From assembly GCF_000424445.1 (NCBI RefSeq), contig NZ_AUJX01000039.1:1-36497 (forward strand): DNA of 36,497 nucleotides. Reading direction: 5' to 3'. Origin of the DNA: Oribacterium sp. NK2B42 (GTDB taxonomy: Bacteria > Bacillota > Clostridia > Lachnospirales > Lachnospiraceae). The notes under the pieces were generated by a model. That model saw only the letters and a list, made by a program, of their open reading frames with translations, was not told the DNA's origin and did no database searches. A program made the position numbers and the translations under genes. Shown piece by piece: positions 1 to 36,497 of the stretch. Position 1 is the stretch's first letter. Each line of letters opens with the position of its first letter.

Positions 1-1
1 A

Positions 2-202
2 GAGGCAGTATCCAAAGTCATGGGGAGAATCAAAGGAAAGAGTGCGTTGATGATCTTCGATAGGCACCCGGAATTTCGGGAAAGAAATAATCGACATTTT
101 TGGGCAAGAGGTTATTACTGCGAAACGGTAGGAAATGTTAATGAAGCTACAATAAAAAAATATATAGAAGATCAAACTAAAGCAGATCGTGCGGAAGGAT
201 AA
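2..202 (+). CDS. tnpA: IS200/IS605-type Y1 transposase TnpA, C-terminal fragment (5' part outside window)
   Basis: The open frame enters at the window edge and ends with TAA at 200-202, giving about 66 C-terminal residues. Near the end it has Y-I-E-D-Q, the Y1 spacing in which the catalytic tyrosine is followed four residues later by the metal-binding glutamine of the IS608-type TnpA helix. The stretch RIKGKSA...HPEF and the FWARGYY motif are typical of IS200 transposases. TnpA is a HUH single-strand transposase that cuts and rejoins hairpin-marked ends. The HUH motif lies outside the window. The 3' flank carries ordered hairpins and then the element end, inserted in a symporter gene. A 5' fragment of a similar tnpA lies at 36315-36497 in the same orientation. 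Confidence 0.9.
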   Translation, partial: EAVSKVMGRIKGKSALMIFDRHPEFRERNNRHFWARGYYCETVGNVNEATIKKYIEDQTKADRAEG

Positions 203-322
203 TGAGAACCACTTTTAAGTGGTAACCAGTAACATCAGAATGGTTTGCTAGACCGCCTTTAGGCGGAATCACAACACTTGCCCCGGAAGGGGTTAACTCA
301 AACCACCAGCAGGGCTGGTGGT
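203..322 (+). mobile_element. Right end of the IS200-type element, four ordered hairpins
   Basis: After the tnpA stop there are four short hairpins in a row: 208-223 (ACCACTT/AAGTGGT), 253-266 (CCGCC-TTTA-GGCGG), 281-292 (CCCC-GGAA-GGGG) and 302-322 (ACCACCAGC-AGG-GCTGGTGGT). The last resembles the subterminal imperfect palindrome that marks IS200/IS605 right ends and shares the CCAGC...GCTGG core with the hairpin at 36187-36207. The element probably ends between 323 and 331, where the symporter reading frame resumes. Positions 241-254 are the exact reverse complement of 36273-36286, upstream of the other tnpA fragment. Confidence 0.75.
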
Positions 323-330
323 ACTGACTT

Positions 331-1251
331 TGCGGTTCCATCCATGTTTATGGTAGCTCCAAGAGGAAGTACAAAGGACGAGACTTCCTTGGAGGCACCC
401 AGGTTCGTTACGCATTCCAGGTTAAGTGGTAATGTTCCCACGCTGGAAGCGCTGGAAAAAGCGAACATCATGGCAGGAGCCATTTTTTTAAAGAAGTGGA
501 CGGGACTTATGTTTGCTATAAATCTGACTGTCAATGAATAAACCAGGACTGCATGGACTATATAGCAAATATAAGCTGTCAGAAGCACCATCGCCAGGGA
601 TCCCAGGATCATGGGACCATTCTTCGCGACAACAGGGCAAAGAAGACAGAATACACCGACAGGTGAAAGCTTCAATATCATTTCCATAACACGCATGAAT
701 ACATTGCTTAGGTCGTTGATATCGTTGATTATCCTCTCATTGGCATCCGGTGCCACATCAGCGATGAGTATAACTGCGAATCCAAGCAGCAGTGCCATAA
801 CGATGATCTGAAGCATGTTGGCATCCAAAAGGGGTTTCACAAAGTTACTTGGAAATATATTTACGATGGTGTCCATAAAGGATGTGGGTGCAGCTGCTTC
901 ATAACTAAGGTTTGTAGTGGAAAGAGCAGGGAACGCACCTTTGAAGACATTACCGAATACCAGACCTATGGTTATGGCAAATGCCGTGGTCACAAGATAA
1001 TAGGCAACTGTCATTCCACCGATGGAACCCACCTTCTTTATATCCTTCATGGAAACAACACCCGACATAATGGAGAAAAGAACGATAGGGCAGACGATGA
1101 ACTTGATCAGATTGAGAAAGATGGTACCAAAGGGCTTAATGTAGTCATTGGCAAAATCGGCATGGCTCTGCATTAAAAGACCAACGATGACAGCCAGTAT
1201 CAAAGCGATGAAAATCTGTACGGCTAAGGATAATTTGTTTTTCTGTTCCAT
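331..1251 (-). pseudogene. Dicarboxylate/amino acid:cation symporter (DAACS/SDF family), truncated by the IS element
   Basis: About 307 native residues remain of a protein normally near 400. It starts at ATG 1251 with AAAGGGGG upstream. Several hydrophobic segments are visible, then the serine-rich motif SSASSVGT and the family motif NMDGT close to the break. Immediately after NMDGTA the frame runs into the right end of the IS200 element and stops at 298 with foreign codons. The lost part would contain the last transmembrane segment, which in this family carries substrate-binding Asp and Arg residues, so the protein is very probably non-functional. The family imports glutamate, aspartate, C4-dicarboxylates or small amino acids with Na+ or H+; the substrate cannot be told here. 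Confidence 0.85.
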
Positions 1252-1372
1252 GGTTCCCCCTTTAAAAAAGTATACATAAATTAACTGATGGTAATATTTT
1301 ACACTACCAAGGGGAACGATGGAAATATTTTTCTGTGCAAGAGACCTAAATAATAATTACATTTTTAATGGT

Positions 1373-2281
1373 TCAGACTGTTTCTTCCCTGTTGTCTTCT
1401 GCCGGACTGCCATTCATCTCATTTTTTATCCAGCACATGAGGATTTTAACTATGTACTGCTGCTCGCTTTCACTAAGAGGCCTGTGCTCCGGGACATGGT
1501 GCCACTTATGGAGACAGCCGCGGCAGCAGCAGGCGGTGGCGTGCTGGGCGATGAAAACGGGATGCCCTTTCATGGGAGTCTGTTTTCCGTCATTCTCAGG
1601 CTCAGCAGGCGCAAGTTTTTTGGAAACAAAATCCATGGCGTGCCGGCGGATCACCTCCTCACCCTGTGACAGATAGTAGTTTCTCTCCTGCTCACGCAAG
1701 TGAAATGAGGAACGGAATTTACTGTAGCTTATACGGGTAAAGAGCTTGTCAATGTATCTGTCCTCAGGTTCTACCTCGATTTCATAATTGATGCCGGGAA
1801 TGGAAAGGACGGCAGCGGTGTCAGGATTTATAGAGTTCTTGGGTGCGATTGTAGATTGAAATACAGGTGGATTGAACGCTCTTGAAACCGGATAGTAATG
1901 AACATCTGCTTTTGCGGCCTGGGATTCACGGAACTTTTCACCGATGTGAAAGTCACGTCCCCTCATGCGGAAGTTAGCACCGGTTGAAGTGAAATAAAAG
2001 GGAATGTCATGAAGGATGCACTGGCGCCTCAGGTCCAGTACCCAGTCGAAGTCAAGAACAGAGCCTTCATCAGTATTATCCCCTGAGCAGCTGAGGTATG
2101 AAATGTTTTCGAAGTCAAGAAAAGAAGCGATATCTATTTTTTCTGTCAGGGGCTCTGCCAGAAGCGCAACGCCATCCGGGATTTCTTCGAGATTAAGTTC
2201 GTTAATTGCAGACAGTTTCTCTTCTGCTTCCCTTTGATTTGAAAAACTAATGGATAATGAAGCTTTTACCGGGATATCCAT
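1373..2281 (-). CDS. DUF5131-like / DUF4186 fusion protein, function unknown
   Basis: This is 302 residues from ATG 2281, chosen over an ATG at 2320 because GGAGG sits 6 nt upstream of it. Residues from roughly 40 to 120 resemble the C-terminal half of DUF5131 (Gp37/Gp68-like), with EPL, a SCSGDN element in place of the usual GGESG, and DFDWVLDLRRQC followed by PFYF. The radical-SAM cysteines of full DUF5131 proteins are absent. The C-terminal third matches DUF4186 as I know it: RRHAMDF, KQTPMKGHPVF, then AQHATACCCRGCLHKWHH and the SEQQYIV...WI tail. The clustered Cys and His suggest a metal site. No enzymatic role is known to me. The gene stands alone between the truncated symporter and the pseudouridine synthase. 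Confidence 0.7.
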   Translation of the reverse strand: MDIPVKASLSISFSNQREAEEKLSAINELNLEEIPDGVALLAEPLTEKIDIASFLDFENISYLSCSGDNTDEGSVLDFDWVLDLRRQCILHDIPFYFTSTGANFRMRGRDFHIGEKFRESQAAKADVHYYPVSRAFNPPVFQSTIAPKNSINPDTAAVLSIPGINYEIEVEPEDRYIDKLFTRISYSKFRSSFHLREQERNYYLSQGEEVIRRHAMDFVSKKLAPAEPENDGKQTPMKGHPVFIAQHATACCCRGCLHKWHHVPEHRPLSESEQQYIVKILMCWIKNEMNGSPAEDNREETV

Positions 2282-2427
2282 TTGATGCCTCCGTTGATGT
2301 GAAATGATGATTTTGATCATGGTTTCCTGCGGATTTGCAGGCGTTTTTGTATAAAGCGTAAATAGTCAAAAGTCAGAGTTGAAAAATGTCTGCCCAGTCC
2401 CATAGGAATGACTTGATTCCAACGTAA

Positions 2428-3075
2428 TCAAAAGTCATTTTTAAAAGCTGTCCACGGCTCTTCCTCAGGTGGATCTGCTGAGAAAGCGACATCTGTTTTC
2501 TCAACAGAGTCATAGAAGCTTAGGCTCCGGCAGAAAAGACAGAGATTTTTCGTTTTGATTCTTGATCCGTATTTGCCGTCTCCCAAAAGAGGCATGCCGC
2601 GGGATGCAAACTGACAGCGTATCTGGTGAAAGCGGCCGGTTTGAAGGCTTATCTCCAGAAGAGATATGACATTACCTTCCCATTCTTTAGTGGCTGCAAC
2701 CATGAAACTAAGGACAGCTTCCTTTACACCCTTACGCAGGCGCTTTACCGGGAACATCTTTTGCTTTGTTTTATCTTTATATAAAAGATCTTTGAGAACA
2801 CCTTCTGTCTGTTCCGGAACTCCCGGAACGATGGCGAGATAAGATTTTTTCAGAGTGCCATCCTGAAGCTGCTTTGTAAGTTCTGCTGCGGCAGCTTTGT
2901 TTTTGCCGTAGACCAGAAGTCCTCCGGCGGTTTTATCAAGTCTGTGAATGCAGAGAAAATCAGTGTTTTCTTTCTTTAGTTCTTCTGCCAAAAGCCGGGG
3001 AACATCATGTTCGGAGTCTTCTCCCGGGGCCTTATTTACAACTATATAGTTTTTGGTTTCTTTAATGATTTTCAT
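2428..3075 (-). CDS. RluA-family pseudouridine synthase
   Basis: The protein has 215 residues and is a single catalytic domain without an S4 RNA-binding domain. The signature HRLDKTAGGLLVY gives the catalytic aspartate at residue 47. A second family block is SLQTGRFHQIRCQFASRGMP near residues 143-162, followed by GDGKYG. The family isomerises uridine to pseudouridine in rRNA or tRNA; the target cannot be assigned at this length (RluA, RluC/D-like and TruC-like proteins share these motifs). A terminator-like hairpin at 3083-3114 separates it from the upstream small membrane protein, so it probably has its own promoter. Confidence 0.85.
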   Translation of the reverse strand: MKIIKETKNYIVVNKAPGEDSEHDVPRLLAEELKKENTDFLCIHRLDKTAGGLLVYGKNKAAAAELTKQLQDGTLKKSYLAIVPGVPEQTEGVLKDLLYKDKTKQKMFPVKRLRKGVKEAVLSFMVAATKEWEGNVISLLEISLQTGRFHQIRCQFASRGMPLLGDGKYGSRIKTKNLCLFCRSLSFYDSVEKTDVAFSADPPEEEPWTAFKNDF

Positions 3076-3082
3076 AGGCGTT

Positions 3083-3114
3083 AAAAAAACTCTCAGCTAT
3101 AAACCAAGAGTTTT
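3083..3114 (-). terminator. Intrinsic terminator between the small membrane protein gene and the pseudouridine synthase
   Basis: AAAACTCT (3086-3093) pairs with AGAGTTTT (3107-3114) across a 13-nt loop. On the minus strand the stem is followed by further T residues (3085-3083). It fits as the end of the transcript of the gene at 3207-3437. Confidence 0.55.
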
Positions 3115-3206
3115 GGGAATATTGGATGATTTGTTTTTTGGAATATTTAATCCGGTGCCTGACCGCTTTTGCTCCGATTTATCGGAATATTTCAGCTGTC
3201 AGCTGA

Positions 3207-3437
3207 CTACTTTTGTTCAGACTGAGCTGAGGCCGATTTATCTGTGGTACTGCATTTGCCAAGCTTTGAATCATTACAATAGTGTGACATCCTGCAGGTG
3301 GAGCAGCGAGACCTTATGATGGTCTCCTGTTCTTCTTTTGTAAGCTTGTCCATGCGGGCGCCGTTTTTGAAAATATAAACGGTGATGGATGCCAAAAATA
3401 TGATGATCAAAATAGCTAATGGTAAATTCATAGTCAT
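3207..3437 (-). CDS. Small single-pass membrane protein with a Cys-rich tail, unknown function
   Basis: The protein has 76 residues. ATG at 3437 is preceded by AAGGAG about 9 nt upstream. Residues 5-24 form one hydrophobic segment, followed by a short basic stretch and a soluble tail with C45, C48, C54 and C62 (CxxC, then two single Cys). The last 12 residues are polar and low in complexity. The layout is reminiscent of small Cys-rich membrane proteins found near iron transporters, but no iron gene is nearby and I do not recognise a named family. The Cys spacing suggests a metal or redox site facing one side of the membrane. Upstream, at 3452-3472, is an inverted repeat that could be an operator. 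Confidence 0.55.
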   Translation of the reverse strand: MTMNLPLAILIIIFLASITVYIFKNGARMDKLTKEEQETIIRSRCSTCRMSHYCNDSKLGKCSTTDKSASAQSEQK

Positions 3438-3451
3438 AGTTAAAGTCTCCT

Positions 3452-3472
3452 TTTCGTGATTCTAACACGAAA
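3452..3472. promoter_or_regulatory. TTTCGTG inverted repeat upstream of the small membrane protein
   Basis: TTTCGTG (3452-3458) and CACGAAA (3466-3472) are perfect inverted arms with a 7-nt spacer. A third TTTCGTG occurs at 3511-3517. The site lies 15-35 nt upstream of the start at 3437, so it could be an operator or a 5' UTR hairpin. The binding protein is unknown. Confidence 0.3.
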
Positions 3473-3563
3473 CAGAAAAATCCACATCAAAGTTTTTTAA
3501 AAAGTACTTATTTCGTGACATATAAACCGGCTTGAGCCTGATTTCACAAGGTTGAAATGCTTC

Positions 3564-4436
3564 TTATTTCAGCATTATAAAAGCCCCGTTATTTCCTCTC
3601 TTCCCATGGGTAAACCTATGGCTGAAAAGAAGGTCCGGATTACAATTGGTACAAAGATCTGTGATGCTGATGTTTTCACTCTTTACACCGGCTTCTTCTA
3701 ATACAATGCGGTTGGCAGCCCAGAGATCAAGGTGGTACTTGAACTCATTGTTTTCATTTAAACCATCATCGGTCAGAATCTCCTCTTTGTGATCGGGGAA
3801 TGCCTTCATAAATTCCATAGCTACATCTTCTGAGATTTCGTAGCAATGTCTGCAAATGCTGGGACCTATGGCACAAATCAGATCTTCTGGTTTTGTACCA
3901 AATTGTTCCTGCATTTTCTTTATGGTTACTTCTCCCATGCGGTTCACGGTTCCGCGCCATCCGGAATGGCTGGCTCCTATGGCTTTCCGTACAGGATCCA
4001 GAAAAAGAAGCGGAACACAGTCGGCTGCGAAAACTCCCAGAACCAAACCCGGCACGTCGGTAATAAGACCGTCAACGTCGGTATAATCTCTCGGCACCGT
4101 AAAGCCCTTGCCTCCATCCTCTTCCTTCACATAACGGACATTGGTGGTGTGAGTCTGGAAGGTGAAGACCATACGGTCATCGGCAACATTAAAGAGTCTT
4201 GCGTACCTGTGGAAGTTCTCATAAACAGCATCAGGATCATCGCCTCTTGTAAAGCTTAGGTTCATGGTTGACCAGATGCCCTTGCTCACTCCTCCGAGAC
4301 GTGTTGAAAAAGCGTGTTCGGCAATGCCTTGAGCATTAAGTGCAGGAAATTCAAGATATGTAAGATCACTTCCGTCATCGTTTTTTGCTGTTTTAATTTT
4401 CATAATGGGTTTGTCGGAAAAATGTTTAATAATCAT
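3564..4436 (-). CDS. pgeF: Peptidoglycan editing factor PgeF (YfiH / multicopper polyphenol oxidase family)
   Basis: The protein has 290 residues from ATG 4436, which has AGAGG 5 nt upstream; a GTG two codons earlier lies almost on the ribosome site and is less likely. Family blocks are visible in order: FSTRLGGVS near residue 45, FTFQTHTTNV, AADCVPLLFLDP, ASHSGWRGTV, GPSICRHCYEI, and a C-terminal FSHRFTHGKRG. The His and Cys residues in the HSGWRG and CRHC regions are the family's metal site. PgeF is a cytoplasmic hydrolase reported to remove wrongly incorporated L-Ser from peptidoglycan precursors; older annotation calls it a laccase-like protein. It appears monocistronic, with a strong hairpin at 4509-4531 upstream. 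Confidence 0.88.
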   Translation of the reverse strand: MIIKHFSDKPIMKIKTAKNDDGSDLTYLEFPALNAQGIAEHAFSTRLGGVSKGIWSTMNLSFTRGDDPDAVYENFHRYARLFNVADDRMVFTFQTHTTNVRYVKEEDGGKGFTVPRDYTDVDGLITDVPGLVLGVFAADCVPLLFLDPVRKAIGASHSGWRGTVNRMGEVTIKKMQEQFGTKPEDLICAIGPSICRHCYEISEDVAMEFMKAFPDHKEEILTDDGLNENNEFKYHLDLWAANRIVLEEAGVKSENISITDLCTNCNPDLLFSHRFTHGKRGNNGAFIMLK

Positions 4437-4508
4437 ATGCACCTCTGGAATACGGTATTTGTATATGTACTACACTTTGTTTCGTTTTTTTCTGGGACAT
4501 CAGACCAT

Positions 4509-4531
4509 TTAACCTCGCTTCATGAGGTTAA
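4509..4531. promoter_or_regulatory. 8-bp inverted repeat upstream of pgeF
   Basis: TTAACCTC (4509-4516) and GAGGTTAA (4524-4531) are perfect arms with a 7-nt loop. No T-run follows on either strand, so it is not a terminator. It could be an operator or a 5' UTR hairpin. The rest of 4437-4594 shows nothing else I can name. Confidence 0.3.
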
Positions 4532-4594
4532 CACTACTAACCGGGTTTTATACGAAAACTTGTCATAAATCCTTGTGATACCATACTTATGTAA

Positions 4595-4625
4595 TAAAAA
4601 AGCTTCAGGTCAATGACCTGAAGCT
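4595..4625 (-). terminator. Intrinsic terminator of the tRNA-Glu pair
   Basis: AGCTTCAGGTC (4601-4611) pairs with GACCTGAAGCT (4615-4625) over a 3-nt loop. On the minus strand the stem is followed by six T residues (4600-4595). It begins 3 nt after the downstream tRNA gene. Confidence 0.85.
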
Positions 4626-4628
4626 AAG

Positions 4629-4700
4629 TGACGGATCCGGGAATCGAACCCGGGATTCAGCCGTGAGAGGGCTGCGTCTTAACCGCTTGACCAATCCGCC
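4629..4700 (-). tRNA. tRNA-Glu (anticodon CTC), copy 2
   Basis: This is a 72-nt cloverleaf read on the minus strand. The acceptor arms are GGCGGAT and ATCCGTC. The anticodon stem CAGCC/GGCTG encloses loop CTCTCAC, giving anticodon CTC, which reads GAG. The T arm is CCGGG-TTCGATT-CCCGG, and the discriminator is A. CCA is not encoded. It is identical to the copy at 4727-4798 and is followed directly by a terminator. Confidence 0.95.
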
Positions 4701-4726
4701 ATAACATATAAAATTTGAAAACCAAG

Positions 4727-4798
4727 TGACGGATCCGGGAATCGAACCCGGGATTCAGCCGTGAGAGGGCTGCGTCTTAACCGCTTGACCAATCCGCC
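4727..4798 (-). tRNA. tRNA-Glu (anticodon CTC), copy 1
   Basis: This 72-nt sequence is identical to 4629-4700, including loop CTCTCAC and the T arm. The copies are separated by 26 nt and probably transcribed together from the promoter at 4832-4860. CCA is not encoded. Confidence 0.95.
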
Positions 4799-4831
4799 AT
4801 ATTATCAAGCCGCTTTTTATGCGACTTGAAT

Positions 4832-4860
4832 AATTTATCAGAGTGTAACAAGAATGTCAA
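4832..4860 (-). promoter_or_regulatory. Sigma-70-type promoter of the tRNA-Glu pair
   Basis: On the minus strand TTGACA (4860-4855) is separated by 17 nt from TAAATT (4837-4832). The first tRNA begins about 34 nt further on. A small imperfect hairpin lies in the leader at about 4806-4830. Confidence 0.7.
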
Positions 4861-4974
4861 CAACCTTTTGATATTACATTTGGTTATCGACCATACATAT
4901 TGTATAACTTGATCAGAATCGCCGATAATCAATAGAGGAAACATCAGAAGTGCGATTCAATATGTGTTTTATGA

Positions 4975-6300
4975 TCAGAGATTTGCCATATCCTCATAGA
5001 AGGTCGGGTAGGAAATATTGATACAATCTCCGTCGATGAGATTTACCTCGGTATCCTGTGTCCCGGCAAGGGCAAGCACCGCAAAGGTCATGGCAATCCT
5101 GTGATCCTTATGAGTATCTATCTCGCCGGAACATATCTTTAGTCCTCTGCCCTGTCCTTCGATGATCATTCCGTCTTCTGTTTCGGTGGCTTTAACTCCA
5201 ACCTTTTCGAGGCCCTCCACCATAACCGCAATACGGTTTGATTCCTTAACCTTAAGCTCGGCAGCATTTTTGATCACCGTATTTCCTGAAGCACCTGCCG
5301 CTACGGCTGCTATAACCGGAAGCTCATCGATAAGTCTCGGGATAAGGGATCCACCTATCTCAGCTCCATGGAGTCCTTCTGTGTATCGCACATGAACATC
5401 CGCAACATCTTCAGAACCTGAAACTCTCTTATTTTCAAGAGTTATATCCGCACCCATACTTAGATAAGCTTCGATGATGCCGTCTCTTGTGGGGTTAATG
5501 CCTACATTTCTGATGATCACATCAGAACCCGGCACCAGCAGTGCTGCTGAAATAAAGTAGGCTGCCGAAGAAATGTCTCCGGGAATCTCCAGAACCTCTT
5601 TGGGAGCCACTAACTTTTCGCAATGTTCGATACTTATCTCCGCTCTTCCGTCGGGAAGCTCACGGGTGGAAACCTCGGCACCAAGAGCTCTCAGCATCCT
5701 TTCGCTGTGATCTCTTGATAAGGTTGGCTCAATGACAGTTGTCTTTCCGTCGGCGTAAAGACCGGCGAAAAGAATCGAAGACTTAACCTGTGCGCTTGCT
5801 ACGGGAGACTCGTAGGTTATGCCGTGAAGAGACTTTCCGTGAATACTTAAAGGGGCGCAGTCATTACCCTTTACAGAAGTGATATCAGCTCCCATTTCCA
5901 TAAGAGGCTTCATGATACGTTTCATGGGACGTTTCTGAATGCTTTCATCTCCCGTAAGCTCTGAGTCGAAGCTCTGGGCTGAAAGGATGCCGGAGATAAG
6001 TCTCGTTGTAGTACCGGAGTTTCCGCAATCCAGAACACCGTTGTAGGCATTAAGCCCATGGAGACCCTTTCCGTATATGGTAACTTCTTTTTCGTCATCG
6101 CTAAGCTCGATATCTATACCGAGATTTCTGAAGCACCCTATGGTAGAGAGACAATCCGCACCGTTAAGGAAGCCTTTGACACGTGTCACTCCTTCGGAGA
6201 GTGACCCCAGCATTACGGCCCTGTGGGAAATGCTTTTGTCTCCGGGAACAGTGAGCTCTCCACGGAGTGGTCTATCGATGCCTTTTACAGTTTTATTCAT
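4975..6300 (-). CDS. aroA: 3-phosphoshikimate 1-carboxyvinyltransferase (EPSP synthase)
   Basis: The protein has 441 residues, the usual length. It transfers the enolpyruvyl group of PEP to shikimate-3-phosphate in chorismate synthesis. Substrate motifs are GDKSISHR at residues 20-27, CGNSGTTTRL near 93, SAQVKSS near 168, RDHSERM near 197, NPTRDG near 270, and DHRIAMTF near the C-terminus. The combination GDKS, SAQVK, RDHSE and NPTR corresponds to the published class II motif set, whose members tend to be less glyphosate-sensitive; that is family knowledge, not a measurement here. The start ATG at 6300 shares one base with the TGA of the upstream kinase gene, so the two are translationally coupled. 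Confidence 0.95.
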   Translation of the reverse strand: MNKTVKGIDRPLRGELTVPGDKSISHRAVMLGSLSEGVTRVKGFLNGADCLSTIGCFRNLGIDIELSDDEKEVTIYGKGLHGLNAYNGVLDCGNSGTTTRLISGILSAQSFDSELTGDESIQKRPMKRIMKPLMEMGADITSVKGNDCAPLSIHGKSLHGITYESPVASAQVKSSILFAGLYADGKTTVIEPTLSRDHSERMLRALGAEVSTRELPDGRAEISIEHCEKLVAPKEVLEIPGDISSAAYFISAALLVPGSDVIIRNVGINPTRDGIIEAYLSMGADITLENKRVSGSEDVADVHVRYTEGLHGAEIGGSLIPRLIDELPVIAAVAAGASGNTVIKNAAELKVKESNRIAVMVEGLEKVGVKATETEDGMIIEGQGRGLKICSGEIDTHKDHRIAMTFAVLALAGTQDTEVNLIDGDCINISYPTFYEDMANL

Positions 6301-6938
6301 CAGTCGATAAATCCCTTCATGCGAATATAGTCTTTCATAAGGACTTCCATCTCATCGTAGCTGATACGGGAAGCATTGATCATAAGATCATAGCTTTCCG
6401 GATTCATCCAGTCCTGTCCTGTATAGTACTTATGGTACTTCTTTCGTTCGTTATTGATTCGTTTGATCCTCTTGATGGCTTCTTCTCTTTCAATCTTATT
6501 GTAGTCCATCGCCCTCTTGATACGGGTCTCTTCGTCTGCATAAACGAAGAAGTCTACGTGATCCTCCATTTTGGCCTCGGACAGTACGAAATTACTGCAG
6601 CGGCCGGCAATGATGCAGGTCTCGTTTTTAGCGATCTCACGGATTACTTCGGCCTGGAATCTGAAAAGATTTTCCGGGGATACGATATTTTCGTCAAGCT
6701 TAGGGCTGGAGATATCCGGAGTCAGGTGTGAAACGATCTTATAGAGGATGTTGTTGCCTGCCTTTTCGTCCGCAAGACGGAAGTACTGCTCTCCTATAGC
6801 TGTACGTTCCGATGTGAGTTTCAATATGTCATTATCATAAAAATGAATTCCTAATTCTTCTGCGAGGCGCTTACCAACTACACGTCCGCCTGAACCATAC
6901 TGTCTGTCAATGGTGATGACAAAATGCTTTTTTATCAT
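6300..6938 (-). CDS. Cytidylate kinase-like protein
   Basis: The protein has 212 residues. ATG 6938 is preceded by AGGAGG. It opens with ITIDRQYGSGGRVVGKRLAEEL, the modified P-loop of the cytidylate-kinase-like family (PF13189 type). It continues with FYDNDIL, CIIAGRCSNF near residue 110 and a C-terminal ISYDEM...YIRMKGFID. Members are widespread in Clostridia and mostly uncharacterised; phosphorylation of CMP or another nucleotide is inferred from the fold. Its position in front of aroA recalls the aroA-cmk neighbourhood of other bacteria, which supports the nucleotide-kinase reading. Repeat element A lies 50 bp upstream. Confidence 0.75.
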   Translation of the reverse strand: MIKKHFVITIDRQYGSGGRVVGKRLAEELGIHFYDNDILKLTSERTAIGEQYFRLADEKAGNNILYKIVSHLTPDISSPKLDENIVSPENLFRFQAEVIREIAKNETCIIAGRCSNFVLSEAKMEDHVDFFVYADEETRIKRAMDYNKIEREEAIKRIKRINNERKKYHKYYTGQDWMNPESYDLMINASRISYDEMEVLMKDYIRMKGFID

Positions 6939-6988
6939 AATTGCCTCCTGAAAAGTTTTTTTCTACTTAGAGTATATATAATGGTACA

Positions 6989-7258
6989 GAAAATGCAAGG
7001 GATGCGCGGCGGCCCACGGGATTGAAAGAACATCTCGTGCCGTTTGTTCGTCTAGTTCGCACTGACGTGCGCCCTAGCCGTACAAACAACACGAGATGTT
7101 CTTTCAACCCTAAGGAGAAAATGCCATCAGATTGCGCTACGCGCAGGCATTTTCGTTTGATTTCGGCTTACGCCGAAACAGCCTCGCCGCCTGGGGGCAT
7201 CAGCATTTCTTACGAAACGCTGATAAGGCAAGCCTAGCCGCACATCGCTTGCATTTTC
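6989..7258 (-). repeat. Structured hairpin repeat element, copy A (full-length form)
   Basis: This is a 270-bp element bounded by imperfect terminal inverted repeats (GAAAATGCAAGGGATG at 6989 and its complement ending at 7258). An 18-bp perfect stem (7022-7039 with 7090-7107), extended by 6 bp (7042-7047 with 7082-7087), carries a 34-nt tip at 7048-7081 with core GCACTGACGTGC. Then come three small hairpins at about 7117-7154, 7160-7177 and 7199-7224; two of these have GTAA loops when read on the minus strand. It sits 66 bp after the KamA-like stop codon, in that gene's 3' UTR orientation, and shares its architecture with 16362-16707 and 23248-23402. The remaining 7259-7323 shows nothing more. 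The name and function are unknown to me. Confidence 0.85.
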
Positions 7259-7323
7259 TTCCGTTTTCTATATTCTTACTGTTAGTTGATGAAAAAAACA
7301 TTCAGGTGTTCTTTCAACCTTTT

Positions 7324-8445
7324 TTAGTCCCCGTTGGGTATATGATCCTCTAGCCAGCAATTGTCTTTGGGATCGCAGAGGAAAATCCTGGATTGATCCT
7401 GCGGGGCTTTGGACTGGTGATATTTGAAGAGCATGGTTTTACCGTCCGTCATAGGACCGAGGATTTCAATCTTCCCTGTCCTATGAGACATGACGTAATG
7501 AAGGCTCTTGGACTGGCCGTTCATTCGTTTCCTGGTTTCCTCAACCAGCCTGGAGCCTTCGCGGATAGGAATCTGGAATTCGTTAAGAACGCCCTTGGCC
7601 GGACGGCACTGGAATATGTAATAGGGAATGACCCGATAGCTGAGTAATCTGTTCTGCAGGGTGCTCAGCACCTCAGGGTCATCGTTGATTCCCCGAAGGA
7701 GAACCGTCTGGTTTCGAACTATACAACCTGCTGCATGAAGGGAATGAATGGCTTTTTTTGCTTCCGGAGTGAGTTCTTTAGGATGGTTAAAATGTGTGAC
7801 TATGATGATTTGTTTTATGGCGCAGTATTTCCTGAGTATTTCCAAAAGCTCTGAGTCATCATAAATCCGCATGGGAAGTACAACAGGTGTACGGGTTCCG
7901 ATACGGATGAAATCCAGTTGCTCAAGCTTGCTAAAGGTTTCGAGATAGCGTTCTATGACTTCGTTTGAGTTGATGAGTGCGTCTCCACCGGATAGCAGGA
8001 TATTGTCGATTTCAGAATGGTTTTTGATATATGCAAGCATTGCAGGAATTTGAGAGGCGATCTCATCGGAAGTGTTGCCGACCATACGTTTACGGAAACA
8101 GTGGCGACAGTACATGGCACACTGGTTGGTGGTCAGAATCAGGGCTGTCTGTTGATATTTATGCTGTAAACCTGCGACAACAGTGTTGTCCGTCTCACCT
8201 GACTGATCTTCCAGGCCGCCATCGATAAATTCCGCCGCAGTGGGAATACACATTTTGCGGATGGGATCCTGATCGTCATTTTTGTCTATCAAGCTCAGGT
8301 AGTAGGGAGTGATACAGATAGGGTATTTCTCTTCGATATGTCTGATCTGATCAGCAATTTCGGGTGAAAGACTGAAGACTTTCTCTAACTGGTCGACAGA
8401 TCGGATACATTGGGACATAAGGGAAGATAGTGTAGAATTACTCAT
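7324..8445 (-). CDS. KamA-family (lysine 2,3-aminomutase-like) radical SAM protein, substrate uncertain
   Basis: The protein has 373 residues, shorter than lysine 2,3-aminomutase (about 416) and nearer EpmB-like proteins. Cluster cysteines C109, C113 and C116 (CAMYCRHC) bind the SAM-ligated 4Fe-4S cluster. R118 matches the carboxylate-binding Arg of the clostridial aminomutase. LSGGDALI and GTRTPVVLP follow, and K325 in HRTGK is the likely PLP lysine. Aligned from memory to C. subterminale KamA, both aspartates that hold the lysine side-chain amine are missing: D293 is R281 (QCR) and D330 is S320. A true lysine aminomutase is therefore unlikely; a basic residue here recalls glutamate 2,3-aminomutase. 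The gene seems monocistronic, with repeat element A downstream. Confidence 0.8.
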   Translation of the reverse strand: MSNSTLSSLMSQCIRSVDQLEKVFSLSPEIADQIRHIEEKYPICITPYYLSLIDKNDDQDPIRKMCIPTAAEFIDGGLEDQSGETDNTVVAGLQHKYQQTALILTTNQCAMYCRHCFRKRMVGNTSDEIASQIPAMLAYIKNHSEIDNILLSGGDALINSNEVIERYLETFSKLEQLDFIRIGTRTPVVLPMRIYDDSELLEILRKYCAIKQIIIVTHFNHPKELTPEAKKAIHSLHAAGCIVRNQTVLLRGINDDPEVLSTLQNRLLSYRVIPYYIFQCRPAKGVLNEFQIPIREGSRLVEETRKRMNGQSKSLHYVMSHRTGKIEILGPMTDGKTMLFKYHQSKAPQDQSRIFLCDPKDNCWLEDHIPNGD

Positions 8446-8504
8446 ATGCTCTCCTTTCTTTTTCTCTGGAAAGATGTTTTCAAAACCATTTTTGTTTAGT
8501 GAAT

Positions 8505-8651
8505 ATGGACATTGATAAAAAGAATTTCTTTATCGACTGTCACGATAGCTGCACTGTTTTAATAACTAACTATAAAGAAATTATATACCAAATAAAAGAA
8601 ATTCACGATTCAAACGAAAAAAAAGAAGCGGTTTTTTCCATTGCCAGATAA
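8505..8651 (+). CDS. Possible small protein of 48 residues, unknown
   Basis: An open frame runs from ATG 8505 to TAA 8649-8651 in an AT-rich gap between two minus-strand genes. The product is hydrophilic, with alternating Ile and charged residues and two Cys near the start (IDCHDSC). It ends directly before a 16-bp hairpin that could terminate it. Against it, there is no convincing Shine-Dalgarno sequence (a GTG two codons upstream is an alternative) and I recognise no relative. The gap 8446-8718 holds nothing else apart from the hairpin. Confidence 0.22.
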   Translation: MDIDKKNFFIDCHDSCTVLITNYKEIIYQIKEIHDSNEKKEAVFSIAR

Positions 8652-8693
8652 AATACAGCCGGGACATGATCATAAATATGTCCCGGCTGTATT
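8652..8693 (-). terminator. Intrinsic terminator of the trpXYZ operon, possibly bidirectional
   Basis: A perfect 16-bp stem, 8652-8667 with 8678-8693 around a 10-nt loop, starts 25 bp after the trpZ stop. The T-run on the minus side is short (TTAT). The plus side ends in GATTTAT. Confidence 0.7.
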
Positions 8694-8718
8694 GATTTAT
8701 CAGCGATCGAGTTTGTGA

Positions 8719-9534
8719 TCAAACTCTTTCTTTTGTTGATAGTAATATTCTGTCGTTATTGAGACCTTTTCCGGCGCGCTCCTCAAACTTATCAAGGAGG
8801 TCCTGGATGGTCATGTGGGAGCGCTCTTCGCCCTTGACGTCGAAGACGATGTTTCCGCTGTTCATCATCAGGGTTCGGTTGCCAAGCTCCAGAGCCTGGT
8901 TCATATTGTGGGTTACCATGAGGCAGGTAATGTGGTTCTCTGCTACTATCTTTTTGGTAAGCTCCAGAACCTTGGCTGCGGTTGAAGGATCCAGAGCCGC
9001 GGTGTGTTCGTCAAGAAGAAGGATTTTTGGAGTTACCATGGTAGCCATAAGGAGTGTCAGAGCCTGGCGCTGTCCTCCGGAAAGAAGTCCCACAGGGTGA
9101 TCCATACGATCCTCAAGTCCCATATCAAGAAGTGAAAGCTGCTGTCTGAACTTCTCTCTTTCTGCCTTTGATACATGGCTGAAAAGACCACGCTTATGCT
9201 CATTGGCCCTGAGATATGCAACGGAAAGGTTCTCTTCTATGGTCATGTGTGGTGCTGTACCCATGAGAGGATCCTGGAAAAGGCGTCCGATGTAGCGGCT
9301 TCTCACATGCTCCTGCTCGAAGGTGATGTCCTTTCCGTCAAGCTCTATGAAACCCGAATCGGTGTAAAAGGAGCCGGCGATGGCATTGAATAATGTAGAC
9401 TTTCCGGCACCGTTTGAACCGATAATGGTTGCAAAATCCCCATCTTCAAGAGTGAGGCAAAGGTCTGTCAGAGCTCTTTTTTCATTTACTGTTCCTGTGT
9501 TAAAGGTTTTAAAGATGTGTTCGATCTTAAGCAT
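8719..9534 (-). CDS. trpZ: Tryptophan ABC transporter, ATP-binding protein
   Basis: The protein has 271 residues. Walker A GSNGAGKST is at about 39-47, the signature is LSGGQRQALT near 150 and Walker B is ILLLDEHTAALDP near 170, with a following switch His. It energises import with TrpY and TrpX. Its start overlaps the trpY end by 8 bp. The symbol rests on the Trp-specific T-box upstream of trpX and on the known trpXYZ gene set in Firmicutes. By sequence alone one would only say an ABC_sub_bind-type uptake ATPase. Confidence 0.85.
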   Translation of the reverse strand: MLKIEHIFKTFNTGTVNEKRALTDLCLTLEDGDFATIIGSNGAGKSTLFNAIAGSFYTDSGFIELDGKDITFEQEHVRSRYIGRLFQDPLMGTAPHMTIEENLSVAYLRANEHKRGLFSHVSKAEREKFRQQLSLLDMGLEDRMDHPVGLLSGGQRQALTLLMATMVTPKILLLDEHTAALDPSTAAKVLELTKKIVAENHITCLMVTHNMNQALELGNRTLMMNSGNIVFDVKGEERSHMTIQDLLDKFEERAGKGLNNDRILLSTKERV

Positions 9535-10480
9535 CTGCCTTGCCTCCTCTCATAGCTTTTCTTTCCTGCATTGCAGTGAGCTGCTTATGTTTAAATGCAA
9601 TAAGCTGCTTTGCTCTCGGCGCTGCGATGGCGATGGCAACGATAACTGCCGATACCAGCTTAAACGCTTCGGTAGGAACATTGAGACGAAGGGCGATGGA
9701 AATAATGAAACGATACAGGCAGGAACCGATGACCATGCCAAGTATCCGTACTATCATCTTTCCTTTTCCACACAGGGTTTCACCGATGACAAGAGACGCA
9801 AGGGCTATGGTTACCATACCTGTACCAAGGTTAATGTCACAGGTCTTGTTGTACTGACCGATAAGGCAGCCTGCAAGACCTGTAAGTGAGTTTGAGAAGC
9901 AAAGTCCGACGGTAATGGTAAATATAGGGTTTATGGAGGAAGCTCTCACCATGGCAGGGCTGTCGCCGGTTGCACGGATGGAAAGACCGAGAGTCGTACC
10001 AAGGAACCATTTGATAAGTGCTGAGACCATAATAACTACTACTGCCAGCAGAATAAGTGTGGACCAGTCCTTCCAGAAGTCAGAATCACTGAGACCCTTG
10101 AAAAGAGAAAAAATGGTGTCTGTTCCGAAGATGGAAACATTGGAACTGAAACCCATAACGGCAAGGTTTACCGTGTAAAGTCCTGTGTTTACAATGATTC
10201 CGGCGAGAATGCTTTCCACGCCGAATTTGGTCTGGAGAAGTGCCGTCACATATCCGGAGCATATGCCCGCAAGCATTGCTGCAGGGATCGCCAGGAAGGG
10301 GTGACCTGCTATGGTGATGATCGCGCCTACTGCGCAGCCAAGGGTATAGCAGCCATCAGTTGAAAGGTCACAAATGTCAAGGATTGAATAACTGATGAAA
10401 AGTGAAAGTGCAACAAGTGAATAGATAAGTCCCACCTCAAGTGCGGTGCGGACTATGCCTGCTGTTAAAAATCCGGTCAA
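9527..10480 (-). CDS. trpY: Tryptophan ABC transporter, permease
   Basis: The protein has 317 residues from a TTG at 10480, which has AGGAGG 8 nt upstream. The frame stays open to a GTG at 10522, but that codon lies inside a palindromic repeat and has no ribosome site, so I prefer TTG. The sequence has about eight to nine hydrophobic segments and resembles branched-chain-amino-acid-type inner-membrane permeases (YSLVALSLFISY near the N-terminus, then GCYTLGCAVGA). It forms the channel for TrpX-delivered substrate. The 3' end overlaps trpZ. The 190-bp gap to trpX contains the GGGGACGG palindrome and a terminator-like hairpin. Confidence 0.83.
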   Translation of the reverse strand: MTGFLTAGIVRTALEVGLIYSLVALSLFISYSILDICDLSTDGCYTLGCAVGAIITIAGHPFLAIPAAMLAGICSGYVTALLQTKFGVESILAGIIVNTGLYTVNLAVMGFSSNVSIFGTDTIFSLFKGLSDSDFWKDWSTLILLAVVVIMVSALIKWFLGTTLGLSIRATGDSPAMVRASSINPIFTITVGLCFSNSLTGLAGCLIGQYNKTCDINLGTGMVTIALASLVIGETLCGKGKMIVRILGMVIGSCLYRFIISIALRLNVPTEAFKLVSAVIVAIAIAAPRAKQLIAFKHKQLTAMQERKAMRGGKADA

Positions 10481-10504
10481 TGGAATTTCCTCCTGAAAAT
10501 TTCG

Positions 10505-10584
10505 ACCACCGGGGTTGTCCACCGGGGACGGTTATCGTCGGCGAGAACCGTCCCCGGTGGACAGGTGAAAACCGTCTCGGTGGA
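10505..10584. repeat. GGGGACGG palindromic repeat cluster inside the trp operon
   Basis: A 16-bp perfect stem (TCCACCGGGGACGGTT at 10518-10533 with its complement at 10546-10561) surrounds a 12-nt loop. Degenerate half copies flank it at 10505-10516 (ACCACCGGGGTT) and 10570-10584 (AACCGTCTCGGTGGA). The same unit, with a 20-bp stem, is at 32727-32772. It lies between trpX and trpY. Confidence 0.85.
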
Positions 10585-10604
10585 TAAGTGTTACAAAACA
10601 AAGT

Positions 10605-10631
10605 GCTTCCCGGTCGGTTTCCCCGGGAAGC
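10605..10631 (-). terminator. Hairpin between trpX and trpY, possible partial terminator
   Basis: GCTTCCCGG (10605-10613) pairs with CCGGGAAGC (10623-10631) across a 9-nt loop. On the minus strand it is followed by ACTTTGTTTTG, a weak T-run. A leaky terminator or stabilising hairpin here would let the binding protein be made in excess over the membrane components, as is common in ABC operons. Confidence 0.45.
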
Positions 10632-10670
10632 TTGAGAGTGTATTGCTGTTATGATTATATATTAATATGA

Positions 10671-11798
10671 TTACTTTGAGAATTCCTTCTCTGTCTTTGT
10701 TTCAACGATCTGTGTGCAAAGCGGCTCAATGGCTTTCTTTACATCATCAAGGTTGAGACCGAGAACCTCGCAGGTATCTGTGTTTATGGTTGCGATACCG
10801 TTATCGAAGGTCTGAACTGAAGTTGTTGCAACATCACTGCCGTTTACAAGAATATCGGCAACCATATCAGCTGTAGCAACTCCGAGGTATGAGTAGTCAA
10901 CTCCGTAGCCCATGAAAGCACCGTTAAGAGCGAAGCTGTCGGCACCTGCGTAGTGAGCGATCTTTGCATCCCGGAACTTCTCGTAGATACCAAGCTCAGC
11001 CTGCTGGATGGTATTGTCGGTCGGTGTAAATACCGCATCAACGCCTTCTGCCACAAGAGCATCTGCCGCCGCCTGAATCTCGTCAGTCTTTGTTCCTGTT
11101 TTTTCAATGTACTTGATGCCCTTATCGTCAAGATACTTCTTGGCATCCTCTATAGGCTGCTTTGAAGCATCCTCTGAATTTGAGTAAAGAAGACCTACAT
11201 AATCTGTTTCCGGGTTTACTGCAAACATGAGATCCATGATGGCATTTGTATTAAGTGCATCTGAGGTGCCGGTAATGTTTGATCCGGGAGTTTCCATGGA
11301 GCTTACCAGCTTTGCTGTTACCGGATCTGAAACTGCTGAAAATACAACCGGGATACCCTTATCCTCCACAGCTGCCTGAACAACCTGTGCAGCAGGAGTT
11401 GCGATTGGGATGATAACGTCAACTTCATCAGATATAAGCTCACTTGCGATCTGATTGAGAACCGTTGCATCTCCCTGACCGTTGAAGGTGTAGTCTGCAT
11501 AGTTAAATGTTACACCCATATCTCCGGAAAGCTTATCAAGCTCAGAAGCAACATTGTCCTTGATCTGGTTAAGTGACGGATGATCCATGAAAAGAACTAT
11601 ACCTACTTTGAAATCTTTCTTATCAGCTGAGTCTGCATCAGCATTTTCTTTTGAGGTCTCTGATCCAGCTGCATCAGTGGCTGCTGCTTCAGAAGCTGCG
11701 GCTCCAGATGTAGCCTCAGGTGTTGTGTTTGAACTGCAGCCCATAAGAGATGCTGCCATAAGAACTGCCATAGATGCTGCGATTAACTGTTTTTTCAT
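10671..11798 (-). CDS. trpX: Tryptophan ABC transporter, substrate-binding lipoprotein
   Basis: The protein has 375 residues. ATG 11798 follows GGAGGAAAAATCAA. It has a lipoprotein signal, a KKQ start, a hydrophobic core and lipobox SLMGC with the lipidated Cys near residue 21. A low-complexity Ala/Ser/Thr linker runs to about residue 60. The rest is an ABC_sub_bind-type (PF04392) periplasmic-binding fold with the opening FKVGIVLFMDHPSLN. It is anchored outside the membrane and delivers substrate to TrpY. Tryptophan is inferred from the UGG specifier of the T-box upstream. It is the first gene of the trpX-trpY-trpZ operon. Confidence 0.87.
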   Translation of the reverse strand: MKKQLIAASMAVLMAASLMGCSSNTTPEATSGAAASEAAATDAAGSETSKENADADSADKKDFKVGIVLFMDHPSLNQIKDNVASELDKLSGDMGVTFNYADYTFNGQGDATVLNQIASELISDEVDVIIPIATPAAQVVQAAVEDKGIPVVFSAVSDPVTAKLVSSMETPGSNITGTSDALNTNAIMDLMFAVNPETDYVGLLYSNSEDASKQPIEDAKKYLDDKGIKYIEKTGTKTDEIQAAADALVAEGVDAVFTPTDNTIQQAELGIYEKFRDAKIAHYAGADSFALNGAFMGYGVDYSYLGVATADMVADILVNGSDVATTSVQTFDNGIATINTDTCEVLGLNLDDVKKAIEPLCTQIVETKTEKEFSK

Positions 11799-11917
11799 TT
11801 GATTTTTCCTCCATAATGTAAAAAGATGTTTACTGGAGCGCCATTGTGATACAGATTTATCGTCCTCTCCCGGGTTCAGGCATCGTACTTGGATTGAAAG
11901 CCTGCCGACCTTGGACT

Positions 11918-12210
11918 AAAAAGAAAAGCCCCATGTCAGGATCACTCCCGACATGAGGCGAATTTATAAATCCGTGGTACCACTCATATTACCTTTATAA
12001 AAAGGTCACTCTTCACATACCAGCATATGTGCTGCCTGATAACGGTGCAGAACCCGTTGCCGCATACTCGACTTCAGATATTCAAGTCTTTCTGAGCACC
12101 CTCCAGAGTCCATTCACTTATCCGCCCGTACCGCAATCCCACCAGCTGCGGCTCTCTGTGACGATAAAGATAAACTACTTCTCTCTGTCATCGGTTTTGT
12201 TTTATTAGTT
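11918..12210 (-). promoter_or_regulatory. T-box riboswitch, tryptophan specifier
   Basis: Read on the minus strand, the leader has AGAGAG and GGTGG elements of stem I. A specifier TGG (12112-12110) stands directly before ACTCTGGAG. Further on is the T-box sequence TGGTACCACGG (11982-11972), and then a terminator: arms 11950-11959 and 11928-11937 followed by a T-rich run to 11918. UGG specifies tryptophan. Uncharged tRNA-Trp should pair at the specifier and T-box and prevent termination, inducing trpXYZ during Trp starvation. The coding start is about 120 nt downstream. The exact 5' boundary is set by the promoter at 12218-12246. Confidence 0.92.
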
Positions 12211-12217
12211 TAACGGT

Positions 12218-12246
12218 ACTTTAGCACGTTAAATTCAAAGTGTCAA
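12218..12246 (-). promoter_or_regulatory. Promoter of the T-box / trpXYZ operon
   Basis: On the minus strand TTGACA (12246-12241) and TAAAGT (12223-12218) are 17 nt apart. The promoter starts 13 bp after the kdgK stop, and no terminator separates the two transcription units. Confidence 0.65.
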
Positions 12247-12258
12247 ATGTTTTTTTAC

Positions 12259-13290
12259 TTACCGATTCATTTCACTATGGAATCCTGTTGAGTAGTGATC
12301 TTCGATGACAGCGTTGATCTCCTTCAGATTGCTCTGAGGCAGGTCGCCGGGGATGGTGTTCTTCATTGCGGAGGTAGCATTACCGTACTTCACTGCTTCT
12401 CTCACGTCTCCGCCGGAACTGATGAGACCGTACAGGGCGCCTGAAATGTAGGAATCTCCGGAACCGATACGGTCTACAACGTCGATGTTCTCATATGGCG
12501 GCTCCTCGAAGTAAGCATCCTTTTCAGCATCATAAGCCAGTGAACCGAAGGAATGAGACTTCGGACTGTGCACAGTTCTCTGTGTGGCAAAAACAGCCTT
12601 TATAGGATAATCCTTTGTAAAGCTCTTGATCATTTCGCGGCAGCTGCCATCTTTAAGGAAGGTAAGCTTTGCGGTGGACTCAGAGCAGAAGAAAATGTCT
12701 ACATAAGGTAGGATTTCAAGAATAGTCTCTCTTGCCTCGTCTCCCGACCAGAGGTTTCCTCGGAAGTTCACATCAAAGGAAATAAGGGCTCCGTTTTCCT
12801 TGAATTTCTTTATGGCCTCAATAGTTGTTTTTCGGATCTCGGGTGAAAGCGCAAGGGTGATTCCTGAAGTATGGAAACATTTTGTTTTCTCATAAACCTC
12901 CGGAGAGATCTCATCAGAGGATAATGAGAAAAAGCTGGAATTACGTCTGTCGTAGATTACCTGCGGCTTTCTCGGATATGCGCCGTACTCGTAAAAGTAA
13001 ACAGCTACTCTCGCTTCCGGTGAATCATCATATATAAAGAAATCATCGGAAACACCGTAGCTTCGGATGGTTCCCTTTATATACTGACCGAGGTCGTGTG
13101 AAGGAAGCTTTGAAATGATACCTGTGTGTAGGCCCAGAAGGGATGCTCCGACGGCAACATTAAGCTCTGCTCCGCCTACATTTTTCTCAAAGACATCGCT
13201 TCTTGCGATACGCTCATTTCCCGGAGGAGAAAGTCTCAGCATAAGCTGGCCCATGGTAACAAGGTCAAAAGAACGGTTTGGAAAATTCAT
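12259..13290 (-). CDS. kdgK: 2-keto-3-deoxygluconate kinase, PfkB family
   Basis: The protein has 343 residues from ATG 13290, which has AAGGAG upstream; a frame start at 13329 lacks a ribosome site. The PfkB features are an N-terminal GGAELNVAVGASLLG block, SFDVNFRGNLW near the middle, and the C-terminal DRIGSGDSYISGALYG, where the GSGD aspartate is the catalytic base. KdgK phosphorylates 2-keto-3-deoxygluconate to KDPG in hexuronate breakdown. Assignment over other PfkB sugar kinases rests on the divergent lacI-uxaC pair. It is transcribed from 13348-13376 and shares a control region with lacI. Confidence 0.85.
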   Translation of the reverse strand: MNFPNRSFDLVTMGQLMLRLSPPGNERIARSDVFEKNVGGAELNVAVGASLLGLHTGIISKLPSHDLGQYIKGTIRSYGVSDDFFIYDDSPEARVAVYFYEYGAYPRKPQVIYDRRNSSFFSLSSDEISPEVYEKTKCFHTSGITLALSPEIRKTTIEAIKKFKENGALISFDVNFRGNLWSGDEARETILEILPYVDIFFCSESTAKLTFLKDGSCREMIKSFTKDYPIKAVFATQRTVHSPKSHSFGSLAYDAEKDAYFEEPPYENIDVVDRIGSGDSYISGALYGLISSGGDVREAVKYGNATSAMKNTIPGDLPQSNLKEINAVIEDHYSTGFHSEMNR

Positions 13291-13344
13291 GATCGGCTCC
13301 TTTATTATTGTCTGAAATACATGTCTCAAATTTTTTATAATGCA

Positions 13345-13373
13345 TTGATTTTATATCAAGATATGGTTATAAT
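13345..13373 (+). promoter_or_regulatory. Promoter of lacI-type regulator / uxaC
   Basis: TTGATT (13345-13350), a 17-nt spacer and TATAAT (13368-13373). The probable transcription start, near 13380, lies next to the operator at 13384-13397. It overlaps the oppositely directed kdgK promoter almost completely. Confidence 0.7.
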
Positions 13374-13376
13374 CAA
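13348..13376 (-). promoter_or_regulatory. Promoter of kdgK
   Basis: On the minus strand TTGATT (13376-13371), a 17-nt spacer and TAAAAT (13353-13348). Its elements interlock with the plus-strand lacI promoter, so polymerase can probably occupy only one at a time. Confidence 0.6.
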
Positions 13377-13383
13377 GATAAAT

Positions 13384-13397
13384 TGTAAGCGGTTACA
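13384..13397. promoter_or_regulatory. LacI-family operator
   Basis: TGTAA-GCGG-TTACA is a 14-bp palindrome with perfect 5-bp arms, of the form bound by LacI/GalR proteins. It sits just downstream of the lacI start point and upstream of the kdgK promoter. Autoregulation and control of kdgK are inferred. Confidence 0.65.
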
Positions 13398-13421
13398 TAA
13401 AATTTAAAAAAGGATTTACAA

Positions 13422-14450
13422 ATGAATATTTACGATATATCAAAAGCAGCAGGCGTGTCCATAGCTTCTGTGTCCCGTGTAATAAACGGAGCGGATAATG
13501 TCTCTGAGAAAACACGAAAGAAAGTCATGGATGTTATAGATGAATACGGATACACTCCCAATGCCTACGCAAGAGGTTTGGGACGAGGTTCCATGAAAAC
13601 CATCGGTATCATGTGTTCGGACTCTTCCGATATATATCTTGCCAATGCCATCTACTATCTCGAAACCGATCTCAGGAAAAACGGTTATAACAGTATCCTG
13701 TGCTGCACCGGCTACGACCTTGAGAATAAGAAGGCAAGCTTTGAACTTCTGAAATCACGTCAGGTAGATGCGGTTATTCTTGCCGGTTCAAAATATGTTG
13801 AGAAAAATCCTGAGGATCATCAGTACATAATCGATGGTGCAAAGGAACATCCGGTGATGATGCTGAACGGCTTCATTGATGCGGATAATGTTTACTCCGT
13901 GGCCTGTGATGATAAGGGAGGAACAAAGGATGCCTTCATCAAGCTTCATGAATCAGGTGCAAGAAAAACCATCTATGTTTATTCCAGTGACAGTTATTCA
14001 GGATTAAAGAAAATCGATGGTGTCAAAGAAGGCGCAAAGGAATGCGGTGTTCCTGCGGATTCTGTACGTATCGTCAAGGGTGAAAAGAGCTATAAGGGTA
14101 TAGAGGAGATTTTAACCAGGGAATATGAAAAGGAACCCTTCGATTCTGTCATCTCCTCTTCCGACACTACCGGTGTAGGTGCTCTTAAGTTCGCTATTCA
14201 CAAAGGACTCAGGATCCCGGAGGACATTCAGATCATAAGCTTCAATAATTCAAAGCTTGCCAATGCGGTGAACCCGGAGCTTACCAGTGTGGACGCAAGA
14301 CTGGAGGAATCCTGCTCGAAAGTCTGCAAGCTCATCATGAAGCTGCTTAATCCCCCTCTTGATGAGGAGGGCAATCCGGAACCGGTTTCCATACCTAAGA
14401 AAACAAAGGTAAAGACAAAACTGGTTACCAGAGAAACAACAAGATTTTAA
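13422..14450 (+). CDS. LacI-family transcriptional regulator, probably of uronate catabolism
   Basis: The protein has 342 residues. ATG 13422 follows AAAAAAGGA. The helix-turn-helix is at residues 2-21 (IYDISKAAGVSIASVSRVIN), with the hinge helix ending around residue 57. A periplasmic-binding-type effector domain begins at KTIGIM and contains DNVYSVACDDKGG and a C-terminal FNNSKLANAVNPELTSVD block typical of GalR/LacI proteins. The gene is divergent from kdgK and 63 bp upstream of uxaC, so a KDG- or uronate-responsive repressor is the natural reading; no effector can be read from the sequence. It seems to share a transcript with uxaC. Confidence 0.85.
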   Translation: MNIYDISKAAGVSIASVSRVINGADNVSEKTRKKVMDVIDEYGYTPNAYARGLGRGSMKTIGIMCSDSSDIYLANAIYYLETDLRKNGYNSILCCTGYDLENKKASFELLKSRQVDAVILAGSKYVEKNPEDHQYIIDGAKEHPVMMLNGFIDADNVYSVACDDKGGTKDAFIKLHESGARKTIYVYSSDSYSGLKKIDGVKEGAKECGVPADSVRIVKGEKSYKGIEEILTREYEKEPFDSVISSSDTTGVGALKFAIHKGLRIPEDIQIISFNNSKLANAVNPELTSVDARLEESCSKVCKLIMKLLNPPLDEEGNPEPVSIPKKTKVKTKLVTRETTRF

Positions 14451-14468
14451 CATTGGAAAACCGATGTT
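14449..14468 (+). promoter_or_regulatory. Imperfect inverted repeat between lacI and uxaC
   Basis: AACATTGG and CCGATGTT, one G-T pair apart from perfect, flank AAAA directly at the lacI stop codon. No T-run follows. It may be an operator or an mRNA hairpin separating the two genes. Confidence 0.3.
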
Positions 14469-14513
14469 TAAATAAATCATAAATAAAGACAATGCTTATG
14501 GAGGTAAGTTAAA

Positions 14514-15929
14514 ATGAAACCATTTATGGACAAGGATTTCCTGCTTTCAACAGATGTAGCAAAGCAGCTTTATCACGACTATGCCGAGAATGCACCTATT
14601 CTTGACTACCACTGCCACATTAACCCACAGGAGATCGCTGAGGACCGTCAGTTCGATAACATTTTCCAGGTTTGGCTGGGCGGTGACCACTACAAGTGGA
14701 GACAGATGAGAACCAACGGTGTTCCTGAGGAGTACATCACAGGAGACAAGTCAGATCGTGAGAAGTTCCAGAAGTGGGCTGAGACCATGCCTAAGCTTAT
14801 CGGAAATCCTCTTTACCACTGGTCTCACCTTGAGCTCCGTAAGTATTTCGGATATGAGGGCTACCTCAACGGAGATACAGCCGAGGAGGTCTGGAATCTT
14901 TGCAATGAGAAGCTTCATCAGAAGTCAATGTCTGTAAGAAACATCATCAAGGCTTCCAATGTTACACTTATCTGCACAACAGATGATCCTGTTGATACAC
15001 TTGAGTGGCATCAGAAGATAAAGGATGATCCGACGTTTGACGTTCAGGTACTTCCCGCATGGAGACCTGACAAGGTTACAAATATCGAGAAGCCTGAGTT
15101 CCCTTCATATATGAAGAAGCTTTCAGAAAGATCCGGCATTGAGGTAAAGGATTTCGCATCCCTTAAGGAGGCTCTTAAGAACCGTCTTGATTTCTTCCAG
15201 TCCATGGGCTGCAAGGTTACCGACCATGCTCTTCGTTATGTTATGTATGCTCCTGCTACTGACGCAGAGGTTGATGAGATTCTCAAGAAGGGACTTAAGG
15301 GCGAGGCATTAACAGATCTTGAGTGTGCAAAGTACAGAACAGCTGAGATGCAGTTCCTTGCAAAGGAGTACAACAAGAGAGATCTCGTATTCCAGATCCA
15401 CTTCGGCTGTGTACGTGATAACAATGCTGATATGTATAACAAGCTTGGCGCTGATACAGGCTTTGATTCAGTTGATAACTACGCTCCCGCTGACCAGCTT
15501 GCTGCATTCTTCAATGCACTTTCAGCTACAGATGAGATTCCCAAGACCATCCTTTACTCACTGAATCCTTGCGATAATACAACAATTAACACCATCTGCG
15601 GCTGCTTCTGCAAGGCTCCGACTAAGAACCGTATCACTCAGGGTGCTGCATGGTGGTTCAATGATCACAAGCAGGGCATGACAGACCAGCTTATCAACTA
15701 CGCTAACCTGTCAACACTTGGAAACTTCAACGGAATGCTCACAGATTCACGTTCCTTCCTCTCCTACACACGTCACGACTACTTCCGTCGTATCCTTTGC
15801 GAGCTTATAGGAGGCTGGGTTGAGAACGGCGAGTATCCTTATGATAAGAAGGCACTTGAGGAGATCATCAAGGGTATCTCTTACAACAATGCTGCAAGAT
15901 ATTTTGGATTTGATCTTGAGCAGTGCTGA
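14514..15929 (+). CDS. uxaC: Glucuronate/galacturonate isomerase
   Basis: The protein has 471 residues, full length for the family. ATG 14514 follows GGAGGTAAGTTAAA. The N-terminal DYHCHI (H33, H35) is the metal-binding HxH of the amidohydrolase-like uronate isomerases. LGGDHYKWR near residue 55, CTTDDPVD near 160, QIHFG near 295 and the C-terminal SRSFLSYTRHDYFRR are family blocks. It interconverts glucuronate/fructuronate and galacturonate/tagaturonate in the cytoplasm. The neighbours lacI and kdgK belong to the same pathway; the dehydrogenase and dehydratase steps (UxuAB/UxaAB) are not in the window. Codon use is unusually uniform (AAG, CTT, GAG), suggesting high expression. Confidence 0.95.
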   Translation: MKPFMDKDFLLSTDVAKQLYHDYAENAPILDYHCHINPQEIAEDRQFDNIFQVWLGGDHYKWRQMRTNGVPEEYITGDKSDREKFQKWAETMPKLIGNPLYHWSHLELRKYFGYEGYLNGDTAEEVWNLCNEKLHQKSMSVRNIIKASNVTLICTTDDPVDTLEWHQKIKDDPTFDVQVLPAWRPDKVTNIEKPEFPSYMKKLSERSGIEVKDFASLKEALKNRLDFFQSMGCKVTDHALRYVMYAPATDAEVDEILKKGLKGEALTDLECAKYRTAEMQFLAKEYNKRDLVFQIHFGCVRDNNADMYNKLGADTGFDSVDNYAPADQLAAFFNALSATDEIPKTILYSLNPCDNTTINTICGCFCKAPTKNRITQGAAWWFNDHKQGMTDQLINYANLSTLGNFNGMLTDSRSFLSYTRHDYFRRILCELIGGWVENGEYPYDKKALEEIIKGISYNNAARYFGFDLEQC

Positions 15930-15936
15930 TAAGTAA

Positions 15937-15965
15937 AAAGAGCCGGTGCGAAGCACCGGCTCTTT
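15937..15965. terminator. Terminator between uxaC and rnpB, probably bidirectional
   Basis: A perfect 13-bp stem with a GAA loop (15937-15949, 15953-15965) ends in CTTT on the plus side and CTTTTTAC on the minus side. It ends both uxaC (plus) and rnpB (minus), which converge here. Confidence 0.85.
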
Positions 15966-15979
15966 AACTTTTAAAAACA

Positions 15980-16329
15980 ATCGAGTATCGTAATAAGCCG
16001 GGTTATGTATCAAGTGGTCATCTATCTAGGGCGTATGTCGCCATACGTCTCAATCAACCTACCCGGAAACTGACGAGCAGCCATATGTTTCCTATTTGGT
16101 CTTTCTTCAGATGGGGTTTATAATGCCACAGCTGTTACCAGCTGTGCGGTAGTCTCTTACACTGCCCTTTCACCCTTACCGGTCGAAGCCGGCGGTCTAC
16201 TCTCTGTTACACTTTCCTGTGCGTCACCGCAACCTGCCGTTAGCAGGCATCCTGCTCTGTGAAGCCCGGACTTTCCTCTCCCAGCCGGTTTCCCTTATAC
16301 TGGCAGCGACCACATCCGATACTCGAGCC
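15980..16329 (-). ncRNA. rnpB: RNase P RNA (class A type)
   Basis: On the minus strand a P1 helix is formed by CGAGTATCG (16325-16317) and CGATACTCG (15990-15982). The 5' part carries GAGGAAAGTCCGGGCT, the conserved P4 region; the 3' part ends with the matching TAACCCGGCTTA. The interior holds the GGTAAGGGTGAAA and ACAGAG elements typical of RNase P RNA. It is the ribozyme that matures tRNA 5' ends. The promoter is at 16333-16361 and the terminator at 15937-15965. The ends are estimated to within a few nucleotides. Confidence 0.95.
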
Positions 16330-16332
16330 TAT

Positions 16333-16361
16333 AGTCTACAATTAAATGGTTTACTTTGCAA
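16333..16361 (-). promoter_or_regulatory. Promoter of rnpB, abutting repeat element B
   Basis: On the minus strand TTGCAA (16361-16356), 17 nt, TAGACT (16338-16333). The -35 box touches the outer end of repeat element B at 16362, whose T-rich terminus takes the position of an upstream promoter element. Confidence 0.65.
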
Positions 16362-16707
16362 GGAAAAAATGCAAGGGATGGGTGGCGAGGAAAAAATGCA
16401 AGGAATGCGTGGCGGCCCACGAGATTGAAAGGACAGCCGGCTTGAAATGTTCGCCCCAGCTGCACTGACGTGCATCTGGTTCGTACATTTCAAGCCGGCT
16501 GTTCTTTCAACTCCATCAAGGAGAAAATGCCATTAGAATGCGCTACGCGCAGGCATTTTCGTTTGATTTCGGCTTACGCCGAAACAGCCTCGCCGCCTGG
16601 GGGCATCAGCATTTCTTACGAAACGCTGATAAAGCAAGCCTAGCCACACATCCCTTGCATTTTTTCCAATTCACGTATTGGCTGGCCGGATCCCTTGCAT
16701 TTTTTCC
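16362..16707 (-). repeat. Structured hairpin repeat element, copy B (nested, with duplicated ends)
   Basis: The inner element, 16389-16667 (279 bp), has terminal inverted repeats beginning GGAAAAAATGCAAGG. Its main stem is 26 bp (16425-16450 with 16485-16510) with one G-T pair, around a 34-nt tip identical to that of copy C. The three small hairpins of copy A follow at about 16521-16560, 16565-16582 and 16605-16630. A second left end (16362-16388) and a second right end (about 16683-16707) lie outside it, as if one element had entered another or the ends had been duplicated. It lies 57 bp after the kinase-gene stop codon and directly against the rnpB promoter. Confidence 0.85.
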
Positions 16708-16763
16708 AATTTACACAGTGACTATCCTAAATTAAGGTAACCGGCTTTCAATATTCACATTAT

Positions 16764-18416
16764 TTAGCCAACATCAAGGCAGCTGCCACCTATGAACTCG
16801 CGAATAATTGAATTCTGAGGTATCAGCTCGGGGCTGATGGGGAGGATGTAGTCCAGGAATTTCAGGAGACGCTTGGCTTCCTGGTATTCGGGATCGGTGG
16901 GTTTTATCTGGAAGAGTAAGGGGGCTGCGAAGATCTTCAGTACAGGGAGCTCGTAGATCATGCTGGAATTTACCATGACATCGGCTCTTTCCTGGTATGG
17001 GAAGATGTTCATGTTCTCGCCTCTTCGTACGTTTTCCCACATGGCGATGGTATCCTTTGCTTTATAGCCTCTGGTGCGGTTGTCACGCACTATACGTCTC
17101 AGGAGACGGCCGTCAGTTGTCGGGATGCGGTTGTGGCTGTCGACATTGACCTGGGTCAGGGCTGAGATATATATGCGGTATTTAGCGTCTTCCGATAAAG
17201 CATAGGACATTTCATCATTCAGGCAATGGATGCCTTCGATGACCAGAACGTCATTTGGTTTTAATCTGCAAAAATCACCCTTGTATTCTCTCTTTCCGGT
17301 GAAGAAATTGTACCTCGGGAGCTGAATGGTTTCTCCGTCCAGAAGCTTCAGCATATCATTGTTAAAAAGCTCCACATCCACACACTTTATGGATTCGAAA
17401 TCCTTTTTGCCGTTTTCATCCAGGGGAGCAAGTTCGCGGTCCCGGAAATAGTTATCGACGGAAATTGGATGAGGATTAAGTCCAAGGGCCCTCAGCTGAA
17501 TGCTGAGTCTTCTTGAAAAAGTGGTTTTTCCGGAGCTTGAGGGGCCCGCGATCATAACCACTTTTTTCTTCTTCTCTTCTATGTCCATAGCGATGTTGCC
17601 GATGGTTTTCTCGAACAGTGCCTCCTGCATGAGGATGAGGTCATCGGAGTGACCGTCCACTACCATTTCATTCAGTGATCCGATACAGGAGCAGCCGATT
17701 TTTTTTGCCCACTTTGAGGAGGTCTGCTGAACGTTATAGAGCTTATCAAAGGGGACAAAATCTGTTATCTTATCGGGTTCCTGACGGGATGGAAGGAGCA
17801 ATACAAACCCCTCTCCGTACGGTATAAGATCATAGAACTTTATATAGCCTGTACTCGGAACCATATAGCCATAGAAGTAATCCCTGAAGCCGTCCATGTC
17901 ATAAACATTAACATTGGCAGTCATACGGAAACGGAAAAGCTTTTCTTTACTGTGCATTCCGACCTTACGGAAAAAATCTCTGGCTTCGTTGGTTCTCATG
18001 GAGCTTTTTGTGATGGGGATATTCATCTCGTGATAAACGTCCATCTGATCCTTGACCTTTTTCAGAAGCTCAGGCGTGATTTCCACGCCTCCGTTCAGGT
18101 GACAGTAGTACCCGCGTCCCAGAGTATAATCTACTATAACTTCGAAACCTTTCACGTCGGAGCATAGCTTATAGAAAGCCTTCAGCATCATAAAGATGGC
18201 TGAACGCTCATAGGTCATCTGGCCTATTTTTGACCGTCCGGTTATGAATTGTATATTCCCGTCTTCCTTGCAGGGGTTAAAAAGCTCATATAATACGCTG
18301 TTAAATCTGGCAAGTAAGATATCTTCCTTGTAAAGTGACTGGAATTCCTTTGCCATATCAAGAAAGGTTGTGCCTTCCGGGAACTCATAGTTATCTCCGT
18401 TTAATGTAATGATCAT
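16764..18416 (-). CDS. Uridine kinase-like nucleoside kinase with N-terminal TGS/ThrRS-like region
   Basis: The protein has 550 residues from ATG 18416, which has GGAG 6 nt upstream; the frame runs 14 codons further without a ribosome site. Residues 1-60 look like a TGS domain (MIITLNGDNYEFPEGTTF). About 60-200 resembles the second domain of threonyl-tRNA synthetase (YTLGRGYYCHL). From about 285 there is a phosphoribulokinase/uridine-kinase domain with P-loop GPSSSGKTT, HPISVDNYF and VIEGIHCLN. This architecture is widespread in Clostridia and annotated as nucleoside kinase; uridine/cytidine phosphorylation is expected but not shown. The gene stands alone between a terminator (18457-18493) and repeat element B. 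Confidence 0.85.
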   Translation of the reverse strand: MIITLNGDNYEFPEGTTFLDMAKEFQSLYKEDILLARFNSVLYELFNPCKEDGNIQFITGRSKIGQMTYERSAIFMMLKAFYKLCSDVKGFEVIVDYTLGRGYYCHLNGGVEITPELLKKVKDQMDVYHEMNIPITKSSMRTNEARDFFRKVGMHSKEKLFRFRMTANVNVYDMDGFRDYFYGYMVPSTGYIKFYDLIPYGEGFVLLLPSRQEPDKITDFVPFDKLYNVQQTSSKWAKKIGCSCIGSLNEMVVDGHSDDLILMQEALFEKTIGNIAMDIEEKKKKVVMIAGPSSSGKTTFSRRLSIQLRALGLNPHPISVDNYFRDRELAPLDENGKKDFESIKCVDVELFNNDMLKLLDGETIQLPRYNFFTGKREYKGDFCRLKPNDVLVIEGIHCLNDEMSYALSEDAKYRIYISALTQVNVDSHNRIPTTDGRLLRRIVRDNRTRGYKAKDTIAMWENVRRGENMNIFPYQERADVMVNSSMIYELPVLKIFAAPLLFQIKPTDPEYQEAKRLLKFLDYILPISPELIPQNSIIREFIGGSCLDVG

Positions 18417-18456
18417 AATAAACTCCGTTCGTAAACAGCTGTTGGACTTGTTTTTC

Positions 18457-18493
18457 AAAAACAGGATTCCCCGGAAAGCTGCGGGAAATCCTG
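18457..18493 (-). terminator. Intrinsic terminator after the nif3 operon
   Basis: CAGGATT (18462-18468) pairs with AATCCTG (18487-18493), with further imperfect C/G pairing inside. On the minus strand five T residues follow (18461-18457). It is about 85 bp downstream of the nif3-like stop. Confidence 0.65.
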
Positions 18494-18578
18494 GGACAGT
18501 TATTTCTATAGTTGTTTTTAAGATGTGAAGTATATTGCTCTCATGAAATCCGGATCAATAAGCGGAGACTATGAAAAA

Positions 18579-19451
18579 TCACAGAGCCTTGGCCGGAAAA
18601 CGGTAGTAGTCCTTGACGATATCAGCCTCAGGAAAACTGTCTCTGAGGAAATTTCCGATATGCTCAACAAAGATGTGCTCCAGACCATAGTGTCCGGCAT
18701 CGATGAGACTTACACCTTCTTCGTTAAGATCGATTCCTTCATGATGTCCCATATCACCGCTTATAAATGCATCAACATGAAGAGACAATACTTCTTTAAG
18801 CTCGCTTCTGCCGGAACCCGGACAGCAGGCGATAGTTTTAATTGGTGCCCCTGCGTCATAAAAGCTTACAAACGGAAGGTCAAATTTTTCCTTCACAAGC
18901 TGAGCCAGTTCATCACAGGTCATGACATTGGGAAGCTTTGCAACAAATCCGATGCCATATTCTTTTATTTCGACAGTATTTCCGGAATTATCAGTTACGA
19001 GCTCCGGGGCAGAAATGCTGAGACCTTCCGGGGTTCCGTTTTCGTTACCCACGGGAACATATCCTGTGGGGTCCATGATCTTGGATTTCTCGAAGCCAAG
19101 TGTCTCGCATACTATGTCTCCCATGCCTCCGGGACAGCTGTCATAGTTTGTATGCATAGAATAAACAGCTACATCGTTATGAATCAGATCCATGAGCTTG
19201 ATTCCAAGAGCCGAGCTATCATTTATGCATTTGATTCCTTTAAAAATGATTGGGTGGTGAGTTACGATCATGTCGCAGCCGGATTCAATGGCTTCACTGA
19301 TTACATCCATGGTTGCGTCCAGTGCAACACATACTCTGAATACCTCTTTGTCTCTTCTGCCCACAAGAAGTCCGGGATTATCCCATTCGCAGGCTGATGC
19401 CGGTGGTGCCAAAAGGTCAAGTCTGTCTGCAATATCCCCTACTGTTAACAT
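18579..19451 (-). CDS. NIF3-like dinuclear metal protein (YqfO/YbgI family)
   Basis: The protein has 290 residues. The metal-binding blocks are THHPIIF near residue 64, SMHTNYD near 98, and DMGHHEGIDL with DAGHYGLEH near the C-terminus. The family forms toroidal hexamers with two metals per subunit. It is often annotated GTP cyclohydrolase I type 2, but its role is not settled. The start overlaps the trmK end by 7 bp, as in many Firmicutes, and the two are probably co-transcribed from the dnaG side. A long frame on the opposite strand (18525-19397) is its shadow. Confidence 0.88.
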   Translation of the reverse strand: MLTVGDIADRLDLLAPPASACEWDNPGLLVGRRDKEVFRVCVALDATMDVISEAIESGCDMIVTHHPIIFKGIKCINDSSALGIKLMDLIHNDVAVYSMHTNYDSCPGGMGDIVCETLGFEKSKIMDPTGYVPVGNENGTPEGLSISAPELVTDNSGNTVEIKEYGIGFVAKLPNVMTCDELAQLVKEKFDLPFVSFYDAGAPIKTIACCPGSGRSELKEVLSLHVDAFISGDMGHHEGIDLNEEGVSLIDAGHYGLEHIFVEHIGNFLRDSFPEADIVKDYYRFPAKAL

Positions 19452-20134
19452 AAGTACCCCTCCAATGCTTTTAAACAGTGTTTATGTGCTTCTTTTATTG
19501 ATTCATTCTGCGTTTTCTGAAGGATGCTTTCATACCGTTTCTTTTCTTTCAGAAGAAACTTATGAAGTGTTTCATCCTTCTTGTGCAGCAAGATTCCTCC
19601 GTAGATGAAGTCTTCTTCGTTTTTGTAGAAGTCTTCGCCTGATGGTTCCTCTTCCCTGGAACTATCAGCCGAAATAACAGTCATCACTGTGTAATATTTC
19701 CCATCCTCCATGAGCATCGCCTCGTCTCTTATGCTCATGCGGTTATCTATGAGAAAGTGCCGGAAATGTTCTATATCCGACTGTGGTGAAAGAATAAAAG
19801 TATCAAAATCCCGAAGGCGGTCCTGAAGTATCTTTTCCATCAGAAGTCCGCCCATGCCGGCAATGACTACAGTGTCTGCTTCGTGAGGCAAAACTTCTTT
19901 TAATCCATCACTGAGTCGTGTTTCTATTTTGTCCGCAAGACCGGCATTTATGATGTTGCTTTTTGCGGAACTGAGCGGTCCTTCATTGATGTCACAGGCG
20001 ATAGCCCTTTTGACCTTCCCCTTTAAAACCAGCTCTATGGAAACATAAGCATGATCACAGCCTATATCCGCCACGGTTTCCGAATCCGGAACCAGCTCCA
20101 CGATTTTTTTAAGTCTGTCAGGTAAATTGGTCAT
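19445..20134 (-). CDS. trmK: tRNA (adenine-22-N1)-methyltransferase
   Basis: The protein has 229 residues. It is a Rossmann-type SAM methyltransferase with VADIGCDHAYVSIEL near residue 20 as motif I. Further blocks are ACDINEGPL, VVIAGMGGLLM near 90 and LSPQSD near 115, the TrmK signature. It methylates A22 in the tRNA D-loop. Its ATG shares one base with the dnaG stop (TAATG), so translation is coupled and no separate strong ribosome site is present. Downstream it overlaps the nif3-like gene. Confidence 0.9.
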   Translation of the reverse strand: MTNLPDRLKKIVELVPDSETVADIGCDHAYVSIELVLKGKVKRAIACDINEGPLSSAKSNIINAGLADKIETRLSDGLKEVLPHEADTVVIAGMGGLLMEKILQDRLRDFDTFILSPQSDIEHFRHFLIDNRMSIRDEAMLMEDGKYYTVMTVISADSSREEEPSGEDFYKNEEDFIYGGILLHKKDETLHKFLLKEKKRYESILQKTQNESIKEAHKHCLKALEGYLC

Positions 20135-21897
20135 TATAGTTTAAGGTTCTGAAGATCCGACTGCTGCTTGAAAAGCTCTGTAAGTCTGTGCGGATCTACT
20201 TCGTTTTCTATTTTCGTATTAAGTGAGGTGAGTTTAATGTTTCTGATGATGTCTTCAAGCCCCCGCTTAAATTCATTTTCGTCGGTATCCTCCGAAAGAA
20301 GATTTCCGTTAAACATGCCTGCCACTCTCTCATAGTCTTCGTCGGAATCCCGGAACCGGTCAAGAATCTCATTGGCAGGAGTTTCGTTATAAACCATGGT
20401 GAGAACCGTTCCCATGATTTCATCACTCATATCCTCCGGAAGTATAAACTCATGTACCTTAGGAATAAGCTCCGGTTTTTCCTGAAGCCAGGTTATAAGC
20501 TGCTTCTCTGATTTCTGCAGAGCCGTTTCCTTCCTGCGAACCTTGTCCTCCTTTGGAGTGAAGTTTGTCTGAGTATACATCCTCTCATTAAGAGGTGATG
20601 ACTGACGTTCCCTGAGATCGCTCATGTTATTCACAAGCTTTCTCAGACTGTCAAGGTCGATAAGCTGCTCTCTTGCAACGGCCTTCACATAGTTTTCTCT
20701 TTCGATAGGTTCTTTTATGTCACTAAGCTTTGAGGCTACTTCATTTGTGTACTGTGTCATTCCGGCAGGATCAGAAAGATCGTAATCCTGCTTCATTACA
20801 TCTATGAGCCACAGGAAGCTGTTTTTGGCGTTGTCGATGCGATCCTGAAATGCCTCAACCCCCATGGCCTTTATAAACTCATCAGGATCCTTGTAGGGCT
20901 TCAGGTTTATGACTCTTGTGTTAATGCCTACGGTCCGAAGCATTGGCATGGCTCTTTTGGCTGCATTGATACCGGCACCGTCCGAGTCATAGGTTAATAT
21001 AACATCATCCACATATCGTTTTATAAGGCGGCACTGCTGGTCGGTAAGTGCGGTTCCGAGAGAGGCAACGGCATTGGTAAAGCCTGCCTGATGCATCTGG
21101 ATAACGTCCATGTAGCCTTCGCAAAGAATGAAATATTTCTTTCTGGATTTCTTTGCGTAACACAGACCGAAAAGGTTTCTTGATTTTTCAAAGAGCTTTG
21201 TCTCGGGACTGTTCAGGTATTTCGGTTCTCCGTCACCGAGAACACGGCCTCCGAAACCTATAACCCTGTTATTGGCATCCATGATAGGGAATATGACACG
21301 GTTAAAGAACTTGTCATAGATTCCTTTTTCCGAGTAATTAATAAGTCCGGACTGATGGAGTAAATCCTCGGAATATCCTGCGGACTTAAGGTACTGGTAG
21401 AGTCCGTCTCTGGTCTGATCCGCATAGCCGAGCCCCCAAAGCCGTAAGGTCTCATCACTGAGCTCACGCTTCTTGAAATAGTTCATGCCGATCTGGCCTT
21501 TTTTGTCTCTCAGGGCATTATAAAAATAAACCGCAGCCTTTTTGTTAATGTCAAGGAGCTGAACCCTGAGGTCATTTTCCTTTTTTTCTTCCTCCGACTG
21601 ATTTATCTCGGGAAGCTTATAGCCTACATCATCCGCTACTTTTCGGATAGCCTCGGGAAAAGTAAGGTTCTCGTATTCCATGGTGAATCGGATCACATCT
21701 CCGCCCTTACCGCAGCCGAAGCAGTGAAATATCTGCATTCTGGGGTTAACGGAAAAGGATGGAGTTTTTTCGCCGTGGAATGGGCACAGCCCAAAGTAAT
21801 TGGCTCCCTTTTTCTTTAAATTCACGTACTTTCCGACCACGTCAACTATATCTGCCCGTGACCGGAGTTCCTGAAGTATTTCATCAGAATAACGCAA
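20134..21897 (-). CDS. dnaG: DNA primase
   Basis: The protein has 587 residues from TTG 21897. I prefer this to ATG 21912 because AGGAGA lies 6 nt upstream of the TTG and the product then begins RYSDEI as in relatives. The CHC2 zinc finger uses C38, H41, C59 and C62. The catalytic TOPRIM core has LCEGYMDVIQMHQ and LTYDSDGAG, followed by KDPDEF. The C-terminal helicase-binding region is poorly conserved, as usual. It makes RNA primers at the replication fork. In many Firmicutes rpoD follows dnaG; here trmK follows directly with a one-base overlap. Confidence 0.95.
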   Translation of the reverse strand: MRYSDEILQELRSRADIVDVVGKYVNLKKKGANYFGLCPFHGEKTPSFSVNPRMQIFHCFGCGKGGDVIRFTMEYENLTFPEAIRKVADDVGYKLPEINQSEEEKKENDLRVQLLDINKKAAVYFYNALRDKKGQIGMNYFKKRELSDETLRLWGLGYADQTRDGLYQYLKSAGYSEDLLHQSGLINYSEKGIYDKFFNRVIFPIMDANNRVIGFGGRVLGDGEPKYLNSPETKLFEKSRNLFGLCYAKKSRKKYFILCEGYMDVIQMHQAGFTNAVASLGTALTDQQCRLIKRYVDDVILTYDSDGAGINAAKRAMPMLRTVGINTRVINLKPYKDPDEFIKAMGVEAFQDRIDNAKNSFLWLIDVMKQDYDLSDPAGMTQYTNEVASKLSDIKEPIERENYVKAVAREQLIDLDSLRKLVNNMSDLRERQSSPLNERMYTQTNFTPKEDKVRRKETALQKSEKQLITWLQEKPELIPKVHEFILPEDMSDEIMGTVLTMVYNETPANEILDRFRDSDEDYERVAGMFNGNLLSEDTDENEFKRGLEDIIRNIKLTSLNTKIENEVDPHRLTELFKQQSDLQNLKL

Positions 21898-22035
21898 GGT
21901 GAATCTCCTCATCTATTAACGCTGCTTTTGGAGCCTTGATATCTGACACACAGATGCACCTCTGACCGACTCTTCAAAGCATGTTTTTTTTGTTATTTTT
22001 GGCTGACAAATGTATGTCGGTCTATCCGGCTCCTG

Positions 22036-23094
22036 TTAGAATTTCTGCCATCCTATGGGGACAAAATATTCTTTAAATTTGTATATACAGTAATCATCCG
22101 TCATGCCGGCAATGTAATCACATACACTTCGTTCATGTGCCAGCAGGATTTTGTTTTCTTTATCAGGGTCATCTTTACTGATGCCTGAAAGGGCATTCTC
22201 AAGCATAACCATGTACTCTTTTGTCATGGACTCGGGATTATCCATGTAATATTTAAAAAGAAGTCTGATCATGCGATGAACCTTGACTTCCTCTTTTTTT
22301 GCCTCACCACCCATATATACATGGTTAAACATCCACATACGAAGTGACTGCATAGCCTTTTCGGTGGTTGGTGACATACTGAGTTCAGTTTTATCTTTGG
22401 AACTGTATATCACATCGTGGATAAGCGTGTTAAGTCGTTCCTTTACCGAGTGTCCGAGAACATCTGTTATCTCCCGCGGGATCTCTTCTTCTTTCATGAG
22501 TCCGGCCCGGATGGAATCATCGGTGTCATGATTGATATAGGCAATCTTATCTGCGAAACGAACTGCCTGTCCTTCAAGTGTATGTGGATGACCGGAGGTA
22601 CGGTGATTAAGGATACCGTCACGTACTTCTTTTGTAAGGTTCAGTCCCTTTCCTCCTTTTTCAAGGACCTCTACAACACGTACACTCTGTTCAACATGTG
22701 AGAAGCCGTTGTGGCAAAGCTCATTAAGAATTCGTTCTCCGCTGTGTCCAAAAGGTGTATGGCCGAGATCATGTCCCAGAGCTATGGCTTCAATTAGATC
22801 TTCATTGAGTCTTAAGGCTTTTCCAAAGGTGCGGGCAATCTGACTTACCTCCAGGGTATGGGTAAGTCTGGTGCGGTAATGGTCTCCTTCGGGTGCGATA
22901 AATACCTGTGTTTTGTGTTTAAGTCTTCTGAAGGCTTTGCAATGTATGATCCGGTCTCTGTCACGTTCGTAGCAGGGGCGGATGTCATCCGGATCTTCAT
23001 ATGTATCACGGCCTGAGGACTCGGCTGACAGGGCTGCATAGGGTGACAATGTGATCCGCTCAAGTTCTTCAAGTTCTTCACGTATACAGCTCAT
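22036..23094 (-). CDS. dgt: dGTP triphosphohydrolase-like HD-domain protein
   Basis: The protein has 352 residues. ATG 23094 has GGGGGA just upstream. HD-domain residues occur in TRLTHTLEVSQIAR, ALGHDLGHTPFGHSGE and DKIAYINHDTDD, the H...HD...D pattern of dNTP triphosphohydrolases. The N-terminal RDRIIHCKAFRRLKHKTQVF is characteristic of the bacterial dGTPase-like group. Substrate range is not visible; such proteins cleave dNTPs to nucleoside and triphosphate. It lies 138 bp upstream of dnaG, a common arrangement, and could be the first gene of the dgt-dnaG-trmK-nif3 unit. Confidence 0.9.
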   Translation of the reverse strand: MSCIREELEELERITLSPYAALSAESSGRDTYEDPDDIRPCYERDRDRIIHCKAFRRLKHKTQVFIAPEGDHYRTRLTHTLEVSQIARTFGKALRLNEDLIEAIALGHDLGHTPFGHSGERILNELCHNGFSHVEQSVRVVEVLEKGGKGLNLTKEVRDGILNHRTSGHPHTLEGQAVRFADKIAYINHDTDDSIRAGLMKEEEIPREITDVLGHSVKERLNTLIHDVIYSSKDKTELSMSPTTEKAMQSLRMWMFNHVYMGGEAKKEEVKVHRMIRLLFKYYMDNPESMTKEYMVMLENALSGISKDDPDKENKILLAHERSVCDYIAGMTDDYCIYKFKEYFVPIGWQKF

Positions 23095-23247
23095 AGTGTC
23101 CCCCAGATTATAAAAAATTTATAAATATATGATACCATTTTGGAGCTCAATCCGCAATATATTGGGAGCATCTGTGCATGAAACACTACAGAGTGTAAGG
23201 CGATTGTAATGCAATTTTTTAAATTCGTAAGGTTGTGGAATGGGACA

Positions 23248-23402
23248 GAAAATGCAGGGGATGCGCGACGGCCCACGAGATTGAAAGAACATCCGGCACA
23301 GGTATGTTCGCCCCAGCTGCACTGACGTGCATCTGGTTCGTACATGCCTGTACCGGATGTTCTTTCAACTCGCAAGCCTAGCCGCACATCCCCTGCATTT
23401 TC
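23248..23402 (-). repeat. Structured hairpin repeat element, copy C (short form)
   Basis: This 155-bp element has terminal inverted repeats (GAAAATGCAGGGGATG and its complement). A 27-position main stem (23281-23307 with 23342-23368) has one wobble and one mismatch. The 34-nt tip at 23308-23341 is identical to that of copy B. The three-hairpin module of copies A and B is missing; the right arm joins CTCGCAAGCCTAGCCG directly. It lies 46 bp after the ridA stop. The rest of 23095-23447 is AT-rich leader of dgt without other recognised features. Confidence 0.85.
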
Positions 23403-23447
23403 TTTACACATTGTCTCACTGTAAAAGTAAAGTGAGAATAAATTATT

Positions 23448-23816
23448 TTACAGTTCAGCTATTGCTTCGATCTCGCATTTTACACCCTTTGGGATGTCTT
23501 TTACGGCGACGCAGGATCTGGCGGGGTTTGAGGTGAAGTATTTTGCGTAGACTTCGTTGAAGGCTGCGAAATCGCTGATGTCGCTGAGGAAGCAGGTGGT
23601 TTTTACTACTTTGTCCATGGAGCTTCCGGCAGCTTCTACGAGGCCTTTGATGTTCTTGCAGCTCTGTTCTGCCTGTTCAGCTATGGTTTCGGGTACGTTT
23701 CCTGTGGCAGGATCTACAGGGATCTGGCCGGAACAGAAAACGAGGTTTCCTACTTTCATAGCCTGTGAGTATGGGCCGATTGCGGCTGGTGCATTGCTTG
23801 TTGTAACTTTCTCCAT
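23448..23816 (-). CDS. ridA: RidA family enamine/imine deaminase
   Basis: The protein has 122 residues, the standard length. It has GPYSQAMKVGNLVFCSGQIP near the N-terminus, NPARSCVAV with R100 as the substrate-carboxylate Arg, and the C-terminal VKCEIEAIAEL. RidA hydrolyses 2-aminoacrylate and related enamines released by PLP dehydratases such as IlvA, protecting PLP enzymes. Its place at the end of the ilvA-ilvB-ilvN run fits that role. Repeat element C follows it. Confidence 0.92.
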   Translation of the reverse strand: MEKVTTSNAPAAIGPYSQAMKVGNLVFCSGQIPVDPATGNVPETIAEQAEQSCKNIKGLVEAAGSSMDKVVKTTCFLSDISDFAAFNEVYAKYFTSNPARSCVAVKDIPKGVKCEIEAIAEL

Positions 23817-23912
23817 GATTATCAGTCTCCTTATACGTTTATTTTTTGATTAGAAAAATTCTGATATAAAAAAGTATCGGGTACAGATGGAATTCGCCAT
23901 CGTAAATTATTT

Positions 23913-24401
23913 TTATTCTCCCTGCTCTTTTATCTTTGTTATCGCCAGAGTTCCGGTGCGGGCAAGTTCGATGATGCGGATAGACTTGAGGGTGTCAAGG
24001 AACATCTGAACACGTTCGGGAGTATCACACATCTTTATGGTCATCATGGTCTTTGAAAGATCAATGATCCTTGCACCCATGATCTGGCAGTTTTCCATGA
24101 TGTCTTTACGGTTGTCACGGTTATACTTTATTTTGACCAGTACCAGCTCCTGGGACAGACCTTCGCTTTCGTCAAAGGTTTTGACTTTTATTATATCAAG
24201 CTTTTTGTTTAACTGTTTTTCAATCTGTTCAAGAGTCCGTTCGTCGCCGCTTGAAACGATGACCATGTTGGAAATGTTTTTATCCTCAGTTTCTCCAACT
24301 GTCAGTGAATCGATGTTGAAGCATCGTCTCCAGAAAAGACCTGCTACCTTTGCAAGTACACCCGAACGGTTTTCTACAAGACATGAATATATGCGTTTCA
24401 T
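23913..24401 (-). CDS. ilvN: Acetolactate synthase small (regulatory) subunit, long form
   Basis: The protein has 162 residues from ATG 24401, with AAGGAGG 6 nt upstream; the longer frame reaches back into ilvB and is unlikely. The N-terminal ACT domain (about 1-75) begins RIYSCLVENRSGVLAKVAGLF. The rest is the ALS small-subunit C-terminal domain, containing KYNRDNRKDIM. ACT domains bind branched-chain amino acids and confer feedback control on the catalytic subunit. It starts 10 bp after ilvB ends. A second, ACT-only subunit is at 27538-27792. Confidence 0.92.
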   Translation of the reverse strand: MKRIYSCLVENRSGVLAKVAGLFWRRCFNIDSLTVGETEDKNISNMVIVSSGDERTLEQIEKQLNKKLDIIKVKTFDESEGLSQELVLVKIKYNRDNRKDIMENCQIMGARIIDLSKTMMTIKMCDTPERVQMFLDTLKSIRIIELARTGTLAITKIKEQGE

Positions 24402-24411
24402 TCGGACCTCC

Positions 24412-26046
24412 TTAAGATATCTCAGATGGATCAACATCAACTTCCATAAGCACGGATTCATCCATCTTGAGGAATTCTTCGAGACCCGGATCGATGCTGT
24501 TGTTATTTGAAACTCTGATATATTTCATACCGTAAGCCTCGGCTATTTTGTCAAGCTCGGGGCTTCCGGAGAGATCCGTTACAGAGAATCTGTCATTGTA
24601 GGTGAAATGCTGATACTGTCTTACAAGTCCCAGCCATCCGTTTTTGATAACAGCGATTTTTACCGGAACGTTGTACTGACGCATGGTGGCAAGCTCCATC
24701 ATGCACATCTGGAAGCCACCGTCACCAACAACCGCAACTACCTGCTTTTTGGGGGCTGCAAGCTTTGCGCCAAGGGCTGCAGGTACGGAATAGCCCATGG
24801 TTCCCATACCGCCGGAGGTGAAGAATTTGCCGTTTCGCATAACGTAATTACCGCAGCTCCACATCTGATTCTGGCCGACGTCAGCTACGTAGATGGCATC
24901 ATCCTTCATTTTGTGGCTTAGCTGTATGATGAATTCTTCAGGTGTTACAAGCTCGGACTTTCTCACTCTTTCAAGCAGATTCTTGAGCTTTTTGTCTTCT
25001 GATTCCTTTTTGTAGGTTTTTAATAGATCAACCCATTCGTGATAATCGGCATCGTTTTTCTGTTGATTGAATTCTTCAAAAACGCTTGCTATATCACCAA
25101 CCAGAGGAATCTCTGGTCCTGCATTTTTACCTATTTCTGCAGGGTCTACGTCGATATGAACCAAGGTCTTGTTTTCTGTAATGAGATCAGGCTGGCTGAT
25201 GGATCTGTCTGCAACTCTTGCTCCTACCATGATGATCATATCAGCTTCATTCATGGCTCTGTTTCCGTAAGAGTTTCCATTATTGCCCACCATTCCGAAG
25301 AACATGGGATCCGAGGTTTTCATTACACCGATTCCCATCATTGTGCAGACAACCGGGATACGATTTTTATCTGCAAAGGTACGGACTGCTTCTTCTGCTG
25401 CAGCGAGGTGAACACCGCCACCCACACAGATTATAGGCTTTTTTGCATCCTTAAGTCTTGCGAAGACTTTCTTTATCTGAACGGCATTACCCTTGACCGT
25501 CGGACGGTAGGTACGAAGCTTTGCCTCCTCAGGGTAATGAAAATTTTTAATCTCCTCTTTCTGTATATCTATAGGGATGTCTATGAGAACAGGTCCCCGT
25601 CTTCCGGAGCTTGCGATATAAAATGCCTCCTTTATGATTCGGGGAATTTCCTTTGAATCTCTTACGATATAAGAATACTTGACAAAGGATTCGCAGGCAC
25701 CGCAGATGTCAGCCTCCTGGAACACATCCGAACCCACCAGGTGACTGTTAACCTGCCCGGTTATGACTACTATAGGGATACTGTCAGCAAAAGCTGTTGC
25801 TATTCCGGTGATGATATTGGTTGCACCGGGACCCGAGGTAACCGCAGCAACTCCGACTTTTCCTGTGGTTCTGGCATAGCCATTGGCCGAATGAGCAGCA
25901 TTCTGCTCCTGACGAACAAGTATGGTTTTAATGTCGGTGTCCAGGATGCTGTTGAAGAACGGAGCGATAGCAACTCCGGGGTATCCGAAAACGTATTCAA
26001 CCTGTTCCTGCTCAAGACATTTAACTAAAGCGTCTGCACCTGTCAT
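24412..26046 (-). CDS. ilvB: Acetolactate synthase large (catalytic) subunit 1
   Basis: The protein has 544 residues. ATG 26046 follows GAAGGAGATTCCCTCAT. ThDP features are E47 in RQEQNAAHSANGY, which activates the cofactor, and the intact GDGGF motif near residue 428 with KNGWLG after it. GPGATN near 73 and the FAD-region MVGNNGNSYGNR are present. It condenses pyruvate with pyruvate or 2-oxobutyrate in valine and isoleucine synthesis. It lies between ilvA and its own small subunit. It differs clearly in sequence from the paralogue at 27909-29567. Confidence 0.93.
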   Translation of the reverse strand: MTGADALVKCLEQEQVEYVFGYPGVAIAPFFNSILDTDIKTILVRQEQNAAHSANGYARTTGKVGVAAVTSGPGATNIITGIATAFADSIPIVVITGQVNSHLVGSDVFQEADICGACESFVKYSYIVRDSKEIPRIIKEAFYIASSGRRGPVLIDIPIDIQKEEIKNFHYPEEAKLRTYRPTVKGNAVQIKKVFARLKDAKKPIICVGGGVHLAAAEEAVRTFADKNRIPVVCTMMGIGVMKTSDPMFFGMVGNNGNSYGNRAMNEADMIIMVGARVADRSISQPDLITENKTLVHIDVDPAEIGKNAGPEIPLVGDIASVFEEFNQQKNDADYHEWVDLLKTYKKESEDKKLKNLLERVRKSELVTPEEFIIQLSHKMKDDAIYVADVGQNQMWSCGNYVMRNGKFFTSGGMGTMGYSVPAALGAKLAAPKKQVVAVVGDGGFQMCMMELATMRQYNVPVKIAVIKNGWLGLVRQYQHFTYNDRFSVTDLSGSPELDKIAEAYGMKYIRVSNNNSIDPGLEEFLKMDESVLMEVDVDPSEIS

Positions 26047-26156
26047 ATGAGGGAATCTCCTTCTTGAGTTCTTATAGAGTCCGCCGGCTTAGTGATTTAA
26101 ACATTGAGCTGCCGGGCTTTGGATTATATTGCCATTAAAAACGGCTTGTGACTTTA

Positions 26157-27365
26157 TCAGGGTCTGTTTATGAGTTTGAAGCCTTCCTCCACAAACTTCT
26201 GGCGGATTGCTTCGATATGCTCGAAGTTTCTTGTCTCCATCTGGAGAGTGAGGTAACAACCATTGATGTCTGTTCCCATGGAGATGGAATTATGGTCAAC
26301 CTTTGTGACATTGGCACCCATGGATGCAACGATGTGTGAAACCTCTTCAAGCTGACCCGGCTTGTCCAGAAGCTCTAAAGTGAGGTCGGCCTTTCTTCCG
26401 GTCTTGATGAGACCGCGGTTTATAACTCGTGAAAGGATGTTAACGTCGATATTTCCTCCTGATACTACGCAGACCACTTTCTTGCCCGCAACAGGAATCT
26501 TATTGAAAAGTACTGCAGCTACGGAAACGGCACCGGCACCCTCTGAAACCACCTTCTGCTTCTCCATAAGTGTAAGAATTGCGGCAGCTGTCTCATCATC
26601 TGTAACTGTTACTATTTCATCTACATATTTGCTTACCATGTCATAAGTTACATCACCGGGACACTTTACAGAGATACCGTCTGCAAAGGTGTGAACCGTC
26701 TTAAGAGGTTCGATTTTCTTGTTCTTGATGGCTTCAGCCATGCTTGGAGCTCCCTCTGCCTGAACTCCGTATACCTTACAGTTAGGGTTCAGCTTTTTAA
26801 CAACGAAGCTTACACCTGAAATGAGTCCGCCGCCTCCGATAGGAACTACAACTGCATCGGCATCTGCAAGCTGGTCGCAGATTTCCATACCTATAGTTCC
26901 CTGTCCGGCGATGACATCAATATCATCGAACGGGTGAATAAATACAGCCCCTGACTCCTTCTGATATGCAACAGATGCTGCATAGGCATCGTCATATACC
27001 CCGTCTATCATGCGAACCTCGGCACCAAAGCTCTTTGTGGCTTCAACCTTTGAAATAGGTGCTATGGCAGGAAGGAAGATAGTTGACTTGATTCCTGCTC
27101 TCTGAGCTGCCAATGCTACGCCCTGTGCATGATTTCCTGCAGAACAGGCAACAACTCCCTTTGTCTTCTCTTCCGGTGAAAGGGTTGAGATTTTGTAGTA
27201 AGCACCTCTTATCTTGAAAGAACCTGTATTCTGAAGATTTTCAGCCTTCAGATAAAGGTCGCAGCCTGCATCGATCCTGGTTGCATGTACAAGTTCGGTT
27301 TTGTTGATGACAGGCTTGAGTACGTGTGCTGCCTGGTATACGCGGTCTAGTGTAAGTTCGTTCAT
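26157..27365 (-). CDS. ilvA: Threonine ammonia-lyase (threonine dehydratase)
   Basis: The protein has 402 residues. ATG 27365 follows GGGAGGACTAAAAAATC. PLP lysine K51 is in GSFKIRGAYYK, and the phosphate-binding loop is VPIGGGGLISG near residue 175. A single C-terminal ACT domain covers about 325-402 (KADLTLELLDKPGQLEEV). One ACT domain and about 400 residues is the short form seen in many Clostridia, shorter than E. coli IlvA. It deaminates threonine to 2-oxobutyrate for isoleucine and releases the enamine handled by RidA. It is in a run with two acetolactate synthases. Confidence 0.93.
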   Translation of the reverse strand: MNELTLDRVYQAAHVLKPVINKTELVHATRIDAGCDLYLKAENLQNTGSFKIRGAYYKISTLSPEEKTKGVVACSAGNHAQGVALAAQRAGIKSTIFLPAIAPISKVEATKSFGAEVRMIDGVYDDAYAASVAYQKESGAVFIHPFDDIDVIAGQGTIGMEICDQLADADAVVVPIGGGGLISGVSFVVKKLNPNCKVYGVQAEGAPSMAEAIKNKKIEPLKTVHTFADGISVKCPGDVTYDMVSKYVDEIVTVTDDETAAAILTLMEKQKVVSEGAGAVSVAAVLFNKIPVAGKKVVCVVSGGNIDVNILSRVINRGLIKTGRKADLTLELLDKPGQLEEVSHIVASMGANVTKVDHNSISMGTDINGCYLTLQMETRNFEHIEAIRQKFVEEGFKLINRP

Positions 27366-27537
27366 GATTTTTTAGTCCTCCCAAATTTTGCGATCTTTGG
27401 GTGTTTTCCTGAAGAATTGATCTTCTGTATGAAAGCCTCGAAAATCGTAGATTGATTTCAATCTCAGAAAGCTGTTATGTAATGTGCTGCAAGATCGTCC
27501 GGCCTCTGAGTGTGAGGGATAGTGCCCTCTGATTTAT

Positions 27538-27792
27538 TTAGTCTTCCTTGAATTCTGTTCTCAGGTCAACCTTTCTGATATCATACAGCTTTTCAAGCTG
27601 TGAAATAACCTGAGTTCTCATATAGTCGTCTCCTGTGGAAACGATCTCTATCTTGGTTACACCGGGAACATCTGTCGGGCCGGCGTGGATCGTCTCGATG
27701 TTATAGCCTCTTTTTGAGTAAAGACCTGTAATTCTGTTAAGTACACCGAAACGATTATTTACCCAAAGATCAATGATAAATTTCTCTTCCAT
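27538..27792 (-). CDS. ilvN: Acetolactate synthase small subunit, ACT-only form
   Basis: The protein has 84 residues from ATG 27792, with AAAGGA about 12 nt upstream, slightly long. It is one ACT domain, FIIDLWVNNRFGVLNRITGLY then RGYNIETIHAGP, without the C-terminal domain of the other small subunit, and so resembles short IlvN/IlvM. It is 116 bp downstream of the second large subunit, its probable partner. Having one long and one short subunit with two large subunits suggests two holoenzymes with different feedback behaviour. Confidence 0.88.
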   Translation of the reverse strand: MEEKFIIDLWVNNRFGVLNRITGLYSKRGYNIETIHAGPTDVPGVTKIEIVSTGDDYMRTQVISQLEKLYDIRKVDLRTEFKED

Positions 27793-27908
27793 GATTAGCT
27801 TTGTTCCTTTCAATATACTGGTTTAGGCAGTCTGTACTAAACTGCTTCGAAATATCATTATAAATGCTTCAACCTGCAGTTCCCACGATGACGTCGGGTA
27901 ATGAGACT

Positions 27909-29567
27909 TTAATCTTTAAGAATAATGCTCTTTATTGACTTTCCTGGCGGGATCATAGGAAGAACCTTTTCATCCTCGCTTATATGACAGTCTATAACGA
28001 AGGAGCCAGCCGGTTCTTTATCGGTCTCTTCCAGTACTTTCTCAAGCTCTTCAAGAGTTGATACAGAGTAGCCCTTTGAGCCGAAGGCATCCGCAAGGGC
28101 TGCAAAGTTGGTTTTTCTTGCGAGAGTAGTCTGAGAATATCTGCCTTCGTAGAAAATGCCCTGCCACTGACGTACCATGCCGAGAACATTGTTATCAAGG
28201 ATAACTACGGTTATGGGAAGCTCCTGGCTTACAACTGTACAAAGCTCATTCAGGTTCATACCGAAGGAACCTTCTGAAGTAAAAAGAACTGTTCTTTTAC
28301 GGCCTGAACCTATGCAGCCTCCGATTGCGGCGCCCAGTCCATAGCCCATGGTACCGAGGCCACCTGAGGTAAGTAAGGTACGGGGCTGTTCGAAATCATA
28401 GAACTGTACTGTCCACATCTGGTGCTGCCCCACATCGGTAGCAACGACTGTGTCATCCTGAACATGTTTTCTGACAGTTTCAATGATGTTTTTCGGACAG
28501 AACTCTCCGGGACGATCCGGGATTCTGGTCTTCTTGAACTCTTCAACCTCTTCTCTCCATTCCTTGTGGCGAACCCCCTGGATGTCCTTGAGAAGATCCT
28601 GAAGGATACCCTTTATCTCACCCTGGAGACAGACATCGGGGCTTACATTCTTTCCGAACTCAGCCTTGTCTATGTCAATGTGAATGACGGTACATTTTCT
28701 TGTGTATTCACTGATATCTCCCGTTGCACGGTCTGAGAATCGCACACCGATAGCCAGCATCAGATCACATTCTGCCTGAGCCTTTGTGGCTGCGTACTGT
28801 CCATGCATTCCGCACATTCCCAGGTTATAATCATAGGAATCCGGGATTGCTGTTCTGCCCATCATACTGAGTCCTATGGGGGCATCCAGTCGATGTGAAA
28901 GCTCCAGAACCTCTTTTTCCGCACCTGATGCGAGAACGCCGCCGCCGCAATATATAAATGGTCTCTTGCAGTTCTTTATAGCCTCCAGCGCAGCTTCCTT
29001 AACGTAAGGAACCTTTGGCTTATCCGGCATGCGGGGAACAACTGCGATACCGTACTCACACATGTCGGTCTGGACATTCTTTGGAATATCTATAAGTACA
29101 GGACCCTTTCTTCCGGAGTTTGCAATGAGAAATGCCTCCTTGATGGTCTGCTCCAGTTCCTGAACCGAACGTACCATAAAGTTGTGCTTTACCACCGGCT
29201 GGGTGATGCCCACAATGTCTACTTCCTGGAAACTGTCACGGCCCAGAGCATTGATGGAAACATTACCGGTGATGGCAACGAGCGGAACTGAATCAAGGTT
29301 TGCATTGGCGATGCCGGTAACAAGATTGGTGGCACCCGGACCGGAAGTTGCGATAACTACTCCGGTTTTACCGGAGGCTCTTGCATAGCCGTCTGCTGCG
29401 TGACAGGCGCCCTGCTCGTGAGCTGAAATGATATGGTTGATCCTGTCACTGTTTTTATACAGCTCGTCATAGATGTCGAGAACTGCGCCTCCGGGATAAC
29501 CGAACACGGTATCAACGCCCTGCTTGACAAGTTCTTCGATCAGAATCTGTGCTCCCTTTAATCTCAT
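27909..29567 (-). CDS. ilvB: Acetolactate synthase large (catalytic) subunit 2
   Basis: The protein has 552 residues. ATG 29567 follows AAAGGAGAACTAAG. E51 lies in AHEQGACHAADGYAR; GPGATN and the C-terminal VLGMVRQWQ are typical. In the ThDP/Mg motif, normally GDGS, this protein has S431-E432-G433-S (TSEGSFGMN), replacing the metal-binding Asp with Glu and the first Gly with Ser; the codons TCA GAA GGT at 28277-28269 are clear. Whether it is active cannot be told. The gene is controlled by the leader-peptide attenuator upstream (29825-29980), and is followed by the ACT-only small subunit. Confidence 0.92.
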   Translation of the reverse strand: MRLKGAQILIEELVKQGVDTVFGYPGGAVLDIYDELYKNSDRINHIISAHEQGACHAADGYARASGKTGVVIATSGPGATNLVTGIANANLDSVPLVAITGNVSINALGRDSFQEVDIVGITQPVVKHNFMVRSVQELEQTIKEAFLIANSGRKGPVLIDIPKNVQTDMCEYGIAVVPRMPDKPKVPYVKEAALEAIKNCKRPFIYCGGGVLASGAEKEVLELSHRLDAPIGLSMMGRTAIPDSYDYNLGMCGMHGQYAATKAQAECDLMLAIGVRFSDRATGDISEYTRKCTVIHIDIDKAEFGKNVSPDVCLQGEIKGILQDLLKDIQGVRHKEWREEVEEFKKTRIPDRPGEFCPKNIIETVRKHVQDDTVVATDVGQHQMWTVQFYDFEQPRTLLTSGGLGTMGYGLGAAIGGCIGSGRKRTVLFTSEGSFGMNLNELCTVVSQELPITVVILDNNVLGMVRQWQGIFYEGRYSQTTLARKTNFAALADAFGSKGYSVSTLEELEKVLEETDKEPAGSFVIDCHISEDEKVLPMIPPGKSIKSIILKD

Positions 29568-29714
29568 CTTAGTTCTCCTTTGAAGGTGATAATAATCCTA
29601 TGATATGAGTCGTTAAAACGCTGCAGAATCCGGCAGATACCTTTCGGATCCCGTGTAACCCTCACATGTGCATTTGTGTATACACAGCGCCCGCGTGACG
29701 GCTTTATTGCGGAT

Positions 29715-29743
29715 ATAATAAGTTTTAATACTATAAATCACAA
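29715..29743 (-). promoter_or_regulatory. Possible second promoter downstream of the ilv attenuator
   Basis: On the minus strand TTGTGA (29743-29738), 17 nt, TATTAT (29720-29715), inside the 257-nt stretch between the attenuator terminator and the second ilvB. If real it would give an attenuator-independent basal level. The surroundings are AT-rich, so chance matches are likely. Confidence 0.3.
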
Positions 29744-29824
29744 ATATAACTATACAACTATTTCGAATAAATATCATGGATTTTCGACGGCTTTTTCTTC
29801 ATTAAGAAGAGGAAGTTCCCTGCT

Positions 29825-29860
29825 AAAAAAATAACCTTGCAGTTGTAAAGCTGCAAGGTT
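29825..29860 (-). terminator. Attenuator terminator of the second ilvBN pair
   Basis: AACCTTGCAG (29833-29842) pairs with CTGCAAGGTT (29851-29860), with an 8-nt loop and, on the minus strand, A then seven T (29831-29825). The loop and part of one arm (29844-29852) can instead pair perfectly over 9 bp with 29894-29902 in the leader peptide, which would destroy the terminator. Confidence 0.85.
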
Positions 29861-29878
29861 TAAAAGCGCGTCATGACT

Positions 29879-29980
29879 TTATATCTCCTGAAAAGCTTTA
29901 CACAAATAAGCATTATTGCTAATGACAATAATGTTCACGAGAATAATAATGACTGCTAGTATAACACTATAATTATTCAT
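29879..29980 (-). CDS. ilv leader peptide (attenuation sensor)
   Basis: This 33-codon frame (ATG 29980, TAA 29881-29879) has a core from residues 6 to 20 reading VILAVIIILVNIIVI. Thirteen of those 15 codons are Ile, Val or Leu. It lies between a good promoter (30018-30046) and an intrinsic terminator (29825-29860) upstream of an acetolactate synthase gene. A stem CATTATTG/CAATAATG (29911-29918, 29926-29933) lies across the Ile/Val codons. Ribosome stalling there when branched-chain aminoacyl-tRNAs are short should free the antiterminator. The ribosome site is weak (AAGAAG); an in-frame ATG at 30001 is the alternative start. It is too short for routine gene calling. Confidence 0.85.
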   Translation of the reverse strand: MNNYSVILAVIIILVNIIVISNNAYLCKAFQEI

Positions 29981-30017
29981 GCTTCTTTGCGTGCCTTTCA
30001 TTAAAATATATAAAACA

Positions 30018-30046
30018 ATTATGACTTTATAAGTATGGCATGTCAA
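30018..30046 (-). promoter_or_regulatory. Main promoter of the ilv leader and second ilvB
   Basis: On the minus strand TTGACA (30046-30041), 17 nt, CATAAT (30023-30018). The expected start near 30010 precedes the leader peptide ATG by about 30 nt. Confidence 0.7.
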
Positions 30047-30115
30047 CAATCAATAAGTTATGGCTGTTATGCTTTGAGATTGAAGACCGGGCGGCTTTTT
30101 CGAAAGGTTCAAAAC

Positions 30116-31435
30116 TTATGGTGTGGCAGTCTTTCCCGGATTCAGGGAATTGATGAACTGCTGTGCGACTCTTCCGGTGTGGCCACCCTTTCTCACGGAC
30201 CAGACATTGGCAGCGGCAAGAAGCTCTTTCTCCTCCATATCGATGTGATATTTCTTTGCGAGATTGATGACAATTTGCTGGAATTCCTGCATGCTTGGCT
30301 TGGTGTACAGGATGTTGAGACCAAAGCGGTCCACAAGAGACAGCTTCTCTTCCAGGGTGTCGGAGTGGAATACATCTCCGCCTACTCCCATATCGTCACG
30401 ATCCTTTGTGTTTTCCTTTATGAGATGACGGCGGTTGGAGGTGGCATAAATAAGAATGTTATCCGGCTTTGTTTCGAAGCCGCCTTCGATGACTGCCTTA
30501 AGGTATTTGTATTCGATCTCAAAATCCTCAAAGGAAAGGTCATCCATGTAGATTATGAATTTATAGTTTCTGGTCTTGACCTTTGAAATCACGTATGAAA
30601 GATCCTTGAACTGATGCTTGTAGATTTCGATGAGTCTGAGACCCTTAGGGTAAAACTCGTTGAGGGTTGCTTTGATGGTGGTGGACTTTCCGGTCCCGGC
30701 ATCGCCATAGAGAAGTACGTTGTTGGCACTCTTCCCTTCCACAAAAGCAAGGGTATTGTCATAGACCTGCTTCTTCTGCAGTTCATATCCCACAAGGTCA
30801 TCGTAGTTTACCGACTCCAGGTTGTTGATAGGGATAAGCTCAGGAGAACCGTCAATATTATTTCTGATACGGAAAGCTTTATTGAGACCAAACATTCCGA
30901 CGCCGTAGTTTTCATAGTATTCCGAGATGGCATCATAAAAGCGCTCCCGAGTACCGGCCGAGAGAAGTCTGACCTTCAGAGAGTTTACGGTTTTTGAAAT
31001 GTAGCTGTAATACATTCTCTCGTGCTTCTGCACAGCCTTATAGGACTGCAGCTTTTTCATACAGCTGATCCCAAGCTTCAGTTCAAGGAAGGAGAAATCA
31101 TAATGAATCAGGTCCATAAGATACCGGCAATCTCCGAGAGCTATCTCGGAGGCGGAGCCTCTTGGAATCACACTGTTTTCGGAAACCAGAGCAAGAGGAT
31201 TTTCATCATTCATGATGAGAAAGCTAATGTAGGCTGCCCAGAGATTCTCAGTGAAACCGTATTTTGTTGCAGTCTCCATGATGTAGTGAACCTCATCCAG
31301 GCACTCCGAAAGAAGCTCTTGAACAGACTGCTGCTCATTGTATCTCAGGAGATTCTCCGCTTTCGCCAGAGTTCTCAGAGTCCGGTCATGTTTTACATTG
31401 TTGTATAAGATGAGATGGTCAAGTATTTCAAGCAT
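30116..31435 (-). CDS. AAA-type ATPase, DUF815 family
   Basis: The protein has 439 residues. The N-terminal half is mostly helical with no recognised motif. An ATPase core follows from about residue 215, with Walker A GDAGTGKST near 245 and Walker B FIIYMDDLSF near 293. ATSNRRHLI near 325 is a sensor-type segment, and an Arg-rich C-terminal RKGGHTGRVAQQF closes the protein. This is the DUF815 layout, found across bacteria and without a settled function. It sits between ilvC and the ilv leader, 77 bp after the ilvC stop and past the ilvC terminator, so it probably has its own promoter and no pathway link can be read from position alone. Confidence 0.8.
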   Translation of the reverse strand: MLEILDHLILYNNVKHDRTLRTLAKAENLLRYNEQQSVQELLSECLDEVHYIMETATKYGFTENLWAAYISFLIMNDENPLALVSENSVIPRGSASEIALGDCRYLMDLIHYDFSFLELKLGISCMKKLQSYKAVQKHERMYYSYISKTVNSLKVRLLSAGTRERFYDAISEYYENYGVGMFGLNKAFRIRNNIDGSPELIPINNLESVNYDDLVGYELQKKQVYDNTLAFVEGKSANNVLLYGDAGTGKSTTIKATLNEFYPKGLRLIEIYKHQFKDLSYVISKVKTRNYKFIIYMDDLSFEDFEIEYKYLKAVIEGGFETKPDNILIYATSNRRHLIKENTKDRDDMGVGGDVFHSDTLEEKLSLVDRFGLNILYTKPSMQEFQQIVINLAKKYHIDMEEKELLAAANVWSVRKGGHTGRVAQQFINSLNPGKTATP

Positions 31436-31460
31436 TATTCACCTCCGTGCCTGAATAGAA

Positions 31461-31489
31461 ATAAAGACCGGCGTTTAAAACAGCCGGCC
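31461..31489 (-). terminator. Intrinsic terminator of ilvC
   Basis: GACCGGC (31466-31472) pairs with GCCGGCC (31483-31489) with one G-T pair and a 10-nt loop. On the minus strand TTTAT follows. It is 24 bp after the ilvC stop. Confidence 0.7.
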
Positions 31490-31512
31490 TAAAAACATCT
31501 TTGTGAAAACTA

Positions 31513-32532
31513 TTAGTTGTTAACGAGCTTGTCAGATTCGTTGTTCCAGCTGTAAAGCTTTCTGATATCTGCACCAACTGTCTCTGTAGGGTGCTGAGCA
31601 GCCTTTGCTCTCATTGCCTGGAAGTGAACCTTACCGTTGTTCATATCCTGAAGGAACTCAGATGCAAATGTTCCGTCCTGGATATCTGAAAGAATCTTCT
31701 TCATAGCCTTCTTGGTATCCTCTGTAACGATCTTAGGACCTGTTACATAGTCACCGAACTCAGCTGTGTTGGAGATAGAATATCTCATGCCTGCGAAACC
31801 TGACTGATAGATAAGGTCTACGATAAGCTTCATCTCGTGAACACACTCGAAATAAGCATTTCTTGGATCATAGCCGGCCTCAACGAGAGTATCGAAACCT
31901 GCCTGCATAAGTGCGCAAACACCACCGCAAAGAACTGCCTGCTCACCGAAAAGATCTGTCTCTGTCTCTGTCTTGAAGGTTGTCTCAAGGATACCTGCAC
32001 GTGCGCCGCCGATGCCTGCGCCGTAAGCAAGAGCCTTGTCAAGTGCATGACCTGTAGCATCCTGATGGATAGCTACGAGACAAGGAGTTCCTTTTCCTGC
32101 CTGATACTCTGAACGAACTGTATGTCCCGGAGCCTTAGGAGCGATCATAGCTACATCAACATCTGCAGGGGGAACGATGAGCTTGTAGTTGATATTGAAG
32201 CCGTGTGCGAACATAAGCATATCGCCGGCCTTAAGGTTTGGCTCTACATCCTTCTTGTACATATCTGCCTGAAGCTCGTCGTTAATGAGGATCATAATGA
32301 CGTCTGACTGCTTTACAGCCTCTGCTGTAGGAAGTACTGTGAGACCCTGTGATTCTGCCTTAGCCTTTGATTTTGAACCCTCATAAAGACCAACGACTAC
32401 ATCACAGCCTGACTCTTTAAGATTGAGTGCATGAGCATGTCCCTGTGATCCGTATCCGATGATGCAGATCTTCTTGCCGTTAAGGAAAGATATGTCACAG
32501 TCTTTTTCGTAAAATAATCTTGGTTCTGCCAT
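31513..32532 (-). CDS. ilvC: Ketol-acid reductoisomerase, class I
   Basis: The protein has 339 residues, the short class I length. ATG 32532 follows GGAGGATTTTAAAA. The dinucleotide motif [12 protein letters not shown] is at residues 27-38. The C-terminal knotted domain contains [27 protein letters not shown] and [13 protein letters not shown]. It isomerises and reduces acetolactate and acetohydroxybutyrate in Val/Ile synthesis. The cofactor loop after the second strand reads L-Y-E-G-S-K-S (49-55), with Tyr-Glu where NADPH-dependent enzymes usually have Arg and a basic or neutral residue. It is transcribed alone from 32596-32624 and lacks an attenuator. Confidence 0.95.
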
Positions 32533-32595
32533 TTTTAAAATCCTCCAAAATATAGTAATTAACTCATAAGCTTATATCGCTTGTAATTTAGTAAA

Positions 32596-32624
32596 ATTAT
32601 AGTTTTTGCACAATCAAAATGCAA
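32596..32624 (-). promoter_or_regulatory. Promoter of ilvC
   Basis: On the minus strand TTGCAT (32624-32619), 17 nt, TATAAT (32601-32596). The resulting leader of about 57 nt carries no terminator or leader peptide. Confidence 0.7.
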
Positions 32625-32726
32625 CATGAATTATGAGAAGATAATATATTATAACTTCATAGAATGTATAACCTGCTGCATAAGTCCTGTATCAGGCATA
32701 GAATCATCCGTCAAGCTCAGTTGGAA

Positions 32727-32772
32727 TCCACCGGGGACGGTTTCTCGCCGGTGAGAAACCGTCCCCGGTGGA
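32727..32772. repeat. GGGGACGG palindromic repeat, near-perfect copy
   Basis: A 20-bp perfect stem (TCCACCGGGGACGGTTTCTC at 32727-32746 with its complement at 32753-32772) surrounds a 6-nt loop. It is the same unit as 10518-10561 with a longer stem. It lies between the oxidoreductase terminator and the ilvC promoter. The gap 32533-32844 otherwise holds only the ilvC promoter and that terminator. Confidence 0.9.
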
Positions 32773-32785
32773 TGGCTATTGTGGC

Positions 32786-32818
32786 AAAAAAACGGATTGA
32801 ATGTTTACATTCAATCCG
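32786..32818 (-). terminator. Intrinsic terminator of the FAD oxidoreductase gene
   Basis: CGGATTGAATGT (32793-32804) pairs with ACATTCAATCCG (32807-32818). On the minus strand seven T residues follow (32792-32786). The effective loop is small, 4 nt. Confidence 0.85.
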
Positions 32819-32844
32819 CGTTTTCTCAAACAATTTTAGAAATA

Positions 32845-34224
32845 TTATTTTATTCTTTCAGCAATCTCTCTCGCTACATATACTCCGCTTGCTGAAGCAT
32901 GTGAAAGCGAATGGGTAACACCGCTTCCGTCTCCTATTACAAAGAGATCGGGATAAATGGTCTCAAGCTTCTCATCAACAGAAACTTCCATATTGTAGAA
33001 CTTAACCTCTACACCGTAAAGCAGGGTGTCATCATTGGCAGTACCCGGAGCGATCTTATCGAGAGCGTAGATCATCTCGATGATTCCATCAAGGATTCGC
33101 TTTGGAAGAACGAGACTCAGGTCGCCGGGGGTAGCCTTAAGGGTAGGTCTTACAGTGCCCTCTTCTATACGCTTAACGGTACTGCGTCGTCCCCTTTCGA
33201 GATCTCCGAATCTCTGTACGATAACTCCTCCGCCCAGCATATTGGAGAGGCGGGCAATGCTTTCACCGTAGCCGTTACTGTCCTTAAAAGGCTCTGAGAA
33301 ATGCTTGCTTACCAGAAGCGCAAAGTTTGTATTCTCGGTCTGAAGTGAAGGATCCTCATAGCTGTGACCGTTTACTGTGATGATGCCGTTGGTGTTTTCA
33401 TTAACAACCGCACCACGGGGGTTCATACAGAAGGTACGGACAGAATCCTCAAACTTCTGGGTCTGGTAAACGATCTTTCCTTCGTAGAGCGCACTGGTGA
33501 TATCCTCAAATACAACCGCCGGAAGTTCTACACGGACACCAAGGTCAACACGGTTTGACTTGGTCGGGATATTAAGCTCTTCACATACTGACTGCATCCA
33601 CTTACTTCCGCTTCGGCCTACAGAGATGACGCAGTATTTACAGGTGGCTTTACCGTCCTTAAAGGACACCTCATAGCCATCCTCAAGCTTCTCAACCTTT
33701 TCGATAGGTGTTCTGAAGAAGAATTTGATGTGATCCTTCATTTCTTCATACATATTTTTGAGAACCACATAGTTCTTGTCGGTTCCCAGATGTCTTACGG
33801 ATGCATCAAGGAGTGTAAGTTTACTCTGGATACACTTCTTTTTAAACTCGGATCCTGAGGTGCTGTAAAGCTTTGTGCCCTCGCCGCCGTGGCTCATGTT
33901 AATGTTGTCAACATATTTCATAAGCTCGATAGCATTGTCACGACCTACGTGCTCGTAGAGAGTTCCGCCGAAAGCATTGGTAATGTTGTACTTACCGTCA
34001 GAGAAGGCTCCCGCACCGCCGAAACCGCTCATGATGGAGCAGATAGGACAATTGATGCAGGACTTAATCTTGTCACCGTCTATGGGACATTTTCTCTTTT
34101 CCAGAGGATTGCCGGATTCATAAACTGCAATCTGAAGCTGTGGGTCCAGTTTCATAAGCTCATAGGCCGCGAATATACCTCCAGGTCCCGCGCCGATTAT
34201 TATAACGTCAAAATTAGTGTTCAT
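32845..34224 (-). CDS. FAD-dependent dehydrogenase (COG2509-like), substrate unknown
   Basis: The protein has 459 residues from ATG 34224, with AAGGAGAAAATCA upstream; the frame is open 18 codons further back without support. The N-terminal FAD/NAD dinucleotide fold is VIIIGAGPGG at about residues 8-17. A Cys cluster follows (KRKCPID, then CINCPIC near residue 60) and SGFGGAGAFSDGKYN, characteristic of this group. VISVGRSGSKWM near 215 and the C-terminal DLFVIGDGSGVTHSLSHA complete the FAD-binding pattern. The family is common in Clostridia and uncharacterised; the Cys cluster may bind metal or act in thiol chemistry. It is 99 bp downstream of metY. Confidence 0.8.
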   Translation of the reverse strand: MNTNFDVIIIGAGPGGIFAAYELMKLDPQLQIAVYESGNPLEKRKCPIDGDKIKSCINCPICSIMSGFGGAGAFSDGKYNITNAFGGTLYEHVGRDNAIELMKYVDNINMSHGGEGTKLYSTSGSEFKKKCIQSKLTLLDASVRHLGTDKNYVVLKNMYEEMKDHIKFFFRTPIEKVEKLEDGYEVSFKDGKATCKYCVISVGRSGSKWMQSVCEELNIPTKSNRVDLGVRVELPAVVFEDITSALYEGKIVYQTQKFEDSVRTFCMNPRGAVVNENTNGIITVNGHSYEDPSLQTENTNFALLVSKHFSEPFKDSNGYGESIARLSNMLGGGVIVQRFGDLERGRRSTVKRIEEGTVRPTLKATPGDLSLVLPKRILDGIIEMIYALDKIAPGTANDDTLLYGVEVKFYNMEVSVDEKLETIYPDLFVIGDGSGVTHSLSHASASGVYVAREIAERIK

Positions 34225-34323
34225 TGATTTTCTCCTTAAAAAGGCTGCCATTTGCAGTTTGCTTACGACAAAAGTCAAGCGTAAAGTACCTTGGCAAAAG
34301 CATAAAGTGTCTTCGTATAATCA

Positions 34324-35595
34324 TTAAGCATTAAGTGCCTGTGAAAGATCATCGATTATGTCCTGAACATTCTCGATGCCGACTGAAAGTCTGATCATAT
34401 CAGGCTTGATTCCGCCTGCCAGAAGCTCTTCATCTGTCATCTGACGGTGAGTTGAGGATGCGGGATGAAGAACACAGGTGTGCGCGTCGGCAACGTGTGT
34501 TGCGATGATAGCGAGCTTTAGGCGCTTCATGAACTCTTCAGCATTTGCTCTTCCGCCCTTCACACCGAAGGAAATAACACCGCAGGTGCCGTCCGGCATG
34601 TACTTTTTAGCGCGATCATAATACTTGTCGCCCTTAAGTCCAGGATATGTTACATAAGCCACCTTCTCATTAGCCTGAAGGAACTCGGCAACCTTCTGTG
34701 CATTTTCACAATGTCTCTGCATTCTGACAGCAAGGGACTCAAGTCCAAGGTTCAGCATGTAGCAGTTCATAGGTGAAGGTATGGAACCGAGGTCTCTCAT
34801 GAGCTGTGCTGTGGCCTTTGTGATGAAGGCGCCTGCTTTGCCAAACTTTTCTGCATAGGTGATGCCGTGATAGGAATCATCCGGTGTGCAGAGTCCCGGG
34901 AACTTGTCAGCATGAGCCATCCAGTCAAAATTACCTGAATCAACGATGGCACCGCCTACTGTTGCATCGTGACCGTCCATGTATTTTGTGGTTGAATGAG
35001 TTACGATATCTGCTCCCCATTCGATAGGTCTGCAGTTGATAGGTGTTGCAAAGGTGTTGTCGATGATTAGAGGTACGCCATGCTTATGGGCTGCATCGGC
35101 AAAACGCTCAATGTCTAAAACTATAAGAGCGGGGTTTGCTATGGTCTCTCCGAAAACACACTTTGTGTTTGGCTTGAATGCTGCTTCCAGCTCTTCGTCT
35201 GAGCATTCCGGATCCACAAAAGTGAAATCTATGCCCATTTTCCTCATGGTGACATTAAAAAGGTTGAAGCTTCCGCCATAGATACTTGAAGATGCGATCA
35301 CATGATCTCCTGCACTTGCCAGATTGAAAACAGAGAAAAATGTTGCCGCCTGACCTGAAGATGTAAGCATTGCTGCTGTTCCGCCCTCAAGGGCTGCGAT
35401 CTTTGCAGCAACGTAATCATTGGTAGGATTCTGAAGTCTTGTATAGAAGTATCCTTCAGCCTCCAGATCGAAAAGCTTTCCCATGTCAGCACTTGTATCG
35501 TACTTAAAGGTGGTGCTCTGATATATAGGTATCATGCGTGGCTCGCCATTTTTTGGTGTATAGCCGGCTTCAATGCATTTTGTTTCTTTTTTCAT
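34324..35595 (-). CDS. metY: O-acetylhomoserine sulfhydrylase / aminocarboxypropyltransferase
   Basis: The protein has 423 residues, standard for the family. It is a Cys/Met-metabolism PLP enzyme: PIYQSTTFKY near residue 23, the YTRLQNPTN block near 51, and THSTTKYMDGHD near 205 with the PLP lysine. HPASSTHRQM and IRLSVGIEN lie near the C-terminus. It makes homocysteine from O-acetylhomoserine and sulfide. AAGGAG lies about 12 nt before ATG 35595. The 5' UTR contains a long hairpin (35649-35682) but no SAM riboswitch that I can see. Confidence 0.92.
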   Translation of the reverse strand: MKKETKCIEAGYTPKNGEPRMIPIYQSTTFKYDTSADMGKLFDLEAEGYFYTRLQNPTNDYVAAKIAALEGGTAAMLTSSGQAATFFSVFNLASAGDHVIASSSIYGGSFNLFNVTMRKMGIDFTFVDPECSDEELEAAFKPNTKCVFGETIANPALIVLDIERFADAAHKHGVPLIIDNTFATPINCRPIEWGADIVTHSTTKYMDGHDATVGGAIVDSGNFDWMAHADKFPGLCTPDDSYHGITYAEKFGKAGAFITKATAQLMRDLGSIPSPMNCYMLNLGLESLAVRMQRHCENAQKVAEFLQANEKVAYVTYPGLKGDKYYDRAKKYMPDGTCGVISFGVKGGRANAEEFMKRLKLAIIATHVADAHTCVLHPASSTHRQMTDEELLAGGIKPDMIRLSVGIENVQDIIDDLSQALNA

Positions 35596-35648
35596 TAGTT
35601 TGCGAAGCTCCTTTTGGATGATTTGTTAATGTGAATTTAAACACGTCA

Positions 35649-35682
35649 TAAGTGGGTGACAAACAGCTTTGACACCCACTTA
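35649..35682 (-). promoter_or_regulatory. Long hairpin in the metY 5' region
   Basis: TAAGTGGGTG (35649-35658) and CACCCACTTA (35673-35682) pair perfectly, and after one mismatch four more pairs close a small loop. No T-run follows. A TATAAT box on the minus strand at 35734-35729 would place it inside the metY leader. It may be an operator or a regulatory or stabilising RNA hairpin. Confidence 0.4.
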
Positions 35683-35771
35683 CTTTTACCTATTCATGAT
35701 AGCGCATCACCGTTACCTTGTAAAATTAATTATATGTTATGGCTGATATCACCCTTTAATCCACCGGGCAC

Positions 35772-35809
35772 AAAAAAAGAGTTTTGGGAAACCCAAAACT
35801 CTTTTTTTT
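35772..35809. terminator. Intrinsic terminator of tRNA-Pro, T-runs on both strands
   Basis: An 11-bp stem, AGAGTTTTGGG (35778-35788) with CCCAAAACTCT (35792-35802), has an AAA loop. Runs of A before it and T after it make it efficient in both directions. It begins 3 nt after the tRNA on the minus strand. Confidence 0.88.
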
Positions 35810-35811
35810 AG

Positions 35812-35885
35812 TCGATGCGACAAGATTCGAACTTGCGACCTCTGCGTCCCGAACGCAGCGCTCTACCAAGCTGAGCCACGCATCG
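35812..35885 (-). tRNA. tRNA-Pro (anticodon CGG)
   Basis: This is a 74-nt cloverleaf on the minus strand. The acceptor arms are CGATGCG and CGCATCG with discriminator A. The anticodon stem CTGCG/CGCAG encloses TTCGGGA, giving anticodon CGG for CCG codons. The T arm is GCAAG-TTCGAAT-CTTGT. CCA is not encoded. Confidence 0.95.
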
Positions 35886-35970
35886 CTTTTGTGCAAATGA
35901 AATCTTAGCAAAGCAATGGAGATGTGTCAAGTTCTGATTATTTTTTTCTGAAATAATTCTCGACAAGCGG

Positions 35971-36030
35971 TAACAGTTCAGTCGGTGGACCACCAACCCC
36001 GTCCCCCCTGGTCCACCGACTGAACTGTTA
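35971..36030. repeat. 22-bp perfect inverted repeat with a C-rich loop
   Basis: The arms 35971-35992 and 36009-36030 are perfectly complementary over 22 bp (starting TAACAGTTCAGTCGGTGG). The 16-nt loop is almost all C on the plus strand (CCAACCCCGTCCCCCC). It lies upstream of tRNA-Pro. The GGTGG and CCCCGTCCCC parts recall the GGGGACGG palindromes, so it may be a diverged relative. The stretches 35886-35970 and 36031-36186 show nothing else I recognise. Confidence 0.8.
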
Positions 36031-36186
36031 TGACAAACTGATTAAAAGTACAGATTTTTGTTTTAAAACGGCAAATATTGCTTGCGTTGTAATCTTAATT
36101 TTACGTAATGACCCTAAGTGAGTTATAATGATTTGAATATGATATATAGGTTTAAGATATATCTTATTTAAATGAAACAGTCTTAA

Positions 36187-36207
36187 TCCCCCAGCTGAGC
36201 TGGGGGA
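36187..36207 (+). mobile_element. Left-end hairpin of an IS200-type element
   Basis: TCCCCCAGC-TGA-GCTGGGGGA forms a 9-bp stem 107 bp upstream of tnpA, where IS200/IS605 left-end palindromes lie. It shares the CCAGC...GCTGG core with the right-end hairpin at 302-322. The exact end of the element is not visible. Confidence 0.65.
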
Positions 36208-36250
36208 GCAATAAAAGCGGAAGCGATAAACGGAGTAACATAAACTAAAA

Positions 36251-36304
36251 CCTCCGATGTACAATAAGTGCAGGTCTAGCAAACCACACTAATTGAAACG
36301 GAGG
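36251..36304 (+). promoter_or_regulatory. Possible occlusion of the tnpA ribosome binding site
   Basis: CCTCCG (36251-36256) is the exact complement of CGGAGG (36299-36304), which contains the Shine-Dalgarno sequence 10 nt before the tnpA ATG. Translational repression by a leader stem is known for IS200 itself. Within the 42-nt loop, 36273-36286 is the exact complement of positions 241-254. Confidence 0.45.
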
Positions 36305-36314
36305 ATTAGGTCCA

Positions 36315-36497
36315 ATGGACAATCAAAGTTTATCACATAGCAAGTATAATTGCACATATCATATCGTGTTCATTCCGAAATACAGACGTAAAGTAATGTA
36401 TGGAAAACTACAAGCGGAGGTAGGACAGATATTAGGAAAAGTGTGCAAGATGGAAGGCGTAACAATAATTAAGGCGGCTACAATGACAGATCATGTA
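36315..36497 (+). CDS. tnpA: IS200/IS605-type Y1 transposase TnpA, N-terminal fragment (continues past the window)
   Basis: ATG 36315 follows GGAGG. Sixty-one residues are visible: a short polar start, CTYHIVFIPKYRRKV at about 13-27 (the IS200 N-terminal signature), then KAATMTDHV, where H60 is the first histidine of the HUH motif; the second lies beyond the window edge. The enzyme cuts and joins single-stranded hairpin ends. Together with the C-terminal part at 2-202 it would make one TnpA of usual length, lacking only the middle, and the two are in the same orientation. Confidence 0.92.
   Translation, partial: MDNQSLSHSKYNCTYHIVFIPKYRRKVMYGKLQAEVGQILGKVCKMEGVTIIKAATMTDHV

Follow-up and report, generated by a model that had tools for sequence, protein, structure and literature searches.

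A dispersed hairpin repeat of Oribacterium that keeps its pairing while its stem sequence varies

Bacterial genomes often carry small dispersed hairpins. REP/REPIN elements are linked to RAYT (Y1) transposases, and in integron attC sites structure is kept over sequence, bulges are conserved and the role falls to one strand. The hairpin element of Oribacterium described here would resemble attC sites in these three respects, but its copies are scattered single sites. The bcr1-bcr18 repeats, as presented in excerpts of three papers, are found in the Bacillus cereus group only, measure 100-400 bp, reach tens of copies in the case of bcr1, and are MITE-like, with a predicted structure and partial transcription in UTRs (PMC3446304, PMC6542083, PMC2267715); their mobility is tied to a TTTAT motif (PMC6542083). 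Compared by description and not by sequence, bcr repeats and the Oribacterium element are both group-restricted, MITE-like and structured. However, no duplication of the TTTAT kind was noticed for the latter, which shows paired changes at its ends and block exchange of its inner hairpin, neither of which is mentioned for bcr in the same excerpts. The pneumococcal BOX, RUP and SPRITE repeats are dispersed and tightly folded; the terminal repeats of BOX and RUP pair in the fold, BOX is modular, and SPRITE is terminator-like and enriched near gene 3′ ends (excerpts of PMC3049150). The Oribacterium element is likewise a dispersed folded repeat with paired terminal repeats (as BOX and RUP) and a modular build (as BOX), but it has freely varying paired stems and an inner hairpin swapped as a block, and the words ‘compensatory’ and ‘covarying’ are absent from the paper on BOX, RUP and SPRITE. 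REP and REPIN elements are, like ours, palindromic, intergenic, multi-copy and miniature (excerpts of PMC3733652 and PMC3116915). REPs are, however, 20-40 bp long (PMC3733652), as against one hairpin of ~155 nt here, and the distribution of Y1 transposases does not follow that of the Oribacterium element.

Three copies, A, B and C, lie in the window, i.e. the whole 36,497-nucleotide stretch of Oribacterium sp. NK2B42 that was analysed. Their parts are as follows.

6988..7259, minus strand, taken as sense (that of the structured RNA): copy A, long form; its inner part, 7013-7115, scores 76.3 bits on minus and 53.6 on plus.
7022..7107, minus strand: inner hairpin of copy A, TTGAAAG...CTTTCAA; the G013 orthologue has the same one, that of G011 another paired hairpin.
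7111..7227, no strand given: module of ~117 nt inserted in copy A, missing in both orthologues (G013, G011).
16389..16667, minus strand: copy B, long form; 16421-16513 scores 88.1 bits on minus and 70.1 on plus.
16425..16510, minus strand: inner hairpin of copy B, from repeat analysis of the three copies.
16514..16633, no strand given: module of ~120 nt inserted in copy B, missing in the G013 orthologue.
16362..16388, no strand given: a second left arm of copy B, which lies outside the first and belongs to a nested layer (direct repeat D1; inverted repeats I2 and I5).
16668..16707, no strand given: stretch with a second right arm of copy B, likewise outside the first and part of the nested layer (D2, I4, I5), the repeated arm being 16690-16707.
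23247..23403, minus strand: copy C, short form, a complete match to the 155-position model (163.0 bits on minus, 106.5 on plus).
23281..23368, minus strand: inner hairpin of copy C, from repeat analysis of the three copies.

These positions agree to within 1 base with those given by an earlier sequence-only reading, which had described common ends, the TTGAAAG...CTTTCAA base and GCACTGACGTGC; all are found in the three copies. The middle stems are, as it had proposed, unlike and yet paired, the inner arms being 84%, 88% and 86% complementary in A, B and C. The additional length of A and B over C is a separate module of ~118 nt, flanked by the inner hairpin on one side and by the right arm on the other.

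What had been taken for a three-copy element occurs at ~30 places in the window genome (63 matches, both strands counted) and in 9 of 17 Oribacterium genomes. From stretches of eight genomes we collected 104 full copies (the full-length, better-strand rows out of 217 matches), 4 partial copies (window A, window B, L197 and L104:534), which entered the orientation count only, and one shortened copy, L155:1208-1312, excluded from the 104-copy set; G007 is a carrier by genome search and its copies are absent from that set. Scanning genome contigs for the core returned 20 stretches, 18 of them from Oribacterium, including strains KHPX15 and P6A1; the other two, from Rhizorhabdus and Novosphingobium, were taken as chance, the stretches themselves being unread. 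A search of 250 genomes of the family, two of them Oribacterium (G000, G008), gave a single match among the 248 of other genera, under stricter filters and with 12 candidates scored per genome, so that distant members may escape. This match (G114, locus L220) is an unrelated hairpin: its strands score nearly equally (71.7 versus 64.3 bits), TTGCGAG and its reverse complement are both missing from the stretch, and it was not counted. One exact match to the 17-base core pattern in a viral contig came without the rest of the element and was likewise taken as chance. No Rfam 15 family reached the gathering score on copies A-C when the whole window was scanned; at E≤1, four other loci gave weak sub-threshold miRNA models on or near copies, and a glmS match outside the element. 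Among the titles listed from the open-licence literature, none was recognised as describing the element, which is no proof of unpublished status.

Every copy folds as a single modular hairpin of ~70 pairs, in which an outer stem is followed by a core, the TTGAAAG/CTTTCAA clamp, a hypervariable paired stem and a tip. The core has a bulge and a triple G.U wobble, two of whose pairs are near constant (U.G in 104/104 and G.U in 103/104 copies; the third is U.G in 76/104). Over 55 pairs, 93.8% of cells are paired in the 104 full copies, as compared with 78.4 ± 0.3% in 500 shuffles and 34.7-51.3% when partners are slid by 1-3 columns, although the structure was predicted from the same alignment in which pairs were counted and is by that alone favoured over slid versions. 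Both-sided changes are seen in 44 of the 55 pairs, and the terminal repeats also vary in paired fashion, e.g. in L177, L195, L196 and L129. The alignment further contains conserved unpaired motifs, and its consensus energy is -62.2 kcal/mol for the sense strand versus -34.9 for the antisense strand.

Wobbles are strongly biased by strand. In strand-neutral folds of the 104 copies, G.T outnumbers A.C by 519 to 71 on the sense strand. With the three core wobble columns set aside, the window's minus strand shows 280 G.T against 61 A.C. Taken copy by copy, 93 favour G.T on the sense strand, 5 the opposite and 6 are ties, and the direction is shared by all eight genomes. The bias is, however, uneven: it is strong in the core (193 versus 8 in helix 2a) and moderate in the variable stem (59 versus 22), whereas the ten outermost pairs show little of it (19 versus 10) and the tip leans the other way (4 versus 16). 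Given this excess of G.T over A.C, the selected molecule is likely to be the minus-strand (sense) RNA. The kept pairing of a stem whose sequence varies speaks for selection acting on the shape of an RNA, and the earlier suggestion of selection on structure is well supported by the double-change pairs, by wobbles that hardly change next to stems that vary freely, and by the strand bias. Judging from these sequence comparisons, the element is probably a dispersed, structure-conserved RNA hairpin, so far seen only in Oribacterium, that behaves as a non-autonomous miniature mobile repeat. Beside gene 3′ ends, the hairpin may act as a transcript end signal or may have displaced one. Several observations weigh against this reading. 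The strand bias is uneven, as described. Near copies A, B and C, promoter-like matches are no commoner than in shuffled sequence (0, 2 and 1 found versus 0.6, 1.2 and 0.7 expected), and a terminator scan, whose loop limit of 3-8 excludes long hairpins, made no call on the element itself and one inside the module. Orientation relative to genes is only partly matched, with 43 copies co-oriented with both neighbours versus 20 antisense to both; the ORF caller is crude, and its two rule sets gave 43/24/20/15 and 44/22/19/14 plus incomplete cases. The copies between divergent genes, the plain terminators beside some copies, the lack of a clean empty site with a target duplication and the spread of inner identity, all given below, count against it too.

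Paired drift does occur, but the sequence-only reading overlooked that the inner hairpin is also replaced as a block, which makes up much of the difference at a given locus. Inside the clamp, orthologous loci can hold another hairpin, the 118-nt module or nothing, with outer arms and flanks unchanged. At locus A, G013 has the same inner hairpin and no module, and the outer arms of G011 are identical to those of G013, its inner hairpin being different. The G011 orthologue of locus C contains the module, and the L177 locus has a hairpin in G000 and the module in G013 and G011. Between L105 and L188 the outer identity is 0.96 and the inner 0.61, whereas L105 and L185, at different loci, have inner hairpins of 0.95 identity. 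Among 23 close orthologous pairs (2 of the 104 copies, devoid of the segment motif, are left out), inner identity is below 0.7 in 8, intermediate in 9 and at least 0.9 in 6; thus exchange and drift both contribute. Nested copies and apical-deletion forms occur as well. Block replacement could be brought about by recombination between dispersed copies, perhaps initiated by breaks at the tip of the extruded hairpin.

One possible reading, though we hold it rather unlikely, is that the element is a bidirectional intrinsic terminator of unusual size, which recombination has spread and in which the inner hairpin is a passenger. An A-tract, a stem and a T-tract are present at both ends, the outer stem ending in ATTTTCT; some mini forms retain a well-paired outer stem, and the outermost pairs are, as seen above, without strong strand bias. 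Of the 44 cases with an antisense gene on the 3′ side, 29 have the stop of that gene 6-30 bases from the element. At locus C, where both neighbours are unchanged, G013, G014, G015, G016 and G010 carry plain minus-strand hairpins that resemble terminators (read from folds), and at the L116 locus another perfect palindrome stands in place of the element in G000. However, the terminator reading leaves the wobble core, the bias of helix 2a and the conserved tip unexplained, the T-tract is short (TTTTCT), plain terminators coexist with the element at some loci (by eye, in the flanks of L108, L118 and L177), and 15 of 102 copies have divergent genes on their two sides and so are away from any 3′ end. 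The sister hairpins of locus A in G014, G009 and G016 say little, because a different upstream gene stands beside them.

It is unlikely, in our opinion, that selection acts on one DNA strand folded as a single-stranded hairpin, similar to the substrates of ssDNA recombinases and transposases, with no RNA function. A one-strand bias alone cannot separate RNA from ssDNA, and the bias persists (51 versus 6 in 19 copies) where both neighbours are antisense, i.e. where sense read-through RNA is unexpected; the conserved unpaired motifs, the nested copies and the turnover at loci would also suit such a substrate. On the other hand, the near-constant G.U wobbles would fit RNA better, and the Y1 transposase family is untied to the element, being present in 5 of 9 carriers versus 4 of 8 non-carriers. 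The Y1 (IS200-like) family PF01797 was not found in carriers G010, G015, G016 and G009, the last only 73% complete, and was rejected as a partner for want of co-occurrence across the 17 Oribacterium genomes. A reverse transcriptase was rejected as well: PF00078 was not found in carriers G009 (73% complete) and G013 (98%, with most element matches), which is silent on past activity. A bolder reading, which strikes us as distinctly improbable, is that of a bacterial mobile element spreading via its own structured sense RNA, independently of neighbouring transcription and with an exchangeable apical hairpin cassette. As the wobble bias holds even where both neighbours are antisense, the RNA or strand under selection would then serve the element's own cycle and not host messages.

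We also doubt strongly that the element is just a MITE belonging to a known insertion sequence and mobilised in trans by a transposase that binds its terminal repeats. The element is short, intergenic, multi-copy and sometimes nested, and it has terminal inverted repeats, all of which are MITE traits, but these repeats undergo paired change (L177, L195, L196, L129), which a fixed transposase site would not be expected to do. Inspection by eye of the flanks of the 104 copies and of nine aligned orthologous loci showed neither a clean empty site nor a target duplication (the insertion-site search took in the flanks of 12 element loci, of which six were aligned besides the three in the window). 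In G000, 62 end matches with at most one mismatch include no facing pair 0.4-5 kb apart; one pair is 5.4 kb apart on C13.

The order of changes bears on arm-to-arm templated correction, which had been put forward as an alternative to selection. With 70 of the 104 copies linked to a nearest copy at >80% identity, and the count limited to pairs present in both folds, the nine links at ≤5% difference show 14 one-sided changes versus 1 double. In the following 5% steps the counts are 17 v 30, 140 v 108 and 103 v 70, double changes overtaking one-sided ones only as divergence grows; doubles not Watson-Crick on both sides were excluded (0, 4, 33 and 26 in the four bins), and the link L119/L177_7419, aligned out of register, contributed no pairs. 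As one-sided changes come first among close copies, compensation and not instant arm-to-arm copying is indicated, and templated correction is not supported as the main process. A selfish palindrome, whose pairing is kept solely by arm-to-arm templated repair in replication and without selection, is very unlikely: it would agree with paired changes in nearly all helices, terminal repeats included, and with apical-deletion forms, as expected of an unstable palindrome, but it predicts no strand bias, and plus-strand mismatches (G.U on the minus strand) should vanish under such correction, whereas the two one-strand non-Watson-Crick core pairs survive in all or all but one of the copies.

When the copies of a hairpin repeat are too similar, it is difficult to tell whether selection acts on its RNA, on its DNA or on neither. 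The stems of the probable RNA hairpin of Oribacterium vary enough to give hints, from the direction of wobbles and the order of changes, and the family offers natural intermediates: nested copies, apical deletions and orthologous loci with unlike inner parts. It is a natural system for studying drift, part swapping and intergenic settlement of such repeats, in which part exchange and the takeover of transcript ends become directly testable in named strains (KHPX15, P6A1).

All three copies of the element proposed from the sequence alone exist at the places claimed, with the shared terminal ends and the TTGAAAG/CTTTCAA clamp, and in each the middle of the stem differs yet is paired; the tip of all three carries GCACTGACGTGC. 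The features of the window are as follows.

5-175: Y1 (IS200-like) transposase gene fragment at the contig end
6988-7259, sense on the minus strand: copy A of the element
7111-7227: module of about 118 nt in copy A
16389-16667, sense on the minus strand: copy B
16514-16633: module in copy B
23247-23403, sense on the minus strand: copy C
36342-36497: Y1 transposase gene fragment at the other contig end

The concern that the element might belong to a named Rfam family was not borne out: at gathering score, a search of the window placed no family on the three copies and matched RNase P RNA, T-box and tRNAs elsewhere.

The element forms a single hairpin. From an alignment of 104 distinct full-length copies, drawn from 8 genomes, a 55-pair structure was predicted, and in this same alignment 93.8% of 5689 cells are paired, against 78.4 ± 0.3% in shuffles and 34.7 to 51.3% with slid partners, controls that leave the relatedness of the copies in. 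Changes on both sides are seen in 44 of the 55 pairs (covariation score 0.419 versus 0.141), including all of the ten outermost, which constitute the terminal repeats. The most constant parts are the clamp, parts of the tip and the core, where on the sense strand GGCTTGCGAG lies opposite CTCGTGGGCC, with U.G in 104/104 copies, G.U in 103/104 and a third U.G in 76/104. In a subfamily (L129, L135, L151, L128, L178, L176, L196) the middle stem contains A/T runs and the tip is longer; in most of its members the outer stems differ too, e.g. AGAATTCGG.

The wobbles are biased towards one strand. With a fold giving G.T and A.C equal score, the 104 copies show 519 G.T versus 71 A.C on the window minus strand, and 280 versus 61 when the three core wobble columns are left out. 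Per copy the bias is 93 to 5, with 6 ties, and its direction is alike in all 8 genomes; among copies antisense to both neighbouring genes (n = 19) it is still 51 to 6. By helix, G.T:A.C is 283:0 in the wobble triple, 193:8 in helix 2a, 59:22 in the variable stem, 19:10 in the outermost pairs, where there is hardly any bias, and 4:16 in the tip, where it is opposite; the bias therefore resides in the core and, to a lesser degree, in the variable stem. Orientation was set by a covariance model; for copies with both strands among the matches the two scores lie tens of bits apart, a gap that we attribute mainly to the core, and the variable pairs should thus have weighed little.

The sequence-only reading had proposed selection on structure or arm-to-arm templating as the source of the paired changes. 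Along a minimum spanning tree linking similar copies, taken in 5% steps of rising divergence (9, 9, 28 and 14 links), double Watson-Crick and one-sided changes number 1:14, 17:30, 140:108 and 103:70, counts in which events are non-independent and exchanged hairpins raise the doubles at high divergence. One-sided changes precede doubles, which is expected of compensatory selection and not of one-step templating; the former proposal is supported and the latter, as the main process, is not. Base pairs compared between orthologues gave 293 changes with both sides altered and pairing kept and 136 one-sided changes to or from G.U; pairing was lost through a change on one side in 304 cases and on both sides in 117. 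These counts include replaced-hairpin comparisons and misalignments.

Besides drifting, the inner hairpin, within the clamp, appears to be exchanged. Using both flanking proteins as criterion, 23 orthologous groups were found. At locus A, one other Oribacterium genome (G013) has the inner hairpin of the window with the module absent, and another (G011) combines outer arms identical with those of G013 and a different, paired inner hairpin. At the L105/L148/L188 locus, outer arms are 0.91 to 0.96 identical; the L105 inner hairpin is only 0.59 to 0.61 identical to those of L148 and L188, and shares 0.95 identity with the one in L185, which occupies a different locus. At the L177 locus, the place of the hairpin seen in the window genome (G000) is taken in G013 and G011 by the module; the outer stem also changes between genomes, with pairing retained. 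The three closest genomes give 23 pairs, of which 8 have an inner identity below 0.7, 9 lie at 0.7-0.9 and 6 reach at least 0.9; since several low-identity pairs have poor flanks too (about 0.5 over 60 bases), independent insertion is possible for those. The mini forms at L181 and L182 (G013) and L118 (G011) derive from the full element by apical deletion. At the L184 locus, which holds the element in G000, the G013 and G011 orthologues (L235, L239) have the same flanks and, between them, arrayed GACTCATAT-type repeats that have diverged.

Some copies are nested: exact flanking inverted repeats of at least 12 bases surround 7/104 copies (control 1/300), and 5 of these 7 resemble element arms. 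Outer-arm repeats at 46-nt spacing in the L016/L180 region (G000:C16:13171-13386) and L014 are possibly nesting remnants. The module (also in L010, L011, L201, L236 and L237) is dispersed, has its own small hairpins, is inserted next to the inner hairpin or replaces it, and has many further matches within the genus. In L237 (G011:C85:64060-64740) it bears an extra insert of about 80 nt in which inverted repeats are visible by eye, so that repeats there are nested three deep.

Copies A and C as DNA queries, together with a search for the pattern of the ends, revealed about 30 element places plus fragments in G000 (3.79 Mb, 95 contigs); the reversed-pattern control for the ends gave 0 matches. 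Of the 20 stretches matching the exact core pattern in the contig collection, 18 are from Oribacterium (family Lachnospiraceae). Plain DNA search detected the element in 8/17 genomes of the genus, in 0/20 from elsewhere in the family and in 0/24 from other families of the order, and a covariance model built from 22 copies matched 9/17 Oribacterium genomes. The family-wide search proposed earlier, run with this model on 250 genomes (2 of the genus), matched the window genome and, outside the genus, a single hairpin rejected as unrelated. Neither Y1 transposase nor reverse transcriptase families tracked the element carriers, and facing pairs of element ends 0.4-5 kb apart were absent from G000. 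Y1 fragments also lie at many other G000 contig ends, probably as a repeat that breaks assembly.

According to a crude ORF caller, the gene contexts of 108 copies (6 incomplete) are co,co 43, co,anti 24, anti,anti 20 and anti,co 15. At least one gene 3′ end is faced by 87/102 copies, the random expectation of three quarters being only somewhat lower; co,co and anti,anti are uneven (p 0.005, orthologues treated as independent). Antisense genes on the 3′ side of the element have their stop at a distance of 6 to 30 bases in 29/44 cases. Locus C, with both neighbouring genes conserved, has plain terminator-like minus-strand hairpins in G013, G014, G015, G016 and G010, and a short flipped variant in G009. 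Terminator-like hairpins occupy locus A in G014, G009 and G016, but the upstream gene there differs; at locus B, G011 is without the element. A terminator adjoins the element, by eye, at some other loci. A glmS ribozyme match (L179:2287-2435, 68.3 bits) begins about 87 bases past the element copy at L179:2045-2199.

As far as the portions of the literature available to us go, the element belongs in kind with bcr repeats and BOX/RUP/SPRITE, and differs in that its terminal repeats vary in a paired way and its apex is swapped as a block, neither being described for those repeats in these portions. Our results support a structured RNA with MITE-like dispersal, whose stem drifts by compensatory change and whose apex can be replaced; it would act at transcript ends, a role that we infer, as we do its route of spread.
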